Both the position numbers and the translations under genes were made by a program. From Tropicibacter sp. Alg240-R139 (GTDB taxonomy: Bacteria > Pseudomonadota > Alphaproteobacteria > Rhodobacterales > Rhodobacteraceae), in contig NZ_UNRA01000009.1 of NCBI RefSeq assembly GCF_900537075.1, positions 18-64,017 on the forward strand: 64,000 bases of DNA, given 5' to 3'. Positions within the stretch are counted from its first letter, which is position 1, and every line of letters begins with the position of its first letter. This document shows positions 1 through 64,000 of the stretch, piece by piece. The notes beneath the pieces are model-generated. The model had not been told where the DNA came from and ran no database searches. It was given only the letters and a program-made list of their open reading frames with translations.

Positions 1-192
1 GAAAGCTTCAATGGCCGGTTCAGGGATGAGCTGCTCAACGGTGAAATCTTCTACAGCTTGCGCGAAGCACAAATCCTGATCGAACAATGGAGGAGACACT
101 ACAACACAAAACGCCCCCACAGTGCACTGGGCTATCGCCCGCCAGCGCCTGAAACCATCATCCCGATGGATCAGAGGCCGATGATGCACTAA
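1..192 (+). pseudogene. IS3-family transposase (OrfB) C-terminal fragment, cut by window edge
   Basis: Frame 1 is open from the first base and encodes about 63 residues ending at TAA (190-192). It contains FNGRFRDELLN, an RRHYNTKRPHSALGY segment and a final PPAPE stretch. These are hallmarks of the C-terminal end of the rve/DDE integrase domain of IS3-family OrfB. The upstream part lies outside the window, so the element may be intact there. A plausible outer end of the element is the CA at about 226-227, just before the aldehyde dehydrogenase remnant. Confidence 0.85.
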
Positions 193-213
193 CAATCAAC
201 TTGGACCAGTCAG

Positions 214-1633
214 ATGAGGCTGCTCACGGGCACGTGGGTGACGCCACATGATACCAAGCAGCAAGATATCGTGGATCCCTCGACGGAAACGGTTGTTGGC
301 CAAGTCACTCTTGGCAACGAACGGGATGTAAATGACGCTGTTGCTGCAGCCAAAAAACGCCTTCACAGCGTTTTCGCAGTCCACCGTTACTGAGCGGCTG
401 GACCTCTTGGAGGCAATTACGGCCAAGTTAAAAGAACGCAACGATGAGATTGCCGCCGCAATCTCGCTTGAAATGGACGCGCCACTGTCGCTTGCTCGCG
501 AAAAGCAGGCTCCGTCCGGTGCTTCGCACTTTGACGAAGTCATCCGCGTTTTGCGCCACTTCAAGTTCGAGGAACCGTTGGGATCAACACTAGTGCGACG
601 CGAGCCAATCGGCGTCTGCGCTTTGATTACACCGTGGAATTGGCCAATTAACCAGGTCGCAGTCAAAGTCGCTCCAGCGATTGCGTCAGGCTGCTCGATG
701 GTGCTCAAACCTGGTGAATTGACCCCGCTCAATGCTCAGTTTTTTGCCGAAATCCTACACGAAGCGGGAACTCCGGCTGGTGTATTCAGTATGATCCATG
801 GTGACGGGATAGGAGTCGGGCAACACCTCACCACGCATCCCGATGTTGATATGATTTCGTTTACTGGATCTACGTTTGCTGGCGAAACAATCATCAAAAA
901 CACAGCCCCTGACATTAAACGCGTTGCTTTGGAATTGGGGGGGAAATCCGCAGGTATCATACTTGACGATGCCGATTTCGCGACAGCCATCCCGGCAAGC
1001 GTCTATGCAACAATGGAAAATTCGGGCCAATCTTGCAATGCATCAACCCGTCTTCTCGTGCCGGAAAACAGATATGATGAAGTGGTTCGTATCATTTCGG
1101 ATACGGTGAAAAACATTCGGGTCGGCGGCCCAAGCAGCAAGACTTACATGGGCCCGGTTGCCAACCGGAGGCAGTATCGGGCGGTTCTTTCAACGATCAA
1201 GACCGATATCTCCGAGGGGGCCGAGTTGATCGCAGGTGGTGACGAAAGACCCGATGATCTGACGAAAGGGTTCTTCGTCAAACCAACAGTCTTCGGTCGT
1301 GTCCGACCCGACATGAGAATTGCCCAGGAAGAAATATTCGGCCCGGTTTTATCTGTGCTGACTTACGCAGCAGTGGAAGAGGCGATCGAAATCGCAAACG
1401 ACTCCAAATACGGGTTGTCCGGGTCTGTGTGGAGTTTAGCTTCGGCGCGGGCCTACGATGTCGCCAAAAACTTGTGAACGGGAATGGTACATCTGAACGG
1501 GGCGCCGCTTGATGTGGCTGCGCCTTTTGGCGGCGTTAGAAAGTCTGGCAACGGCCGCGAATGGGGCGTGGTCGGACTTGAGGAGTTTCTTGAATTCAAA
1601 TTTGTTTATGGAGCGATCGCTCCGAGCTCGTGA
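214..1633 (+). pseudogene. NAD(P)-dependent aldehyde dehydrogenase, broken by frameshift and internal stop
   Basis: This is an aldehyde dehydrogenase superfamily reading frame. It shows the motifs ITPWNWPINQ, FTGST, ALELGGKSAG and NSGQSCNAS, whose catalytic Cys is at 1034-1036, and it ends with FGGVRKSGNG. The gene is interrupted twice. An A6 tract at 352-357 shifts the frame: removing one A joins the upstream frame (VDPSTETVVGQV, from ATG 214) to the main frame. A TGA at 1475-1477 stands where the family has R before TGMVHLNG. The N-terminus is also shorter than usual, starting right at the end of the IS3 element, so the insertion probably removed the promoter and first residues. Without repair it cannot make full-length enzyme. 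Either lesion alone could be a sequencing error; both together suggest real decay. Confidence 0.9.
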
Positions 1634-1688
1634 GGCGGGGCGAAGCCAAACGATTCCGGATTAAAGTTCATAAAGAAAGGAAGAAGAA

Positions 1689-3113
1689 ATGATCACGTTA
1701 AACCCAGTTAGTGATCAGTTTCGAAAGTTGCTTGCGACGCAGGTGCCCGAAGACTGTTTTCGTCCTTTGTCTCCATCTCACCTCGAAGACCCGCGTGGCA
1801 ATTACGTCGGTATGAAAGGAATTGTCCTAGCTCCAAGGACCGTGGATGAGGTATCGACCATTGTTCGGTTGTGTGCGGAACACTTGGTACCGATTGTACC
1901 CATCGGAGGAGGCACCGGGCTGGTCGCTGGGCATATTATGACAAACGGACCAGCCCCAGTGATCCTGTCTTTGGACCGTATGAAAGCAATTCGCGAGCTT
2001 TTGCCGCAGGAAGACGTTATTGTCGTTGAGGCCGGCGCAACGCTCTTTAGCGTCCAGGAAGCTGCAAAGGAAGCAGGGTTACTGTTTCCACTGTCTCTAG
2101 CCGCCGAAGGTACTTGTCAGATCGGAGGAAACCTTGCGACAAATGCCCGTGGGGTGAATGTTCTGCGCTATGGAAACATGCGCGACCTTTGCCTCGGGCT
2201 CGAAGTCGTGTTGCCGGACGGTCAGATCTGGCATGGATTGAGCAGACTAAGAAAGGACAACAGCGGCTTTGACCTGCGCAATCTGTTGATTGGATCCGAG
2301 GGTGCTCTGGGGATCATTACAGCTGCAACACTGAGACTGCATCCGCGCCCTTCTGGTTACGCCACTGCGCTCATGACCATCGGTGGCTCAAGTGCCGCTT
2401 TGAAGCTTTTGAAGTATGCACAGAAACTGGCAGGGAGCGCGATTTCGGCCTTTGAATTGATCCAGGGTGTCGGACTGGATTTCTTGTCCGAAACCATGCC
2501 AGATTTGCGGCTTCCATTTGACAAAAATCCAGAGTGGGCCGTTCTGATAGATCTCGGTCTTCACAAAGGACAGAACGGCGACGACATTTTGTTGGAACTG
2601 TTCGAATTCGGACTTGAAGCTGGCTTGGTGAACGACGGTCTGATCGCACAATCGGAAGGCCAACGGACCGATTTCTGGAATGTCCGAGAACATATCCCTG
2701 AAGCCAACCGACTGATCGGCGCCGTTGCCAATCATGATATCTCGCTCCCGCTGGGTAAAATTCCTGAGTTCATTGAACTGGCAAGTGCAAGGATTCAAGA
2801 AATTGCTCCTCTTCGCGTCAATTGCTTCGGTCACCTTGGGGATGGTAACCTTCATTTCAACATTTTCCCGCCAAGGGCTGAAACGCCAGACGCCTACGTT
2901 TCCATTAAGCCCAGCGTAGATTTGTTGGTCTGTGACCTGGTAAAAGACTTGAATGGGTCTTTCAGTGCTGAGCACGGTATTGGGCGCGCCAAGGTTGAAA
3001 TGCTCCAGAAATACGGCGACCCCGCCAAGCTCTTCGCGATAGACGCGATCAAGCAAGCACTAGACCCAAGCGGTATCATGAACCCCGGCGCCGACCTTCC
3101 AAACACGCAGTGA
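1689..3113 (+). CDS. FAD-binding 2-hydroxyacid dehydrogenase (GlcD/D-2-hydroxyglutarate dehydrogenase type)
   Basis: The 474-residue protein has a FAD_binding_4 (PCMH) domain with the GGGTGLVAG loop near residues 77-85, followed by a FAD-oxidase C-terminal domain. That domain carries GHLGDGNLHFNIFP near residue 380 and SAEHGIGRAK near residue 430. The family oxidises D-2-hydroxyacids such as glycolate, D-lactate or D-2-hydroxyglutarate, passing electrons to a quinone or flavoprotein; the substrate cannot be told here. The length is normal and the frame intact. An AAGGAAGAAG ribosome-binding site precedes the ATG. It sits 55 bp behind the broken aldehyde dehydrogenase in the same direction, so the two may once have formed an alcohol/aldehyde/hydroxyacid oxidation operon. 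Confidence 0.85.
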   Translation: MITLNPVSDQFRKLLATQVPEDCFRPLSPSHLEDPRGNYVGMKGIVLAPRTVDEVSTIVRLCAEHLVPIVPIGGGTGLVAGHIMTNGPAPVILSLDRMKAIRELLPQEDVIVVEAGATLFSVQEAAKEAGLLFPLSLAAEGTCQIGGNLATNARGVNVLRYGNMRDLCLGLEVVLPDGQIWHGLSRLRKDNSGFDLRNLLIGSEGALGIITAATLRLHPRPSGYATALMTIGGSSAALKLLKYAQKLAGSAISAFELIQGVGLDFLSETMPDLRLPFDKNPEWAVLIDLGLHKGQNGDDILLELFEFGLEAGLVNDGLIAQSEGQRTDFWNVREHIPEANRLIGAVANHDISLPLGKIPEFIELASARIQEIAPLRVNCFGHLGDGNLHFNIFPPRAETPDAYVSIKPSVDLLVCDLVKDLNGSFSAEHGIGRAKVEMLQKYGDPAKLFAIDAIKQALDPSGIMNPGADLPNTQ

Positions 3114-3230
3114 CAGTTTCTGAACCCGAAATGAAGCTCTCTCGACTTACCGGCGGACAGTATTTGGGGCCGACTCCGGCTGAGTGCAGAATAGGGCGTT
3201 AAGCGAGTTCATGATTTCAGCGGCTTGTGC

Positions 3231-3378
3231 GGTTCTGTCGCAAAATCTGCTCCCAACTGTCATTCCGACCGCGGTTTTGGCAACGCGTGCTCGGATAAGA
3301 CAGGAGCAAACCGTGGCGATTTCATTCAAAGGTGCACATTTTCCAAAGGACGTAATCCTGCACGCGGTATTCTTCTAA
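3231..3378 (+). mobile_element. Truncated end of an IS6-family element
   Basis: The terminal repeat GGTTCTGTCGCAAA (3231-3244) matches the IS6-type end of the complete element at 60095-60914 (GGTTCTGTTGCAAA). About 68 bases further in, a GTG at 3313 opens a reading frame VAISFKGAHFPKDVILHAVFF that stops at 3378. This corresponds to the first 20 or so residues of that transposase (MISFKGAQYPKDVILFAVFF). Everything after the N-terminus is gone. It is a relic of a second, related copy. Confidence 0.85.
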
Positions 3379-3957
3379 CCGTGGGCGACGGAGGCTGCCC
3401 AGAGCAGGATGATGTTGACTACGCCCTTCGAAAGGGTTCTTGCCAACCGCGCGGGATCTCATCACTTCCGTCTTTGTGGTCTTGCCGACGGCCTTGCTCA
3501 GTTCCGCGCCAAAAGCGTGGAAACCGTATTTGTGCTTGCCGGAACGAAGTGGAGGGTACGGCCGGGCCGACCCCGTGCGATCCACATGCATAAGCAAAAA
3601 GGAGAGGCCCGGATGATCTTTGCCATTCCACTGTCGCCACCATCTTCGCCATCGTCTCGCCGAGTTTGGCCGAGGTGCTAACGAAGCCCGTAGCGCGGAC
3701 GCGATGCTCCAAAACACCACCCGAGGACTCTGCAGGTCTTCAGCCTCAAGCTCTGCTTCTGAATTGCCGTTTGAATGCGTGGTGAAGAACCCTCATTGCG
3801 GCGACCCCAGACCAATCCACCGAAGATGGGGCGCTGGCAGGCGACCCGGACGCAGTGGCTCAGGACTAGAAGGCTGTGTTGAGGAACGGCCCGGCCAAGA
3901 ATCCCAAGAGAGGTCTGTCAGGGGCACGAAGTGCGGCAGCACTTGTTGCCGCGGCGG
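3379..3957. other. Stretch without a recognisable gene
   Basis: This 579-bp stretch lies between the IS6 relic and the nucleotidyltransferase gene. Overlapping short frames exist on both strands, but none has a recognisable motif, a good ribosome-binding site or neighbours that would support translation. It is probably debris left by insertion and deletion. Confidence 0.5.
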
Positions 3958-4983
3958 TCATACGCCGAGGCTCTCAAGGATGGTTTTCGTCTGCGGCATC
4001 CGCCTCAATGAGTTCGCGATATGCTCCCGCCAGCGCGGGCCGACCTCCATGGCGATGGCATAGGCCCGCGTTAGGTCATCGGGCCGGTCCTCGGCCATCG
4101 CCTCGATCAGGAAAGCCGACTGCTCGCGATCCTTCGCGGATTTGAGACTACCTGCGCCGTCACGTCGCCGGTCGGCAATGATCAGTTTGTGGACTGCATA
4201 TCTCTCCGGGCGTGGCACCTGAACCAGAACGCCCGACCGATATATCGCCGCCGCATGGATTGGCTCAGCGATCAGAAAGTTGAGATAGTTCAATCCTTGA
4301 GCATTCACGCCCAAAGCTGGCAGATCGCGGATGGTTTCATCCCCGAAGGCCGGTGTCAGAAATTCGACCAACTGGCCACTGCCGCCTTGTGCCCATCGCC
4401 AGGTCCGGCCTTGGTCGAGGGCTGGCAAAGGGTCAAATTTGAGCGCCGAGAACGTCTCGGCCAGACCCGGATCGACCTGATCCTCCAGCGCGACGCTGAG
4501 CTTTTCGAACTGGGCGATGTCGATATCGCCAGTGTTGGCCATGCCACCCAAGGGCAGCCGGATACCAAGCTCACCTTCATAGAGCCGGAACGCGTTCGTT
4601 CCGACGATGGTGCCGCCCAGACGGAAGGTCCCTGCGGCAGCCATGGCCGACAGGATAGAACCGGTCGCCCGGTCGGTGGGCGTCATGCCTTCGGCGCGCA
4701 AGAGCCTAACGAGTCGCGACCGTTCTGCCTGCCGGTCCTTGGCAGTCGCGCGCAGCGCCTCGATACGGTCGATCCGTGCACGCGTCTCGTCGTTGTCCTC
4801 GCCGATATATATGAACCGCATCTCCGTCCCGATACGCCGCGCGGCGTACCAATAGGCCTTGTCGCCGCGCTCCTTGAGAATTGGTTTACCTTCAACGCCG
4901 GACAAAGCGTCGTCCTTCAGGAGGCGCACCAGATCGGTATAGGCGCTCATCGCGATACTGCTGAGTGGGGTCATGCCAATCAT
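3958..4983 (-). CDS. Nucleotidyltransferase-fold protein (GSU2403-like)
   Basis: About 341 residues. The N-terminal third is helical and charged (residues 60-100, with many Arg/Glu). A nucleotidyltransferase-like core follows, with GTIVGTNAFRLYEGELGIRLPL, a TGDIDIAQFE acidic motif, and a C-terminal PERYAVHKLIIADRRR segment. This order matches the GSU2403-type nucleotidyltransferase-fold proteins, whose biochemical role is unknown; some relatives act in toxin-like or defence modules. The DIDI pair could be the metal-binding aspartates. ATG 4983 is preferred over TTG 4989 (MEMIG), and a later ATG at 4950 is also possible. Two direct repeats lie just upstream (4993-5037). Confidence 0.65.
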   Translation of the reverse strand: MIGMTPLSSIAMSAYTDLVRLLKDDALSGVEGKPILKERGDKAYWYAARRIGTEMRFIYIGEDNDETRARIDRIEALRATAKDRQAERSRLVRLLRAEGMTPTDRATGSILSAMAAAGTFRLGGTIVGTNAFRLYEGELGIRLPLGGMANTGDIDIAQFEKLSVALEDQVDPGLAETFSALKFDPLPALDQGRTWRWAQGGSGQLVEFLTPAFGDETIRDLPALGVNAQGLNYLNFLIAEPIHAAAIYRSGVLVQVPRPERYAVHKLIIADRRRDGAGSLKSAKDREQSAFLIEAMAEDRPDDLTRAYAIAMEVGPRWREHIANSLRRMPQTKTILESLGV

Positions 4984-4992
4984 TTCCAAGTT

Positions 4993-5037
4993 TTGCTAGG
5001 CACGCATATACCCATCAAAAGGTGAACTTGCTAGGCA
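4993..5037 (-). promoter_or_regulatory. Direct repeats TTGCTAGGCA in the promoter of the nucleotidyltransferase gene
   Basis: Two perfect 10-bp copies of TTGCTAGGCA lie at 4993-5002 and 5028-5037, 35 bp apart start to start, immediately upstream of the minus-strand gene. A TATA-like segment lies between them. Paired direct repeats over a start region suggest a regulator-binding site; the regulator is not identified. Confidence 0.4.
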
Positions 5038-5077
5038 TAACATTTCAGGCACGACCACGCCCAAGAGAAACAACGAA

Positions 5078-5099
5078 AGGGCCGCCCGACGGCGACCCT
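5078..5099 (-). terminator. Rho-independent-like terminator after the DUF2493 gene
   Basis: On the minus strand, AGGGTCGCC and GGCGGCCCT form a 9-bp stem with one G-T pair around a 4-base loop, followed by the T-rich run TTTCGTTGTTTCTC. It starts a few bases past the stop codon at 5106. Confidence 0.6.
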
Positions 5100-5105
5100 C
5101 TCAGT

Positions 5106-5954
5106 TTACGTCTCTGCAGTCTTCTTCGCCGGATCAGCAACGCGCATGACCGTCAGACCTTTTGCTTCCGCCTTCTGACCGAGGTTTAGCGCGACCCCAT
5201 TGCCGCCAAAGAGTACAACCCCCGTCGCCGCGAACTTGTCATCCAGCATCTCGTCATTGCATTTGAACGGAGCCGCCCGGCCATGTGCGGACCAGCGCGG
5301 ATCGAACCGCGCCTGCGCGATACCACGCGCCCGCGCCCAGCGGGCCGCGATCATTTCCGCCCCGTGCTTGCCACCCTTGTGGCAGAGGAAGATATCCTGA
5401 TTGCGGTTCTGCTTGATGCGGTCGCGAACCTTGTCGAGCGTGCTGAAGATAACATCGATATCGGTCCAGTCGGTGGCACCTGAGACGATCAGGGGCACCC
5501 CTTCGACCTTCGACTTTTCGGCCGTCTCACGATCATGCTGCTCCAGAAGCTGGCGTGCTTCAAAGATTGCTCCCGTCTGCTGCGCGCGGACACTGGCGCG
5601 CGATCCCGCTGCCGGGATGAAGGCATGGCCCGTCTCGATCTCGTAGCATTCCGCCGCCGCCTCGCTCATGATCTCGATAGCGCCGACGATCTCCCGCAGG
5701 TGCAGGAAGCGGGCCTGGGCCTCTTCCAGAGCGGTCTCGGCGATCTCCGATCCGTCGTGAGATTTTGCCAGCGCGCCGATCTTGTCGGCTGTGCGGTCGA
5801 CCTCCTTGCCGAGCGCGACCTTGCGGCGCTGCAGGATCGTCGCCAGCCCGTGGGCGAGTGGTTCGATTTCCGCCTCAAGCCCGGTGTCGCGCAGCATAAG
5901 CGAGGTTGTGTACACTCGTGGCGCCTGTGGCGGAGATACCCGACCCTGGCACAA
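5106..5954 (-). CDS. DUF2493 (SLOG-fold, YspA-like) domain protein
   Basis: The 282-residue frame has a helical N-terminal half (EIEPLAHGLATILQRRKVAL and following) and a C-terminal DUF2493/SLOG nucleotide-binding domain. The latter shows VSGATDWTDIDVIFSTLD, DIFLCHKGGKHGAEMIAARW and GVVLFGGNGVALNLGQKAEA. Such proteins are common on Rhodobacteraceae and other alphaproteobacterial plasmids, often beside conjugation or anti-restriction genes, and their role is unknown. The first 20 residues here (before RDTGLEAE) look unlike the family. The next gene remnant starts at about 6009 on the other strand, so the 5' end may be truncated by a rearrangement; ATG 5898 is another possible start. Confidence 0.7.
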   Translation of the reverse strand: MCQGRVSPPQAPRVYTTSLMLRDTGLEAEIEPLAHGLATILQRRKVALGKEVDRTADKIGALAKSHDGSEIAETALEEAQARFLHLREIVGAIEIMSEAAAECYEIETGHAFIPAAGSRASVRAQQTGAIFEARQLLEQHDRETAEKSKVEGVPLIVSGATDWTDIDVIFSTLDKVRDRIKQNRNQDIFLCHKGGKHGAEMIAARWARARGIAQARFDPRWSAHGRAAPFKCNDEMLDDKFAATGVVLFGGNGVALNLGQKAEAKGLTVMRVADPAKKTAET

Positions 5955-6008
5955 ACCGTGGAGCGCGGATCATCTCGCCGGTCGGATCACCTTGCCCCTG
6001 CGCCATAA

Positions 6009-6635
6009 CGGCATTGCCTACCGCGGCCTCAATCCGAGCGCACTGAAGAGGTGTCTCTCCTGCCTGAAGATGAGGCGCGGCGCTTGCCGCTCGACGAGAT
6101 TGTCGTTGTCGTCGATGCGCAAATGCCGGTCCGGGCGAAACGGGTGGTGTATTTTGAGGATCCGTTCTTCAAAAGCATCCATAACGCGCAGAAAGGCGAT
6201 CTGCCGTTTCCGGAAGGCCCGATTGGGCTGATGGGAGAGTTGCCGTTGAGTGTTCGGGCAATGCCGGACGCGCCACGGGGGCAAGGTCTGTCGGAACGCG
6301 ACTTTGAAGCGAGGATGGGAATTGCGGAGCCAGGTGGAAGCTCACCCATCAACCACATTCCCGATACAGTCGCCCGACGCGTTCGCGCTGCTGTCATTGC
6401 GGAAGATCAACGGCAGATCGAAATGGATTTCGAGGGTCCCGAGGCGCTTCGGATCGATGACCCGACAGAGGCGGATGTTGCGCAGTTTGAGGATGCCCTG
6501 GGTGCGTTGGATCGTTTGGAAGGGGAGATTGCGGGTGTTTCAGGTTCGAGCGAGAAACCAGCCGAAAGGCAGGTCTCGGGCAAAGCGGTTGTAGGGCAAA
6601 TTGCAGAGAACGGCAGGAGAGAGCCCGATGTGTGA
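6009..6635 (+). pseudogene. C-terminal remnant of a VirD4/TraG-type conjugative coupling protein
   Basis: The segment SLLPEDEARRLPLDEIVVVVDAQMPVRAKRVVYFEDPFF matches the last structured part of type IV coupling proteins, where a LP-ED..L..PP/MPIRAKK..YYED pattern is typical. An acidic, low-complexity tail follows up to TGA 6635. The ATPase core, with Walker A and B, is absent: a stop lies at 6006-6008 in the same frame. The possible GTG at 6051 gives only 194 residues. This is best read as a leftover of a lost conjugation system. Confidence 0.65.
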
Positions 6636-7056
6636 ATTCAGTATTCTCTCCTTGCCGGCTCGTAGCACGAAGTTTGCTGCAAATGCGCGATCTTCAACGC
6701 CGCAACGCAGCCGGAAATCCGGTCATCCATCTTGGGCGCAGCTATCGCAAGGGCGCAAATTCGCCACGCCTCTAAAGCGGATGTTAAATCCCTGTCTGCG
6801 GAAATAACGGGCAAAAGAAGGTGAGAGTCAAACTTGCCGCCGAAATGCAACACCTGGCAGCACGCGTTGAGGCTGGTTTCCTTACCGAAGATTAGTGCAT
6901 GAACAATCTCTGTTGGCGAACCGATCAACCTAAGCCCTTCCCCGGCGGCGAAGAAGGTGCTCGAAGGGTCTTGAACGTCTCCGACATTGGTGAGTTCCTC
7001 TTTTCACTAACTCAAACTTTCGCTTCGCGATGAACCGGTAATGTCATTTGCCGTAC
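6636..7056. other. Intergenic stretch with no supported gene
   Basis: A 421-bp gap between the coupling-protein remnant and the end of the BKACE gene. A 96-codon minus-strand frame (6638-6928) exists, but it shows no recognisable domain and has no supporting context. Confidence 0.5.
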
Positions 7057-7887
7057 TTACGCTGGCAGACCCAACAGAGCGCGGGCCTCTGCGCTTGATG
7101 CTGGCTCGCGCTCATACTTTTCGAGTATTCGCACGCATTGGCGCACGAGTGCCGCATTTGATGGAGCAAGCGTCTCCCGATCAAGGCGAATATTGTCTTC
7201 TAGCCCTGTGCGACAGTGCCCTCCGAGTTCGGCACACCATTTATTCATTGTCGATTGTTGTCGGCCAATCCCAGCAGCACACCAGGTTGCGTCGGGCATC
7301 AATCGCTTGGTTGTTTCTACCATAAACTCAAAAGCTGCACGGTCGACGGGCATGGCGTTCTTGATCCCCATCACAAATTGCACGTGAAGAGGCCCACGCA
7401 GTCGCTTGTCGGCGACCATTTGCGCGGCCTGGAAAATGTGGCTTAGGTCAAAAGCCTCAATCTCGGGCTTTACGTAGTTGCTCTGCATCTCTGATGCCAA
7501 CCAATCGACCAGATCCGGGCTGTTCTCGTAAACCCGGGTCGGGAAATTGTTTGAACCGACGGCTAACGACGCCATGTCCGGGCGAAGCGGCAACATGGCA
7601 CCCCGCTCTTTTCCGGCACCGGAGCGCCCCCCAGTCGAGAATTGAATGATCATCTCCGGACAATGTCTTCTGATCCCCTCAAAAAACTGCCCGAATTTCT
7701 CCGGATCACTGCTAGGTGAGCCATCTTGATTGCGGACGTGAACATGGACAATCGAGGCGCCGGCCTCAAAGGCCTCGTGCGTTGACTCGATCTGCTCCGA
7801 CACGTCGATGGGCACTGCTGGGTTATGGCTTTTCTGGGGAAGTGATCCGGTGATCGCGACGCAGATGATGCAAGGCTTCTGCGTCAT
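7057..7887 (-). CDS. BKACE-family beta-keto acid cleavage enzyme (DUF849)
   Basis: 276 residues of the beta-keto acid cleavage family, a zinc-dependent TIM barrel. It combines a beta-keto acid with acetyl-CoA to give acetoacetate and a CoA ester. The metal-binding HVHVR is at residues 48-52, and QFSTGGRSG near residue 81 and GLEDNIRLDR near residue 228 are also family features. It is the last gene of the hydroxyquinol operon and its ATG overlaps the dioxygenase stop by 4 bp. In this setting the inferred substrate is 3-oxoadipate, which would yield acetoacetate plus succinyl-CoA and replace the usual CoA-transferase and thiolase; neither of those is seen in the operon. Substrate assignment is inference. 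Confidence 0.85.
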   Translation of the reverse strand: MTQKPCIICVAITGSLPQKSHNPAVPIDVSEQIESTHEAFEAGASIVHVHVRNQDGSPSSDPEKFGQFFEGIRRHCPEMIIQFSTGGRSGAGKERGAMLPLRPDMASLAVGSNNFPTRVYENSPDLVDWLASEMQSNYVKPEIEAFDLSHIFQAAQMVADKRLRGPLHVQFVMGIKNAMPVDRAAFEFMVETTKRLMPDATWCAAGIGRQQSTMNKWCAELGGHCRTGLEDNIRLDRETLAPSNAALVRQCVRILEKYEREPASSAEARALLGLPA

Positions 7888-8759
7888 TCCGCGGCCTCGG
7901 CAGAGCCGGCGGGTACCATGATGAAATCAAAGGGCGAGTGCCACTTGGTGACTCCGCCCGGGTTTGGTTCGAAGGGCGCGGCAAGTGTCGCCTTTACGCC
8001 AAATACGGCATCCGACTTCAGGTATTCGTCGCTGCCGACGAACGTATGGGTGACGATTTTCTCGAACCCGGTTGCGGTGACCATGTAATGCATGTGCGCC
8101 GGTCGATAGGGATGCCGATCGAGCTGTATCAGCAGTTGCCCGACCGGGCCGTCATGCGGAATTGGATAGGAGACTGGTTTGACACCGCGGAACTGGTATG
8201 TGCCGTCCTCGCCTGTCGTGAAGATGCCGCGGTTGTTCCACTTCGGCTGAATGTCGGGCTGCTGGACGTCGTAGTAACCGTCCTCATTGTCGCACCAGAC
8301 ATCTATTCTCGCGCCTTCGATCGGGTTGCCGTCGGTGTCGAGAACGCGTCCCTCGAAGAGACAGCTTTCGCCCTTGCCGTCGAGCGAGATGTTGGCACCC
8401 ATCTCGAATTCGGGTGCCCCGACAACATGAAACGGGCCCAGAACGGTATTCTCCGTTGCGCCCGGCGGACGCCTATGATTGATCGCATCAGTAAGCATGG
8501 AGAGTCCGATGACGTCGCTCAAAAGCACGAACTCTTGCCGGTTCTCGTCGCAGAGCTGGCCGGTACGCGTCAGGAAATCGATCGCAAGATCCCATTCCTC
8601 TGGTCGGAGTTCGATGTCCTTGGCGAATGCGTGAAGGTGCTTGACGAGCGAGGCCCACACTTCGGCCAACCTCTTGTGGGCGCCCGGGCCGTTGCGTCCT
8701 ACGACAGCGTCAACGGACGTCGCCTCGGTGAAGTATTCGATCTTAGTAAGGTCGATCAT
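7884..8759 (-). CDS. Intradiol ring-cleavage dioxygenase, probably hydroxyquinol 1,2-dioxygenase
   Basis: 291 residues, with an N-terminal dimerisation helix domain (about 25-100) and a beta-sandwich catalytic domain. The non-haem Fe(III) ligands are visible: a Tyr in GYYDVQ (about 162), a Tyr in VSYPIPHDGP (about 198) and two His in RPAHMHYMV (about 222 and 224). The family cleaves catechol or hydroxyquinol between adjacent hydroxyls. A maleylacetate reductase in the same operon argues for hydroxyquinol, giving maleylacetate. ATG 8759 has a GAAGGAG site 8 bp upstream and is preferred over GTG 8768. It overlaps the BKACE start and follows livM by 24 bp. Confidence 0.9.
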   Translation of the reverse strand: MIDLTKIEYFTEATSVDAVVGRNGPGAHKRLAEVWASLVKHLHAFAKDIELRPEEWDLAIDFLTRTGQLCDENRQEFVLLSDVIGLSMLTDAINHRRPPGATENTVLGPFHVVGAPEFEMGANISLDGKGESCLFEGRVLDTDGNPIEGARIDVWCDNEDGYYDVQQPDIQPKWNNRGIFTTGEDGTYQFRGVKPVSYPIPHDGPVGQLLIQLDRHPYRPAHMHYMVTATGFEKIVTHTFVGSDEYLKSDAVFGVKATLAAPFEPNPGGVTKWHSPFDFIMVPAGSAEAAE

Positions 8760-8783
8760 TCGGGTCACTCCTTCAGTGGTTTC

Positions 8784-9809
8784 TTATTGGGCCCTTGCTG
8801 GCGGCATCTTTCGAAGCGGCAGAAGTTCGAAGCCGGTTCGGTCCGAAAACAGCCCCCACAGTCCACGGCGGGCAAACAGCATGATCGCTATACCGATCAG
8901 ACCAAGGACAACTAGGTAAGAGGTGCCGTAGTCGGCCAGCAGACGTTGCAGGGCATAAAAGACAATCACGCCCACGATCGGCCCCGGCAGGGTGCCGATG
9001 CCGCCGATCACGGTGATGAAGATCACGAAGGCTGTCCAGTCCACGACGGAAAAGGCGGCCTCGGGCGTGACGCGGGTGATCTGGATGAACAGCAGCGCGC
9101 CGCACAGCCCGGTGCCAAACGCCGTCAGCAGAAACACCAGCGCCTTCAGGCGGGTGGGATCGACACCGACGGACTTTGCCGCCTCGGTATTGTCGCGGAT
9201 CGCCTGAAGCCCCAGCCCCATGCGCGAGCGTAGAAAGGCATAGCTGATCCCCAGCGTCGCAAGCACCAGCACCAAGGCCAGCCAATAGGTCAGCGCATCC
9301 GCCGCCGCGGCCGAGCTGACATCCAGCATGTCCTTGATCTGAGGTACGCCGAACATGGTTTTCGTCGTGCCTTTGGGCAGCGATGTGCCGGTGCCGCCGC
9401 CCAGTGCCTTCCATTGCGCCAGACTCAGCCGGACAATCTCGGATACGACCCAGGTGCCGATGGCAAAATAGGCCCCGTTCAGGCGGAAGGTGAAGAACGC
9501 CATCGGGATGGACAGGGCAAAGGCCGCCAGCCCCCCGATCAGAATCCCCATCAAAGGGTCCATCCCCCAAAGGATCACAGCGGCAAACATCGCATAGGCA
9601 CCCACGCCCACGAAGGCCTGCTGCCCGACCGAGACCAGCCCGGCGAACCCCGCCAGCATGTTCCAGTTCAGCGCCAGCACTAGCATGGTCATCACCATGA
9701 ACAAGTCCTGCACTGCCGCGCGGGTTCCGATCACCGGCACCAGCGCCAGCAACACGACTACCCCCAACCCCAGCAGGCGCATCAGGTTGGTTTTTTGTGT
9801 CTTGCTCAT
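8784..9809 (-). CDS. livM: Branched-chain amino acid-type ABC transporter permease (LivM)
   Basis: 341 residues, very hydrophobic, with about nine predicted membrane segments and the LivM-type loop GLGLQAIRDNTEAAKSVGVDPTRLKALVF, which contacts the ATPase. It pairs with LivH to form the membrane channel of an HAAT-family importer. Members of this family carry branched amino acids but also aromatic acids. Its place between a maleylacetate reductase and a hydroxyquinol dioxygenase suggests an aromatic substrate. It is 9 bp downstream of livH. Confidence 0.9.
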   Translation of the reverse strand: MSKTQKTNLMRLLGLGVVVLLALVPVIGTRAAVQDLFMVMTMLVLALNWNMLAGFAGLVSVGQQAFVGVGAYAMFAAVILWGMDPLMGILIGGLAAFALSIPMAFFTFRLNGAYFAIGTWVVSEIVRLSLAQWKALGGGTGTSLPKGTTKTMFGVPQIKDMLDVSSAAAADALTYWLALVLVLATLGISYAFLRSRMGLGLQAIRDNTEAAKSVGVDPTRLKALVFLLTAFGTGLCGALLFIQITRVTPEAAFSVVDWTAFVIFITVIGGIGTLPGPIVGVIVFYALQRLLADYGTSYLVVLGLIGIAIMLFARRGLWGLFSDRTGFELLPLRKMPPARAQ

Positions 9810-9818
9810 CTTTGCACC

Positions 9819-10682
9819 TCAGTCATTCGCACGCGGGAACAGGCCACGCGGGCGCAGCAACAGGATCACGACAAAGGCGATATGCCCCGCCAGGATTTGC
9901 CATTCGGGATTGATTGCCGCCCCCAGAGCCTGCGCGACTCCGATCACGATACCGCCCGCCAGCGTGCCCCACAGGCTGCCCAGACCGCCGATAATCACCG
10001 CCTCAAAGGCATAGATCAGGCGCGCGGGGCCGACGGAGGGGTCGAAATTGGCACGAATACCCAGGTAAAGCGCCGCAATCGTCGCCACGACCATCGCAAT
10101 CCCGGTGGCAATGGCAAAGACGTTCTGCGGGCGAATACCCATCAGCCCCGCCGTCACCGCATCATCCGAGGTTGCCCGGAACGCCCTCCCCAAAGCAGTG
10201 CGGTAAAACAACTGGTTCAACCCGAAAATCACCGCCACAGCCGAAACCAACGTCAACAACGGCATCACCCCTACCGTCACCGGGCCAAGAGCAAGGGAGG
10301 CCGCCTCGATCCCGCCGGCGGACAGTTTCTGACTGTCGGCGCTGAACCCCTCCAACAAGGCATTCTGGATCACGACCGACAGGCCAAAAGTCACCAGCAG
10401 CGGCGGCAGAATATCATCGCCGAGCACCCGGTTCAGAACCCATGTCTGCAATGCCCAGCCCAGCACGAACATCACCGGCGCGGCGATCAAAACCGCCAGG
10501 AATGGATGCAGCCCCAGTGCCGTCGCGGCCACCAAGATCAGGAACGCGCCCAGCACGATCAGATCCCCATGCGCCAGATTGACCAGCCGCATGATCCCGA
10601 ACACCAGGCTCAGACCCGCCGCGAACAGGGCGTAAAGACCGCCCAGCAGGATGCCCTGCACAATTGTATCGACCCAGATCAT
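9819..10682 (-). CDS. livH: Branched-chain amino acid-type ABC transporter permease (LivH)
   Basis: 287 residues starting MIWVDTIVQGILLGGLYALF, with the LivH signature FGIMRLVNLAHGD near residue 30 and the loop TALGRAFRATSDD. It has about eight membrane segments. The start was moved from an upstream in-frame codon to ATG 10682 because it then overlaps the livF stop by 4 bp, as elsewhere in this operon, and matches the family N-terminus. It partners with LivM. Confidence 0.9.
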   Translation of the reverse strand: MIWVDTIVQGILLGGLYALFAAGLSLVFGIMRLVNLAHGDLIVLGAFLILVAATALGLHPFLAVLIAAPVMFVLGWALQTWVLNRVLGDDILPPLLVTFGLSVVIQNALLEGFSADSQKLSAGGIEAASLALGPVTVGVMPLLTLVSAVAVIFGLNQLFYRTALGRAFRATSDDAVTAGLMGIRPQNVFAIATGIAMVVATIAALYLGIRANFDPSVGPARLIYAFEAVIIGGLGSLWGTLAGGIVIGVAQALGAAINPEWQILAGHIAFVVILLLRPRGLFPRAND

Positions 10683-11392
10683 GCGCTTACTCCGAAATAA
10701 GCATTGTGGATGTCGTCGCGCGACAGCTCTGCCGGGGTGCCTTGCAGGGTGACGCGCCCCTCCATCATGCAATAGACCCGGTCGGCCACTTTCAGCGCCT
10801 GACCGATGTCCTGTTCCACCACGATGATCGAGGCCCCGCTTTCCTTGATCTTCGGGAATGAGGCGTAGATTTCCTTGATCACCACCGGCGCCAGGCCCAG
10901 GCTGATTTCGTCACACAACAGCATTTCGGGGTTGGACATCAGTGCACGGCCGATGGCCACCATCTGCTGTTGTCCGCCCGACAGGGCGGTGCCCGGATGG
11001 TGGCGGCGCTCGCGCAGGATCGGCACGATGTCATAGACGGTTTCCAGCGTCCAATAGCCGTTGCCTTTGCGCTTGTGCGCACCAATCATCAGGTTTTCCT
11101 CGACGCTGAGCGAGGGAAACAGTCTGCGCCCCTCGGGCACCATCGAAATCCCGCGTTCCAGCACCTCGGGCGCACTGAGCGCACCAATATTTTCACCGTT
11201 GAACCGGATCGCATCCGGCGCGTGGGGCAGCAGGCCGGTGATGGCCCGCATCAGCGTGGTTTTACCCGCACCATTGGCCCCGATGATCGCCACGGTTTCC
11301 CCTCGGCGCAGCTCGATATCGACGCCGAACAGGGCCTGGAAATCCCCGTAATGCGCCGTCAGATCGCGCGTGGACAGTAGAACGTCGCTCAT
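10679..11392 (-). CDS. livF: ABC transporter ATP-binding protein (LivF)
   Basis: 237 residues. Walker A GANGAGKTT is near residue 37, the signature ALSGGQQQMVAIGRAL near residue 136 and Walker B MLLCDEISLGLAP near 158. EGRRLFPSLSVEENL is typical of LivF. It is the second ATPase of the HAAT importer. The ATG at 11392 overlaps the livG stop by 4 bp, indicating translational coupling. Confidence 0.92.
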   Translation of the reverse strand: MSDVLLSTRDLTAHYGDFQALFGVDIELRRGETVAIIGANGAGKTTLMRAITGLLPHAPDAIRFNGENIGALSAPEVLERGISMVPEGRRLFPSLSVEENLMIGAHKRKGNGYWTLETVYDIVPILRERRHHPGTALSGGQQQMVAIGRALMSNPEMLLCDEISLGLAPVVIKEIYASFPKIKESGASIIVVEQDIGQALKVADRVYCMMEGRVTLQGTPAELSRDDIHNAYFGVSA

Positions 11393-12108
11393 ACTTCGAT
11401 CCCCAGATAGATTTCCTTGACTGCGCGGGCCTCCATCACCTCGGCGGGCTCGCCAATCATCAGCATCTGGCCGAAGTTCAGCACCATCAGCCGCTCGACC
11501 ACCGAGGTCAGCGCGTGCAGCACATGTTCGATCCAGATGATCGCGGTGCCCTCGGCATGGATACCCTTGATCGTGTCGATCAACGCGCCGCATTCCGCGT
11601 CCGTTAACCCGCCCGCGATTTCATCCAGCAGGATCAAGCGCGGCGAAGTCGCCATCGCCCGCGCCAGTTCCAGCCGCTTGCGTTGCAGCAATGACAGCCC
11701 GCCCGAGGCGCTCTCGGCTTCGTCCGCCAGGCCGGTGCGGTCCAGAATATCCATGCAGAACTGCCCAGCCTTGGCCCCGTGATGCCCGCCGCCGAATTGC
11801 GCCGCGACCATCAGGTTTTCGTAGACGGACAGATGGGTGAAAGGCTGCGGAATCTGGAACGACCGCCCCACCCCCGCCTTGACCCGTTGCATAGGCGTGT
11901 CACGGGTCACATCGCGCCCATTCAGCACGATTTGCCCGCCATCGGCAGGGATATTACCGGTGATCAGGTTAAAAAGCGTCGATTTCCCGGCCCCGTTCGG
12001 CCCGATGATCCCCAGCGCCTGGCCGGGGGCCACGTCGAAACTGACGTTATCCGTGACCTTGAGCGCGCCAAAGGATTTCGACACGGAGTTCAGTGAGAGT
12101 ATGGACAT
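11389..12108 (-). CDS. livG: ABC transporter ATP-binding protein (LivG)
   Basis: 239 residues. Walker A GPNGAGKST is near residue 36, GVGRSFQIPQPFTHLSVYENL is the LivG Q-loop region, and the Walker B region reads LILLDEIAGGLTDAE. The signature region reads GLSLLQRKRLELARAM rather than the usual LSGGQ-type; the serine and leucine are kept, but the shift to SLLQRK is common in LivG. It is 55 bp behind livK, across a stem-loop, and overlaps livF. Confidence 0.9.
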   Translation of the reverse strand: MSILSLNSVSKSFGALKVTDNVSFDVAPGQALGIIGPNGAGKSTLFNLITGNIPADGGQIVLNGRDVTRDTPMQRVKAGVGRSFQIPQPFTHLSVYENLMVAAQFGGGHHGAKAGQFCMDILDRTGLADEAESASGGLSLLQRKRLELARAMATSPRLILLDEIAGGLTDAECGALIDTIKGIHAEGTAIIWIEHVLHALTSVVERLMVLNFGQMLMIGEPAEVMEARAVKEIYLGIEV

Positions 12109-12125
12109 GTTCGCGTTCCCTATTG

Positions 12126-12159
12126 AAGGCACCGACGGCAACAAAACCGCCGATGCCTT
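12126..12159 (-). promoter_or_regulatory. Stem-loop between livK and livG
   Basis: Two 13-base arms (12126-12138 and 12147-12159) pair with two G-T wobbles around an 8-base loop, starting 4 bp past the livK stop. There is no strong T-run, so it is more likely an mRNA-stabilising or attenuating hairpin than a full terminator. This would let the binding protein be made in excess over the membrane parts. Confidence 0.6.
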
Positions 12160-12163
12160 GACC

Positions 12164-13429
12164 TCAGGCGATGGCTTCGAAATCACCGCCCACCGGAATG
12201 TCCGGTGCGTTGCCATTTTCGACGATCACAAGGTCATAGCTGCCGTCGTCCTGACGCCGCCATTGACCACCCACCAACGGGGTCTTGGCCACGTTCTTGC
12301 GGGCAAATGGCGGCAGGTTCTCCTTGCCCCAGCCTATGTTGCCGACCACCGTGTTCAGGTTGGTGCTGGCCACAGCCTCGGCCAGATCATCACCATCCGT
12401 GGGATCATCCGCGCGCTTGATCGCGTCGGCGGCCACCTCGAACAGCGCATGTGAAAAGCCCACGGGCTGTGTCCAACGGCGACCCGCGGCTGCCTCAAAC
12501 CCGGCGGCCAGTTCCTGGTTGCTCTCGCCGGTCAGCGAGGAGCTGTAAGGGAAGTCCGGAGTCCAGTACACTTCGCAGCTCAGATTGTGCCCTAGATCGC
12601 CCAACTGGCCGATGGTCTCGGGAAAGAGCAGCGCCTTGGCGACCGAGGCAATCTTGGGCGTGAACCCCTGCTGGCGTGCCTGCGTCCAGAACGTGGTGAA
12701 ATCCGGCGGGATCGGGATGCCGGTAAAAATGTCAGCATTCGCCTGTTTGAACGCGTTGATCTGCGCGCTGAAATCGTCGGTCAGGTTCTGATGGCGCCCC
12801 GGATCAATCACCTGATAGCCCGCCGCGGCCGCAGCCGGCGGCATCCCGACACCGCTGGACCAGGCGTTGCCGTCGCCGTCATTGGGCCACAGCGCCCCGA
12901 CCACCTTATTGGTATCCAGGCTGTTCCACATGTTCAGGAAAACGCTGACATTATCCTCCAGCCCCCAGAAGAAGTGGTAAACGTAGTCGAATTCCTGCCA
13001 GCTGGCCGGATCGCCCGGATTGCCCTGCTGGCCGATGAACCATGGCTGCCATGGCGCGACCGAGGAAATCACCGGCACTTCCTCGGCTTCGGCGATGGTA
13101 CAGACCGGGTTTGTGGTTTCCGGCGTCGAGGCAACGCAGATCAGGTTCACCTCATCGCGGACAATCAGTTCACGCGCCACATCAGCGGCACGGTTGGGGT
13201 TGGACTGGCTGTCCTTGACCACCACCTCGACATTCAGGCCCTGGGCCGCTGCCGTCTTGGTGAATTGCGAGATCATATAGTCGTCGGCCTCCGAGAACGC
13301 CGACAGCGGCCCCGATTGCGGGCTGACATATCCGATCTTGATCGAGCTGTTCTTGGCCAGCGCGGGCATGGCCAGACCAGTCGCCGCCGCTGCGGCCCCG
13401 GTTTTGAGTAGGTTGCGTCTGGTAAGCAT
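12164..13429 (-). CDS. Periplasmic substrate-binding protein of the Liv-type ABC transporter
   Basis: 421 residues. The N-terminus has a Tat-like signal (TRRNLLKTGAAAAATGLAMPALA), with likely cleavage after ALA near residue 25. The mature part is a Peripla_BP_6 (LivK-like) fold starting IKIGYVSPQSGPLSAF. The protein is longer than E. coli LivK, as is common for binding proteins of aromatic-type HAAT systems. It is the first transporter gene after the two catabolic oxidoreductase genes. The ligand is unknown; context favours a hydroxylated aromatic compound. Confidence 0.88.
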   Translation of the reverse strand: MLTRRNLLKTGAAAAATGLAMPALAKNSSIKIGYVSPQSGPLSAFSEADDYMISQFTKTAAAQGLNVEVVVKDSQSNPNRAADVARELIVRDEVNLICVASTPETTNPVCTIAEAEEVPVISSVAPWQPWFIGQQGNPGDPASWQEFDYVYHFFWGLEDNVSVFLNMWNSLDTNKVVGALWPNDGDGNAWSSGVGMPPAAAAAGYQVIDPGRHQNLTDDFSAQINAFKQANADIFTGIPIPPDFTTFWTQARQQGFTPKIASVAKALLFPETIGQLGDLGHNLSCEVYWTPDFPYSSSLTGESNQELAAGFEAAAGRRWTQPVGFSHALFEVAADAIKRADDPTDGDDLAEAVASTNLNTVVGNIGWGKENLPPFARKNVAKTPLVGGQWRRQDDGSYDLVIVENGNAPDIPVGGDFEAIA

Positions 13430-13459
13430 CGTGTCTCCTCCCTGATGCGTTATTGTTGG

Positions 13460-14521
13460 TCAGTCCTGTGGCCGCGCGCCCTCCCAAGCGCGTTGCAGCA
13501 AGGCCCGGATCGCCGGGCGTTCCACCGGGCGCGGGTTCCAATAGGGGTTTTGCGTTGCCAGATCGGCGGCCCGGTCCAAATCCTGTTCGCGCAGGCCCAG
13601 ATCGCGCAGCGCCAGTGGCGCGCCCAATCTTTTGGCAAAATCCCACAGGCCGGTGCCCAGCTCTCCGCCGAACAGATCAGCCAGGTTCCGGGTTTCCAGT
13701 TCGGCGGCCGAAGCATTGAAGGCCGCCGTGTGCGGCAGCATGATCGCGTGGGTTTCCGCATGGGGCAGATCGAACGAGCCGCCCAGCGTGTGACAAATCT
13801 TGTGATGCAGCGCCATGCCGACGGTGCCCAGCACCGTGCCACACAGCCACGACCCGTACAGCGCCTGCGCCCGCGCCGGAATGTCCTGCGGCGATTCCAC
13901 GATCACCAACAAGGCATCGCGCAACGCCCGAATCCCTTCGACTGCTTGCAGCGAGGACACCGGATTGCGATCCTGCGCATATACAGCCTCGACCGCATGC
14001 GCCATCGCGTTTAAACCCGAGGTCACGCTCATCGCAACCGGCAGACCCAGTGTTAGCGCGGGGTCATAGATCACAACCTCGGGCAGCACGCGGGCGTCCC
14101 GCAGGGTGGTTTTCAACCCATCCTCGGTCTGGCCCAGAATAGGCGTAACCTCGGACCCGGCATAGGTGGTCGCCACCACGATCTGCGGACAGTCATTCCG
14201 ATAGGCGATCGCCTTGCCCAGGCCGATGGTCGAACCGCCCCCCAAAGCCAGAACGCAATCGGCACCGGCCTGCTCATAGGCGCTCATCGCCTGTTGCGTA
14301 ACACTGACCGGCGTGTGCATCGCGGCCTGCGCGAAAACCCCCGCCGCCAGATCACCCAGATCCGCCGCCAACGCCTGCGCATCCTCCTCCTGAAACGGAG
14401 TGGACAGGATCAGCGTCCGCGTACAGCCCTGACCGCGGATTTCCTCGGCAACTTTGGCCAGACTTCCCTGCCCGAAAACGATCCGGGCAGGGTTCAGATT
14501 ACAGGTGAAACCCATGATCAT
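13460..14521 (-). CDS. Maleylacetate reductase (iron-containing alcohol dehydrogenase family)
   Basis: About 353 residues with the NAD(P)-binding GGGSTIGLGKAIAY near residue 90, the TTYAGSEVTPILGQT motif, and the ALHHKICHTLGGSF motif with the His residues typical of maleylacetate reductases. The enzyme reduces maleylacetate to 3-oxoadipate, the step after hydroxyquinol cleavage. Three starts are close together: GTG 14539, which overlaps the monooxygenase stop, ATG 14521 and ATG 14515. The protein homology begins at GFTCNLNPARIVFG, so one of the ATGs is likely. Confidence 0.88.
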   Translation of the reverse strand: MIMGFTCNLNPARIVFGQGSLAKVAEEIRGQGCTRTLILSTPFQEEDAQALAADLGDLAAGVFAQAAMHTPVSVTQQAMSAYEQAGADCVLALGGGSTIGLGKAIAYRNDCPQIVVATTYAGSEVTPILGQTEDGLKTTLRDARVLPEVVIYDPALTLGLPVAMSVTSGLNAMAHAVEAVYAQDRNPVSSLQAVEGIRALRDALLVIVESPQDIPARAQALYGSWLCGTVLGTVGMALHHKICHTLGGSFDLPHAETHAIMLPHTAAFNASAAELETRNLADLFGGELGTGLWDFAKRLGAPLALRDLGLREQDLDRAADLATQNPYWNPRPVERPAIRALLQRAWEGARPQD

Positions 14522-14535
14522 GGCACGTTCCCCGA

Positions 14536-16182
14536 TCACTCGGCCGCCAGCGCCGGGGCGCCGGTCAGATGCAGTTCTTTCATCACCTTGGCGAAACGCT
14601 CTTGCAGCTTTTCGGGGGTGTTGGCCGTTACCGCGACATAGAAATCGGGGCGGATCAGCACGTATTTGGCGTCAATCTCGTCCAGCCATGCTTTGAACGT
14701 GCCTTCGACATCCACCACGTCACACGCTCCGCCGGGGGCACAGATCTGCACCGTCATCCCGTCCAGCGCTGCCAGCTCGGCGCGCTGTTCTTTGGTGATG
14801 GCCTGCGCCGGATCGGCCTCATAGCCCAGCAGAACCCAGCCCTGCCCCACTGCCTGATCAAAGCGGTCACGTTTGCCGTTCGCCTCGACAACGCCCTGCA
14901 CCGCCAGTTCACCGGCATGAGCGCTGTCTGCGCACCAGGCCCCCTGCCCCAGCTGACAGATATCCGTGGGAACCGGCGCGTTGTTGCGCTCGGCCAGGTC
15001 GGCAATCATGCGGGCATCGCGCTCGGTGGCCTCTTGTTCATCCGCGATACAGATGATCTGACCCAATTCTTGGCTAAAGTTGATGTAATGCTTGGCGTGC
15101 TCTTTGCGCTCGGTCGTGTAGCTGTCTAGAACGTCCAGCCCGTATTTACCCTCAAGCGCCCCGTTCAGACGCCAGGCCATGCCCACGGCATCCCGAACCC
15201 CGGCGCACATGCCCTCGCCAGCGAAGGGCGGCATCAGGTGGGCCGCATCGCCCCCGATCATGCAGCGCCCTTTGTTCCATTGCTTGGCCCAGCGGGCCTG
15301 GAACCGATAGACAGCACTGCGTTCAAGATCAGAGTTCTCGGGTGTGATGCCCCACGGCGCCAGCAGTTCCCATGCTTTTTCGGGCTTCTGCATTTCGTCA
15401 ATGTTTTCGCCGGGCAACAGCATGTATTCCCAACGGCGGCGGGCCGGGCCTTTGGGATCAGGCCCCGGACCACCGGGAACGATGGTGGTCGGACGTTTGG
15501 GGTCGCACAGCTGCCATTGCGCTGGATTGGGCGCGTTGGCGGCGACATAATCGAAATCCGGGATCAAATCGAGGATCAGCCAGTCGAAGAAATAGCCCTT
15601 GTCCTCGTTTTCGATGCCTAGGCTTTCCCGCACAAAGCTGTTCGCCCCATCGGTCCCGGCGCAGAACTGGGCTCGGATCACCTTGTGCTCGCCATTCGAG
15701 CCGTGTTCCTCGGGGTTTTGCTTTAGAGACAGGGTGACGCCTTCGCTGTCCTGCTCCAGGCCGACACCTTCCCAACCGCGCAGAATGGTAATATCGGGCA
15801 GCGTCGCCGCGATCCCCAGCAGACGTTTTTCCATCAGAGGCTGGTTGAACCAGTAACGCACGCGCCAGCCGCTTGCCGATTGGCTTTGCCAGTCAACGAT
15901 GCTCAGGTTCTGGCCGTCACGGTTTTTACAATAATACAGCTCATCATGGAAATTGATCGCATCGTCGTTTTCGGAATCGATGCCCAGAGTCGCGAAAATC
16001 CGCGCAATCTCGTGGTCATAGGTAACAGCGCGCGGCAGACCATAGTGGGTCGTCCAGCGCTCGATCAAGGTGACCTTCTTGCCACGTTGTCCCAGCAAGA
16101 TCGCCAGCAATGTCCCCACCGGCCCTGCGCCCACAATGGCGACATCGGTGTCAAAACTATCCTTCGCAGTTGAAACTCTCAT
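14536..16182 (-). CDS. FAD-dependent aromatic monooxygenase (MhpA/TfdB-like)
   Basis: 548 residues. The FAD-binding GAGPVG is at 18-23, the DG-type motif CAGTDGANSFVRE near residue 178, and the GD motif MIGGDAAHLMPPFAGEGM near residue 310. The C-terminal thioredoxin-like domain is typical of phenol/MhpA-type hydroxylases. ATG 16182 has a strong GAGGAGGAG site in front, so the longer upstream frame is rejected. As first gene of the operon it probably hydroxylates a resorcinol- or hydroquinone-like phenol to hydroxyquinol with NAD(P)H and O2. The exact substrate cannot be read from sequence. Confidence 0.85.
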   Translation of the reverse strand: MRVSTAKDSFDTDVAIVGAGPVGTLLAILLGQRGKKVTLIERWTTHYGLPRAVTYDHEIARIFATLGIDSENDDAINFHDELYYCKNRDGQNLSIVDWQSQSASGWRVRYWFNQPLMEKRLLGIAATLPDITILRGWEGVGLEQDSEGVTLSLKQNPEEHGSNGEHKVIRAQFCAGTDGANSFVRESLGIENEDKGYFFDWLILDLIPDFDYVAANAPNPAQWQLCDPKRPTTIVPGGPGPDPKGPARRRWEYMLLPGENIDEMQKPEKAWELLAPWGITPENSDLERSAVYRFQARWAKQWNKGRCMIGGDAAHLMPPFAGEGMCAGVRDAVGMAWRLNGALEGKYGLDVLDSYTTERKEHAKHYINFSQELGQIICIADEQEATERDARMIADLAERNNAPVPTDICQLGQGAWCADSAHAGELAVQGVVEANGKRDRFDQAVGQGWVLLGYEADPAQAITKEQRAELAALDGMTVQICAPGGACDVVDVEGTFKAWLDEIDAKYVLIRPDFYVAVTANTPEKLQERFAKVMKELHLTGAPALAAE

Positions 16183-16501
16183 TCTTTCTCCTCCTCGCGC
16201 CGGTGGCCCCTCCTCCACGAGGGTGTACCAACCCAAATCCCATTCCGGCGGGTCCGTCCTGCCAGCTGGATTTCCTAAAGGCTGGTACAAAACTGAATGA
16301 TCGTCAAGTTTGAATATCTGTCACCTTTCTGCGCTGAGGAAAAAGGTGCGGATTGCGGTTTCCATGTTTTAAATCATGGCTTTGCTTGTTGAAACTACGT
16401 CCAACTTGCCGCCATGGCGAGTTACGGAACTAGTGCATTGACGAATTGCGATAGCGTTCAAAAGTGAATATGATTCGGGTTTGAGTAGAGTGTGAGGATA
16501 C
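16183..16501. promoter_or_regulatory. Divergent promoter region of the hydroxyquinol operon and its TetR gene
   Basis: This 319-bp gap separates the monooxygenase and the TetR gene. It contains an imperfect 18-bp palindrome at 16362-16379 (CCATGTTTTAAATCATGG), a plausible operator for the adjacent regulator. No coding frame is supported. Confidence 0.5.
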
Positions 16502-17140
16502 ATGTCACCGAATGCCCAGCGGACCGAAGGACGCGTCGCGCGCAGACAGCGGCGCAACCGCACAGCCCTGATCGAGGCGGCGCGAGAGATCATGTCCGAA
16601 AAGGGCGTGGATTCCGCGACCATGCTTGAGATCGCGGAACGCGCAGACGTCGGGGCAGGCACGGTCTACAACTATTTCAAGTCGAAGGACGAGCTGGCCA
16701 TCGCGGTCCTCGAGGACCTGATGCACGATCTTGCGTTGCGCATTGAGGAGATAACCGACACGTTTGAGGATCCCGCTCAAGTCTACGCCTTCGGCATCCG
16801 TACCGTGCTGGATACGGCGACCGAAGATACCAGGTGGGCACAGATGCTCCACCGCTCAGAAGTGATCGCGGATGCATTGTTTCGCAAGATGGGACCTTTC
16901 GCGATCCGCGATTTACGGCTGGCATCACAGGCCGGTCGGTTCGAAGTGTCGAACGCCGAGTTGGTGTGGCGCATGACCACGCACGCTCTGATCGGTGCCA
17001 GCTTGGGTATCACCAACGGTGCGATCCCGTCAGGGAGTAAGGAGCAGATCATCGCGCGGTTAATCTGCATGACCGGTATCGGGACAAATGCCGCGGTCGA
17101 ACTTGCCGCCAGACCGCGTCCCGAGCTGCCCCAGACATAG
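16502..17140 (+). CDS. TetR/AcrR-family transcriptional regulator
   Basis: 212 residues. The N-terminal helix-turn-helix (about residues 20-65) has RTALIEAAREIMSEKGVDSATMLEIAERADVGAGTVYNYFKSKDEL, a textbook TetR DNA-binding domain. The rest is an alpha-helical ligand domain. It is transcribed divergently from the hydroxyquinol operon across a 319-bp region, so it probably represses that operon and is released by the aromatic substrate or an intermediate. That role is inferred from position. Confidence 0.88.
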   Translation: MSPNAQRTEGRVARRQRRNRTALIEAAREIMSEKGVDSATMLEIAERADVGAGTVYNYFKSKDELAIAVLEDLMHDLALRIEEITDTFEDPAQVYAFGIRTVLDTATEDTRWAQMLHRSEVIADALFRKMGPFAIRDLRLASQAGRFEVSNAELVWRMTTHALIGASLGITNGAIPSGSKEQIIARLICMTGIGTNAAVELAARPRPELPQT

Positions 17141-17157
17141 AGCGACATTCAAAAGCG

Positions 17158-17442
17158 TTACGTGAGAACACGCTCTATCCCGGCCTGTACCTTAAGAAGT
17201 GCCGACAGATATGTCTCGACCATCTCCTGTACGACCCGGTGCGTTGCAGCCATCCCGGTGTTCAAGGACGCCACCACGGCGCCTCGAACGTTCGGCACGG
17301 GTACGGCGATGCTTGACTTGAAACCGGGCGCAAGATCTCCGTCGGCCATGTGCATCTGGGTAGGCCAAGGCGTCGCCATAGCCCTTGAGGCAATTTGAGA
17401 GAGAAACTGCAGCGAAACCGCGCTTTGCCCGCGTCGTTCCAA
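17158..17442 (-). pseudogene. IclR-type regulator, C-terminal fragment
   Basis: The last ~80 residues (ADGDLAPGFKSSIAVPVPNVRGAVVASLNTGMAATHRVVQEMV) resemble the C-terminal end of the IclR effector domain, where G..SIAVPV followed by a G.vvA.LN segment is conserved. There is no winged-helix domain upstream on this strand; the region before it is in other frames without recognisable sequence. It is therefore a 3' relic. A different small effector domain cannot be excluded. Confidence 0.5.
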
Positions 17443-17557
17443 TTAGTTCGCAGTGCAGCGAACGGCATGTCGATTTGAACCAGCCGTTCATGCATTACTT
17501 GGCGAAACAGCATGAAGAGCCCACTTTAACCGATGCTGCAGGATGCACGAATGGCGG

Positions 17558-18475
17558 CTATTTCTTTGGGTCCTGCGTAAGCGTTGCCTCTTCAATCAGC
17601 CAGTTTCGAAACGCAGAAACCTTGGTGTCTGTGATCTTTGCGCGTGAACTTAGTAAGTAATATGCGAATTTCAGCGGTGTTTTGAGATCAGGACCAAATG
17701 GGCAGACAAGTTGACCTTTTGCCAAATGGTCGGCAACCAGCCTATCCCCAACCAGTGCCACGCCCTGTCCATCCAGAGCCGCTTGTACCGCCATGTTTTC
17801 CTGTGTGAAGTGAGGGCCACGGGTCGGGTCGATATCGCGAAGCCCCGCCGCGAGCAGCCACATGCGCCAACTTGCTTCCGCATCCTTCCAGTCAATGTGC
17901 AGCAATGTGTGGTGGGCCAGGTTCTTTGGCTGCAACAGCGCATTTTCACCTTCCATTAGAGCCGGGCTGCAAACGGGCGTATTAAGCTGGCTGAAGAGGT
18001 AATCGACCTCAACACCTTTGTAGCCCCCGGGTCCGTACCGAACCGCGACGTCGAACTCTCCCCCCGCCACATCCACAATGCGATCAGTTCCGTCGATCCT
18101 GATCTCAATGTCGGGGTGCTTTCGGTGAAATCTGTCGAGTCTGGGCACCAGCCACATTGATCCGAACGACGGGCTGACACTGACGCTCAGGACATTGCTA
18201 TGGCCAAATTCCCGCATTTGTTGCATGCCCTCGGCCAGTTTGTCGAATCCCTCTGACAGTGCAGGCAAGGCGGTTTGACCCGCCTCGGTCAATCGCAATG
18301 CACGGGTCAGGCGAAAAAACAGCGGCGCGCCGAGCAGACCCTCCAGCGCTTTCACCTGATGGCTGACGGCGGCTGGAGTCACATTCAACTCATCAGCGGC
18401 AGCTTTGAAGCTGAGATGTCGTGCGGCGGCTTCGAATGCGCGGAGGGCATTTAGTGGAGGAAGGTGGCGCGTCAT
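17558..18475 (-). CDS. LysR-family transcriptional regulator, GcvA type
   Basis: 305 residues. The N-terminal winged helix begins LPPLNALRAFEAAARHLSFKAAADELNVTPAAVSHQVKALE, characteristic of GcvA-like LysR proteins, followed by the LTEAG hinge and a type 2 periplasmic-binding effector domain (about 93-295). ATG 18475 is preferred over GTG 18484. It lies head-to-head with the EamA transporter gene across a T-rich 160-bp promoter region. By the usual LysR rule it probably controls that transporter and itself. Confidence 0.88.
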   Translation of the reverse strand: MTRHLPPLNALRAFEAAARHLSFKAAADELNVTPAAVSHQVKALEGLLGAPLFFRLTRALRLTEAGQTALPALSEGFDKLAEGMQQMREFGHSNVLSVSVSPSFGSMWLVPRLDRFHRKHPDIEIRIDGTDRIVDVAGGEFDVAVRYGPGGYKGVEVDYLFSQLNTPVCSPALMEGENALLQPKNLAHHTLLHIDWKDAEASWRMWLLAAGLRDIDPTRGPHFTQENMAVQAALDGQGVALVGDRLVADHLAKGQLVCPFGPDLKTPLKFAYYLLSSRAKITDTKVSAFRNWLIEEATLTQDPKK

Positions 18476-18635
18476 ATGATACACATTATTTTTTGTATCT
18501 TATAGGTTTAGAATTTGTCGTTTGTCAAATTTCAAGCATCCCCAGTAAATACAAGCGAATGAATGGATATATCCACGTGATTGCTCTGAATGTGCGATTT
18601 ACGAGTTAGATAAAATATAGCATTGGGTGCAGATT

Positions 18636-19493
18636 ATGACGGCAACAACGACGAGATCACAATATTCCATTGGCGTTCTGCTTTTGGTGGCCGCCGCTGT
18701 GACCTACAGTACTGCGGGCCTCTTTACCAAAGGTGTCGTTGCCGGTGCGTGGGCCGTGATATTCTGGCGCGGACTGTTTGCCGCTGCGTTCACAACTGTT
18801 TGGACCATAAACCAAGGGACGTTCCGACATAATTTCTCCGAGATGGGTCGAAGTGGCTGGATCGTTGGCATTGTCGGTGCAATTGGCACTGCGGCATTCA
18901 TTCCTGCCTTCAAACTGACATCCATTGCCAATGTTTCATTGATCTATGCAGTTGCTCCGTTGATCGCAGCGCTTTTGGCCTGGCTTGCCATCGGTGAGCG
19001 CATCACTGCCCGTACTATGCTTGGGTCAGTTGCAGCCCTTCTGGGCGTTGGCATCATCGTATTTGGCTCTGTCGGTCAGATTAGCATGCAAGGCGATACG
19101 CTTGCGCTCGTCATGACGGCAGCCATGGCCACGATCATGGTGATTTACCGAAAGTACCCCGAAACGCCGGGGGCCGGGCCGTCCGTTTTGCAATCCTTGT
19201 TCCTGCTGCCACCGTCATTCATGCTGGGCGCGCCATTTCAGACTGCGCAGAATGAGATCTTTATACTGGCGGCATTCGGGTTGTTGTTCGCCATCGCGTC
19301 TGTCACCCTCGCAGAGGGGGCGAAACGTGTACCATCGGGGCAAACGGCGCTGATCAGCGCTCTTGAGACACCGCTTGCGCCAATCCTGGCCTTTGTCGTC
19401 TTTGCAGAGTTTCCGAGTACCGCTACCCTCGTCGGTGGGGCGGTTGTTCTGATTGCAGTATTGGTTTCGATCAAAGGGGATGGTGGGGCTTAG
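18636..19493 (+). CDS. EamA/DMT-family transporter
   Basis: 285 residues with ten hydrophobic segments arranged as two EamA repeats: the first from YSIGVLLLVAAAVTYSTAGLFTK, the second from LALVMTAAMATIMVIYRKY. It ends with the typical SALETPLAPILAFVVFAE segment. Members export or import small metabolites such as amino acids or nucleosides. ATG 18636 is chosen over TTG 18627. Its expression is probably set by the divergent GcvA-like regulator. Confidence 0.85.
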   Translation: MTATTTRSQYSIGVLLLVAAAVTYSTAGLFTKGVVAGAWAVIFWRGLFAAAFTTVWTINQGTFRHNFSEMGRSGWIVGIVGAIGTAAFIPAFKLTSIANVSLIYAVAPLIAALLAWLAIGERITARTMLGSVAALLGVGIIVFGSVGQISMQGDTLALVMTAAMATIMVIYRKYPETPGAGPSVLQSLFLLPPSFMLGAPFQTAQNEIFILAAFGLLFAIASVTLAEGAKRVPSGQTALISALETPLAPILAFVVFAEFPSTATLVGGAVVLIAVLVSIKGDGGA

Positions 19494-19499
19494 TAGCGA

Positions 19500-20260
19500 T
19501 CAGATGTTTGATTTTGAGCTCGCGCCAGCCGCCAATTCGCGCGGCTCCAACTCTCTTGTGCCTGCTCTTAGCCAGTCTAAAAATACAGCAATAGCTTTAG
19601 TCCGTTTCGCCTGTGCCGGTATGATCCAATAGGCATCCTTCAGGTCGATCGTCAGCGCCTCAAGAGTGGATTCAAGAATGCCGCTTTTCAGGCTGTCTTC
19701 AATCAATCGTCGGTGGGCGAGCGTGACGCCAAGGCCGTGTTCAGCGGTCCGTATGACAAGATCCGACGAGCCAAAGCGCTGACCCCTGCGCACATCCAGA
19801 TCGGTGGACCCATGCAGGTCCCGCCATCGCTGCCATGATGTGTTTGGATCGCGATCGTGCAGCAATTTGTGGTCGCGCAAGTCATTCAGAATTTCGGGTT
19901 TTGAATGAAGACGCCAATACAGCGGGCTTGCGACGGGTACCAACTGGTCGGACATCAAGGAGGATGCTTGGCTGCCGTCCTAAGGACCTGTCCCTATTCG
20001 AATGGATAAATCGCATCCAATCGTATCGGGATGTCGCTGCCGCTGATCGACGAGCACCGACACTTTGACCCAAGGCGTTGTGGTCTCGAAATCCGCAAGC
20101 CGTGGCAAAAGCCACCGCGCCGCAAAAGATGGGGTCGTGTCCACCAGAACCGAATTGCTCGCCCAACTTTCCCGCAGGCTTTCTGTCACTGGGGTCGAGT
20201 GTAGCTGGGTGAAAAATAACACCCTAAGCGTTTTGCCATGATGTCGGATGTGACCAAGTG
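19500..20260 (-). pseudogene. GcvA-like LysR regulator pseudogene
   Basis: On the minus strand a LysR effector domain is readable in one frame: SVLVDTTPSFAARWLLPRLADFE, then IRIGTGP, a TAG stop (19980-19982), then in the same frame DGSQASSLMSDQLVPVASPLYW and onward to the normal C-terminus at 19500. The stop replaces a residue in the middle of the domain. Upstream a weak LFFTQLHSTPVTE recalls the hinge LTEAG, but the winged helix is missing. It faces the 3' end of the EamA gene and is dead as written. Confidence 0.8.
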
Positions 20261-20407
20261 CTAAACTCGGCTATGCGTTATGCGGTTAGCCGTCAATCGT
20301 TCACATTGCGGCGGATTCAACGAGAGAGCCCAAGGTGCATAATGCTGCGCAATGCACGAATGTCGGCTCACGTTGAAGTGAGGCTGAACTTGAGATAGCT
20401 TCGCTGT
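20261..20407. other. Intergenic region upstream of the copper cluster
   Basis: The stretch contains the inverted repeat GTGCAT...ATGCAC (20335-20357), which may be a hairpin or operator ahead of the copper genes. No clear promoter or CueR-type box was recognised. Confidence 0.4.
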
Positions 20408-20782
20408 GTGAAATACTCTCGAAACCTAACATCAATGGTGCTCATTGCACTTCTGGTCCTGATGACGGGACTGGACGGTACAGCCCATGCGTTGTCGAGA
20501 GACTGTGCTAACGGGCACTGCGCTGACCACACGACCACGGTTGTGGTTGTGGCGGATTATCACGCTGATCATGTACCGGGGGAATCAACAGATAACGGCC
20601 AGCACGGATCGCACGACATGGTGCATGATGATTGCAATCCGTTCCTGTGCAATGCTCTCGCTCTCACATCGGCGTCTTCCGAAGCCGTTTTTGACCAGTC
20701 TGAGGCCGCATTGGCTTGGCAGATTTCAAGCCTCTCGACGCTTGAAGAACCGGACAACCCGTACAGACCACCTAACCTCTGA
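20408..20782 (+). CDS. Secreted His/Asp-rich protein of the copper cluster, unknown function
   Basis: 124 residues with an N-terminal signal sequence (TSMVLIALLVLMTGLDGTAHA) and a polar mature part. The mature part is rich in His, Asp and Cys: DCANGHCADH, DYHADHV, GQHGSHDMVHDDCNPFLC. These are candidate metal ligands, so a periplasmic copper-binding role is likely but unproved. GTG 20408 is the first start; ATG 20435 inside the signal is also possible. It is followed by the cytochrome c gene 97 bp later in the same direction. No named family is recognised. Confidence 0.6.
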   Translation: MKYSRNLTSMVLIALLVLMTGLDGTAHALSRDCANGHCADHTTTVVVVADYHADHVPGESTDNGQHGSHDMVHDDCNPFLCNALALTSASSEAVFDQSEAALAWQISSLSTLEEPDNPYRPPNL

Positions 20783-20879
20783 AACAAATTTCCGACGCTG
20801 TTCACGGTTGTGAGCGCGTTCCGATGTGCTGCGACGAGTTTTGCGGCAAGTCCCTGTTTCACATGGTTAGGATCACCAC

Positions 20880-21311
20880 ATGAACCAAAAATATCTTCTA
20901 GTCGGCGCATGCGCCGTGGCAGCCGCTGCTGCTTATATCTCACTACGCCCCACACCCGCCAATGATGATGCGAATTCAGCACCACCCGAAGGCAGCGCGA
21001 TGGTGGCGACCCAGATGCCGCCAATTGAAGGAAATGCGGCTATCGGGCAGCGCATATTCGAAAACGCCTGCGTTGCATGTCACGGCACCAACGCAGTTGG
21101 CGTTGAGGGTGCAGGGCCACCGCTGATCCATGTTATCTATGAACCCAGCCACCATGCCGACGAATCCTTTCAGCGCGCGGTCGCAATGGGTGTCAGAAGC
21201 CATCACTGGCGGTTTGGCGACATGCCTCCAGTTGAAGGCCTGACCCGAGGCGATGTCGCAATGGTCATCGCCTACATCCGCGAGATTCAGCACGCCAATG
21301 GAATTAACTGA
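20880..21311 (+). CDS. Class I cytochrome c, membrane-anchored or secreted
   Basis: 143 residues. An N-terminal hydrophobic segment (residues 5-20) acts as anchor or signal. The haem-binding CVACH is near residue 64 and the axial Met in FGDMPPVEGL near residue 120. It resembles small periplasmic c-type cytochromes that carry electrons. Lying 12 bp before copC, it could accept electrons released during copper oxidation. No other cytochrome partners are visible nearby except the second one at 23858. Confidence 0.85.
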   Translation: MNQKYLLVGACAVAAAAAYISLRPTPANDDANSAPPEGSAMVATQMPPIEGNAAIGQRIFENACVACHGTNAVGVEGAGPPLIHVIYEPSHHADESFQRAVAMGVRSHHWRFGDMPPVEGLTRGDVAMVIAYIREIQHANGIN

Positions 21312-21322
21312 GGAACACCACA

Positions 21323-21664
21323 ATGAAAAAATTTGCTACACTTGCACTGATCACGACGCTTGCCACCAGTGCATTTGCGCATTCCCGCGTGGACACCACG
21401 ACGCCTGAAAACGGCGCGGTGATTGCAGAAGTTCCCGCCGAAATCAGCTTCAATTTCGCTGCCGATATCCGTCTGACGCGTGTGGACATGACCCATCAGG
21501 ATCATCCGTCCGTCAGACTCGATCTCGGTGACCAGACCAGCTTTGATCGAGTATTCTCCCTTCCTCTGCAAGGTATGGGTGACGGCACCTATCGCATTGA
21601 ATGGCGGGGCTTGGGTGTGGATGGGCACGCCATGCAGAGCGAATTCACATTCACGGTGGACTGA
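21323..21664 (+). CDS. copC: Periplasmic copper-binding protein CopC
   Basis: 113 residues. The signal peptide is residues 1-19; cleavage at AFA would leave a mature protein starting with His (HSRVDTTTPENGAVIAEVP). This N-terminal His can form the Cu(II) copper-brace site with the C-terminal GHAMQ His. The beta-sandwich CopC fold is complete. It is 3 bp before copD. Confidence 0.9.
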   Translation: MKKFATLALITTLATSAFAHSRVDTTTPENGAVIAEVPAEISFNFAADIRLTRVDMTHQDHPSVRLDLGDQTSFDRVFSLPLQGMGDGTYRIEWRGLGVDGHAMQSEFTFTVD

Positions 21665-21666
21665 GT

Positions 21667-22533
21667 ATGCCGGACATCTGGGGAATAGCCGCGATCCTTG
21701 CGAAGCTGATGCTCTACATCGGCGTTGCGGGATCAGTCGGGCTTGTGATCATTCGAGCCGCCTTTGCCGATCTGGTTTCGCCTCTCAACGATAGGATACG
21801 GATGCAGGCCGTTCTTTTGGCAACGTTGGCGCTTGCTGCATCTGTCTTTGGTTTCATGCTGCGTGGTGCCGCCCTGACGGGCGGGGCCGATGGTATGACT
21901 GATCCTGAAATGCTGAGTCTATTGTGGCAGACACCAGTTGGCGACGTTCTGGTTTATCGGGTCGCTGGTGCAGTTCTGATCATCATTGGGGTTTTCACAC
22001 CCCTTGCTGGCCAATGGATCGCGCTTGCCGGGGGACTGATCGCCCTGTGGTCATTTGCACAGATCGGGCATGTCCCCGAGTTAGAGACAACCGGTGTCCG
22101 CTTGCTCTTGCTCTTGCACCTTCTGGGCATTGCATTCTGGATCGGCGTCCTCGGCCCGCTTCGTGCTTTGTCGCGATTGCCAGAGCACATCGCTAGCGCC
22201 GCCACCTTGGGGCATCGCTTTGGGCAAGTCGCTTCGGTGATTGTTCCCGGATTGATCTTGGCGGGATTACTGATGGCTTGGCTGTTGCTGGGTGATCTTC
22301 GAGCGCTGGTGGCAACCGGCTACGGGCAAGCCCTTCTGATTAAGCTGGTGCTTGTCGGCGCGGTCCTGACGCTGGCAGCCGCAAACAAACTCCGCTTCGT
22401 TCCCGCCATGCAGGCCGGGGACAACAAAGCCGCGCGCCATTTGGCGCGTTCCATCGAAATTGAAACTGCGGTCATTGTGGTGGTGCTTGCGGCAACCGCG
22501 ACGCTCACCAGCATTCTGACCCTACCGAATTGA
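21667..22533 (+). CDS. copD: Copper transport membrane protein CopD
   Basis: 288 residues, about eight membrane segments and conserved His residues (IGHVPELETTGVRLLLLLHLL and others), typical of CopD. In the family CopC passes copper to CopD for movement across the inner membrane. ATG 21667 follows the copC stop directly, so the longer frame from 21601 is rejected. Downstream it is separated from the multicopper oxidase by only 8 bp. Confidence 0.88.
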   Translation: MPDIWGIAAILAKLMLYIGVAGSVGLVIIRAAFADLVSPLNDRIRMQAVLLATLALAASVFGFMLRGAALTGGADGMTDPEMLSLLWQTPVGDVLVYRVAGAVLIIIGVFTPLAGQWIALAGGLIALWSFAQIGHVPELETTGVRLLLLLHLLGIAFWIGVLGPLRALSRLPEHIASAATLGHRFGQVASVIVPGLILAGLLMAWLLLGDLRALVATGYGQALLIKLVLVGAVLTLAAANKLRFVPAMQAGDNKAARHLARSIEIETAVIVVVLAATATLTSILTLPN

Positions 22534-22541
22534 GGTATCCC

Positions 22542-23861
22542 ATGAACAGGCGAGACTTCCTGATCACAACAAGCGCGACAGCATTAGTTCCGCACATAGT
22601 TCTTGCATCGGCACCAGTGGAGCTGGTTGCACAACCGGTCAATGCACAAATCCTGCCCGAAGGCGAACCGGCGACCCCGATGCTAGGCTTCAACGGCGGT
22701 ACACCCGGTCCGGTGCTACGTGCCCGTCAGGGCGAGGTCTTAGACATCCGGTTCCAGAACCAAATCAGCGAAGGCTCAGCGGTGCATTGGCATGGCCTGC
22801 GCATCGACAATGCGATGGATGGCGTGCCGGGGATGACCCAAGACGTTGTCGAAGCGGGCGGTGAGTTCGAATACAGCTTTCGTGCCCCCGATGCAGGGAC
22901 ATTCTGGTATCACTCGCATAGCCGATCATGGGAACAGGTTGCCAAGGGTCTTTACGGTCCGCTGATCGTCAAGGAACTGACGCTACCCGATGTGGATCAT
23001 GATCTGATCGTCATGATTGATGATTGGCGCATGATCGAAGATGGCACGCTCGCAGACGGCTTCGAGAACATGCACGATCAGGCGCATCAGGGACGGCTCG
23101 GCAACTTTGCCCGCGCGCTTGTTGAACCGGTCACGCAAGTCCGTCGAGGTGATCGCGCGCGTCTGCGGCTGATCAACGTCGCGACAGATCGGATTTTTCC
23201 CGTCGAGCTTGAAGGCGTTGAAGGCAAAGTGGTTGCCTTGGACGGCATGCCGCTTGTCGATCCACAGGAACTATCCGGCCTCATTCTCGCCCCGGCCCAA
23301 CGTGCGGACATCATTGCTGATGTTACCTCCGCCGCCCCAATCAGCTTTGTGTTTCCGACGCGAGACGGCCCATACCTGTTGGGTGAAATCCCGGTTGAAG
23401 GGGCAAACACCACGCGGCAACCATCCGAGATTTCCGCACTGACACCCAACGAGATAGCGACGCCTGACACGGACAACGCCGTTTCCCTAACCCTCACCAT
23501 GGAAGGCGGAGCGATGAGCCGCCGTATGATGCAAGGCATGATGGGCGGCGATATTTGGACGTTTAACGGCCAATCCGGCCTGACGAACACCCCGCTTCAC
23601 CGCTTTGAACGCGGGCAAACCGCGCGCATTCACCTGAAGAATGACACCCGGTTCCCACATGGCATCCATCTGCACGGGCATCACTTTTTTGAGGTCGAGG
23701 CTGACGGCAATCTGAGCGCTTTCCGCGACACCACACTTGTGGACGCAGGCGAGGCCCGCGACATCCTATGCGTGTTCGACAACCCCGGCAGATGGCTACT
23801 GCATTGTCACATGCTGGGCCATCAAGCGGCGGGGATGAAGACATGGGTGGAGGTCGCATGA
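22542..23861 (+). CDS. Tat-exported multicopper oxidase (CueO/CopA-like)
   Basis: 439 residues. The Tat signal NRRDFLITTSATALVPHIVLA is at the start. Three cupredoxin domains carry the copper ligands HWHG (about 85), WYHSHSR (about 126), HGIHLHGHHFFEV (about 370) and HCHMLGHQAAGM (about 425). A short Met-rich segment (AMSRRMMQGMMGG, about 323-335) is like the Cu(I)-binding insert of CueO-type enzymes. It likely oxidises Cu(I) to the less toxic Cu(II) in the periplasm. The stop overlaps the next ATG by 4 bp. Confidence 0.92.
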   Translation: MNRRDFLITTSATALVPHIVLASAPVELVAQPVNAQILPEGEPATPMLGFNGGTPGPVLRARQGEVLDIRFQNQISEGSAVHWHGLRIDNAMDGVPGMTQDVVEAGGEFEYSFRAPDAGTFWYHSHSRSWEQVAKGLYGPLIVKELTLPDVDHDLIVMIDDWRMIEDGTLADGFENMHDQAHQGRLGNFARALVEPVTQVRRGDRARLRLINVATDRIFPVELEGVEGKVVALDGMPLVDPQELSGLILAPAQRADIIADVTSAAPISFVFPTRDGPYLLGEIPVEGANTTRQPSEISALTPNEIATPDTDNAVSLTLTMEGGAMSRRMMQGMMGGDIWTFNGQSGLTNTPLHRFERGQTARIHLKNDTRFPHGIHLHGHHFFEVEADGNLSAFRDTTLVDAGEARDILCVFDNPGRWLLHCHMLGHQAAGMKTWVEVA

Positions 23862-24289
23862 AACGCGTTCTGATCCTCGCAGCATGTTGTTTCGCGACCG
23901 GTGCAACCGCCGGTCACGAATTGGATGATCGCGATTTGACCAAAGGTCAAACCCTCTACGGCGAACACTGCGCATCTTGCCATGGGGTCAAACTCGAAGG
24001 GCAGTCCGACTGGCGCACGCCCGACGAAAACGGTGTTCTACCAGCACCGCCGCATGATGAAACCGGGCACACATGGCACCACGACAACCAACTTCTCTTC
24101 GAATACACCCGGCTAGGTGGCGAAGAGGCGTTGGCCGCGCGTGGCGTCACAGGCTTTGCAAGCGGAATGCCGGAATTCAGCGATGTGATAACTGACGACG
24201 ATATATGGGACATTCTGGCCTACATTCGGTCAACGTGGCCGGACCGCGTTCAGGAAATCCAAGCCGGTCGCAATCCGCCGCACAACTAA
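23858..24289 (+). CDS. Secreted class I cytochrome c
   Basis: 143 residues, with a signal peptide up to about ATAGH (residue 19), the haem motif CASCHG near residue 41 and a Met ligand in SGMPEFSDV near residue 110. It ends with the ..DIWDILAYIRSTWP helix typical of these proteins. ATG 23858 overlaps the multicopper oxidase stop, indicating co-translation. Such cytochromes often follow copper oxidases in alphaproteobacterial copper clusters. The 3' end meets the convergent Crp-type gene by a 4-bp overlap. Confidence 0.88.
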   Translation: MKRVLILAACCFATGATAGHELDDRDLTKGQTLYGEHCASCHGVKLEGQSDWRTPDENGVLPAPPHDETGHTWHHDNQLLFEYTRLGGEEALAARGVTGFASGMPEFSDVITDDDIWDILAYIRSTWPDRVQEIQAGRNPPHN

Positions 24290-24876
24290 GGATGGTTGTC
24301 TTCAACGCGTGGGGTGGGTGCATAGCTCCCACGTCCGGTTTTGATAAGCAATCCCTGATCGGACAGGTCTTTGAGTGCCCGATAGCAGGCTTCCTTAGTC
24401 AATCCGATCTGGCTGGCGAACTGGGTGACCGATCCAGTCAGCTTGCCCAAGGCGACTGCCAGCAAAACCCGTTCATTCGCTGATTTCACGGCGTGCAGCG
24501 TCAAAAGCTGGCGGTAGTCCTGTACCTGTATTGCCAATCTTTTTGTGATCCCTTCGGAAAACGCTGTGTCCTCGCGCAGGCGCAACAGAATAGCCCGTTT
24601 CGAAACCCGAACAACCTCGGAAGGAGCAAAACAAACTGCGTCGCAGTGGTAGTGATCCGAATAGATGGATGCCTCGGCAAACACGTCGCCAGCCCGCGCG
24701 TTGTGAATCGTGACGGCACTACCGGATTCTGTCACTCGGGTAAGGCAGACGTTGCCTGACCTAAGGAAGAAAATACCTTTCGTAGGATCACCCTGCCGGA
24801 AGACATTGTCGCCTTGGGCGCAACGTTGGTGCGACCGAGAGTTTACGTCCAATGCATCGAACGGAGATGGCAACAT
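24286..24876 (-). CDS. Crp/Fnr-family transcriptional regulator
   Basis: 196 residues: a cNMP-binding beta-barrel (about 15-110; GDNVFRQGDPTKGIFFLRSG) and a C-terminal winged helix with QFASQIGLTKEACYRALKDL as recognition region. It has no FNR-type N-terminal Cys cluster, so oxygen sensing through Fe-S is not expected. It is convergent with the copper operon and divergent from the 24952 gene. A TGAT-N4-ATCA box sits just before its start, so it probably regulates itself and perhaps the copper genes. Confidence 0.85.
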   Translation of the reverse strand: MLPSPFDALDVNSRSHQRCAQGDNVFRQGDPTKGIFFLRSGNVCLTRVTESGSAVTIHNARAGDVFAEASIYSDHYHCDAVCFAPSEVVRVSKRAILLRLREDTAFSEGITKRLAIQVQDYRQLLTLHAVKSANERVLLAVALGKLTGSVTQFASQIGLTKEACYRALKDLSDQGLLIKTGRGSYAPTPRVEDNHP

Positions 24877-24877
24877 G

Positions 24878-24889
24878 TGATTTCAATCA
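24878..24889. promoter_or_regulatory. Crp/Fnr-type box TGAT-N4-ATCA
   Basis: TGATTTCAATCA is a perfect match to the FNR-like half-site pair TGAT-N4-ATCA, ending 2 bp before the start codon of the Crp-type gene and 63 bp before the 24952 gene. It is a likely site for that regulator. Confidence 0.5.
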
Positions 24890-24951
24890 TATTCTGTTTC
24901 GCATCCGGGGCGTAGCAAACCAACAAACCCAACTGCAAGAGTGGACATCTT

Positions 24952-25479
24952 ATGATCAGATCAACCCTTTGCGCCATTGTCGCGCTCTTGGCCCTTCCTG
25001 CCGCCGCGCAACATGCCCATCATGGCTCAGACGGACCCACTGAAACGGGGCAGTCCGCATTCGCCGCTATTGCTGAAATCGTCCAAATTCTGTCAGACGA
25101 CCCCGACACGGATTGGGCCAAGGTCAACATTCGGGCGCTGCGGGATCATCTCGTGGATATGGAGCTGGTTACCACAGAGGCGAACGTGCGCAATCACCGT
25201 GAAGGCCGGATCGTCGAATTCAACATCTCTGGCGAGGACAATGTAGCCGGTGCCGTTCAACGTATGGCTCTCGCACATGCACCGATGCAGGAAATGGCAA
25301 CCGGATGGGCGGTGACTGCAGAACCGTCATCAATTGGGGCAAGCATGCGCATCGAGGTTGATACTGATCGGGAGCTTGCTCGTGTCCATGGCCTCGGGTT
25401 CTTCGGCGTCATGACCATCGGCGCTCATCATCAGGCACACCACTTGCAAATGGCGTTGGGTGAAGACCCGCATCACTGA
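24952..25479 (+). CDS. Secreted His-rich protein of the copper cluster, unknown function
   Basis: 175 residues, with a signal peptide ending near AAAQ (residue 19). The mature N-terminus is His-rich (HAHHGSD) and so is the C-terminus (GAHHQAHHLQMALGEDPHH). The middle is a compact alpha/beta segment without a recognised family. The His clusters suggest periplasmic Cu or Zn binding. It is divergent from the Crp-type gene, with the TGAT-N4-ATCA box in the shared promoter. Function is inferred from composition and place only. Confidence 0.6.
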   Translation: MIRSTLCAIVALLALPAAAQHAHHGSDGPTETGQSAFAAIAEIVQILSDDPDTDWAKVNIRALRDHLVDMELVTTEANVRNHREGRIVEFNISGEDNVAGAVQRMALAHAPMQEMATGWAVTAEPSSIGASMRIEVDTDRELARVHGLGFFGVMTIGAHHQAHHLQMALGEDPHH

Positions 25480-25526
25480 TACCTTAACGACAAAGCCGTC
25501 GTTCGAACTTGCGCAGCGAAAGCTCA

Positions 25527-26530
25527 CTAAGTCCGCTTCACGGTGGCCCTTCCAGGTTGCGGTGAAAGGTCGGTTTGAATTTTGAGCCTCCGACTGGTTT
25601 TCAATGACCGGTCTAGCGACATCGGCTGCAACGCGGCGATGAATGTGCCGCACCTGCAAGCATATGCTGCGTCAGCAAAGGTGAGAAAACGAATGTCGGG
25701 AGAGTCCGCATCTTTCCAGTTCAAAAACACGATAGCGAACGTCCGTACTACTCCATATTTCCGTCGTCCCAACCTTCCCAACCTCGCCAATTGAGCCAGC
25801 ATTTGTGAACCGGTACCCATCGAGTTTGATCCGGGTGCTGTAAAGGCGCAGGCGCTAGAAACCCCCATTGACAGGTGCCCTTTGCGAGTCAGCGCATAGC
25901 GCAGAACTTGCGGTACTACACCCAGGCCCTTGATCTGGTGGTTGATAGAATGCGCCTTCGTGGTTTTTGCGATGTGACTGGCATAGACGTGATCCTGCAG
26001 GTTCTGCCCCACTTCATCGATGTCCATCAGCACGTCGATCCCATGCTTTGGCAATTCGTCCGGTGCCCGATCCCAGATCGCAGCAACACTTGGGGAGATT
26101 GGAAGGCGCCGCAAGACAGGATGGTTTCGCGGCGACATTTTGCAACAACCCAAGCGTCACCGTGCTTGTAACGGACTCCAGTGCAACGCCGACCTTCGAA
26201 TAGGATTCGATCGACCAGCGCCTCGGTTTGAATGACCAGATTGGGACGCTTCTTGGCCGATTCCAAAAAGGCCCGAGCCGCGCTGGAACGGCGCCCTTTC
26301 CCGCCTCCCCTCGCCGCTTTTTTTTTCGTTCCCGCTATCAGGCGAAGGTCGAACGTAACTTGAACAAGACACCTGTTTGCATGGCAGACCTTTCATTAGG
26401 ATTGGCAGACCGGAGCCCAACCGGGACCAATCAGAGCCACCCAAGGTCCCTCTTCCGTCAACCACAGATCCCAATGGGTACTTGCATTTTCCAGCCAGAG
26501 GTTCAGCCATCGCTACCTTTTCCGAAAAGC
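25527..26530 (-). pseudogene. GMC-family oxidoreductase (choline dehydrogenase-like) pseudogene
   Basis: Minus-strand fragments in more than one frame match a GMC oxidoreductase: [26 protein letters not shown], then [21 protein letters not shown], then (frame changed near 26060) [24 protein letters not shown] and ALTRKGHLSM. The far 5' part keeps only a weak GRGTLGGS. The C-terminal His/Asn catalytic region is lost or unreadable. It is clearly dead, with at least one frameshift and internal deletions. Confidence 0.75.
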
Positions 26531-26538
26531 CTTGAGCC

Positions 26539-26576
26539 ACGGCAATTATTACACTATATACCGTAATAATTGCCGT
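26539..26576. promoter_or_regulatory. Inverted-repeat operator of the Xre/RES toxin-antitoxin operon
   Basis: Perfect 14-bp arms ACGGCAATTATTAC (26539-26552) and its complement (26563-26576) flank a 10-bp AT-rich centre (ACTATATACC), 13 bp upstream of the antitoxin ATG. The centre could carry the -10 element. Antitoxins of this type autoregulate by binding such repeats. Confidence 0.75.
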
Positions 26577-26589
26577 TGGAGATATCGCC

Positions 26590-26940
26590 ATGCACTTAAT
26601 GAGCTTCGCGGAAGGTGGACAATTTGAACCGCGCAAGATCGCAGCAGCGCTTCGGACCTCTGCCGAAGAGATCGCTATGACAGTCGGCCTTGGCAAGGAC
26701 GCCCTGCAACGCCGCACTCGAATCAACTCGGACAAGACACAGCGCCGCTTGCGCGAATTGGTTGAAGTCCTGAACAAGGTTGAACCGCGCTTTGGCTCGG
26801 AACTGATGGCCTATGCCTGGTATCGTTCAGACCCCCTGCCCGGCTTTGATGGCCGGACCGCGATGCAGCTCGTGCAGGAAGGCAAGGCACAACAAGTCCT
26901 TGAGTATATCGACGCCGTCGACGCGGGCATCTTTGCCTGA
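26590..26940 (+). CDS. Antitoxin of Xre/MbcA/ParS family
   Basis: 116 residues: an N-terminal helix-turn-helix-like part (about 10-60; EPRKIAAALRTSAEEIAMTVGLGKDAL) and the C-terminal toxin-binding DUF2384 domain (about 60-116; RLRELVEVLNKVEPRFG ... LPGFDGRTAMQLVQEGKAQQVLEYIDAVDAG). It neutralises the RES toxin encoded next and probably represses the operon at the 26539-26576 repeat. The stop overlaps the toxin ATG by one base. Confidence 0.88.
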   Translation: MHLMSFAEGGQFEPRKIAAALRTSAEEIAMTVGLGKDALQRRTRINSDKTQRRLRELVEVLNKVEPRFGSELMAYAWYRSDPLPGFDGRTAMQLVQEGKAQQVLEYIDAVDAGIFA

Positions 26941-27452
26941 TGCCGCTAAATGAAGGGCGGTATGTGGGCCCTCTTTTCCGAGCTTTAAACCCGGTTTATG
27001 CGCGCGATCCTCTCTCTGGTCGCGGCGCCAAGCTCTTTGGCGGTCGGTTTAACGCAAGGGGCACACTTGCCCTTTACACAGCCCTTGATCCATCTGGCGC
27101 CCTGCGCGAAGCCAATCAGGTCGGCAGTCTCCAGCCGACAATTCTGGTCTCCTACGCCGCAGATATTGGCCCGATCTTTGATACCCGCGTTATGGCAGCG
27201 ATTGAACAATATGGCCTCTCGGAGAGTGCAATCGCGGACCCGGGTTGGCGCACAAAGTTGCTCGAGGGTCGAATGGTGCCGACGCAGAATCTTGCCAGTC
27301 GACTAATTGCAGACGGGTTTGCCGGACTGCTTGTCCGAAGCTTTGCGAAAGGCGCAACCTCGACCGACTTCAACATCGTTCTTTGGCGATGGACTGGTGT
27401 CAGCTGTGTGCTCGGGGTCGTAGATGACGAAGATCGGCTATCGCGGATGTGA
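26940..27452 (+). CDS. RES-domain toxin (NAD+-degrading)
   Basis: 170 residues of the RES family. The conserved Arg in LFRALNPVYARDPLSGRGAKLFGGRFNARG is at the N-terminus, the conserved Glu lies in GALREANQ near residue 58, and the Ser lies in the C-terminal part. Known RES toxins degrade NAD+ (phosphorylase or glycohydrolase activity) and stop growth. Together with the Xre antitoxin it is a type II stability module, fitting its place next to the plasmid partition genes. Confidence 0.88.
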   Translation: MPLNEGRYVGPLFRALNPVYARDPLSGRGAKLFGGRFNARGTLALYTALDPSGALREANQVGSLQPTILVSYAADIGPIFDTRVMAAIEQYGLSESAIADPGWRTKLLEGRMVPTQNLASRLIADGFAGLLVRSFAKGATSTDFNIVLWRWTGVSCVLGVVDDEDRLSRM

Positions 27453-27536
27453 TCCGCTTGGGTGTGCCCCTCGAGAAGACGATCACCACCAATTCAATGG
27501 AAACCGATAAAACAGAAGACATGTGAATGTGGCGCG

Positions 27537-27558
27537 AACCTTACCCGCGGGTAAGGTT
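27537..27558. repeat. parS-like palindrome, copy 1
   Basis: A perfect 22-bp palindrome with half AACCTTACCCG, located 8 bp beyond the parB stop. Its core CTTACCCGYGGGTAAG recurs at 28966-28981 and 30064-30079, so it is the probable centromere bound by ParB. Confidence 0.75.
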
Positions 27559-27565
27559 CAAGAAA

Positions 27566-28660
27566 CTACTCGTCTTGCAGACCACCGATCATCTCGGCAA
27601 TGCCCTGTTCCAACTTCCGCCGATCCACACGGGTAAAGTCGAGATCGAAACGCAACTCCATCCGACCATTTGAAGCTGAACACTTGATCACACCTTCGGG
27701 CAACCTGACTTGAAAAGTAGTCTTGGCTTTGCGTGACTTGGCCGACTTGCCGCCCCCTGCCCCCACAGGCTTTTCCTCAAGCGCATGCGCTCCCGTGAAA
27801 CCGCGCAGGATCGCAACCTCTTCTGCGGCCGTCCTACTGGGTTGCGCGGACAATGTCTTTCTCACTTCACGCTGCAAACCATCGTCTGCGTCGATACGAC
27901 GTTTCAATTCAACTCCCACATTCCGAGGGATGTCGTTGGGATGTTTCAGAACATTATCCAATTGCACCAACAAACTCGCAAATGCTCGGATGTAACTGCG
28001 CTTGGCGTAGCTCGCGGACTTGAACAGGATTGCGACGGCCTTGTCCACACTCTCGCAATCATTCGCGGAATCCTTTGCGTATGCACGAGCCAAGGCCCCC
28101 ATTTCAGCAAACGAGATATCACGGCGCACAAGGTTTTCATCCACCATACGGCGGTAACTTTCGTCGGTTGCACTTTGAGCGACAATCCCCGCCGGGATGC
28201 GCGAAAACGCATTGTCCCCGGTTTCTGCAAACAAGGCGCGATATGCCGACAATCGACGCATGCCCTGGATCAATTCAAACTTTCCATCCTCGCGCGGCTC
28301 GACCCGAATGGGATTGGACAGCCCGATTTCACTGATCGAAGCTGTCAACTCTTCCAACTCTGGATCGGGGCCTGTTGCACGGTCCCGTGTCAGCTTGTCG
28401 GTAACCACGTCGCCCAACGCGATCATGTCAGTCACTAAACCCTCTTTCTTCAGACGCACCAACTCGTGGGCCAACTGATCGTTTTCGGCACGAATGGCGT
28501 CCTCGGTGGATTGCCGATCCTTCAACGCATTCGCGTTCTCCGAAATCGCCGCCGCCATGGGGCCCCGACGTTTCTCTGACGCAATGTCCGGCTTTTTGGG
28601 CCCAGGAACGTCTTCAACTTCGGGCATATTGATGTCAAAAATTCTGCGTTTCCGGCTCAT
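27566..28660 (-). CDS. parB: ParB-family plasmid partition protein
   Basis: 364 residues. A charged N-terminus is followed by a ParB N-terminal nuclease-like domain (about 100-200; ELTASISEIGLSNPIRVEPREDGKFELIQGMRRLSAYR, with the arginine box in QGMRRLSAYR). A helix-turn-helix region (EMGALARAYAKDS ... AVAILFKSASYAKRSYIRAF) and a basic linker plus C-terminal dimerisation part come next. It binds parS and forms the partition complex with ParA. Its ATG overlaps the parA stop by 4 bp. Confidence 0.9.
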   Translation of the reverse strand: MSRKRRIFDINMPEVEDVPGPKKPDIASEKRRGPMAAAISENANALKDRQSTEDAIRAENDQLAHELVRLKKEGLVTDMIALGDVVTDKLTRDRATGPDPELEELTASISEIGLSNPIRVEPREDGKFELIQGMRRLSAYRALFAETGDNAFSRIPAGIVAQSATDESYRRMVDENLVRRDISFAEMGALARAYAKDSANDCESVDKAVAILFKSASYAKRSYIRAFASLLVQLDNVLKHPNDIPRNVGVELKRRIDADDGLQREVRKTLSAQPSRTAAEEVAILRGFTGAHALEEKPVGAGGGKSAKSRKAKTTFQVRLPEGVIKCSASNGRMELRFDLDFTRVDRRKLEQGIAEMIGGLQDE

Positions 28661-29964
28661 ACCTCATCCTCCAGCTTGTCCCAGGCGGCAATCAGTGTAT
28701 CGCGAAATTCTTGATAGGCATTGTCGAACGTGCCGCGTGCGCGCCGCCAAGTCTCTCTCGTCATATCGCGATAATCCATCTCATAAACCGAACTCAGGAA
28801 CCGCCCCGATTGCTCTACCGCGCGCGTCATCTCGACCGGGTGTTGGGTCACGTGGTCACCGAACACTTGTTTAAAGGCATCGAACATAGCCATATGCAGA
28901 GCGTTGCCCGGTTCATAACGCGTCAGCAGAAACCGCACCTCACAGAATGCTTTGGGAAGACCAATCTTACCCGTGGGTAAGGTTTCATCGAATCCATAGG
29001 CGAGATCCTCAAGCGCCTCAGCCAACTGGCCAATAAAGGATGTCGTGGAATCGTATTCCCAATAGCCAGGCCCCGACGGAACGTACAGTAGATCCGCAGC
29101 AAAGACCGCATTCATGGACTGGTACCCAATGGCCGGCGGACAATCGAACAAAATCAGGTCATAGGCGTCATCCGGAATCTGATCAAGGTAACGAGAAACT
29201 GCCGCAAAAAAAGACCATTCCGGGTTCAGGTGCCGATACTGCGCCGAAGCGAACTCGACAAAGGCGGCATTGGCGCAGGACGGAATTGCGTCGATGGTCG
29301 GCCACGACGTTTTCTTGATGAAGTCGGCAACCCTGAGATCCCCCAGGCCCATGCCCGTGATCGAAGAAGGCAATTGACGGTGGGGTAAGGCGGTCCCGCT
29401 TTCAGCCGCAGCAGGCCGGTTGTTCATGCGTTCGGTCTCGCGGATAAGGTCCCGCGCCATGATGCCCCAAACTGTATAATCCTCAGCCACATCCGTGAGG
29501 CCCATAGAATGGCTAAGCGTTGCCTGCGGGTCAAAGTCGACAACCAAAACACGGTAGCCATCCAATGCCGCTGCATGCGCCAGGTGGAGCGCCACCGTCG
29601 ATTTACCGGCCCCCCCCTTAAAGTTTGCCACCGCAGCCCGGATCGCTCGCTTACCCGCAGGACGCGGCGGCATCAGGGACTTGCGGTTTGCCTTGATCCG
29701 GCGACGCAACTCGTTGACCTCTTCGAGGCTGAACCACCGTTGCCGCCCGTCCGGCTCGACCTCTCCACTGGGCAGCGTAGGGTCAGCGGCCAACTTACCT
29801 CGAAAGGTTGACTGGTTCATCTGGAATATCAATTCAGAAACCTCCCAGCTCGAAAATCGGCGCAGGGTCTTCTCCATCTCGGGACTGAACGTCTGCTGCC
29901 GGATCCAACCTTGCAGTTTGAGCGATTGGTTCCTGAGTGCGTTCAGGTCTTCGTGCGTGTACAT
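28657..29964 (-). CDS. parA: ParA-family partition ATPase
   Basis: 435 residues. An N-terminal DNA-binding extension of about 100 residues is followed by a MinD/ParA ATPase domain with the deviant Walker A KGGAGKST near residue 121, VLVVDFDPQATLS, and Walker B DLILFDCPPAIGYQS near residue 260. Long ParA proteins of this kind (with a wHTH domain) usually also repress their own operon. ATG 29964 (MYTHEDLNAL) is chosen over GTG 29979. A parS-like palindrome lies inside the gene at 28966-28981. Confidence 0.92.
   Translation of the reverse strand: MYTHEDLNALRNQSLKLQGWIRQQTFSPEMEKTLRRFSSWEVSELIFQMNQSTFRGKLAADPTLPSGEVEPDGRQRWFSLEEVNELRRRIKANRKSLMPPRPAGKRAIRAAVANFKGGAGKSTVALHLAHAAALDGYRVLVVDFDPQATLSHSMGLTDVAEDYTVWGIMARDLIRETERMNNRPAAAESGTALPHRQLPSSITGMGLGDLRVADFIKKTSWPTIDAIPSCANAAFVEFASAQYRHLNPEWSFFAAVSRYLDQIPDDAYDLILFDCPPAIGYQSMNAVFAADLLYVPSGPGYWEYDSTTSFIGQLAEALEDLAYGFDETLPTGKIGLPKAFCEVRFLLTRYEPGNALHMAMFDAFKQVFGDHVTQHPVEMTRAVEQSGRFLSSVYEMDYRDMTRETWRRARGTFDNAYQEFRDTLIAAWDKLEDEV
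28966..28981. repeat. parS-like palindrome, copy 2 (inside parA)
   Basis: CTTACCCGTGGGTAAG lies inside the coding region of parA, in its last third. It is identical in core to copy 3. It is a centromere or silencer candidate. Confidence 0.7.
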
Positions 29965-30063
29965 GCCTCGTGCTCCCACCTCTTTAGGACGCTGATTTCT
30001 TCTCCACCCTCATTTACGCTTGATTTGATTTTTTCGCAAAAGAAATTATTGTACTTCTGCAAC

Positions 30064-30079
30064 CTTACCCGTGGGTAAG
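30064..30079. repeat. parS-like palindrome, copy 3
   Basis: CTTACCCGTGGGTAAG is located about 100 bp upstream of parA, between the partition operon and the iteron-like repeats. It is probably bound by ParB, and perhaps also an operator of the operon. Confidence 0.75.
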
Positions 30080-30101
30080 AATAGCAAGAAAGCAAAGCAC
30101 C

Positions 30102-30264
30102 TTAAGGGACACCAGCGATTCGGGTGTCTACAGCCAGGGGGAATGATTCTGCCGGAACCACCACGCCGTATTCACCCCAGATTTAGGGGGACACAAAGTA
30201 ATGCACCACAGCAGATAGGGGGTCACAACACGGCAATAAGGGGACACCCATATTGTCCCCCATC
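30102..30264. other. Probable origin of replication with iteron-like repeats
   Basis: The motif T-A-R-GGGGG-A/T-CAC recurs: TTAAGGGACACC (30102-30113), TTTAGGGGGACAC (30182-30194), GATAGGGGGTCACA (30213-30226), AATAAGGGGACACCC (30235-30249), and reversed TATTGTCCCCCATC (30251-30264). The region is non-coding, adjacent to the initiator gene and followed by an AT-rich stretch. Spacings are uneven, so these are iteron-like rather than regular iterons. Confidence 0.65.
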
Positions 30265-30475
30265 ACCAATACTTCACCCATTTTTCCAAATTAATTGATT
30301 GAACTTCGTTCAGAAACTCCAGTACCTAAAACCGCAGTCTTGACAAAATCACGGAATTGGACGCTAATCAGCGCAAGATACGGAAAAGCGTTCTAAACGG
30401 TTTTCAAACAGGACGACGGACCAAGATCCGCATGCCTGTTCGAGAGCAGAAGCAGACAGAGTAGCGGACGGCGTA

Positions 30476-31168
30476 ATGCAAGTCAGAAAACCAGTCGGCA
30501 ACAATGCATCGGCGTTGAAATACGATATTCTATCCGCATTGGGCGTACATGCTTTGGCTGGAGACAAACACCGTCAAAGGCTTGTGCTGCGACTGATGAC
30601 CTTGATCACCACACGATACAATTGGCGCAGCAATGAGCTGTCTATGGGTCGTGAAGAAATCTCGCGACTTTGGACCGTCAACGAACGTACCGTCAAACGC
30701 GATATGGCAAAGCTCCGGGCTCTGGGGTGGTTAGCAATCAAAAGGGCAGGGGTCCGTGGTCGGGTAACGGTCTATGAGCTCGACCTGAAACAGATACTTG
30801 GCGATACACGCGAGGCCTGGTGTAGGATCGGGCCCGACTTTCAGGAGCGCATTGAGGAACCTTCCGAACCCTCACAGCGCGACAACGTGGTTCCTATTCA
30901 ATCGGCTGGCTGGCCTCTGGTGCCTCAAGGAAAAGGTGTTTGGGCCGAAGTTCAGAAGACCCTACACGCCCGCGACCCCGAGCTTTGGTCGAGCTGGTTT
31001 CAGTACCTGGAAGAAGTTAGCAGGGTAGATGGCGAAATCCTGCTAAGCGCCCCAAGCCGCTTTATGGCTGACTATATTACGTCGCGCTGGTCCGAGCGGA
31101 TAACGGCGGTATACACCCGTCTGGACTCGTCCGTGCAAACAGTTCGTATTACCGCTTTAGACACCTAG
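30476..31168 (+). CDS. DnaA-like plasmid replication initiator
   Basis: 230 residues. The N-terminal half has a winged-helix pattern (EISRLWTVNERTVKRDMAKLRALGWL, about 63-88). The C-terminal ~75 residues (VWAEVQKTLHARDPELWSSWFQYLEEVSR... LSAPSRFMADYITSRWSERI) look like domain I of DnaA, which recruits helicase. This arrangement defines the 'DnaA-like' replicase of Roseobacter plasmids; the ATPase and box-binding domains of true DnaA are absent. It lies next to the iteron-like repeats and head-to-head with parA, so it is the replicon's initiator. Confidence 0.85.
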   Translation: MQVRKPVGNNASALKYDILSALGVHALAGDKHRQRLVLRLMTLITTRYNWRSNELSMGREEISRLWTVNERTVKRDMAKLRALGWLAIKRAGVRGRVTVYELDLKQILGDTREAWCRIGPDFQERIEEPSEPSQRDNVVPIQSAGWPLVPQGKGVWAEVQKTLHARDPELWSSWFQYLEEVSRVDGEILLSAPSRFMADYITSRWSERITAVYTRLDSSVQTVRITALDT

Positions 31169-31173
31169 CCGCC

Positions 31174-32292
31174 TCAAAGCCCTGCCGCTTTGGTTAGGTT
31201 AATGCGGAACCGGTCCCGGCGCCGGTGATAGCGGCGGGTCATTTCGGCGGAGGCATGCCCAAGCTGTTTCTGGATGTAGCGTTCGTCGACTTCGGCGGAA
31301 CTGGCCAGTCCGGCACGCAAAGAGTGGCCAGAGAACAGAGCGAGGCGGTCCTTTTTGGGCAAATCCGCGCGGATGCCTGCACCCAGCACTGTCTGCTTGA
31401 TAAGCCGTGCGACGTGTTTGTCGTTCAGACGGCTTTCGAGCGCGCGTTTGCCGTTGCGCGAGGTGCGGACAAAGATCGGCCCAAAGTCGATCTTTGCGTA
31501 ATGCAGCCATTGCTCGAGCGCATGCACCGGGCAGGTCTGGTTCGAAGATCCGCGACCGATCTCGACCTCGCGCCAACCCGTCTTGGTGTTCAGCGTGAGC
31601 AGCGTCCCATCTTCGAAAATCTCGATCCAACCGCCGCTGTCGGATGTGTCGTCCTTGCCGACATCAAGGCTGACGATTTCGGAGCGTCTGAGACCACCGG
31701 CGTAGCCTATCAACAAGATCGCCCGGTCGCGCAGCCCGCGTAGATCGAAACCGAGGGTGGCCACCATCGCGAGAATGTCCTCAGGCAAGATCGCTTCTTT
31801 CCGTACCGGCGGTCTTGCGTGTTTGCGTCTGATCCCGGCCAGCACGGTGGCAATATGCCGGTCTTTTCGATCAAGGGCGAAGCCGCGCTGTGTATAGTTC
31901 CAGGCTAGACCGGAGAGCCTTCTGTCAATTGTACTCACGGAAAGGACAGGGGCCCCTTTCATTGGCGCAGCAAGATCCGTCAGATACAGGCCGATTATCT
32001 CAGGCGAGGGGGGCAAGGGTTCTGCGCCCTTCAGGCGGCACCAGCGCTTAAAGTGCTTCCAGTCGGCCGCGTAAGCCTTGTTGGTGTTCTCCGCTGTTGA
32101 GGCCGTTGCGTAGTCCCGGGCCGTATCGACCAACCGATCGAGGGCGCCCGAACCTGCGACGTGAGTGGAGAATGAGACCGTATCGCCGTCCGAATGCATT
32201 CCCTCGTCGTGCTCATGACCACTTGGCGCGTTGTCGGTCGCAGAGACTAACTTCTCTGGTCCTGACTGCACGACTTCAGTTGTTTTACTCAT
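31174..32292 (-). CDS. Tyrosine recombinase (phage-integrase family)
   Basis: 372 residues: a core-binding SAM-like domain (about 70-165; NKAYAADWKHFKRWCRLKG) and a catalytic domain with the first Arg in YAGGLRRSEIVSL, a His-Arg pair in SGHSLRAGLAS, and the nucleophile Tyr in MTRRYHRRRDRF. It probably resolves multimers or integrates the plasmid. It is convergent with the initiator gene (5 bp apart). Its start lies 20 bp from the inverted repeat 32312-32342. Confidence 0.9.
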   Translation of the reverse strand: MSKTTEVVQSGPEKLVSATDNAPSGHEHDEGMHSDGDTVSFSTHVAGSGALDRLVDTARDYATASTAENTNKAYAADWKHFKRWCRLKGAEPLPPSPEIIGLYLTDLAAPMKGAPVLSVSTIDRRLSGLAWNYTQRGFALDRKDRHIATVLAGIRRKHARPPVRKEAILPEDILAMVATLGFDLRGLRDRAILLIGYAGGLRRSEIVSLDVGKDDTSDSGGWIEIFEDGTLLTLNTKTGWREVEIGRGSSNQTCPVHALEQWLHYAKIDFGPIFVRTSRNGKRALESRLNDKHVARLIKQTVLGAGIRADLPKKDRLALFSGHSLRAGLASSAEVDERYIQKQLGHASAEMTRRYHRRRDRFRINLTKAAGL

Positions 32293-32311
32293 GATTTGAG
32301 CTTATCCCATA

Positions 32312-32342
32312 AATGTCCGATAAGGCAAACTTATTGGACATT
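32312..32342. repeat. Inverted repeat resembling a tyrosine-recombinase core site
   Basis: AATGTCCGATAAG (32312-32324) and CTTATTGGACATT (32330-32342) are 13-bp arms with one mismatch around the 5-bp centre GCAAA. It lies just beyond the recombinase start and within the first codons of the DUF1403 gene. Arms of 11-13 bp with a short centre are typical of dif/cer-like core sites; an operator is the alternative. Confidence 0.5.
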
Positions 32343-33323
32343 ATGGAGAGCGAAAAAGTGGGGCGGTTATTGCAATATTTTGTAGTCAAAAGCGCCGCAT
32401 TGAACTACCCTTGGGGCATGATCTATGACCGTCCAACCCTCGGTGACAGCTATGATACGGTACCCAAATTGCCGTCCTGGATCACCTCCTCGCGGGTGGA
32501 AACCCCTGAAGATGTGGCTTTTTTGTCGGGCGCAGCCCTAAGCCATCTGCATCTTGTGTTCAGCCGCGAGGAGGTGCCCCAGAGCTTGTTGCGAGACAGG
32601 CTGAGCCTGACCGCAGCGGAAGCCTGCGTTGCGTTTTCTGGGAGGCCGGAAAGGGTAGGGGAGTTACGTGACGCGATGCATTTTCTGCGTCCCGGTGACC
32701 TGCCCGGCCCGGCAGGGGAAACCTATCTGTCCTGGCGGCGCGCGTTGGAGCGGCCGATCTCGATCAAGGCGCTGCATCGGGCCATACCCGGGATTGAGGC
32801 GGATCGACTTGCCGAATGGGTGGATGCGGGGCAGGGGACTCCGGTAACCCGTGCAGCGACCGTTCTGGAAACGGTTCTGAAAGACTTGCCGCGACAAGTG
32901 GTGTCGGCATTGATCCTGGCAGACGCCGCTTTAGCACAGGCTCTGGGCTGGGATCACGTGGTGCCGTCGCTGGCGGCTGGATTGAAACGGCGCGATCTGC
33001 GCAAGACCGGCACGGAGCTGCGGCTTGCCTGTCATCGGGCGGTGACCGCATCCTGCATTGAGGCGGTTCGGCTGGCTGCGGATCTGGCACGGCGGGAGGC
33101 GCGGCTGAAGGTGGTGGCCCCGAAGCTGCGCGCCAGGGGGGCGGAGGCGGCTGTGGAAATGTTTCTGAGCCGGGATGCGGTCACACCGACTGTCTTGGCA
33201 GATCCGATCCGGGGCGTGAACATGTCCAACAGGGCCGCGCGCCGATTCTGCGACCGGTTGGTGGAGTTGGGTGTGGTACGCGAGTTGACCGGTCGGGATA
33301 CGTTCCGGCTTTACGGGGTGTAA
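32313..33323 (+). CDS. DUF1403 family protein
   Basis: 336 residues. The conserved part begins about residue 50 (PKLPSWITSSRVETPEDVAFLSGAALSHLHLV) and runs to the C-terminal winged-helix-like FCDRLVELGVVRELTGRDTFRLYGV. DUF1403 genes are often paired with scpB on alphaproteobacterial plasmids; the function is unknown. Starts are possible at 32313, 32341 or 32418; the first would place the recombinase-like repeat inside the coding region. It is followed by scpB 3 bp later. Confidence 0.8.
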   Translation: MSDKANLLDIMESEKVGRLLQYFVVKSAALNYPWGMIYDRPTLGDSYDTVPKLPSWITSSRVETPEDVAFLSGAALSHLHLVFSREEVPQSLLRDRLSLTAAEACVAFSGRPERVGELRDAMHFLRPGDLPGPAGETYLSWRRALERPISIKALHRAIPGIEADRLAEWVDAGQGTPVTRAATVLETVLKDLPRQVVSALILADAALAQALGWDHVVPSLAAGLKRRDLRKTGTELRLACHRAVTASCIEAVRLAADLARREARLKVVAPKLRARGAEAAVEMFLSRDAVTPTVLADPIRGVNMSNRAARRFCDRLVELGVVRELTGRDTFRLYGV

Positions 33324-33326
33324 GCG

Positions 33327-33911
33327 ATGCCACGGGATGGACCGGATATCGCATTTGACCGAGAACTGGAGGGTCTGCCCTCCGAGTTGCGCTGGCGCGA
33401 ATGGATGCGCCGGATCGAAGCGGTGTTGTTTGCCAGTGCGTCGCCGGTGCCGCGGGGTGATCTGGCGCGCGTGGTGGGGCAGGGGGTGTCGGTCGATCTG
33501 CTGATCGAAGACCTGATTGTTGACCTTGAAGGCAGGTCCTTCGAAGTGGCGAAGGCGCCCGGTGGATGGATGTTGCGCACGCGGGTCACCTATGCGCCCG
33601 TGATCCGGGTCGCGGCGGATGTGGGTGGACAGGTGCTAGACCTGAAGGAATTCGATGTCGCGGTGCTGGCCGCAATTGCCTATCACCAGCCGGTCGCTCG
33701 TGACGGGCTGAGGGACATTTTTGGAAAGGAAATCAACCGCGACCTGATCGGACGGCTGCATGCCCGGGGCCTGATCGCAACCGGACCGCGCAGCCCGCGC
33801 CGGGGGGCGCCTTACACCTTTGTAACCACCGAACAGTTCCTGGTGGCCTTCAATCTCGAAAGCCTGCGTGACCTGCCGGATCGCGAGCAGCTTGAGGATG
33901 CGGGATTGTGA
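33327..33911 (+). CDS. scpB: ScpB-like segregation and condensation protein
   Basis: 194 residues with two winged-helix domains: WREWMRRIEAVLFASASPVPRGDLARVVG (about 21-49) and EFDVAVLAAIAYHQPVARDGLRDIFG (about 108-133), ending RGAPYTFVTTEQFLVAFNLESLRDLP. ScpB normally works with SMC and ScpA; no scpA or smc is in the window, so this plasmid copy may act alone or with chromosomal partners. A diverged partial copy is at 60912-61176. Confidence 0.88.
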   Translation: MPRDGPDIAFDRELEGLPSELRWREWMRRIEAVLFASASPVPRGDLARVVGQGVSVDLLIEDLIVDLEGRSFEVAKAPGGWMLRTRVTYAPVIRVAADVGGQVLDLKEFDVAVLAAIAYHQPVARDGLRDIFGKEINRDLIGRLHARGLIATGPRSPRRGAPYTFVTTEQFLVAFNLESLRDLPDREQLEDAGL

Positions 33912-33956
33912 GGTAATCTTGACAAACTTTGCCATAACGCCCATTTTCGTGTCATG

Positions 33957-34193
33957 GCCACGATGAATGTCTCCCTTCCCGATCCCATGAAATCCTGGGT
34001 CGAAGCCCGCACCAAGGATGGGCGCTATAGTAATGTCAGTGACTATGTCCGCGACCTGATCCGGCGCGACCAGTTTCGGCAACAGGCTATCGACGAGATT
34101 CAAGGTCTTGTCGATGAGGGCCTGCAAAGTGGTGACGCACAGCCTTTTGACATGTCAGCCTTCATCGACGGCAAGGTTTCCGGATCCCAATAA
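33957..34193 (+). CDS. parD: ParD-family antitoxin
   Basis: 78 residues from ATG 33957 (MNVSLPDPMKSWVEARTKDGRYSNVSDYVRDLIRR); an ATG three bases upstream (MATMNV, 33954) is equally possible. It has a ribbon-helix-helix DNA-binding domain and an acidic toxin-binding C-terminus. It neutralises ParE encoded directly after. A TTGACA (33919-33924) upstream could be a -35 element. Confidence 0.9.
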   Translation, partial: ATMNVSLPDPMKSWVEARTKDGRYSNVSDYVRDLIRRDQFRQQAIDEIQGLVDEGLQSGDAQPFDMSAFIDGKVSGSQ

Positions 34194-34493
34194 GTGGCAC
34201 AAGAAATCCGGTTCCGGCCGCGCGTAGTATCCGACCTGGACGACATCTGGGCCTACAGCGTTGAGAGGTGGGGCGAAGCTCAAGCCGCAGACTACCTGAA
34301 CGGTCTCGATGCCGCGTTCGGGCTGTTGACGGAGTTTCCCGATATGGCGCGGCTCAGGCTGGAGTTCACACCGCCGGTGCGAATACATCCCTTTAGGGAG
34401 CACGTGATCATCTACATGTCCGACGACTCGGCTATCGATGTTGTGCGTGTCGTTCATGGTCGGGCGAACTGGATGGAGCTCCTTGCGGACTAG
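34194..34493 (+). CDS. parE: ParE-family toxin
   Basis: 99 residues of the RelE/ParE superfamily: EIRFRPRVVSDLDDIWAYSVERWGEAQADYL-type helices, then RLRLEFTPPVRIHPFREHVIIYMSDDS and IDVVRVVHGRANW. Family members inhibit gyrase or cleave mRNA. It starts with GTG immediately after the parD stop. With parD it stabilises the plasmid. Confidence 0.9.
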   Translation: MAQEIRFRPRVVSDLDDIWAYSVERWGEAQAADYLNGLDAAFGLLTEFPDMARLRLEFTPPVRIHPFREHVIIYMSDDSAIDVVRVVHGRANWMELLAD

Positions 34494-34742
34494 CAACGGT
34501 GTCCATTCGCTGGACTGAAACTGCCCAGGTTTACGGGTTCAATGGCCACAACCGTGCCCCAACCGTCTTCAAAGAGAGGAAACCCTTAGCGGAGGGGAGC
34601 AAGGTTCCTGCTTTGTCAGCTGCGTGCCACAATGTCCAAACATTCGGCAGTCATGCACAGGCAAATACGAATGGCAGTGACGGCATACCCTTGCGACTTC
34701 GCTGATTTCTTCCACTTGATCCTGGAGAACAGTGCGCTGGAC
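34494..34742. other. Intergenic stretch between parE and IS6 element
   Basis: About 250 bp without a recognisable gene, truncated by the IS6 end at 34743. Confidence 0.4.
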
Positions 34743-35557
34743 GGTGTTGTCACATTAACTCCCGGACCGCCAAGGAATGCTGTTTTTTGAAATTCAGGCT
34801 GCTTGAGTGGCGGCATTCCAGGCATCAATTGCTTCGAGGCGGTGATATCGAATTGTTAAGGCGGAGCGGCGGCGAGCGGGGACGCTGAAGCAATTGCGGA
34901 TAGCTGAGTGAGTCGCCACGAACCTTTGCAACCCTCCTGGAGAGCGATGGCCTTGCATCGTCCTTTCCCGCTTTCGGAAAGGGAGATGACTGTTTTCAGC
35001 TCGATTGTTGAGGCCTTTGTGCGACCAATGATCCACACCCGGCGCAACCTCTCGCTTGGCGGCGCCATACGAGCGTAGTTTGTCCGTGATGATCCGCTTA
35101 GGAATGAAACCAAGACGCTTTATCAGGCGACGCAACAGCCGCTTTGCTGCCCGTTTGTCCCGACTCGGTTGGAGGATTTCGTCCAGCATGACGCCATGCT
35201 GATCGACCGCGCGCCAAAGCCAATACTTGCGACCGGAAATTCTCACGGCAACTTCATCCAGATGCCAGACATCACCTGGACGGTTGTGTCTCTGCCGCAG
35301 GTTTCGAGCTACCGCCGACCCGAATTTGATGACCCAACGCCGGACTGTTTCGTAGGACACATCGATCCCGCGCTGCAGCAGCATCTCTTCAACTTCCCGC
35401 AGGCTAAGATTGAAGCGAACGTACAGCCACACCGCGTGCGCGATGATCTGAGGAGGAAATCGGTGACGCTTGTAGCAGATTGATGATGACTTCATCGATG
35501 TCACCTACTTCTAATTGCTGACATGAGCAACCGAACGGCAGCTAACGTGACAACACC
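34743..35557 (-). mobile_element. Complete IS6-family insertion sequence, 815 bp
   Basis: The 18-bp ends GGTGTTGTCACATTAACT (34743-34760) and AGCTAACGTGACAACACC (35540-35557) are inverted repeats with two mismatches. One transposase gene lies inside. The 8 bases flanking each end differ, so there is no target-site duplication and the original junctions have been rearranged. The ends differ from those of the element at 60095. Confidence 0.8.
34794..35495 (-). CDS. IS6-family transposase
   Basis: About 233 residues. The N-terminal RHRFPPQIIAHAVWLYVRFNLSLREVEEMLLQRGIDVSYETVRRWV is a helix-turn-helix region. The DDE domain shows WHLDEVAVRISGRKYWLWRAVD (first Asp), RIITDKLRSYGAAKRE (second Asp) and RAENSHLPFRKRERTM (Glu). 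The frame is intact, so the element may be active. ATG 35495 or GTG 35504 are possible starts. Confidence 0.9.
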   Translation of the reverse strand: MKSSSICYKRHRFPPQIIAHAVWLYVRFNLSLREVEEMLLQRGIDVSYETVRRWVIKFGSAVARNLRQRHNRPGDVWHLDEVAVRISGRKYWLWRAVDQHGVMLDEILQPSRDKRAAKRLLRRLIKRLGFIPKRIITDKLRSYGAAKREVAPGVDHWSHKGLNNRAENSHLPFRKRERTMQGHRSPGGLQRFVATHSAIRNCFSVPARRRSALTIRYHRLEAIDAWNAATQAA

Positions 35558-35606
35558 CTGCAAATTGGTCGGCTTTGAAGCCGTAAGCTGTGCCGCTGGA
35601 TAGAAA

Positions 35607-36893
35607 TCAGTGGGTTCTGACCCCAGAGAATTTGAAGTGTCCTGTTAGCACATTTCTTGCAGCACGTATGCCCTCAAGATGTGCTCCGCTTACTGAGCAT
35701 TGTTGGCTTTGGTGGGATGCTTCGCCAGCGAAGTGTATCCGCTCGGTATGTGGGCAGCCCAGCACCGTTCGCGCCGTGTAGCCCCCCGGATTGGCACCCG
35801 CATATGAGCCGCGCACGTAGGGCTCTTTGCGCCACGCAGTTGCGTGTCCTTTGATGAAGTTCTGTTTGACGGATGTGCCGAAAAAGCCGGTTAGTGTTTC
35901 AAGCGCGTGTTCTATCGCGCTGTCTGGGCCCATCTCCTGCAGATCCCGTGAAAAACTGCCCGAGCTTTCAAAGCTGGTCAGGCCAGTTCCCGAGACGTTG
36001 CACAAAAAGCCTCCTCCGCGCGCCACGCCATGGCTGTCGGGTTCAAGGTGGTAGGTCAGCCAGGTGTCCGAGGGCACGGACAACGTGCCGGGTTGGAAAA
36101 CCAGGCCCGCGTGGTTGTAGTCCCCCATTGTGATCAGTTCAAACGCAGAGCGCCGCTCGGCGTCGAGCGGGGGGTCAAAGCGGATCACATCCTCGGCCAG
36201 GACGCCGACAGAGGCGGTTACGATCACGGCCTGGGCAGAGGTTTTACCGTTGGTAGTCGTAACCTGAATGCCGTCTGGTTTGGCTTTGATGTCCGTCACG
36301 GGGGTGGAGAGCTTTATCGGCAATCCTGTGGCGGTACGGGCGATCAGATGGCCGAACCCTTCGCGGCAGAACCAATCATCTCCGCCTTCCCATGCATCCA
36401 AGTCACGCAAAGATGTGTCTGGTAGATCTCGCGCAAGCGACAGCGCAAAAGTCATTGCTGCAGTGAAAGACCAAGGACCCTTGTCTACAAAGATATCCGC
36501 CAGAGACCGGTCTGTGGAATTGCCGGAGTGTTCCTCAGCTTCGCGATCCACTTGGGCCGCTTTTGTGACCGCAGCTTGGATTTCATCCACTTCATCCCAA
36601 AGAACGGCGTCATCCTCTAGCCCGGATGTCATGCCATTGTCGGGGGCAGGGTACAGGTCAAGGCCGAGGTTCAATCCGGGTGCCTTGAGAGCATTGGCGT
36701 GTTCCGCGTGCAGCCAGTGCGCGCCCATGTCAAAGGGGACGCCAAAGATGCTCGTGTCTGTATGTGTGCGGCCGCCGACGCGGTCCGAGGCTTCGATGCA
36801 GATGACCGAAAGTCCGACGGATACAAGCGTTTGCGTGGCTGCCAGGCCTGCTGCGCCTGCGCCGACGACGATAACGTCATAGTCCGTGGTCAT
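35607..36893 (-). CDS. FAD-dependent amine oxidase
   Basis: 428 residues. The Rossmann GAGAAG is at 11-16, with IEASDRVGGRTHT near 35. GSYAGANPGGYTARTVLG and FAGEASHQSQQCSVSGAHLEGIRAA form the C-terminal flavin-monoamine-oxidase signature. Such enzymes oxidise primary or secondary amines, including polyamines, to aldehydes and H2O2. It ends the island side closest to the IS6, downstream of and co-directional with the Rieske gene. Its substrate may be the amine released by demethylation. Confidence 0.85.
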   Translation of the reverse strand: MTTDYDVIVVGAGAAGLAATQTLVSVGLSVICIEASDRVGGRTHTDTSIFGVPFDMGAHWLHAEHANALKAPGLNLGLDLYPAPDNGMTSGLEDDAVLWDEVDEIQAAVTKAAQVDREAEEHSGNSTDRSLADIFVDKGPWSFTAAMTFALSLARDLPDTSLRDLDAWEGGDDWFCREGFGHLIARTATGLPIKLSTPVTDIKAKPDGIQVTTTNGKTSAQAVIVTASVGVLAEDVIRFDPPLDAERRSAFELITMGDYNHAGLVFQPGTLSVPSDTWLTYHLEPDSHGVARGGGFLCNVSGTGLTSFESSGSFSRDLQEMGPDSAIEHALETLTGFFGTSVKQNFIKGHATAWRKEPYVRGSYAGANPGGYTARTVLGCPHTERIHFAGEASHQSQQCSVSGAHLEGIRAARNVLTGHFKFSGVRTH

Positions 36894-36967
36894 CCGATGG
36901 CTCTCCGGTGTTCATTATTGCGGTGGCTGTGTTGGCGGCGGTTTGATGCGAGTCGATTGTTTGCACG

Positions 36968-37216
36968 TCAGGTAAAGCCAAGTGCAAACTCTGAAACATC
37001 GATGCCTTCATATTTGGCAAGGTCAATTGGATCTTCGGCGTCGAATTTGCTGCACCGGCGATAGATCTCCAGTAGGTCAGCCGACATCATGTTGGCCTGA
37101 TAGAAGAACATTGCAGCGGCATAGCGCGTGGATCCGGATCCGAGTTCACCGACTTTTGCAAACAGAAGTTTTCTTTGGTGTTCGTTTTCCGAGTTTTGCG
37201 TCGAGGCCTTGGTCAC
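36968..37216 (-). CDS. Small unknown protein coupled to the Rieske oxygenase gene
   Basis: 82 residues, soluble and mostly helical, with no recognised domain (LLFAKVGELGSGSTRYAAAMFFYQANMMSADLLEIYRRCSKF). Its GTG overlaps the Rieske oxygenase stop by 4 bp, so it is almost certainly made with it. A partner or accessory role for the oxygenase is an inference from coupling. The real amine-oxidase start lies 75 bp downstream. Confidence 0.65.
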   Translation of the reverse strand: MTKASTQNSENEHQRKLLFAKVGELGSGSTRYAAAMFFYQANMMSADLLEIYRRCSKFDAEDPIDLAKYEGIDVSEFALGFT

Positions 37217-38418
37217 TGATCAGGCGCACCCGTCATGGAGGCGTTCAGCGCAGCCAACCCATCCTCGTCCGGTGCGGTTTCAACATTGTATATCGGGAGG
37301 ACCCGCCGCAGGTGATCGTGATGAGAGCGCACGCCGTACTCCAGATCGGATAGGTAGAACCCTTCGAACGCCTCTGATTGCATGGATTCATTTGACCAGA
37401 CTGTCAGTTGAATGTCCTCTTCTACGGTTTCCCGGTCAATGCGCGCGGCAAGGTATCGCGCGGCTCTTTGCTGGCGATCTTCGACGGGGTTGCGATACGT
37501 GGCGCTGCGAAGGATCGACTTGTCGGTGGAAACCGGAAACTCCTGATAAAACAGAGTTGTCTCTGGCGTAACGGCAATCACTGCGTTTGGGAAAATCCCA
37601 TAGTACAGCCAGGTTTTGTGCAGATGTTCAGGCAAATGCGGTTGAGGTTTTGTGAATTTCTTGTAGTTGCGAACAGCCCATCTGCGCCCTTTGGTCGGGG
37701 TAAAGCGCCCGTCCGAGCGCGAGACGCCGTCAACATACGGTTCATCGGCGTAGGTAAAGCCATAGAGGTCCTGGAGCGCGGGGTGCGCCAGTGGAACATG
37801 GTACCCTTCGTTGTCCACGTCTCGGATCGATTTCCAGTTCACGGGCGTTTCTTCGGTCCAAATGCCGTCCGTTGGGACGTGCTCGGCCATCCTGTAGGCG
37901 GAAAGTTCCTGCTCCATTGGCGCCAAAAGTTCTGCGACAGAGGGTTGAGGGCCAGGTTTGAAGCGCACAAAGACGAAACCGTGCCAGACCTCCATCTCAA
38001 GGGGTTTCAAGCCAAATTCGTGCTTATCCAGTTGAGGGAATGACTCGGGGCGTGCAGCGCCTCGAAGGGTGCCATCAAGATTGTAGACCCACCCATGAAA
38101 CGGGCAAACCAAGGCGTTTGTGCATTTTCCCTGTTCCTTGGCAACAAGGCGCGAGCCGCGATGGCGGCAAATGTTAAGGTAGGCGCGCACTTCGGATGTG
38201 TCGTCTCGAAGAATGATCGCGCGTTCGCCGCACATGTCGAAGCACTGGAAGCTGCCAACCTCGGGGACGTCAGAGACATGGCATGCGATTTGCCAATGCG
38301 TTTTGAACAACTCGCTTTGCTCCAAATCCAATAGAGCGGGGCTGTGATAACACCAGCCCGGCAAACCGCGGCGATCCCAATCCCCAGGGATTTCGGTGTT
38401 TCGTGCATGATCACGCAT
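37213..38418 (-). CDS. Rieske non-haem iron oxygenase, alpha subunit (betaine-demethylase-like)
   Basis: 401 residues. The Rieske [2Fe-2S] site CRHRGSRLVAKEQGKCTNALVCPFHGW is near residue 88, and the mononuclear iron site DVDNEGYHVPLAHP near residue 205. The overall pattern is like the oxygenases acting on stachydrine, glycine betaine or carnitine rather than the aromatic ring hydroxylases. It would O-oxidise an N-methyl group, releasing formaldehyde. No ferredoxin reductase partner gene is in the window. It heads a three-gene minus-strand unit, divergent from the ABC transporter. Confidence 0.85.
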   Translation of the reverse strand: MRDHARNTEIPGDWDRRGLPGWCYHSPALLDLEQSELFKTHWQIACHVSDVPEVGSFQCFDMCGERAIILRDDTSEVRAYLNICRHRGSRLVAKEQGKCTNALVCPFHGWVYNLDGTLRGAARPESFPQLDKHEFGLKPLEMEVWHGFVFVRFKPGPQPSVAELLAPMEQELSAYRMAEHVPTDGIWTEETPVNWKSIRDVDNEGYHVPLAHPALQDLYGFTYADEPYVDGVSRSDGRFTPTKGRRWAVRNYKKFTKPQPHLPEHLHKTWLYYGIFPNAVIAVTPETTLFYQEFPVSTDKSILRSATYRNPVEDRQQRAARYLAARIDRETVEEDIQLTVWSNESMQSEAFEGFYLSDLEYGVRSHHDHLRRVLPIYNVETAPDEDGLAALNASMTGAPDQ

Positions 38419-38572
38419 TTGCAGAGTCCGTTATGGTTTGGCTTTCGGTCGATTTGGCTTGAAGGGGCGGGTGAGGCTGGCCTGACGTGCCAAGAGCTTT
38501 TTGGCGAGACTCGCTGCCCTTCAGTTGGGTCTAGGTGTCTCTCAATTTTTCTGCTCAGTCAACTGCCTCTGA

Positions 38573-38588
38573 CTGAATGGCTATTCAG
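38573..38588. promoter_or_regulatory. BetI-like operator A
   Basis: CTGAATGGCTATTCAG is an almost symmetric 16-bp site (7-bp arms), on the Rieske side of the divergent promoter. Similar sites are at 38742, 46182 and 56760. Confidence 0.6.
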
Positions 38589-38741
38589 AAGAGTGATTCT
38601 TGCGGCCGATCGGTCGGCAGCTGCAACGTAAGAGCTTAGGCAATTTATTTGAAATATTCCGCAGAAATTGACTGTGTTTGCTGGAAAGGTTGATTTGGGT
38701 ACACCTTTCATTGACACGCGCAAATTCATGCGGCTACCGTT

Positions 38742-38757
38742 CTGAATGGTCAGTCAG
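38742..38757. promoter_or_regulatory. BetI-like operator B (weaker)
   Basis: CTGAATGGTCAGTCAG matches the left half of the shared site and most of the right half, 120 bp upstream of the substrate-binding protein gene. Confidence 0.45.
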
Positions 38758-38877
38758 ATAGTTTTGATGGGCGCGACGTTCGACACAAGAACCACTCGGA
38801 AGGGAGCTCTCGGGTCATTCAGTCATCAAAACATATGGACTAACCGCAGTCATCGCTCAGGGAGAGGAAGCGAAGCC

Positions 38878-39987
38878 ATGAATTCAGTCAGAAAAGCCAT
38901 CGGGATATCCGTGCTGGCCGCATCGTCCACGGCGATCTCGGGTGCAGCAATTGCTCAAGAGCGCGTGTTGAAGGTTACGAATTGGGGGGAATACATCGCA
39001 GAAGACACAATCGCAAACTTTGAAAAGGAATACGGCATCAAGGTCATCTACGACCCGTATGACTCGGCCGAAGCGATTGATGCAAAGCTGCTTGCGGGCA
39101 GCAGCGGCTATGACGTTGTAAGCCACGCTGGCAGTGACACGGCACGGCTGATCAAAGCGGGTATCGTCGCGCCGCTGGACGTGACCAAGCTGGACAACCT
39201 TGCGAACATTGATCCCGCTATCATGGGGCAGTTGGCAAGCGAATGGGATCCAGACAACAAGCATTTCATCCCGTATATGTGGGGAACACACGGCGTCACC
39301 TATAATGAGGCGCTGGTGAAAGAGACCTATCCGGATGCTCCGATCGGTACGATGGACATGGTGTTTGATCCGGCGCACATGAAAGAGTTGGCGAAATGCG
39401 GGGTCTCTTTCCTGGACTCACCGGGTGACATCATTCCTATGGCTTTGGCGCACATGGGATTGGACCCCAACTCCACCAACAAGGAAGATTACGAGAAGGT
39501 CGGCGCGATGCTGGCCGAGGTACGTCCGTACATCAAAACCTTTGACAACTACGCCTATCAACGGATGCCTCAGAAAGAATTTTGCGTATCCACCACTTGG
39601 GGTCCCGACGGCCTGCTGGCCATGTCTGGCGCAGAGGAAGCTGATACAGGCGTGGTTCTGGACTTCTTCCTGCCTGAAGGCGAGCGCCGGGCACAGCTTT
39701 GGATTGACGGTTGGTTGATCCCGGCGGATGCGGCCAACAAGGAAGACGCGCATCTGTTCCTGAACTACATGATGCGTCCCGAAGTGGCGGCCAACGACAG
39801 CAACTTTACCTGGTATGCCACGGCTAACCTGACCGCCAAGCCAATGGTTGACGAGGCGGTGACGTCCAGCCCCGCAGCGTTCCCAACGTCGGATCAGGTG
39901 GCCAAGATGTACACTACCGCAGTTCTGCCGCCAAAGGTCGAGCGTTTGCAGACCCGGACCTGGACGGACTTCAAAGCCGGAAACTAA
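38878..39987 (+). CDS. Polyamine-type periplasmic substrate-binding protein (PotF/PotD-like)
   Basis: 369 residues with a signal peptide cleaved after AIAQ (about residue 25). The mature part begins RVLKVTNWGEYIAEDTIANFEKEYGIKVIYDPYD, as in PotF/PotD proteins. ATG 38878 has a strong GGGAGAGGAAG site; the longer upstream frame is discarded. It binds the importer's ligand, perhaps a polyamine or betaine. It is separated by a stem-loop from the ATPase gene. Confidence 0.9.
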   Translation: MNSVRKAIGISVLAASSTAISGAAIAQERVLKVTNWGEYIAEDTIANFEKEYGIKVIYDPYDSAEAIDAKLLAGSSGYDVVSHAGSDTARLIKAGIVAPLDVTKLDNLANIDPAIMGQLASEWDPDNKHFIPYMWGTHGVTYNEALVKETYPDAPIGTMDMVFDPAHMKELAKCGVSFLDSPGDIIPMALAHMGLDPNSTNKEDYEKVGAMLAEVRPYIKTFDNYAYQRMPQKEFCVSTTWGPDGLLAMSGAEEADTGVVLDFFLPEGERRAQLWIDGWLIPADAANKEDAHLFLNYMMRPEVAANDSNFTWYATANLTAKPMVDEAVTSSPAAFPTSDQVAKMYTTAVLPPKVERLQTRTWTDFKAGN

Positions 39988-40003
39988 CTCACTCACGGCA
40001 AAG

Positions 40004-40040
40004 CTGGCAGCAGCGCCCAAATTCAGGGTGCTGCTGCCGG
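40004..40040 (+). promoter_or_regulatory. Stem-loop between the substrate-binding protein and ATPase genes
   Basis: A 15-bp stem, with two G-T pairs, formed by 40004-40018 and 40026-40040 around a 7-base loop, 17 bp after the stop. It is not followed by a clean T-run, so it likely stabilises the upstream mRNA or attenuates the downstream genes, as with livK. Confidence 0.7.
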
Positions 40041-40074
40041 TCCGACTATTTTCAGGCAGACTGCGAGGCCCACT

Positions 40075-41217
40075 TTGACCGTTTCTTCACCTTCCGGTGC
40101 AGCGCCCTGGCTTGACCAGAATGAACAACAGCCTTTGGTTCAAATCAAAGGCGTCACCAAGAAGTACGGCGAGGTTACAGCCGTCGATAATGTCGATCTA
40201 GACATCTACCCGGGCGAGCTTTTCTGCCTTTTGGGGGGTTCTGGCTGCGGGAAATCCACCCTGTTGCGGATGCTTGCCGGGTTCGAGGACCTGAACGGGG
40301 GTTCGATCACGATCGACGGTGTCGATATGGCGAATGTTCCTGCCTATGAGCGGCCAACCAACATGATGTTCCAAAGCTATGCTTTGTTCCCGCATATGAC
40401 CGTGGAAAAGAACGTGGCGTTTGGGCTGGAGCAGGATCAAGTTCCCAAATTCGACATCGCGGATCGGGTGCATGACATTCTCAAGCTTGTGGAATTGGAG
40501 GACTTCAAAAAGCGAAAGCCCAAGCAATTGTCCGGTGGGCAACGGCAGCGCGTCGCCTTGGCGCGGGCCTTGGTGAAGCGCCCAAAGCTGTTGCTGTTGG
40601 ACGAACCCTTGGCCGCATTGGACAAGAAGCTGCGCAAACAGACGCAGTTCGAGCTGGCCAATATTCAAGAAAAAGTGGGCGTCACATTCATCGTCGTGAC
40701 CCACGATCAGGAAGAGGCGATGACATTGTCGTCACGCATGGCGGTCATGGATGCCGGGCGGTTTCAGCAGATCGGGACACCGACCGAGATTTATGAATTC
40801 CCCGAATCCCGCTTTGTTGCGGATTTCATTGGGTCCGCCAATATATTCGAGGGTCGCGTAACCGAGGATGGGGCGGATCACGTGCGGGTGCAGACCGAGT
40901 TTTGCGAGGTTTATATTGATCACGGTCATTCGGTGAAGGTCGGCAGCAAGATCTGGGTTGCCTTGAGGCCCGAGAAAATTCGTATCACCAAAACAGAAGA
41001 GGCGGCGATAGGTCCCAATCAAGTCTCGGCAGTGATTGATGATATCGGGTATCTGGGAGAGACGTCGATTTACAAGGTCGCGCTGCCCAATGGGGACATC
41101 TTCGATGTGACACGGCCCAATCAAACGCGTCCTACGCATGCCACGCAGCAGATCACTTGGGAGGACAAGGTAAACATCAGTTGGGAATCCTCCAGCACCA
41201 TGTTGCTGAGCAAATGA
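40075..41217 (+). CDS. Polyamine-type ABC transporter ATP-binding protein (PotA/PotG-like)
   Basis: 380 residues. Walker A GGSGCGKST is near 54, the Q-loop MMFQSYALFPHMT near 101, the signature QLSGGQRQRVALARAL near 155 and Walker B LLLLDEPLAALDKK near 178. A C-terminal TOBE domain follows. The start is TTG 40075 with weak local support; later in-frame starts are not excluded. The stop overlaps the next ATG by 4 bp. Confidence 0.9.
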   Translation: MTVSSPSGAAPWLDQNEQQPLVQIKGVTKKYGEVTAVDNVDLDIYPGELFCLLGGSGCGKSTLLRMLAGFEDLNGGSITIDGVDMANVPAYERPTNMMFQSYALFPHMTVEKNVAFGLEQDQVPKFDIADRVHDILKLVELEDFKKRKPKQLSGGQRQRVALARALVKRPKLLLLDEPLAALDKKLRKQTQFELANIQEKVGVTFIVVTHDQEEAMTLSSRMAVMDAGRFQQIGTPTEIYEFPESRFVADFIGSANIFEGRVTEDGADHVRVQTEFCEVYIDHGHSVKVGSKIWVALRPEKIRITKTEEAAIGPNQVSAVIDDIGYLGETSIYKVALPNGDIFDVTRPNQTRPTHATQQITWEDKVNISWESSSTMLLSK

Positions 41218-42167
41218 CGGATGTTTCTCACAAACCCTCGCCGACCAGTCAGGGATCATTTGTGTCCCTGGTGATGCGTCGCATCCAAAGCCACTGGCGC
41301 CAGATCATCACCGTCATCCCGTTTTTCTGGCTACTTTTCTTCTTTCTCGCTCCGTTCTTTATCGTGGCTAAAATCAGCTTGGCGGAGCTTGCCATTGCCA
41401 GCCCTCCATTCACGAAGCTGGTCGAATGGACTGACAGCGGGATCGTCACGATCCGGCTGGTTTTTGATAACTTTGTCTACATCTGGGAAGACAGCCTTTA
41501 CTTTGACACCTACGTCAACTCGCTGAAGATCTCGATAACTTCGACCCTTTTGTGCCTCTTGTTCGGCTACCCCATTGCGTATGCAATTGTACGCTCGGGG
41601 CCGGTGGCGAAGCCGCTTTTGCTGTTTGCGATCATCTTGCCGTTTTGGACTTCATTCCTGTTGCGCGTCTATTCTTGGATGGGGCTGCTCGCCGATCAGG
41701 GGACAATCAACAACCTGTTGATCGCGCTTGGGATCATCGATGAACCGATCCGGATGCTCTATACCGAATTCGCGGTCTACATCGGGATTGTTTATACCTA
41801 TATGCCGTTCATGATCCTGCCGCTTTATGCGACGATGGAAAAGTTGGACAACAGCTTGAACGAAGCCGCGGCAGATCTTGGATCGCGGCCCGCAAACACG
41901 TTCTTCAAGATTACACTGCCGCTGACGATGCCGGGGATCATTGCGGGGTCTTTGCTGGTCTTTATCCCGGCGACAGGAGAGTACGTCATTCCCGATCTGT
42001 TGGGCGGCGGCAATGTACAGATGATCGGGCGCGTGTTGTTCAACGAATTTTCCCGAAACAGCGATTGGCCTGTGGCTGCGGCCGTTGCCATCGTCCTGCT
42101 GTTCATTCTGGTCTTGCCGATCATGGTGTTTCAGTATTTCCAGGGCAAAGCGTCGGAGGAGCAGTAG
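41214..42167 (+). CDS. Polyamine-type ABC transporter permease (PotB/PotH-like)
   Basis: 317 residues with six membrane segments and the EAA loop EAAADLGSRPANTFFKITLPLTMPGI near residue 220. ATG 41214 overlaps the ATPase stop (ATGA), so the earlier in-frame start at 41157 is rejected. It forms the membrane channel together with the next gene, whose ATG follows its stop directly. Confidence 0.9.
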   Translation: MTDVSHKPSPTSQGSFVSLVMRRIQSHWRQIITVIPFFWLLFFFLAPFFIVAKISLAELAIASPPFTKLVEWTDSGIVTIRLVFDNFVYIWEDSLYFDTYVNSLKISITSTLLCLLFGYPIAYAIVRSGPVAKPLLLFAIILPFWTSFLLRVYSWMGLLADQGTINNLLIALGIIDEPIRMLYTEFAVYIGIVYTYMPFMILPLYATMEKLDNSLNEAAADLGSRPANTFFKITLPLTMPGIIAGSLLVFIPATGEYVIPDLLGGGNVQMIGRVLFNEFSRNSDWPVAAAVAIVLLFILVLPIMVFQYFQGKASEEQ

Positions 42168-43010
42168 ATGTACGGTAAACGTTCACGCTTTTTGACGATT
42201 ATGCTGACCCTGGGATTGGCGTTCTTCTATATTCCGATGGTCCTGTTGGTGATCTATTCGTTCAACCACTCAAAGCTTGTGCCGGTGTGGGGCGGTTGGT
42301 CCTTGCGGTGGTACTATGAGTTGTTTCAGTCACCTGAAGTCTGGCAGGCTGTGTCCCTGAGTTTGCAGATTGCTGTAGTCAACGCGACCTTTGCAACGGC
42401 CCTTGGAACCTTGGCCGGGTTGGCGATGGTCCGATTTGGCAGGTTCAGGGGGCGGACCCTTTTTGGTGGGATGTTGGTTGCCCCCCTGGTGATGCCCGAG
42501 GTGATCACCGGGCTTTCATTGCTCGTTTTCTTCATCTCGCTCAATCAGTTGATCGGCTGGCCTGCAGAACGTGGGTTTGCCACGATCACCATCGCGCATA
42601 TCACCTTTTCCATGGCCTATGTGGCCGTCACCATTCAGGCGCGACTGACCGGTATGGGCCAAACGTTGGAGGAGGCGGCTGCTGATCTGGGCGCGAAGCC
42701 GTTCAAGGTTCTGACCGCGATCACCATCCCGCAATTGACGCCAGCGTTGATCTCGGGCTGGCTTCTTGCCTTCACGTTGTCGTTGGATGACCTGGTGATT
42801 GCCAGTTTCGTGACCGGCCCCGGCGCAAACACCTTGCCAATTCTGATCTTTTCACGCATTCGACTAGGCCTCAGGCCGGATATCAACGCGCTTGCGACCA
42901 TCATGATTCTTGTAATCGCCATCTGTGTCGCAATCGCTGCCATCGTGATGTTCCGGCAGCAAAGAGCGGATATGTTGGATCGGCAGATGGCCGAGCGAGA
43001 GGAGGGGTAA
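42168..43010 (+). CDS. Polyamine-type ABC transporter permease (PotC/PotI-like)
   Basis: 280 residues, six membrane segments, the EAA loop EEAAADLGAKPFKVLTAITIPQLTPALI near residue 165, and LAFTLSLDDLVIASFVTGPGANTLP, a PotC-type segment. It completes the importer. The TetR/BetI gene starts 1 bp after its stop, so the regulator is transcribed with the transporter. Confidence 0.9.
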   Translation: MYGKRSRFLTIMLTLGLAFFYIPMVLLVIYSFNHSKLVPVWGGWSLRWYYELFQSPEVWQAVSLSLQIAVVNATFATALGTLAGLAMVRFGRFRGRTLFGGMLVAPLVMPEVITGLSLLVFFISLNQLIGWPAERGFATITIAHITFSMAYVAVTIQARLTGMGQTLEEAAADLGAKPFKVLTAITIPQLTPALISGWLLAFTLSLDDLVIASFVTGPGANTLPILIFSRIRLGLRPDINALATIMILVIAICVAIAAIVMFRQQRADMLDRQMAEREEG

Positions 43011-43011
43011 A

Positions 43012-43644
43012 GTGGAGGCCAAAGAGCTTCAGAAGAAACGTCGAACTGAGCCCCCTGAAGTCCGCCGGTTACAGCTGATCATGGCTGCGATTGGTTCAAT
43101 CGCGAAACGCGGGTTTTCGGATACGACACTCAAACATGTCACCGAAGCGGCGAACCTATCGCATGGCGTGGTCAACTATCACTTTGCCAGCAAAGAGGCG
43201 CTTTACGATGCGGCCTTGGGGTTCCTTGCGCAGGAGCATTATGAAAACTGGCTGAAGTACTATGATGAGGCAGAGCCGACACCGGCGCATCGGTTGGTGG
43301 CCATTGTCAACGCGGATTTTGACAAAAGCATCTGCACGCACAAGCGGCTGGCCGTGTGGTTCGCATTCTGGGGGCAGGCAAAGTATCGCCCGAACTATCT
43401 GAAGATTCACAATAAATACGACAACGAGCGGTATGATCGTATCCTGCGATTGTGCGGTGAGCTGATTGCCGAGGGCGGCTATGACGACCTTGATGCAGAC
43501 AAAACGGCCCGCGCGGTCGAGGCGATGTCGGACGGGGCGTGGCTGAGTTTGGTGCTGTATCCCAAGGTGGCGGATCGGCGGGAATTCAGAGATGTTTGCC
43601 AGCTTTCACTGTCGCGGTTCTTCCCCAGGCACTTCCCGCTGTAA
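43012..43644 (+). CDS. TetR-family regulator, BetI-like (1)
   Basis: 210 residues. The TetR helix-turn-helix is at about 20-65 (IMAAIGSIAKRGFSDTTLKHVTEAANLSHGVVNYHFASKEAL), and the C-terminal domain shows the BetI-type KRLAVWFAFWGQAKYRPNY. BetI-like proteins sense choline-type quaternary amines in known cases. It starts with GTG 43012. It is probably one of the proteins that binds the shared TGAATG..CATTCA operators, including the two upstream of its own operon. Confidence 0.88.
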   Translation: MEAKELQKKRRTEPPEVRRLQLIMAAIGSIAKRGFSDTTLKHVTEAANLSHGVVNYHFASKEALYDAALGFLAQEHYENWLKYYDEAEPTPAHRLVAIVNADFDKSICTHKRLAVWFAFWGQAKYRPNYLKIHNKYDNERYDRILRLCGELIAEGGYDDLDADKTARAVEAMSDGAWLSLVLYPKVADRREFRDVCQLSLSRFFPRHFPL

Positions 43645-43657
43645 GGGTGGTACCAGA

Positions 43658-46117
43658 TCAGCATTTGATCTTTTTCATTTCGGGATCGTAGAGCGGCTTG
43701 AGAGAAGCAATCGCTTCGAACTTCTCGTCCGCGATCTCGATCTGCCAATGTCCAGATCCGACGATGTCCGCTGTCAGGGGCGCAGAGTTTTCCGCAAACC
43801 CGATGCCGACCGCGCCACCCAACGAGTGCCCGTATCCACCGACCTGAACATAGCCGACTTCCTGACCGTTGAGATAGATCATCTCGTTGCCATAAAGCAG
43901 CGGCTCGGGGTCTTTCAGAAGGAATTGCATCATCCGGGTGTGTGGCACACCTTTGGCTTTGATCTGGGCCAATACATCGCGGCCAATAAAGCCGCCGGGC
44001 TTGTCCAGTTTGACGGCAAATCCTAATCCAGCCTCGATAGGATTGTCGGTGTTGTCCACGTCGATCCCGAAGTCACGATAAGCCTTTTCAAGGCGCAATG
44101 AATTCAGGGTTTGCATCCCAGCATTGCGGACACCCAGGTCGCGGCCAGCGTCCATGATCAGATCGTAAGTTTGAACCGCTTGGGTGGCCGGGACATGAAG
44201 CTCCCACCCCAATTCGCCAATGAAGGTCACGCGATAGGCCATGACGACGGCGTAACCGACATCGATCTCGCGCGCCGTCATGAACGGAAACCCGTTATCC
44301 GACAGATCCGCGCCCGAGATCCTGCTCAGCAACTCGCGGGATTTTGGGCCGTGTACGTTGATCTGACAGCGTCCGGCGGTGACGTCCGTGATCACCACGT
44401 TTTCGCCGTCACGGATGTGGCGTCGCATGCGCATTTCCGTGTGGCCAGCAGAGTTCTCTCCGACAACCACCCAAAACTTGTGATCTGACAGTCGGGTCAC
44501 GGTCAAATCAGCCTCGAAGCCGCCGTGTTCATTGACCCAAGCCGTATAGACCACGTGGCCCGGATCGACGTCGACCTCGTTACAGGACAGACGAGAGAGG
44601 AGAGCGCAGGCATCTGGTCCCTCGACGCTGAAACAGGCCATAGATGTCATGTCCATCACGACCACATCCTCACGGGCGGCGCGATGCTCTTCGGCGTGCC
44701 AGTCAAACCAGTTCTGACGATACCAGCTGTATGCCTCGATCCTGGCCTGTTCGGGTGTTGGCGCGAACCAATCCGGCTGTTCCCAGGCGTTGCCTTCGCT
44801 GAAGTAAGCGCCTGCGTCCTTGAGCCGGTCAAATAGAATGGACCGCTTCACGTTGCGGGCGGTTTTGAAGCTTTCGTTGTGGAAATGCTGCCCGAAGAGT
44901 TTTCCCAACAGCTCGGGGGTTCGGTCACGTCTGAACGCAGGCGTCGCCATCTCGCGCGAGAAACGGTTGACGTTGATCCCCGTGACATCGATCGGGGGCA
45001 CGCCTTCAACCATCCAATGAGCCAGCACCATGCCTGTGCCCGCGCCATTCAAGATGCCCAGAGAATTCATGCCGCACGCCACCCATAAATTCCGCATCTC
45101 AGGCGTGGGTCCGACAAGGGGGGTCAGGTCAGGGGTAAAGCTTTCGGGGCCGCAGAACAGTTTCTTGACCCCATAGTTCATGGTGTCAGGCACGCGGGAG
45201 TAAGCCTTTTCAAGATCGGGGCCGATGCGGTCCCAATCTGGTTCGATTTCGCCAAATTGCCATTCGTCCGGGATACCATTCAATTTCCAGGCGGCGGCAC
45301 CGGGTTCGAACAGGCCTAACATCATCCCGCCAACTTCCTCGCGGTAATAGGTATAGGTTGACGGGTCTTCCAGAACGGGCAGATCGCGGGGCAGGTCCGG
45401 AATGCTCTCGGTGATAAGGTAGTAGTGTTCCGCCGCCTGAAGCGGCAGGTTCACGCCATGTTTAGCCCCCAGTTGGCGCGACCACATTCCACCACAGATT
45501 ACGACATTCTCGGCGGCAATGGATTGCCCATCGGTAGTTCGTACGCCCGTTGCGGTTCCATTCTTTGCCAGGATTTCGTCGACCCGTACGCCTTCGAAAA
45601 TCCGCGCACCCCGGTTTCGGGCGCCTTTGGCGAGCGACATGGTAACGTCCACCGGGTTGGCGCGCCCGTCTTCGGGGATCAGGAAAGCTCCTACGACATC
45701 TGACAAGTCACCGATGGGGAACATGTCCTGTGCCTCGGAGACGGAGATTTCGTGGTTGTTGATCCCGAACCTGCGCATAAAGGCTGCGATGCGGCGCATT
45801 TCATGAAGGCGTTCTTGGTTGGTGGCGATCTGCAGGTAGCCGACATCGCGAAAGCCAGTTGGTATCCCGGTTTCTTGCTCAAGGTTCGCATACAGGTCGC
45901 GACCGTGGGTGTAGATTGCGCATTCCGCCTCTGATGTCAGAAGGCCCGCCACAATCAGCCCGGCTGCGTGCCATGTCGTTCCAGAGGTCAATTGCCCCTG
46001 TTCCAGGACGATCACATCCCTATGGCCAAGCTTAGTCAGGTGGTAGGCGGTATTTGTGCCAATTGAGCCGCCTCCAATGATGACGGTTTGCGCATGTGTT
46101 GGAAGCATGTCGGCCAT
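43658..46117 (-). CDS. Dimethylglycine/sarcosine dehydrogenase-like FAD protein with GcvT domain
   Basis: 819 residues. The N-terminal DAO-type FAD domain has GGGSIG (14-19) and SGTTWHAAG near residue 45, where the His is the covalent FAD site of DMGDH/SarDH. The FAO_M domain follows, and then the C-terminal GcvT and GcvT_C folate-binding domains (about 440-819; GELGWELHVP, NTDNPIEAGLGFAVKLDK). The family oxidises N-methyl amines and transfers the C1 unit to tetrahydrofolate. It is convergent with the BetI gene and divergent from the methyltransferase, with an operator in between. Confidence 0.9.
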   Translation of the reverse strand: MADMLPTHAQTVIIGGGSIGTNTAYHLTKLGHRDVIVLEQGQLTSGTTWHAAGLIVAGLLTSEAECAIYTHGRDLYANLEQETGIPTGFRDVGYLQIATNQERLHEMRRIAAFMRRFGINNHEISVSEAQDMFPIGDLSDVVGAFLIPEDGRANPVDVTMSLAKGARNRGARIFEGVRVDEILAKNGTATGVRTTDGQSIAAENVVICGGMWSRQLGAKHGVNLPLQAAEHYYLITESIPDLPRDLPVLEDPSTYTYYREEVGGMMLGLFEPGAAAWKLNGIPDEWQFGEIEPDWDRIGPDLEKAYSRVPDTMNYGVKKLFCGPESFTPDLTPLVGPTPEMRNLWVACGMNSLGILNGAGTGMVLAHWMVEGVPPIDVTGINVNRFSREMATPAFRRDRTPELLGKLFGQHFHNESFKTARNVKRSILFDRLKDAGAYFSEGNAWEQPDWFAPTPEQARIEAYSWYRQNWFDWHAEEHRAAREDVVVMDMTSMACFSVEGPDACALLSRLSCNEVDVDPGHVVYTAWVNEHGGFEADLTVTRLSDHKFWVVVGENSAGHTEMRMRRHIRDGENVVITDVTAGRCQINVHGPKSRELLSRISGADLSDNGFPFMTAREIDVGYAVVMAYRVTFIGELGWELHVPATQAVQTYDLIMDAGRDLGVRNAGMQTLNSLRLEKAYRDFGIDVDNTDNPIEAGLGFAVKLDKPGGFIGRDVLAQIKAKGVPHTRMMQFLLKDPEPLLYGNEMIYLNGQEVGYVQVGGYGHSLGGAVGIGFAENSAPLTADIVGSGHWQIEIADEKFEAIASLKPLYDPEMKKIKC

Positions 46118-46181
46118 TTTGATCGGGCTCCGCTGTAACGGTTGTTTCTGGTTACCAATCCAGCATGTGAAAGTCTACTGA

Positions 46182-46197
46182 TTGAATGACCATTCAG
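46182..46197. promoter_or_regulatory. BetI-like operator C
   Basis: TTGAATGACCATTCAG is nearly symmetric and sits between the divergent dehydrogenase and methyltransferase genes, 65 bp from the dehydrogenase start. Confidence 0.65.
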
Positions 46198-46305
46198 AAT
46201 GAGATAATCAATAAGTGTGCAGTGGGTGCTTTGTTGCCTGCTGGAGTTCCATCTTTGGTGTTGTGAGTGAAGTTTGCGGAGCGTTGGCTCGATAGGGGAG
46301 AGAGC

Positions 46306-47085
46306 ATGTCGGACGAAATCCTTTATGACCGCCAGGTCATCGACTTTTTGGAAGAGCTTTGGGGAGAGGGGTTCTTGTCCCCCGGTGGTGCGGGCGAGGT
46401 TGCTCGGGTGGTCGAAGGGGTGGACCTGAAAGGCAAACATATCCTTGATATCGGGTGCGGCTCGGGCGCCATCGCCGTGCTATTGGCAGATAAGATGGGG
46501 GCCGGAAAGGTCACTGGTATAGACGTCGAGGCGCCGGTTTGCGAAGCAGCGCGACTGAGGGTCAGGGACGCAGGCCTGGAGGCGAAAGTTGAGATCATCG
46601 AAGTCTCTCCTGGGCCAATGCCATTTGATGCTGAAACATTTGACGTCGTGTTCTCAAAGGATTCCATTATCCATATCCCGGACAAAGCAGCCCTGGCAGC
46701 GGAAGTGCTGCGGGTGTTGAAACCGGGTGGAGCTTTTGCTGCGTCTGACTGGCTGACCAAACACGATGGCGATATGTCGCCCGAGATGGCCCACTACGTG
46801 AAGATGGAGGACCTGGAGTTTCAGATGGCCTCGCCCGCAAAATACCGTGTGGCGATGGAAGGGGCAGGATTTGAAGCTGTGGAACTGGTCGACCGTAACC
46901 TCTGGTATGCCCAGGTATCGGCAGCAGAGCTTGCCGAGTTGACGGGCCCGAACCGCGCCAGATGGGAAGCGCGACACGGAGCAGACTTCATCCAACATCA
47001 GATCGAAATCTGGGATGCGATGCAGCCGGTTCTGAAGTCGGGAGAACACTGCCCCCATCACATTCGCGGACGGAAACCCGGGTGA
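46306..47085 (+). CDS. SAM-dependent methyltransferase (class I)
   Basis: 259 residues. The SAM-binding motif LDIGCGSGAIAVLLA (residues 45-59) is typical, followed by VTGIDVEAP and VVFSKDSIIHIPDK, which resemble the phosphoethanolamine/glycine N-methyltransferase group. The true start is ATG 46306 with a GGGGAGAG site, not the longer frame from 46267. A methyltransferase inside a demethylation island is unexpected; it may act on a related amine, on lipid headgroups, or in a salvage or detoxifying role. Confidence 0.85.
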   Translation: MSDEILYDRQVIDFLEELWGEGFLSPGGAGEVARVVEGVDLKGKHILDIGCGSGAIAVLLADKMGAGKVTGIDVEAPVCEAARLRVRDAGLEAKVEIIEVSPGPMPFDAETFDVVFSKDSIIHIPDKAALAAEVLRVLKPGGAFAASDWLTKHDGDMSPEMAHYVKMEDLEFQMASPAKYRVAMEGAGFEAVELVDRNLWYAQVSAAELAELTGPNRARWEARHGADFIQHQIEIWDAMQPVLKSGEHCPHHIRGRKPG

Positions 47086-47099
47086 TCAAGTGGCGAGGG

Positions 47100-48482
47100 C
47101 TACGAGGTTTCGTAGCCTTCGCTGACCCGCGCCATTCCGGCCTCCATGATGTCAAACATGTCGTCAATCTGATCCGGCGATATGATCAATGGCGGCGAGA
47201 AGACGGCCATATTCCCGAAGGGGCGGAGCAATAGCCCCAGCTCTTCGCAGGCATCATCCAGCTTTTGTCCGAACTTCACATCGGCTTCATAGCTTTGGTC
47301 GTTCAGGTCTGGACGGCACTCGATACAGCCCAGCAGACCATCACCACGCACATCCCCGACAATCGGGAAACGATCCTTGATCTGCTGCAGTCTGGCCCTG
47401 AAGTGCGGCGTGACGCGCTGTACATGCCCAAGGATGTCTTCGCTTTCCATAATCTCGATGTTCTTGATCGCAGCAGCGCAGCTGACGGGGTGCCCTGTGT
47501 AGGTGTAGCCGTTGTAGAAAACGTCATCACCCGGCGCGTCAGAAATACGTTTGATCACGGCATCCGATATGACGCAGGCCCCGAGTGGCAGATAGCCCGA
47601 GGTCAAACCCTTTGCACATGTGATGATGTCAGGAACGATGCCAAAGACTTCTTCGGAAGCAAACCAGTGTCCCAACCGCCCAAAGCCGGTGACCACTTCG
47701 TCAGAAATGTATAGGATGTCATGTGCGCGGCAAATCTCGAGCGTGCGTTTGTGGTAGCCGAGTGGGGGGACGATGACGCCGCCCGAGCACAGGATCGGCT
47801 CGGCGATGAAGGCGGCGATCTTGTCGGCGCCAACCTCGGCAATCAGGTTTTTCAGATCAGCGACTTTGACGTCGCACCATGCCTCTACACTCATTCCATC
47901 CGGGCGAAGGTAGGGGTTAACGTCTGGCAGAAAGCGAACAAGGTCCACTGCCTTGTCAAAACTGTTCTCAAACCGTTCCTTGCCTGTGACCGTCGCGGCA
48001 AGGAAGGTTGATCCGTGGTATCCCTTTTCGCGTCCGATAATGATCTTCTTGTCTGGTCGCCCCAGTCGCTTGTTCATGAACAGGGCGGTGCGCAGAGCTG
48101 TATCAACGGCGGTCGATCCCCCGGTGGTGAAATGCACGGTGTTTAAGTCGCCGGGAGTACGCTCTGCAATCATTCTGGCCAGGACGGCTGCAGGTTCGGT
48201 TGTGAATGACCACGGGGACGCGTAGGGCATCTGCATGACCTGAGCAGAAATCGCATCGGCCATATCCTGACGGCCATAGCCGATTTGGGTGCACCACATT
48301 CCTCCGGGCCCATCAATGTAGCGCTTTCCGGAAGCGTCCCATAAATAGATGCCGTCTGCAGTGTTCACGCGCATGTATTCAGTGGCCCCGAAACCAGCGG
48401 TGTCCGCCCAGGGGTGCAGGTTGTGATCTCGATCCCAATCAACAAGATCGCCATCAGTTGGAGTGTTGCCTAGGGTGTTCAT
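47100..48482 (-). CDS. Class III aminotransferase (omega-amino acid type)
   Basis: 460 residues, PLP-dependent fold type I. PGGMWCTQIGYG, TTGGSTAVDTAL and KGYHGSTFLAAT are near the N-terminus. The PLP region has the Asp in ISDEVVTGFGRLG and the catalytic Lys in IITCAKGLTSGYLP. It resembles omega-amino acid:pyruvate aminotransferases. It is the last gene of a four-gene minus-strand unit (13 bp behind the GcvT-like gene) and probably deaminates the product of demethylation. Confidence 0.9.
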   Translation of the reverse strand: MNTLGNTPTDGDLVDWDRDHNLHPWADTAGFGATEYMRVNTADGIYLWDASGKRYIDGPGGMWCTQIGYGRQDMADAISAQVMQMPYASPWSFTTEPAAVLARMIAERTPGDLNTVHFTTGGSTAVDTALRTALFMNKRLGRPDKKIIIGREKGYHGSTFLAATVTGKERFENSFDKAVDLVRFLPDVNPYLRPDGMSVEAWCDVKVADLKNLIAEVGADKIAAFIAEPILCSGGVIVPPLGYHKRTLEICRAHDILYISDEVVTGFGRLGHWFASEEVFGIVPDIITCAKGLTSGYLPLGACVISDAVIKRISDAPGDDVFYNGYTYTGHPVSCAAAIKNIEIMESEDILGHVQRVTPHFRARLQQIKDRFPIVGDVRGDGLLGCIECRPDLNDQSYEADVKFGQKLDDACEELGLLLRPFGNMAVFSPPLIISPDQIDDMFDIMEAGMARVSEGYETS

Positions 48483-48495
48483 GTCTGCTCCTCCG

Positions 48496-49671
48496 TTAGG
48501 TGCGGGCTGGGGGTGTTGCGCGTGCGCGTAGCGGGGCGAAAAACGCGTCCGTAACCGGCGTAAGCCGCGCCATTCTGGTGTCCCATTTGCCTTCTTCCAG
48601 CGTGTAAATTTCTGTCTTCAGCTTGGACGCGCGTTGCGCGTCGGGCATGCGAACATGCGCAAGCGCTATGTTTTTCTTTGCCGTTGGCGACCAGATGCCT
48701 GAGGTGATGTGCCCAACTTCTCGTTTGCGTCCATTGTAAATCAATGCGCCTTGGGCGGGTTTGAACCCTTCGACATCACAGCGTATCAACAGGCTTCTTG
48801 GGGTGTGCTGTTTGCTTAACAACGCGCGTCGCCCATTGAAATGGCCCTTGTCAAAGTGGACCAACCACCCCAGGCCAAGCTCGAATGGGGTTTGGCCGCG
48901 ATGCAAGCGCTCGGTTGCATGAACGGGTTGAAAGTCGACACCAGCCGTTAAGAAACCTGCCTCAATCCGCGCAATGTTGACGGCCTCGTACCCGATGGCG
49001 CGCAAGCCTTGATGCGTACCGGCTTGCCAAATTCGGTCCCAAAGCGCCTCGGCCTTGCCCCAGTCACACCAGAGTTCGTATCCGAGATCACCCGTAAACC
49101 CTGTCCGCGAAATCATGAGATCCGGCTCGACTTGGATCATGTCGAACGGTTTCAAGTGGGCGATATCCAAACCTGCCGCCTCGAGAACCGCAAAAGAAGT
49201 TGGGCCCTGCAGGGATAGGCTAGCAATGTCGTGTGTCTCGTCTTTGATGGCGACGTCAAAACCCCATGCTCCATCATGCAGCCACGTCAGCATGGGTTCT
49301 TGGCAGCACAGCCGCCAATCGTCATCGGCCAGATGAAACAGGGTTCCGTCGTCGATGACGTACCCTTCTTCGTCACACCAAACTGCATACCCCACACGCC
49401 CCTTCTTGATCTTGCGGACATCGCGGGTGACCAAACGATTGAGCATTTCGACGGCGTCAGGACCAGCGAGCCGATATTTGTGCATTGGTGAGATATCGAA
49501 CAGCGAAGACTGGTTGCGCAGTGCGAAATATTCGAACTCCATACTGTCCAGAATGCCCGGTGCGGCGTACCCGGCCCAGTCGTACCAACTGCGAGCACGG
49601 TTCTGTTCAGCAAGCTTGGTGTGAAATGGTCCTGGAATCAGGCCAAGTTTTGGATCGACAAAGTTGCTCAT
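48496..49671 (-). CDS. Aminomethyltransferase (GcvT-like), folate-dependent
   Basis: 391 residues of the GcvT/YgfZ family: RSWYDWAGYAAPGILDSMEFEYFALRNQSSLFDIS at the N-terminus, DVRKIKKGRVGYAVWCDEEGYVIDDG, and GYELWCDWGKAEALWDRIWQAG. Glycine-cleavage partners are not present, so it probably transfers a methyl-derived C1 unit from a tertiary or secondary N-methyl amine to tetrahydrofolate. ATG 49671 overlaps the previous gene's stop by 4 bp. Confidence 0.88.
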   Translation of the reverse strand: MSNFVDPKLGLIPGPFHTKLAEQNRARSWYDWAGYAAPGILDSMEFEYFALRNQSSLFDISPMHKYRLAGPDAVEMLNRLVTRDVRKIKKGRVGYAVWCDEEGYVIDDGTLFHLADDDWRLCCQEPMLTWLHDGAWGFDVAIKDETHDIASLSLQGPTSFAVLEAAGLDIAHLKPFDMIQVEPDLMISRTGFTGDLGYELWCDWGKAEALWDRIWQAGTHQGLRAIGYEAVNIARIEAGFLTAGVDFQPVHATERLHRGQTPFELGLGWLVHFDKGHFNGRRALLSKQHTPRSLLIRCDVEGFKPAQGALIYNGRKREVGHITSGIWSPTAKKNIALAHVRMPDAQRASKLKTEIYTLEEGKWDTRMARLTPVTDAFFAPLRARATPPART

Positions 49672-51200
49672 TTCAGCGCCTCCAGAGCCGTAAGCGCAGC
49701 ATTGCGCCCAGCAAGGCCCATAACATCCCCGCCGGGATGCGTGGCGGCTCCGCACAGGAACAATCCCTTAGGGCCAAAGGCGTAGCGGCTCGTCCCGTTT
49801 GAGGGGCGTAGGGTCAACAACTGATCCAATGACATTTCCGCGTGGTGCCAATGCCCGCCGGGTGCTCCGGTTGCGGCCTGAATCTGATCCGGTGTGATGG
49901 TCTGAGTGCCAACGATATGATCGCGCAATCCGGGAACGGCGCGGTCTAGCGTGTCGATCGTAAGTTGGGTCAGCTGATCCAGAGCGGATTGTGTCCACCC
50001 GCCTTCAATATCGGATGGGGCGTATTGGACAATTGCAGACAACCAATGTGATCCGTCCGGCAGTTCAGTCCTGATTGCTTCGATGACCGGCGCCTTGGAC
50101 ATCTCGCGGTACTTTGCGGGGTTGAAGGCGGTTTCGACATAGGCGGCAGAGGGTGCGTAAATCAGACGCGCGCCTTTGAGCTCGTCCTTCAATCCGGGAA
50201 GAGGAGATGCATCCTTCAACCGTAAGTTCACTTTGGCGGCCGTGCCACGTGCGCGAATGTTTCGTATGCGGCGGGTGGTCTCGATGTCGAAGACGGATGG
50301 TCCGGTCAGTTTGCAGGTAAGCGGTGAAGCGACGTTACTCAGCACCATTGGAGCGTTCAGGGTTTGGCCATCAGCGGTCAGAACGCCAGTTACGGCGTCC
50401 TCATCGACAAGAATGCGCGACACCTCAGTCTCATGTAGCATGGTGCAGCCTGCTGCGCGCGCGGCCTCGACCAATGCATCCACCACCGCTGTCATGCCAC
50501 CAGCGGGCCGGGTGATGGTGCCACCGTGCCCCAACCGATAGATCAGGTTGAACACTGTACCCGGTGATCTTGGGCCGGTGGCCGCCCCCCTGATCGCATC
50601 CGCCGCAAGCATGCCGGCCACCGGTCCGTCTGGCAGATCATCCAGAACGATGTCGTAGACATTGGACAGGACAACCTGCAAGAAACGCCGCATTTCTGTT
50701 TTGCCAAGTTTTTTCAGCCCGACCCCCAACTTTGCCAAACGCAGCATTTCGGCAAATCTGGCCCGTGACAGGGATGCGCTGTGCCCCCCTGGTGGCGGGG
50801 CTTCGGCCAGTTGTCGCAACAGCCCGCCATAGGTTTTGAGCCTGTGGGTCAGTTCGCGCCACGCCTGTGATTGGGGGTGCTCGGTTCCATCATTCCAATA
50901 GACGCGGCCTTCTTTGAAGGCGATGTGGTTCCCGTCACTAGAAAGCGAAACGGTGTCGATCTGCTGACCTGTAAGTGTCGCGTGATCGGCATCAATTCCG
51001 GTATCTTTGAGAGCGAGTGGGCTGAGATTGTAGAGCGCATGTGCCAGCGACGGTCCTCCGTCAACGGCGTAGGAGGCCATGCCGCCAAAGCTGCCTGCCT
51101 TTTCAATGATGCAGACCTTCTTGCCCTTGCGGCCAAGAACGGCACCCGCAATGAGCCCGTTTATGCCGCCGCCCACGACAATCGCATCGTAATTGCTCAT
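49668..51200 (-). CDS. CrtI-fold FAD oxidoreductase (phytoene dehydrogenase-like) 1
   Basis: 510 residues. The N-terminal GGGINGLIAGAVLGRKGKKVCIIEK and the C-terminal GLFLCGAATHPGGDVMGLAGRNAA are classic phytoene dehydrogenase-like motifs. No other carotenoid gene is present. Overlap with the aminomethyltransferase gene (4 bp) and with its paralogue (4 bp) instead points to amine or N-methyl oxidation. Starting at ATG 51200 (MSNYDAIVVGGG) removes an unsupported N-terminal extension. Confidence 0.85.
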   Translation of the reverse strand: MSNYDAIVVGGGINGLIAGAVLGRKGKKVCIIEKAGSFGGMASYAVDGGPSLAHALYNLSPLALKDTGIDADHATLTGQQIDTVSLSSDGNHIAFKEGRVYWNDGTEHPQSQAWRELTHRLKTYGGLLRQLAEAPPPGGHSASLSRARFAEMLRLAKLGVGLKKLGKTEMRRFLQVVLSNVYDIVLDDLPDGPVAGMLAADAIRGAATGPRSPGTVFNLIYRLGHGGTITRPAGGMTAVVDALVEAARAAGCTMLHETEVSRILVDEDAVTGVLTADGQTLNAPMVLSNVASPLTCKLTGPSVFDIETTRRIRNIRARGTAAKVNLRLKDASPLPGLKDELKGARLIYAPSAAYVETAFNPAKYREMSKAPVIEAIRTELPDGSHWLSAIVQYAPSDIEGGWTQSALDQLTQLTIDTLDRAVPGLRDHIVGTQTITPDQIQAATGAPGGHWHHAEMSLDQLLTLRPSNGTSRYAFGPKGLFLCGAATHPGGDVMGLAGRNAALTALEALK

Positions 51201-52834
51201 GCTGCGTACCCCTTCATTCGCCCGTGCCGGGTTTCGTGCCTCAGGATTGCTCGAGCTGCGTTTGCACCGGGCGCACCCATGACTCCGCCGCCGGGGTGGG
51301 CAGAGGAACCGCACAGGTACAGACCTTTGATCGGCAGGCTGTATTGCGACCATCCGGGAACAGGCCGATTGAAGAACAGCTGATCAAAGGTCAATTCACC
51401 CTGAAAGATGTTGCCTTCGGTCAGGCCAACTTCGCGTTCAATTTCCAGCGGCGAACGGACCTCCATATGAACCACACGATCGCGAATGTCCGGGCAGGCA
51501 ACCGAAATTTGGTTCAGCACAGTTTCGGCCATCGCGTTGCGCTGCGCGTCGGTCCAATTGTCAGCTGATCTGTTGCCGTCGATGTTCAGGTCATAAGGGG
51601 CGTATTGCACAAAGACCGTCATCATGTGGGCGCCTGTCGGGGCCATGGTCGGGTCGATTTGGCTGGGGATCAGCATGTCGATGTAAGGCTTCTCGGACCA
51701 GCGACCGTCTTTCCAATCGTCATAAGCCCTTTCCAGTTCGAACAGGCTTTCAGAAACATGCATGTCGCCGCGCAAAAAACTGGTGTGTTCCGGCGCGGCG
51801 GGAAAATCGGGGAACTGATCAAGCGAGATGTTCAGCTTGGCCGAGGATCCGCGAATTTTGAAGTTGTTCACGGCCTTTGTGAAATCCTGGGGGAGGTCGT
51901 CCGTATCCACGTGGTGTTGGATGGTGCGCTTGATGTCCATGTTCGACGCAACCACAGGGGCGTAGAAAACCTTGCCGTCTTCCAATGCCACACCTTGCAC
52001 TCGGCCATCTTTGCTCAGGATTTTCTCGACCCCGGCACCGGTGTGGATCGTCCCGCCATGATCTTTGAAGCTGGCCGCAATTGCGTTCGAAATTGCGCCC
52101 ATTCCACCGCGCGCAAACCCCCAGGCGCCAATGCCACCATCGATGTCGCCCATATAGTGATGCAACAGGACATAGGCGGTTCCGGGCGAATAAACCCCAA
52201 GGCCAGTGCCGATAATCCCGGACCCCGCCAAATGGGCCTTGATCAGGTCGTTTTCAAAGTGCTCGTCCAGAAAGTCACCAATCGACATGGTCCAGAACTT
52301 GAGCGTTTCGCCAAGCTCCCGGCTGCCCAAACCGTGCGCCTTCTTGACCAGATACGCGAGTTCGCCAAGGTCGCGTGGGCGCAGAGAAGCTGGGTCGGGC
52401 GCATCGCGCAACAGGAACGGGCGAATGAACCGGCACTGCCGCATGATTGCTTGGGAATAGGCGCGATACGCATCTGCATCGCGTGCAGAATGACGCGCCA
52501 TTTCGCGCCTTAGCGCATTGTGGTCCGAGTAATAGGCAAAGTGGTCACCATCGCGGGTAAAGCTCGCTCCACCTTCGTAAGGGATGACCTGCAGGCCGTA
52601 TTTCGGCAGATCGAGATCACGTGCGATCTCGCGCCGTAACAGTGAGCAGACATACGAGCAGTTCGAATAGGTCCAGCCGTCGTGCAGCGATCTGCTAACT
52701 GCGGCCCCTCCGATCCAGTCGTTTTTTTCAACCACCAGAACATTCATCCCGGCGCGCGCCATATAGGCCGCTGCTGTCAGGCCGTTGTGGCCAGCACCGA
52801 CTACGATCGCGTCATATCTGCTCTCAAGTGTCAA
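51197..52834 (-). CDS. CrtI-fold FAD oxidoreductase (phytoene dehydrogenase-like) 2
   Basis: 545 residues: GAGHNGLTAAAYMARAGMNVLVVEKNDWIGG at the start and GLYLCGSSAHPGGGVMGAPGANAAR at the end. It is a distinct paralogue of the next gene (shared GLxLCG.a.HPGG motifs). It heads the four-gene unit FAD2-FAD1-GcvT-aminotransferase. TTG 52834, with GGGGAGAG six bases upstream, is preferred to GTG 52852. It is divergent from a TetR gene across a perfect palindrome. Confidence 0.85.
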   Translation of the reverse strand: MTLESRYDAIVVGAGHNGLTAAAYMARAGMNVLVVEKNDWIGGAAVSRSLHDGWTYSNCSYVCSLLRREIARDLDLPKYGLQVIPYEGGASFTRDGDHFAYYSDHNALRREMARHSARDADAYRAYSQAIMRQCRFIRPFLLRDAPDPASLRPRDLGELAYLVKKAHGLGSRELGETLKFWTMSIGDFLDEHFENDLIKAHLAGSGIIGTGLGVYSPGTAYVLLHHYMGDIDGGIGAWGFARGGMGAISNAIAASFKDHGGTIHTGAGVEKILSKDGRVQGVALEDGKVFYAPVVASNMDIKRTIQHHVDTDDLPQDFTKAVNNFKIRGSSAKLNISLDQFPDFPAAPEHTSFLRGDMHVSESLFELERAYDDWKDGRWSEKPYIDMLIPSQIDPTMAPTGAHMMTVFVQYAPYDLNIDGNRSADNWTDAQRNAMAETVLNQISVACPDIRDRVVHMEVRSPLEIEREVGLTEGNIFQGELTFDQLFFNRPVPGWSQYSLPIKGLYLCGSSAHPGGGVMGAPGANAARAILRHETRHGRMKGYAA

Positions 52835-52884
52835 AACTCTCTCCCCTCGCACTCTGTTTACAGGCGCGTTGCGATTCCGTAAAG

Positions 52885-52906
52885 TTTATTTGAGCGCTCA
52901 AATAAA
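52885..52906. promoter_or_regulatory. Perfect 22-bp palindromic operator
   Basis: The half-site is TTTATTTGAGC, exactly complementary to 52896-52906. It is centred in the gap between the CrtI-fold gene and the TetR gene. The core TTGAGCGCTCAA is related to, but not the same as, the TTGAATGANCATTCAA sites, suggesting a site dedicated to the adjacent regulator. Confidence 0.75.
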
Positions 52907-52971
52907 TTTATGATCATTGACGCCTGTTTTGTGGGCGCTGTAGATGTCCGCACAGACAAGAGGATTGGCAG

Positions 52972-53610
52972 TTGGCCCCAGCAGAACAGAAGCGCCCCCG
53001 CAAAGAGCGGAAGGAAAACGCAGACCGTCGACGTCGGCAGCTGTTGGATGCGGCGTGCCGTTCGATCCTTGCACATGGATTGGCGAAAACCACTCTGGCG
53101 ACGGTTGCATCCGAGGCGGAACTTTCGCAGGGGGTCGCCGCGTTTTACTTCAAGTCAAAAGCGGGGCTGCTGACTGAAGCACTGCGTGATTTGTACCAGC
53201 GCTACGAAGATCACTGGACAAAGGCGCTGGAACAAGCCGGGGGTAAACCTGCGGAACAGTTGCGTGCTTTGATACGGGCTGATTTTCATCCCGACGCCTG
53301 TGGCCCGATGGTGCTTCCGCTTTGGTATGCGTTCTGGGGCGAGCTTCGGTCTCAGCAGGAATACGACGAGGTGGCCGGCCATTTCGAAGCGCGGCGGCGC
53401 GAGACGCTGTGCGCGATCTGGCAGGACTTGCTGGCAGGACAAGACGCATTGGCCGCCGTTCAGATGGCTGAATGGATGGAAACTCTCACAGACGGGTATT
53501 GGCAGCGCCTGCATCTGGCACCCGGCAGCGTTAGTTCTAAAGAGGCAGAACAAGCCGCATGGGCGTGCCTTGCGCGCTTGGCACCGGACCTGCTTGTTCA
53601 AGACATCTGA
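52972..53610 (+). CDS. TetR-family regulator, BetI-like (2)
   Basis: 212 residues. The helix-turn-helix is at about 20-65 (LLDAACRSILAHGLAKTTLATVASEAELSQGVAAFYFKSKAGL), and the BetI-type LPLWYAFWGELRSQQEYDE region is in the ligand domain. The start is TTG 52972, preceded by AGAGGA. It probably represses the divergent CrtI-fold/GcvT operon through the perfect palindrome 52885-52906, and its own MATE gene, which follows 27 bp downstream. Confidence 0.85.
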   Translation: MAPAEQKRPRKERKENADRRRRQLLDAACRSILAHGLAKTTLATVASEAELSQGVAAFYFKSKAGLLTEALRDLYQRYEDHWTKALEQAGGKPAEQLRALIRADFHPDACGPMVLPLWYAFWGELRSQQEYDEVAGHFEARRRETLCAIWQDLLAGQDALAAVQMAEWMETLTDGYWQRLHLAPGSVSSKEAEQAAWACLARLAPDLLVQDI

Positions 53611-53637
53611 CGGCGTCCAGCCGGAAAGTGAAACACT

Positions 53638-54987
53638 ATGACCGCAGAGCGGACAATCGGGCCTGATCGGCCGCCCGCTGGCAGCTTGCTGCGTGAGGCG
53701 CGGCATCTTGCGCGGCTCGCATTTCCGATTGTCGTATCGCTTGCGGCGGCGGCCTTGATCGGGGTTGTTGACACTGTGATGGTGGCCCCCTTGGGAACGC
53801 TTCCTTTGGCGGCTGTGTCGATTACCACATCGGCGCTGATCATCTTCTATTCTGCGTTGTTCGGGTTTGTATCTGCGACAGGCGTTCGCATGGCCGAAGC
53901 GTTTGGTAAGTCCAGCGACCAGGATCTTGTTGCTACTACACGGGTAGTGCTTGTCGTGGCACTAATAGTCGGTGGTCTAGGCACCGCAACAATGCTGGCA
54001 GTTAGGCCTGCTTTGGCTTGGATTGGACAGCCGCCCGAAGTTCTTGGATTGCTTGGCGGTTACTGGGTGTCAATGAGCCTTTTGCTCATTCCCTTTACGA
54101 TCTTTTATGCTTTGAAAGCGTTGTTCGACGCTATTGATCGTCCCTGGATCGGTGTTGGTTTGGCGTTTTTTGCTGTCGGCTGCAACGTTCCGGCGAACTA
54201 TGTGCTGATTCACGGGGTGTCGGGATGGTCCGGCTTGGGCTTGCTTGGGGCAGGCGTTGCAAGTCTGCTCTCCCAAACCCTCTCGTTGATTTTGGCTTTC
54301 TTGATTTTCTGGAGGTGGAGCAAGCAGATAGGAGTGCCTTCTCAACCTGGTTTTGACTGGGGGGAATTGAAACTTCAGCTCAAAGAAGGGTCTGTGATCT
54401 CGCTCGGGTATCTGGGCGAGGGTGCCGCCTATGCCGTCGCTGGATTGATGCTGGGATGGTTCGGAGCGGCAGCACTGGCCGCGCATCAGATCGTATCTGC
54501 TGTGAGTGATGTCATTTATATGGTCCCCATGGGCATATCGATTGCGATCTCAATCCGGGTGGCGCAGGCGATTGGCGCGAATGAGAGAGAGCGGCTTAGG
54601 CCAATTGTGCTGGCATCGTTGTTTGTGGTCGCCAGTTGGATGAGCCTGGTCATCACGGGTATTCTTCTGGCGCGCGCGCCGTTGGCACAGGGGTTGTCGG
54701 ATGATGCCGACGTGGTCGCGCTTGCGGTTTCGATGTTTCTGGTGATTGCAGCAATGCAGATCGCAGATGGGGTGCAGGGAACGATGTTGGGCGTGTTCCG
54801 GGGCATGACGGACAATCAAATCCCGGTTGTCATAACGCTGTTTTCCTATTGGATCATCGCCTTGCCAGTTGGCTACGTTCTGGGGTTTGTACTGGATTGG
54901 GGGCCTAATGGCGTGTGGATCGGATATGGCTTTGGTCTGGGGTTGGCGGCTGTCGCTCTGAGCTATCGCTTTTTCTCTCGAGTGTAG
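53638..54987 (+). CDS. MATE-family efflux transporter
   Basis: 449 residues with 12 hydrophobic segments arranged in two halves typical of MATE/NorM cation-coupled exporters (LIGVVDTVMVAPLGTLPLAAVSI near residue 40; ALFGFVSATGVRMAEAFGK). It is probably co-transcribed with the preceding BetI-like gene. Function in this setting may be export of a toxic amine, formaldehyde adduct or product. It is convergent with the FAD oxidase. Confidence 0.85.
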   Translation: MTAERTIGPDRPPAGSLLREARHLARLAFPIVVSLAAAALIGVVDTVMVAPLGTLPLAAVSITTSALIIFYSALFGFVSATGVRMAEAFGKSSDQDLVATTRVVLVVALIVGGLGTATMLAVRPALAWIGQPPEVLGLLGGYWVSMSLLLIPFTIFYALKALFDAIDRPWIGVGLAFFAVGCNVPANYVLIHGVSGWSGLGLLGAGVASLLSQTLSLILAFLIFWRWSKQIGVPSQPGFDWGELKLQLKEGSVISLGYLGEGAAYAVAGLMLGWFGAAALAAHQIVSAVSDVIYMVPMGISIAISIRVAQAIGANERERLRPIVLASLFVVASWMSLVITGILLARAPLAQGLSDDADVVALAVSMFLVIAAMQIADGVQGTMLGVFRGMTDNQIPVVITLFSYWIIALPVGYVLGFVLDWGPNGVWIGYGFGLGLAAVALSYRFFSRV

Positions 54988-55004
54988 GTGGTGCACTTGC
55001 TTCG

Positions 55005-56297
55005 CTAGAGACCCAGTTTGTCCAACAGTTTAAGGCGCAGGATCTCGGCCTCAACCAGTGTTTCCCGTGCGAAAGATAACGGCAGTGGCTTGAGGGGTGA
55101 AACAGGGAAATCCAGTTCTTCGGCGGATTCTCCGGCAGCCCAACGCGCCAACACGCGCCCCATCGCCGTGGCGATGGCAACGCCGCGCCCGTTGTAGCCA
55201 AGTCCCGCGTAGATCCCAGGGGCCAACTCGTGCAGGTGCGGATAGTGGTCCCTTGTGAGCGCAACGAAACCGCCCCACGCGTAGTCCCACTCAACGTCGG
55301 CAAGTTGCGGAAACAGCTCGACCGAGATGCGCTTTAGCTGCTCAATCTGTCGGCGTGTTGATCCATCATTGTAGGTTCCGCGCCCTCCCATCAGAAATCT
55401 ACCTTCAGCGTCTTGTCGGAAATACAGCAACAGACGGCGTGCGTCGGACAAGGCGTTGCCTTCGGGCAGGATCGACCGGCGAATGTTGTCCGAAAGCGGA
55501 GGCGTCGCCACCTGCACCGATCGGACGGGCAGGACAGATCTGGCGACCTTGGGATCAAGATCGCCAGAGTAGGCGTTCGTGCAGATCAGGACCTTGTCCG
55601 TCACGATGGCTCCGTTTGGCGTTTTCACCTTATATCTGCTGCCTTTCGCCTGTATGTGCTCGGCTCGAGTGTCGCCGTAAATTGCCACACCCTTGCGATG
55701 CGCAGCATCTGCCAGTCCAAGGGCATAGTTCAGCGGATGCAACACGCCGCCACGCCGGTCCAAGACACCTCCGATGTAAGCTTCTGTTCCTGTCAGGCGC
55801 TGCATTTCGGCTTGATCAAGCTTCTTCATGCCGCCGCCATGTCTGTCCCAATCTTCGGCCAGCTCATGTAGCTGTTGCAGCGTCTTGGGTGTATGTGCGG
55901 CCCGCAGCCAGCCGGGACGTTTGGCATCGCAATTGATCTGATGGCGCTCGATCAGGTCAAACACCAGATCGCCCGCATCCCCGGCCATGCGGATCATCCG
56001 CTGTCCCCAATGGTCACCGAATTTCGATCTTATTCCCGTTGGACCATCCTTGAGGCCCACATTGATCTGACCGCCGTTGCGGCCAGAGGCACCCCAACCG
56101 GGATGTTGGGTGTCAATCAGGGTGACGCTGGCGCCTGCTTCGGCCAAGTGCAAGGCAGCTGAAAGCCCGGTAAAACCAGCGCCTATGATGGCGACATTTG
56201 CCTGCTGTTCGCCGTTCAATTCGGGGTAGCTGTCCATATATTTGGTCGTTGCCGACCACAGACTGTTAGCAATTACGGGGTTCTCGTTTCGGATCAT
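55005..56297 (-). CDS. FAD-dependent amine oxidase (gamma-glutamylputrescine oxidase-like)
   Basis: 430 residues of the DAO/PuuB group. The FAD-binding GAGFTGLSAALHLAEAGASVTLIDTQHPGWGASGRNGGQIN is near residue 30, and the C-terminal GLGYNGRGVAIATAMGRVLA closes the fold. The N-terminal NSLWSATTKYMDSYPELNGEQQANVAIIG is typical of PuuB-like enzymes. It oxidises N-substituted amines; a modified polyamine or N-methyl amine is possible. ATG 56297 is chosen over longer starts. It is divergent from the small 56378 gene. Confidence 0.88.
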   Translation of the reverse strand: MIRNENPVIANSLWSATTKYMDSYPELNGEQQANVAIIGAGFTGLSAALHLAEAGASVTLIDTQHPGWGASGRNGGQINVGLKDGPTGIRSKFGDHWGQRMIRMAGDAGDLVFDLIERHQINCDAKRPGWLRAAHTPKTLQQLHELAEDWDRHGGGMKKLDQAEMQRLTGTEAYIGGVLDRRGGVLHPLNYALGLADAAHRKGVAIYGDTRAEHIQAKGSRYKVKTPNGAIVTDKVLICTNAYSGDLDPKVARSVLPVRSVQVATPPLSDNIRRSILPEGNALSDARRLLLYFRQDAEGRFLMGGRGTYNDGSTRRQIEQLKRISVELFPQLADVEWDYAWGGFVALTRDHYPHLHELAPGIYAGLGYNGRGVAIATAMGRVLARWAAGESAEELDFPVSPLKPLPLSFARETLVEAEILRLKLLDKLGL

Positions 56298-56377
56298 CTG
56301 TGAACCTCTGGTGCTTGCTTTGACGCAGGATAGGCATAGCTTGGGTTTCGGGAACTCACCAAGGCGGACACAACACC

Positions 56378-56707
56378 ATGCCCAGGCTTTTGAACCAGTT
56401 TGATCTGAAACCATCCGTCGAGCTGGAGGTGTTCGAGCAAGCGTGGAACAGCTTTGTTGATGTCTTGATCAGCAGTGGTTTGGCCAAGAAAGGTACACCT
56501 TTGTGCCAACGCGTGCCGAGCAGTGGTTATGACACGGACGAAGAACGCCAGCATTCTCTGATGGCAGTGATCGAGTTTCGCGATCAGGCCCAGGCGGATC
56601 GAGCATGGGCGGCCATCGAGGATCGAATTGAACCTCTGGGTCAGTCGCATCGCAGAGTCATCTCGTTGGTGCATGATCCGGTTTTCACTTTCTGGGCTGA
56701 ACTCTAA
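56378..56707 (+). CDS. Small unknown protein of the methylamine island
   Basis: 109 residues, soluble, alpha/beta, dimeric alpha-beta barrel-like pattern (SLMAVIEFRDQAQADRAWAAIEDRIEPLGQSHRRVISLVHDPVF). No function is recognised. It lies directly before a BetI-like regulator and its operator, divergent from the amine oxidase. It may help that oxidase or the downstream dehydrogenase. Translation is supported by length, codon pattern and clean position. Confidence 0.65.
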   Translation: MPRLLNQFDLKPSVELEVFEQAWNSFVDVLISSGLAKKGTPLCQRVPSSGYDTDEERQHSLMAVIEFRDQAQADRAWAAIEDRIEPLGQSHRRVISLVHDPVFTFWAEL

Positions 56708-56759
56708 GTATCAAGTCACGTTGGCCTTGGTGTTGTGATGAAAAGTTTTTCCTCTCATT

Positions 56760-56777
56760 ATTGAATGAGCATTCAAT
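56760..56777. promoter_or_regulatory. BetI-like operator D
   Basis: ATTGAATGAGCATTCAAT has 8-bp perfect arms around a 2-bp centre, 106 bp upstream of the third BetI-like gene. It is the strongest of the shared operators. Confidence 0.7.
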
Positions 56778-56883
56778 CAATGCAATATGCTTGGAGCGGG
56801 TTCCTTTCATGGGTGCCGGATCGGACAGCGATTTGGCTCAAGCGCTGAATGACCTGCGCACGGGGAAATTGAGAGGGGCTAGT

Positions 56884-57552
56884 ATGAGCCAATCTATTGA
56901 AGCCAGTCCAAAGACCAACGCGCGCCGCCGCACCGCGTCCAAAGAAGTGCGGTGCCAGCAGTTAATCAACGCAACCATCGATTCAATTGCCAGGAATGGA
57001 ATTGGTGGCACCACCATGTCGACGGTGACGGAAAGCGCGGGCTTGTCGATGGGGATCGTCAATTTCCACTTTCAGTCCAAACAAAATCTGCTGGAAGAAA
57101 CGCTATTGTATTTGGCTAAGGAGCATCACGAACAGTGGCTGGCCGCGTTTGAAAGCGCGGGCATGTCTGCATCCGACAAGCTGTTGGCCATTGTGGATGC
57201 GCATTTTCATCCGCGGATATGCACACCTAAAAAGCTTGCTGTTTGGTTTGCATTCTTCGGTGAAGCTGGACGGCGCAAGGTCTATCGCAAGCTGATCGAG
57301 GATATCGATCGGGAACGCTATACCATTGCCCAGGATCTATGTCAGCAGATCGGGGAGGAAGGCGCGTATCAGGGTCTTCCACCACGACAAGTCGCCAACA
57401 TTCTCGAGGCGCTTTACGACGGAATTTGGCTTGAGTTGCTGGCGTATCCAGAAAACTACGGACGCCTAGAAGCCCGCGATCACATCACGGCCTTCTTGTC
57501 TAAAGTCTATCCCAAGCACTTCCAAATGCCGGAGTTCAAGCAAGACGCATAA
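56884..57552 (+). CDS. TetR-family regulator, BetI-like (3)
   Basis: 222 residues from ATG 56884; the longer frame from 56761 would run through operator D and is rejected. The HTH is near residue 25 (RCQQLINATIDSIARNGIGGTTMSTVTESAGLSMGIVNFHFQSKQNLL), and the ligand domain has KKLAVWFAFFGEAGRRKVYRK. This closely resembles the first BetI-like protein (43012), so both may read the same operator family. The next gene is the trimethylamine dehydrogenase-like enzyme, 74 bp downstream. Confidence 0.88.
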   Translation: MSQSIEASPKTNARRRTASKEVRCQQLINATIDSIARNGIGGTTMSTVTESAGLSMGIVNFHFQSKQNLLEETLLYLAKEHHEQWLAAFESAGMSASDKLLAIVDAHFHPRICTPKKLAVWFAFFGEAGRRKVYRKLIEDIDRERYTIAQDLCQQIGEEGAYQGLPPRQVANILEALYDGIWLELLAYPENYGRLEARDHITAFLSKVYPKHFQMPEFKQDA

Positions 57553-57626
57553 ACCTGGCAGGCACTGTGTTCCCAGCCATCTGAACCGGTCATCCAGTGA
57601 ACAAAGATAAGCAAGGACCAGACACA

Positions 57627-59690
57627 ATGGGTCGAGATCCCCGCTACGACATTCTATTTGAACCGGTTCAAATTGGACCGGTGACAGCTCCGAACCGCTT
57701 TTTCCAGGTGCCTCACTGTACGGGCATGGGGTGGCAATATCCGCGAACGCTTGCGGCGATGCGCAAGGTCAAAGCGCAAGGCGGCTGGGGGGTGGTCTGC
57801 ACGGAATACAACTCGATCCACCCCTCCTCGGACGACCTGCCGCACCCCTATGCGTCTCTTTGGGATGACAGTGATGTTCGCGCCCATACCCTTATGACAG
57901 ATGCCGTGCACGAATACGGAAGCCTAGCAGGGGCCGAGCTTTGGTATGGCGGTGCCAATGCAAACAATCTGTTTTCGCGATTGCCCGGGATGGACGTCGA
58001 CAGCCTGCCGAACGCCAAGGGGCACCCGTTCCAGACTCGTGCCATGGACAAACAAGACATCAAGGACCTGCGCCGGTGGCATCGTAAAGCAGCACTCCGG
58101 GCGAGAGAGGCGGGATTTGATGTGGTCTATGTCTATGCAACACATGGCTACCTGATCTCGAACTTCCTGAACCCGCGTGTGAACACACGTAGCGACGAGT
58201 ATGGCGGCAGCTTGGAAAATCGCGTGCGCCTGACGCGCGAGTTGATTGAAGAAACCAAGGATGCGGTGGGTGACCGCTGTGCGGTTGCAGTGCGGTTCTC
58301 GGCGGATGAAGAGATTGGCGAGGACAATCAGCCGATATTTGGTGAACGCCGCGAGATGTTCGAAATGCTCGCGGATCTGCCGGATCTCTGGGATATCAAC
58401 ATTGCGGACTATTCGCTTGAAATGGGTGTGTCGCGCTTTGTCAAAGAAGGCGCGTTAGAGCCATATATGCAGTGGGTTAAGTCGGTGACGGACAAGCCAG
58501 TGGTCACTGTGGGCCGCTTCACATCGCCCGACACAATGGTCAGCCAGGTTCGCCGAGGTATCACCGATTTTATCGGCGCGGCGCGGCCCTCGATAGCGGA
58601 TCCCTACCTACCCAAGAAGATCGAACAAGGTCGATTGTCAGCCATACGCGAGTGCATTGGCTGCAACGTATGCTACGCCAGTGACTCCATCGGTGTTCCG
58701 CTGCGCTGCACCCAAAACCCAACGATGGGAGAGGAGTGGCGCAAGGATTGGCATCCCGAGATCATCAGGAAAAAGTCGTCGGACGCCCGCGTTCTGATTG
58801 TTGGCGCGGGTGCTGCGGGTTTGGAAGCCGCCCGCGCCCTTGGTGCGCGCGGGTATGATGTCATGTTGGCCGAAGCCACTCGCGAGATTGGCGGGCGTAT
58901 CGCGCGCGAAGCAGCTTTGCCTGGGATGAGCGAATACATCCGGGTCAAGGACTACCGCGAGCAGCAATTGCTCGAAATGCCTAACGTTGAAGTTTTTCGC
59001 GAAAGCCGACTGACCGTTGATGACGTGATCTCGGTCGAGGCTGACCACGTTGCAATTGCAACGGGTGCAAGCTGGCGTAAAGAATACTACGACGACGAAT
59101 GCTATCAATCAGTTGCGAGCGGTGAAGCTTTGACCCGTGTTTTTACACCAGACGACATCATGGACGGGAACCTGCCAAACGGGCCAACCTTGGTTTTCGA
59201 TGGTGATGGCTACTACATGGCAAGTGTCGTCGCCGAGCGGATACGTGCTGAGGGGCATGCCGTCACTTTGGCTACATCATCTGATAGCGTGTCGGATTGG
59301 GCCGGAAAGACATCCGAAAGGTGGCGCATTCGAACGCAATTGCACCGGCTTGGAATCGACATTCTTCCCTCAAACAGCTTGACACATTTTTCGGGCGATG
59401 CGGCCTCTTTGAATTGCGTCTACAGTGGTCGTGAAACAAAGCTGCCTGTCCAGAACATTGTAATGGTTACAGCCCGCAAGCCAAATGACTGTTTGTACAA
59501 AGCGCTATGCCTTCGCCCAGAAGACGAAAAACGACCCTTTAGCCTAACACGGATTGGGGATTGTGAGGCGCCCGGGATCATCGCAGCGGCCATCTATGCT
59601 GGCCATCGATACGCCCAGGAGTTGGAGTGCGAAGTGGATTTGGATATTCCGCTTTTGCACGACCGCATTGATGTCGGATCCAAAGGATAG
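57627..59690 (+). CDS. Trimethylamine/dimethylglycine dehydrogenase-like flavoprotein (Fe-S)
   Basis: 687 residues. The N-terminal old-yellow-enzyme TIM barrel binds FMN (YDILFEPVQIGPVTAPNRFFQVPHCTGMG). The [4Fe-4S] site CIGCNVC...RC is near residues 343-361. The C-terminal half has a Rossmann FAD/NAD domain (VLIVGAGAAGLEAARALGARGYDVMLAEA). It matches trimethylamine dehydrogenase and the DgcA-like dimethylglycine enzymes in layout. It likely demethylates an N-methyl amine and passes electrons to an electron-transfer flavoprotein not present here. ATG 57627 is chosen over GTG 57597. Confidence 0.9.
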   Translation: MGRDPRYDILFEPVQIGPVTAPNRFFQVPHCTGMGWQYPRTLAAMRKVKAQGGWGVVCTEYNSIHPSSDDLPHPYASLWDDSDVRAHTLMTDAVHEYGSLAGAELWYGGANANNLFSRLPGMDVDSLPNAKGHPFQTRAMDKQDIKDLRRWHRKAALRAREAGFDVVYVYATHGYLISNFLNPRVNTRSDEYGGSLENRVRLTRELIEETKDAVGDRCAVAVRFSADEEIGEDNQPIFGERREMFEMLADLPDLWDINIADYSLEMGVSRFVKEGALEPYMQWVKSVTDKPVVTVGRFTSPDTMVSQVRRGITDFIGAARPSIADPYLPKKIEQGRLSAIRECIGCNVCYASDSIGVPLRCTQNPTMGEEWRKDWHPEIIRKKSSDARVLIVGAGAAGLEAARALGARGYDVMLAEATREIGGRIAREAALPGMSEYIRVKDYREQQLLEMPNVEVFRESRLTVDDVISVEADHVAIATGASWRKEYYDDECYQSVASGEALTRVFTPDDIMDGNLPNGPTLVFDGDGYYMASVVAERIRAEGHAVTLATSSDSVSDWAGKTSERWRIRTQLHRLGIDILPSNSLTHFSGDAASLNCVYSGRETKLPVQNIVMVTARKPNDCLYKALCLRPEDEKRPFSLTRIGDCEAPGIIAAAIYAGHRYAQELECEVDLDIPLLHDRIDVGSKG

Positions 59691-60094
59691 CCGGATCGAA
59701 CCAAAGCTCATCGACCGTTCTGTTCCTAAATGTGTCCGTGGTCAGGAATTTTTGGACAGATGGTCACCTGATCTGTGAGAGGATCTGGCTCATCTGGTTG
59801 TAGTGATTGTGCCGCGGATTTGCGGTGAAGCAAGCGCCGACCTGCGCCAGTTAAGTTGACAGTGCCGTTCCAGATACCCGGTGAGCTCACTAACCCCGGG
59901 AACCTTCATCCCGATGGACCCAGAACAAGCCATGCCGACAATTTGGCAATACCATCAGATGTGTTCAATTGAACAGAGGGCGTTCAGGATCTGGTCGATG
60001 TGGCGTGAGACTTCGTGCAGGTCGGGGGGGGCCATGGATCTGGCGTTGGACGTAGTACCGATAGGCACCGTCCATTGCCAGGTACAGCGTCAGG
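59691..60094. other. Stretch without a recognisable gene, before the second IS6
   Basis: 404 bp between the flavoprotein stop and the IS6 end. Short frames only; no motif or repeat identified. Confidence 0.4.
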
Positions 60095-60914
60095 GGTTTT
60101 GTTGCAAAGATTTGAGCCCGTTGAATTGTTTCAACAATTGCTTGTGAGTCAGATGGCGAGCTCAGCGAACTGCTGAAATGGGCAGAGTCCGGACGTGAGT
60201 TGCCCCTTGCGGATCATGTGCGACACTTCGATTCCGTCGAGCGTTGCCGCTGCTGAAGCAAAGGCCTTGAACCCCATCATTGGCCGCGTGCGCCGCTTGA
60301 TGAAACGGTGGTCCTGTTCCACAATACTGTTCAAGTATTTCCGCCTCACCATCTCAATTGGGATCGGGCAGCCAAAGCCTTTGAGCATTTTGTTGATGGC
60401 CTTGATGCCGGCGGTGTTGGCACCGCTCTTGTCGATCACAATCTTCCGCGGCAATCCATTGATCTCCAACATCCTTGCGAAGAACTTTGTCGCAGCAGCT
60501 TTGTTTCGGCGTAGGGAAAGCATGAAATCGAGCGTTTTGCCGTATTTGTCGACCGCTCGATAGAGATAAACCAACGAACCTTTTACCTTGAAATAAGTTT
60601 CATCCATTCGCCAGGATCGGTCACACGATCCCTTCCGTCCGTGAGCTGCATCAGCAATGGCACCGGAGTATCGTGTCACCCAACGGTTCAGCGTAGTGTG
60701 GTCAACCGAAACGCCACGCTCGGCCATGATTTCTTCCAGATCCCGGTATGAAACACCGTATCGAACGTAGAAGAACACCGCAAAGAGGATAACATCCTTC
60801 GGATATTGTGCTCCTTTGAAGGAGATCATGAGCTGGCTTTCAACTGGTGAATACGGTTGGCCGGCCACCGCCTAACCTGCCCAGCTCCAATGGTCAAACG
60901 TTTGCAACAGAACC
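60095..60914 (-). mobile_element. Complete IS6-family insertion sequence, 820 bp
   Basis: The 14-bp ends GGTTTTGTTGCAAA (60095-60108) and TTTGCAACAGAACC (60901-60914) are inverted repeats with one mismatch and match the canonical IS6 ends. One intact transposase lies inside. The right end sits exactly at the start of the scpB copy fragment (at ACC-ATTCGACGTC), showing that the element interrupted that gene. Confidence 0.88.
60149..60829 (-). CDS. IS6-family transposase
   Basis: 226 residues from ATG 60829. N-terminal MISFKGAQYPKDVILFAVFFYVRYGVSYRDLEEIM, then the DDE triad in SWRMDETYFKVKG (first Asp), KIVIDKSGANTAG (second Asp) and NSIVEQDHRFIKRRTRPM (Glu). The frame is intact and probably functional. 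The relic at 3231-3378 is a close relative. Confidence 0.92.
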   Translation of the reverse strand: MISFKGAQYPKDVILFAVFFYVRYGVSYRDLEEIMAERGVSVDHTTLNRWVTRYSGAIADAAHGRKGSCDRSWRMDETYFKVKGSLVYLYRAVDKYGKTLDFMLSLRRNKAAATKFFARMLEINGLPRKIVIDKSGANTAGIKAINKMLKGFGCPIPIEMVRRKYLNSIVEQDHRFIKRRTRPMMGFKAFASAAATLDGIEVSHMIRKGQLTSGLCPFQQFAELAI

Positions 60915-61176
60915 ATTCGACGTCGCCGTCCTGGCCGCCATTGCCTATCACCAGCCGATCACGCGGGATGGGCTCGGGGACATTTTCGGCAAGGACATCA
61001 GCCGCGATTTGATCGGACGGCTGAATGCGCGCGGGTTGATTGGGACAGGGCCGCGGGCTCCTAGACGCGGCGCACCTTGCACATTTGTGACGACCGAGCG
61101 ATTCCTGGTGTTCTTCGGACTTTAGAGCCTGGGTGACTTGCCGGATAAGGAGCAGCTTGACGATGCAGGGTTGTGA
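60912..61176 (+). pseudogene. scpB second copy, 5' part removed by IS6 and with internal stop
   Basis: Codons match scpB from residue 109: PFDVAVLAAIAYHQPITRDGLGDIFGKDISRDLIGRLNARGLIGTGPRAPRRGAPCTFVTTERFLVFFGL. An in-frame TAG at 61123-61125 replaces Glu, and the remaining SLGDLPDKEQLDDAGL follows to TGA 61176. The DNA differs from 33648-33911 at many sites, so the copies separated long ago rather than by recent duplication. Confidence 0.88.
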
Positions 61177-61217
61177 GGCAATATTAACAAACTTTGCCAG
61201 CCCCCCCTTTTTGTGTC

Positions 61218-61388
61218 ATGGCCACGATAAATGTTTCCCTTCCTGACCTGATAACGCCGGGGGTCTTGGTTGGCATAAGAAGTCAACGAGCAGGCGTGGA
61301 ATATATTCTGGACGGTGGCATTGCGAATGGCCTGCTGATCAAGTCTTGCTACAAAAACCAGGTTATTCAGCAGGCAAATTCAACTTAG
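61218..61388 (+). pseudogene. parD second copy, degenerate
   Basis: ATG 61218 opens MATINVSLPD, corresponding to MATMNVSLPD of the intact parD with the same upstream segment (AACAAACTTTGCCA). After about 12 residues the match to the ribbon-helix-helix sequence fades, and the frame ends at TAG 61386-61388. No parE copy is visible downstream. Confidence 0.7.
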
Positions 61389-61450
61389 GATTTTGACAAC
61401 CTTTGAATATGAGTTCAGCAGCTCACCCGCTTGCATTTGCGTTCTCAGCT

Positions 61451-64000
61451 CTATGCTACTTCGGTTTTGCGTATCGCAATTCTCTGGCGAACGTCTCCTC
61501 TTTGCTTTGCTGCTGCTTCTGCGTGGCGCTGCCGAACGTGGCCATAGCCGCGGATCTGGTCGGGCAAGGACAACAACTCGGCCACCTCGGTCGCAGTACC
61601 CGCTGTGGCATGATCCAGTGCAAATTCGATATCCGCCTCATAATCTGCCAAAATCCGGCGCGCCAGCGCAGCCTCGTCACTGTTGCGGAACGGGTCAAGG
61701 CGGGTGCCGCGCAATCCCCGGAACCGATTCATCAGGGCAAAGAAGCGCATCGCGGTTTTGCCTTTGACCGGCCCTTTGACCGGTTGGCCGGTTTTGGGAT
61801 CCGTGCCGCCATAGGGCCAGGCCCCAAAATGAAAGGTCAGTTCCATGTCGCCTTCGAATGCGGCTTCGAGCGAGGCTTTGAAATCGGGCTTGCAGTAAAG
61901 GCGCGCGACTTCCCATTCGTCCTTGACGGCCAACAGCTTGTAGTACCCTCGGGCAACAGCCATGACCGACGCAGTGCTTAATCCGGCATCGCGAACACGG
62001 GCCACCATGGCGGAATAACGATCGGCCAGATCTTGCCCCTGATAGTCGACAAGTTCACCCACCCGATGCGCAACGACATCCTCGATGCTTTGTTCGCGGC
62101 GGTCGTCCAGCAGCACGGGCGCCTGAGGTCCCAACATGCGGTCAACGGTTTCGGGCTCGGCAATAGCAAGACGTCCAAGCGCGAAGGCGCGTTTGTTTTT
62201 CTCGGCCGCAACCCTGTTCAGATCAATCGCCCGGTGCAGCGCCTCAAGCGACAGCGGAACACCGCCCTGCTGCCACGCCGCACCCAAAAGCAGCATGTTG
62301 GCAAAGACCTGATCGCCCATCAGCTTGGCGGCCAGTGTCTGAGCGTCCAGAGCTACGACATCATCACCCAGCATGCGGGTCAGGCGTTCGACTTGTTCGT
62401 CCCCGCTTAGGGTCCAGTCCGGGTTTTGCGAGAATTCGGATGTGGGAACCACCGTGGTGTCCGTGACGGCCACCGAATTGCCCGGTGTCAGTTTGGACAG
62501 CGCCTCGTCCCCGGCGGCCACCACCAGATCACAGCCGATCATGGCGTTTGCTTCGCCCGCCGCGATCCGGGTTGCGCGCATTTGTTCGGGCGCGGTCGCG
62601 ATCTTGATGTGGGAATGCACCGCGCCGTATTTCTGGGCCAGACCGGTGATGTCCAGGTTCGAGGAATAATACCCATCGGCATGGGCCGCGACCGCCAGCG
62701 TCTGACCCACGGTCACGACCCCCGCGCCGCCGATGCCGGACACAAGGATCGACCAGGACCCGTCGATCGGACGCGCTGCAGGCATCGGCAGGTGGCTGTC
62801 ATCAATGGTGACGTCGCTTGCCTTGGCTTTGCGGGGCTGTGCGCCACTTATGGTCACAAAGCTGGGGCAAAACCCTTCGACACAGGAAAAATCCTTGTTG
62901 CACGAGGATTGGTTGATCTGCCGCTTGCGGCCAAATTCGGTTTCCAGCGGTTCGATAGCCATGCAGCCCGAAACGGTTGAGCAATCGCCGCAGCCTTCGC
63001 AAACCGCAGGGTTGATAAAGGCGCGTTTGTCCGGGTCCACCCATTTGCCGCGCTTGCGCAGGCGGCGGCGCTCGGTCGCGCAGGGCTGGTCAAAGATCAG
63101 CACGGTCACGCCGGGAAGCTTGCGCAACTCGGCCTGCACCAATTCCAGTTCGGTCCGGGGGTGTACCGTGACGCCGTAGCCCAACGCCTTGCCGTTGAAT
63201 TTATCGGTCTCATCCGTCACCAAGGCGATGCGTTCGACACCCTCGGCCCGGATCTGTTCCACCATCTGTTCGGGGCTGATTTCGCCATCATGGGGCTGTC
63301 CGCCCGTCATCGAGACAAAGCCGTTGTGCAGCAGCTTGTAGGTCATCGGGGCCTTGGCGGCCACGGCGGCGCGGATCGCCATCAGGCCGGAATGGAAATA
63401 GGTGCCGTCGCCCATATTGGCAAAGACATGGGCCTCATCTGTGAACGGATACTGCCCCAGCCACATCGCGCCTTCGCCGCCCATGTGGCTGATCGAATTG
63501 GTCTTGGACAGATCACGAAACACCGCCATCGTGTGGCACCCGATCCCAGCCAAAGCGCGGCTGCCGTCGATCACCCGCGTTGACCGCCCATGGGGGCAGC
63601 CCGCGCAAAACGACGGCGGGCGGACCGCCCCACCGCCAATAGCCGGAGGCGCGTCGGGACGGTTGGGCAGTTGCAAGGCACTGTCGGGTGCCAGATCTTT
63701 TGCAGTGCGCACGATCACTTGCGACACAAGGTTGGGGGTGATCTCACCCACGCCCGGAAAGGCACATTCGCCTTCGTTGGCGGAATAGGGCCGACCCTGA
63801 TAGGTCTTGCCAACGATGCGCGGGGAAAGGTCCGAACCATAAAGCGCCGAGCGGATCTGATCTTCAAGCAGGGCGCGTTTTTCTTCGACCACGATGATCG
63901 TGTCCAGCCCTTGGGCAAACTCTTGCAGCACCACGTCATCCAGCGGCCAGACCATGCCGACCTTAAGCAGCCGGACAGGTATGTCCGCAATCGCTCCATC
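61451..64000 (-). CDS. Indolepyruvate-type 2-oxoacid ferredoxin oxidoreductase (partial, 5' end beyond window)
   Basis: At least 849 residues; the frame is open to the window edge, where GAIADIPVRLLKVGMVWPLDDV marks the family. It contains the thiamine-diphosphate domain (FCAGCPHGRSTRVIDGSRALAGIGCHTM, GDGTYFHSGL), an iron-sulphur segment CEGCGDCSTVSGCMAIEP with a second Cys group SSCNKDFSCVEGFCPSF, and a C-terminal gamma-type domain (GGAGVVTVGQTLAVAAHADGY). Fused enzymes of this kind oxidise aryl-pyruvates to acyl-CoA with ferredoxin. It may act after the island's transaminase, or independently. Confidence 0.92.
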   Translation of the reverse strand, partial: DGAIADIPVRLLKVGMVWPLDDVVLQEFAQGLDTIIVVEEKRALLEDQIRSALYGSDLSPRIVGKTYQGRPYSANEGECAFPGVGEITPNLVSQVIVRTAKDLAPDSALQLPNRPDAPPAIGGGAVRPPSFCAGCPHGRSTRVIDGSRALAGIGCHTMAVFRDLSKTNSISHMGGEGAMWLGQYPFTDEAHVFANMGDGTYFHSGLMAIRAAVAAKAPMTYKLLHNGFVSMTGGQPHDGEISPEQMVEQIRAEGVERIALVTDETDKFNGKALGYGVTVHPRTELELVQAELRKLPGVTVLIFDQPCATERRRLRKRGKWVDPDKRAFINPAVCEGCGDCSTVSGCMAIEPLETEFGRKRQINQSSCNKDFSCVEGFCPSFVTISGAQPRKAKASDVTIDDSHLPMPAARPIDGSWSILVSGIGGAGVVTVGQTLAVAAHADGYYSSNLDITGLAQKYGAVHSHIKIATAPEQMRATRIAAGEANAMIGCDLVVAAGDEALSKLTPGNSVAVTDTTVVPTSEFSQNPDWTLSGDEQVERLTRMLGDDVVALDAQTLAAKLMGDQVFANMLLLGAAWQQGGVPLSLEALHRAIDLNRVAAEKNKRAFALGRLAIAEPETVDRMLGPQAPVLLDDRREQSIEDVVAHRVGELVDYQGQDLADRYSAMVARVRDAGLSTASVMAVARGYYKLLAVKDEWEVARLYCKPDFKASLEAAFEGDMELTFHFGAWPYGGTDPKTGQPVKGPVKGKTAMRFFALMNRFRGLRGTRLDPFRNSDEAALARRILADYEADIEFALDHATAGTATEVAELLSLPDQIRGYGHVRQRHAEAAAKQRGDVRQRIAIRKTEVA

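Follow-up and report, generated by a model that had tools for sequence, protein, structure and literature searches.

An 18-gene island with a probable role in the catabolism of an N-methylated amine in Tropicibacter sp. Alg240-R139

Gene content and borders of the island

Using open reading frames and family profile searches, we delimited 18 protein-coding genes, all with intact frames, at positions 35607-59690 of a 64,000-nucleotide stretch of DNA (the window) from Tropicibacter sp. Alg240-R139. The profiles confirm the broad families that a preliminary description of the sequence had listed for about 18 genes. The contig carrying the island is probably a plasmid of a Roseobacter-type bacterium.

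The leftmost gene encodes an FAD amine oxidase of the MAO/polyamine-oxidase type (35607-36893, minus strand; PF01593, 168.9 bits). Among PDB sequences it matches the catalytic domains of LSD2 and LSD1 best, then MAO and polyamine oxidases, and we take the likeness to LSD1 as ordinary superfamily similarity. A Rieske oxygenase (37213-38418, minus; PF00355 and PF00848) precedes four plus-strand genes of an ABC importer: a PotF-like substrate-binding protein (38746-39987, likely start 38875; 294.5 bits with PotF, 1a99), a PotA/PotG-type ATPase (40075-41217; TIGR01187, 405 bits, above cut-off) and permeases of the PotH type (41157-42167, true start probably downstream; NF007963, 395 bits, below cut-off) and PotI type (42168-43010; NF007889, 353 bits, below cut-off). 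The middle of the island encodes a DMGDH/SarDH-type protein (43658-46117, minus) with the Pfam domains DAO, FAO_M, GCV_T and GCV_T_C and a TTWHAAGL motif, a SAM-dependent methyltransferase assigned by Pfam and similar to phosphoethanolamine N-methyltransferases (46267-47085, plus; best PDB match 5wp5, 99 bits), and a class III aminotransferase (47100-48482, minus; NF005447, 629 bits, above the cut-off of 618). Three minus-strand genes follow: a stand-alone GcvT-like aminomethyltransferase (48496-49671; PF01571, 188.7 bits), the flavoprotein CrtI1 (49668-51200; Pfam and family profiles) and the CrtI/CrtO-like flavoprotein CrtI2 (51197-52852). Further right lie a MATE exporter (53638-54987, plus; TIGR00797, 203.6 bits, above cut-off), an FAD amine oxidase of the PuuB/AmaA type (55005-56414, minus) and an FMN/[4Fe-4S] protein resembling histamine and trimethylamine dehydrogenases (HADH-like; 57597-59690, plus). 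The PuuB assignment of the preliminary description holds for the broad type; the best score is with the L-pipecolate oxidase AmaA (NF050086, 342.7 bits, below the 600-bit cut-off), and no PDB sequence matched at 1e-10.

Three plus-strand TetR regulators (43012-43644, 52972-53610 and 56761-57552) are BetI-like, as previously named, and all score below the BetI cut-offs: 105.9, 106.5 and 106.4 bits, respectively, with TIGR03384 (cut-off 201.3) and 96.6-106.5 bits with NF001978 (cut-off 118). The second carries a TetR_C_6 domain and is divergent from CrtI2.

The island sits between two different IS6-family elements, both on the minus strand. Element A on the left (34743-35557; transposase 34794-35504, NF033587 218.6 bits) has terminal inverted repeats at 34743 and 35544-35557, and element B on the right (60095-60914; transposase 60149-60868, 234.1 bits) has them at 60095 and 60901-60914, with one mismatch in 14 in each pair. 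Since the terminal repeats of A and B differ, the structure is not a classic composite transposon made of two copies of one IS. DNA similarity to two related loci (L050 and L049) starts at 35671, and similarity to a third (L058) stops at 59724. A 2-kb GC scan, the sole composition test of recent transfer, found no sharp break at the borders. A megablast of 35500-60000 against 72,556 plasmids returned three records, none covered by more than 3%, and thus no near-identical plasmid copy. The earlier statement that the island is bounded by IS6 elements is correct for this contig; it says little about origin, because the same 18 genes lie on 3.6- and 1.0-Mb contigs in two genomes of another genus (G249 and G160).

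Sequence features of the encoded proteins

In a Foldseek structure search with the Rieske protein, ranks 1-17 were all CntA or Stc2 entries. With these group V oxygenases (CntA, GbcA, Stc2) it appears to share the overall fold, and it has their bridging glutamate, which is present at the CntA E205 position in 32 of 32 rows (the window protein and 31 relatives); the bridging role of E205 is described in PMC7948474. Unlike group V, from which it stands at about 20% identity, the protein has an aspartate where CntA has Tyr203 and Stc2 an asparagine. This Asp occurs in all 32 rows, and the aromatic residue of group Va is absent. All 32 rows read GYHV and have no Cys-x-x-Cys next to the iron site, a feature that adjoins the site in some group V members according to PMC10952381. 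The motif RDVDNEGYHV is found in all 31 relatives with at least 45% identity and names the subgroup. The protein resembles the quaternary-ammonium oxygenases, as a relative with an invariant motif of its own.

The genome encodes five PF00970 proteins, none of them on the island contig. Four were typed, as PaaE, BoxA and two ferredoxin-NADP-reductase-like proteins (the fifth, L149, has 407 aa); in contrast to group V systems, no GbcB/CntB-type reductase is among these four, the best GbcB score being 146 of 500 bits (PaaE). The single ETF-alpha and the single FTHFS of the genome lie on other contigs (C6 and C2). The preliminary description had pointed out that a Rieske reductase, ETF and folate-formaldehyde genes are missing from the window.

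For the binding protein, the ATPase and the two permeases alike, the best matches are Pot-type families, as in the PotFGHI putrescine/spermidine importers. They depart from these in a binding pocket changed at PotF S38, S85, F88 and F276, and the binding protein and permeases score below the equivalog cut-offs. At PotF positions D39, E185, D247 and D278, which we take to be the acidic diamine-pocket residues, the island protein has Glu, Asp, Asp and Asp. The retention of all four acidic sites argues against a simple betaine as the ligand.

The HADH-like protein had been called TMADH-like. The family range stands, and the closer match over the full length is histamine dehydrogenase (3k30, 692 bits) rather than TMADH (1djn, 537 bits), with both of which it presumably shares the position of the FMN-linked cysteine. 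TMADH residues Y60, W105 and W264 are kept and W355 is replaced by Asp, so that the aromatic bowl, assumed here to be Tyr60, Trp264 and Trp355, reads Tyr, Trp, Asp and departs from that of trimethylamine dehydrogenase. PMC10180351 gives Gln60, Trp263 and Asp354 (Rhizobium numbering) for histamine dehydrogenase, a set that Tyr, Trp and Asp do not match. The site is mixed: it has Asp at the Trp355 position as histamine dehydrogenases do, and unlike both aligned histamine dehydrogenases it keeps Tyr60 and Trp105. The same four residues occur in 17 of 35 HADH-like rows, one of which (L143) is misaligned or broken.

The set is built around a trio, apparently uncharacterised, in which two flavoproteins resembling carotene desaturases are joined by a protein of folate-linked methyl transfer. 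The starts of CrtI1 (51200) and GcvT (49671) lie later than those of the longest frames, and each places the gene in an ATGA overlap with the preceding one. CrtI2 has the CrtI/MAO fold; its scores lie under the curated cut-offs for carotenoid desaturases and ketolases (CrtO, 257.6 of 1000 bits; CrtI family, 113.7 of 238.1 bits). GcvT exceeds the cut-offs of PF01571 and PF08669, and its DDG motif, whose aspartate we assume to be catalytic, is kept in all 86 rows that can be aligned, the other 4 of the 90 being gapped. In DMGDH and SarDH, FAD oxidation of an N-methyl amine is coupled to a GcvT-type folate domain. The trio has the same combination of flavoprotein and folate domain, and the island itself encodes one DMGDH/SarDH-type protein. 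Unlike DMGDH and SarDH, it has two flavoproteins that are CrtI/MAO-like rather than DAO-like, and three separate, overlapping genes. We propose CrtI2-CrtI1-GcvT as a split flavin/tetrahydrofolate demethylase in which the CrtI/MAO fold would take a DMGDH-like role.

Conservation and distribution

G249 and G160 carry the complete set of 18 genes in unchanged order, at 67-96% identity. The set is a co-inherited unit. Across 292 genomes of the order, CrtI2 was recovered from 16; the Rieske protein occurs in 14 of these 16 and the methyltransferase in 15, against about one expected in each case (hypergeometric p 1.3e-18 and 4.8e-20, respectively, uncorrected for phylogeny). The methyltransferase accompanies CrtI2 faithfully.

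A neighbourhood search for the GcvT-CrtI-CrtI-aminotransferase unit singled out in the preliminary description recovered parts of a core in Roseobacters, rhizobia and gammaproteobacteria. We define this core as a BetI-like regulator, CrtI2-CrtI1-GcvT, the class III aminotransferase, the methyltransferase, a polyamine-type importer and the Rieske oxygenase. A scan of 84,980 species genomes supplied the best 80 loci, which we examined within 10-kb flanks; distal genes fall outside these flanks, and the gene groups rest on mechanical frames and Louvain clustering. Among the 80, the CrtI1 group is found at 74 loci (22 of the 74 proteins being nearer to CrtI2 than to CrtI1), GcvT at 71, a BetI-type regulator at 65, the ABC ATPase at 57, the aminotransferase at 46 (a second type at 11), the methyltransferase at 42, and a Rieske group, which mixes two motif types, at 23. 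For 79 copies of CrtI2 the order could be read: CrtI1 follows in 71, and then GcvT in 68. The 582 relatives of CrtI2 at E 1e-3, most of them uninspected, are not a count of core-unit loci. Two weaker matches (L042 and L043; 36-41%) have no adjoining CrtI1 or GcvT homologue, so the module belongs to the close clade. The MATE pump was observed in close relatives alone.

As a named entity, the core unit is absent from the family libraries searched. Full-text searches of open PMC papers likewise turned up nothing on the CrtI/GcvT unit, and within this scope the earlier label "undescribed" is uncontradicted.

Proposed pathway and alternative explanations

Most likely, the 18-gene set takes up a positively charged amine and removes its N-methyl groups by stepwise oxidation. 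More specifically, we lean towards an inducible island that takes in and breaks down an N-methylated amine, probably a dication. Its ligand would be brought in by the importer, whose PotFGHI-type family is assigned from sequence. The Rieske protein would start the oxidation at an N-methyl group (or a C-N bond), drawing electrons from a donor encoded elsewhere, CrtI2 and CrtI1 would oxidise an N-methyl amine to the iminium, and GcvT would move the one-carbon unit to tetrahydrofolate, like the second half of the DMGDH/SarDH chain. The DMGDH-type and HADH-like proteins may remove further methyl groups or amine ends, passing electrons to the single ETF of the genome. The MAO- and PuuB-type oxidases and the aminotransferase are predicted to convert freed primary amines to aldehydes, and the three regulators to control three transcription blocks. 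In favour of this reading, two genomes outside the 17 with a CrtI2 match, G107 and G010, have the same importer (75-88% identity for each subunit) next to tandem HADH-like genes, as if one amine-oxidising block had replaced another.

In the GbcAB/DMGDH/sarcosine and stachydrine/hydroxyproline-betaine pathways, a Rieske first step is followed by flavin demethylases. The island shares this logic; unlike those pathways, it has no neighbouring reductase and adds a polyamine-type importer, extra primary-amine enzymes and the CrtI pair. Of the methylated-amine or betaine catabolism first proposed, the methylated amine is supported by the co-inheritance, the apparent fold and the bridging glutamate of the Rieske protein, the GcvT aspartate motif and the DMGDH-type protein, and betaine has become less likely for the island's own importer. 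A zwitterionic glycine betaine-, stachydrine- or carnitine-like substrate, demethylated by the Rieske protein and then by flavin/GcvT enzymes, would accord with CntA and Stc2 as the nearest structures in Foldseek, with classic group V Rieske genes at module loci (ENYxECYHC in 9 of 80, ENYNECLHC in 5 of 80) and with another type of binding protein, SBPx, at 45 of the best 80 loci. SBPx keeps aromatic pocket sites and few acids, and loci with it may well serve monocations. For the island itself we consider a betaine unlikely: the four acidic sites are kept, the Rieske protein lacks two group V features, and the MAO- and PuuB-type oxidases, HADH-like protein and omega-aminotransferase would have little use for most betaines.

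Catabolism of an ordinary unmethylated di- or polyamine or biogenic amine, with demethylase-like proteins recruited for other amine oxidations, is rather doubtful. The PotF-like protein, the similarity to histamine dehydrogenase, both oxidases, the aminotransferase, and PuuC-like aldehyde dehydrogenase and glutamine-synthetase-like genes in some relatives would suit it. Against it, GcvT with an intact Asp motif, the quaternary-ammonium-like Rieske protein and the DMGDH-type protein all belong to C1-linked families and share one syntenic unit. As for individual compounds, one OM182 locus has an MMSDH-type aldehyde dehydrogenase above cut-off; a malonate-semialdehyde end product (from a three-carbon amine such as β-alanine betaine) was not adopted, because PuuC is the best-scoring assignment of five aldehyde dehydrogenases tested at other loci, each of them under the PuuC cut-off. 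PMC13390433 assigns Mgd a part in homarine catabolism, and the profile searches gave that name to no protein of the 18. The literature searches, partly over-broad, gave no direct lead for trimethyllysine, diatom long-chain polyamines or β-alanine betaine as substrates.

Blocks of the island do occur apart. The importer is found with HADH genes and no CrtI block, with the Rieske oxygenase (L139) or without it (L141), BetI3-HADH occurs with another importer (L143, L147), and the CrtI block is also found with other importers. We nevertheless find it improbable that the island is a chance gathering of two or three separate amine operons under one BetI-like regulator each, given the order kept in another genus and the tracking of CrtI2 by the Rieske protein and methyltransferase across 292 genomes. 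A cluster that makes and exports a methylated amine would account for the methyltransferase and MATE pump, and CrtI-type and Rieske enzymes also occur in biosynthesis; the complete importer with its binding protein and the several amine oxidases speak against it, as does the lack of any assembly-line or scaffold-forming enzyme in the 18-gene set, and we consider it very improbable.

Returning to methylated-amine catabolism, we tentatively suggest a bolder version: CrtI2-CrtI1-GcvT could be a new, widespread heteromeric CrtI-fold demethylase that passes N-methyl carbon to tetrahydrofolate via a separate GcvT, paired with a new RDVDNEGYHV Rieske subgroup and acting on a methylated di- or polyamine outside known degradation pathways. 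In this version, the phosphoethanolamine-type methyltransferase might even methylate an intermediate to make it cleavable by the Rieske enzyme.

Methylated amines are a large marine pool of dissolved organic nitrogen and one-carbon units. Most of the best 80 loci contain the core unit, their hosts ranging from Roseobacters and rhizobia to OM182. Together with the lack of a name for the unit in the libraries searched, this points to a substrate possibly overlooked by current metabolic maps. CrtI2-CrtI1-GcvT offers a clean test of the recruitment of the CrtI fold for folate-linked demethylation.

Layout of the island and its replicon

The window covers bases 18-64017 of a 72,877-base contig (C9) in a 4.66-Mb genome of 14 contigs. 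The preliminary description had placed about 18 genes of broad families in an island bounded by IS6 elements; we found 18 intact frames (35607-59690) with the families as claimed and IS6-family transposases on both sides, the terminal repeats of the flanking elements being unlike each other. Two ATGA stop/start overlaps join the core module, which encodes two CrtI-type flavoproteins (CrtI2 and CrtI1) and a stand-alone aminomethyltransferase-like protein (GcvT), and the aminotransferase frame starts 14 bases past the GcvT stop. C9 is probably a plasmid, since it carries a ParA/MinD-type ATPase (28657-29979); this gene and a phage-integrase-family recombinase (31174-32292) both fit the plasmid look of the contig. 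The window also holds a possible copper-handling pair (21601-23861), in which a CopD-family gene precedes one for a multicopper oxidase, and a long reverse frame (61451-63955) that reads as a putative piece of an indolepyruvate ferredoxin oxidoreductase. Genome-wide there are 22 GCV_T domain family matches (21 above cut-off), many in frames of 690-1000 aa, which look like a large set of DMGDH/SarDH-type paralogues. The genome encodes a Rieske oxygenase and five PF00970 proteins (L148-L152); the four that were typed include no GbcB/CntB-type reductase.

Conservation and co-inheritance

The 18-gene set is a unit. Two genomes of another genus, g22 (G249 and G160), carry 18/18 genes with their order unchanged, and the proteins are 67-96% identical. 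DNA similarity ends at 35671 on the left (against loci L050 and L049) and at 59724 on the right, just past the last gene, against Falsiruegeria mediterranea (L058); the latter match is 87.9% over 18.5 kb, its other side being cut by the locus edge.

A CrtI2 search of 292 genomes of the order gave 17 matches at 1e-100, 16 of them at 61% identity or more; the remaining genome (G094, 36%) was excluded from the co-occurrence profile. The Rieske oxygenase (37213-38418) occurs in 18/292 genomes, 14 shared with CrtI2 (expected ∼1.0), the methyltransferase in 20, 15 shared (∼1.1), and the histamine/trimethylamine-dehydrogenase-like (HADH-like) protein (57597-59690) in 45, 11 shared (∼2.5), with p-values that ignore phylogeny. 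Among the CrtI2 genomes in this search, a Rieske match is absent from G124 and G231, a methyltransferase match from G285, and an HADH-like match from G018, G110, G195, G227 and G231. The phosphoethanolamine-methyltransferase-like gene (46267-47085; best PDB match 5wp5, phosphomethylethanolamine N-methyltransferase 2, 99 bits), which tracks CrtI2 in 15/16 genomes, is among its most faithful partners; its place in a demethylation route is not obvious.

Breadth of the module

With the 16 CrtI2 sequences as queries, 84,980 species genomes yielded at least 592 pattern matches and at least 582 relatives at E 1e-3. We inspected the neighbourhoods of the best 80 of these relatives (∼60% identity or above), grouping neighbours within 10-kb flanks that are often interrupted by contig ends; Mesorhizobium is over-represented, and L065 and L067, whose contigs equal those of G103 and G195 in length, are probably from the same genomes as these. 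The hosts include Falsiruegeria, Ruegeria, Roseovarius, Shimia, Hoeflea, Mesorhizobium, Shinella, Phyllobacterium, Kiloniella, OM182, Halieaceae and other MAGs, and versions of the module lie on named plasmids of Parasedimentitalea, Shinella, Rhizobium and Fuscovulum.

The GcvT-CrtI-CrtI-aminotransferase unit, for which a neighbourhood search had been suggested, recurs: CrtI2 is grouped in 78 of the best 80 loci, CrtI1 in 74, GcvT in 71 and the aminotransferase in 46 (a second type in 11). BetI-type regulators occur in 65, the methyltransferase in 42 and a MAO-type oxidase in 23, with three groups of Rieske proteins in 23, 9 and 5. Importer genes are frequent (ABC ATPase 57, permease-2 type 50, permease-1 type 33), while PuuB, HADH-like and ALDH genes (8 each) and Gln-synthetase-like genes (7) are rarer.

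In the stretches seen at the OM182 loci, the importer and the methyltransferase are absent. The neighbours at one of them (L128) include an MMSDH-type ALDH (above cut-off), a PuuB-type oxidase, a protein resembling Gln synthetase (225 bits for GlnA and 221 bits for γ-glutamylputrescine synthetase, each under its cut-off) and a Rieske protein similar to GbcA (271 bits against a cut-off of 670); here again, primary-amine and methylated-amine enzymes lie together.

Three further groups, with one member of each scanned, adjoin the module: a ∼400-aa protein in Mesorhizobium (13/80 loci; e.g. L108:15678-16883; no Pfam match), a PhyH-family dioxygenase (L060, L061, L062, L064, L071) and an Asp/Arg-hydroxylase-like protein (L083, L122, L128, L130).

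Importer pocket and putative amine-oxidising enzymes

The window's binding protein (SBP) matches E. coli PotF (1a99) with 294.5 bits. At positions that we take to be the putrescine-contacting sites of PotF it has Glu39, Asp185, Asp247, Asp278 and Trp276. Among 14 homologues, Asp247 and an acid at 39 are each kept in 14/14, and Asp278, Trp276 and an acid at 185 each in 13/14. A second binding-protein type, SBPx (e.g. L117:6101-7189), accompanies the same module in 45 of the best 80 loci, the window type in 10. In a pooled alignment of 69 sequences, 59 of them SBPx, Trp37, Tyr40, Trp244, Trp276, Tyr314 and Asp185 are each kept in 65 to 67, whereas position 39 is Gly in 57, 247 is Thr/Ala/Ser in 58 and 278 is Cys in 58. 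Compared with PotF, SBPx retains the aromatic sites and has lost most acidic ones. Because the acidic pocket sites are kept in SBP and mostly lost in SBPx, we infer that the window SBP would bind a dication, and that monocations would be the ligands at module loci elsewhere.

The flavoprotein previously called TMADH-like is closer to histamine dehydrogenase than to TMADH. Of 35 aligned rows, 17 (the window protein and 16 others) combine TMADH Tyr60, Trp105 and Trp264 with an Asp at position 355. The remaining 18, one of them misaligned, depart from this pattern, in most cases by carrying Glu, Gln or Phe at position 60. One study lists Asp358 and Trp267 (Nocardioides), equivalent to Asp354 and Trp263 (Rhizobium), among substrate-site or tunnel residues of histamine dehydrogenase, and agmatine and putrescine or 1,3-diaminopropane as further substrates of such enzymes (PMC10180351).

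In G107 and G010, neither of which is among the CrtI2 matches in the 292 genomes, the island's importer type (SBP 80 and 75%, permease 2 88 and 87% identity) adjoins two or three HADH-like genes. This arrangement suggests a reading in which two alternative amine-oxidising blocks may serve one imported substrate. At L139, L140, L141 and L145 (and at L143, L146 and L147), two or three HADH-like genes stand in tandem beside polyamine-type importers, and the copies within an array carry different substrate-site residues (Tyr60/Trp105 versus Glu60 with Ala/Asn, or Gln60 with Cys).

In the open PMC full texts searched, with few queries aimed at the unit itself, we found no description of a CrtI-CrtI-GcvT unit, and within that open literature nothing contradicts the claim that the island is undescribed. 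The observation is real, conserved and widespread. The island appears to be a new variant of methylated-amine catabolism, and it is plausible that its enzyme arrangement is new.
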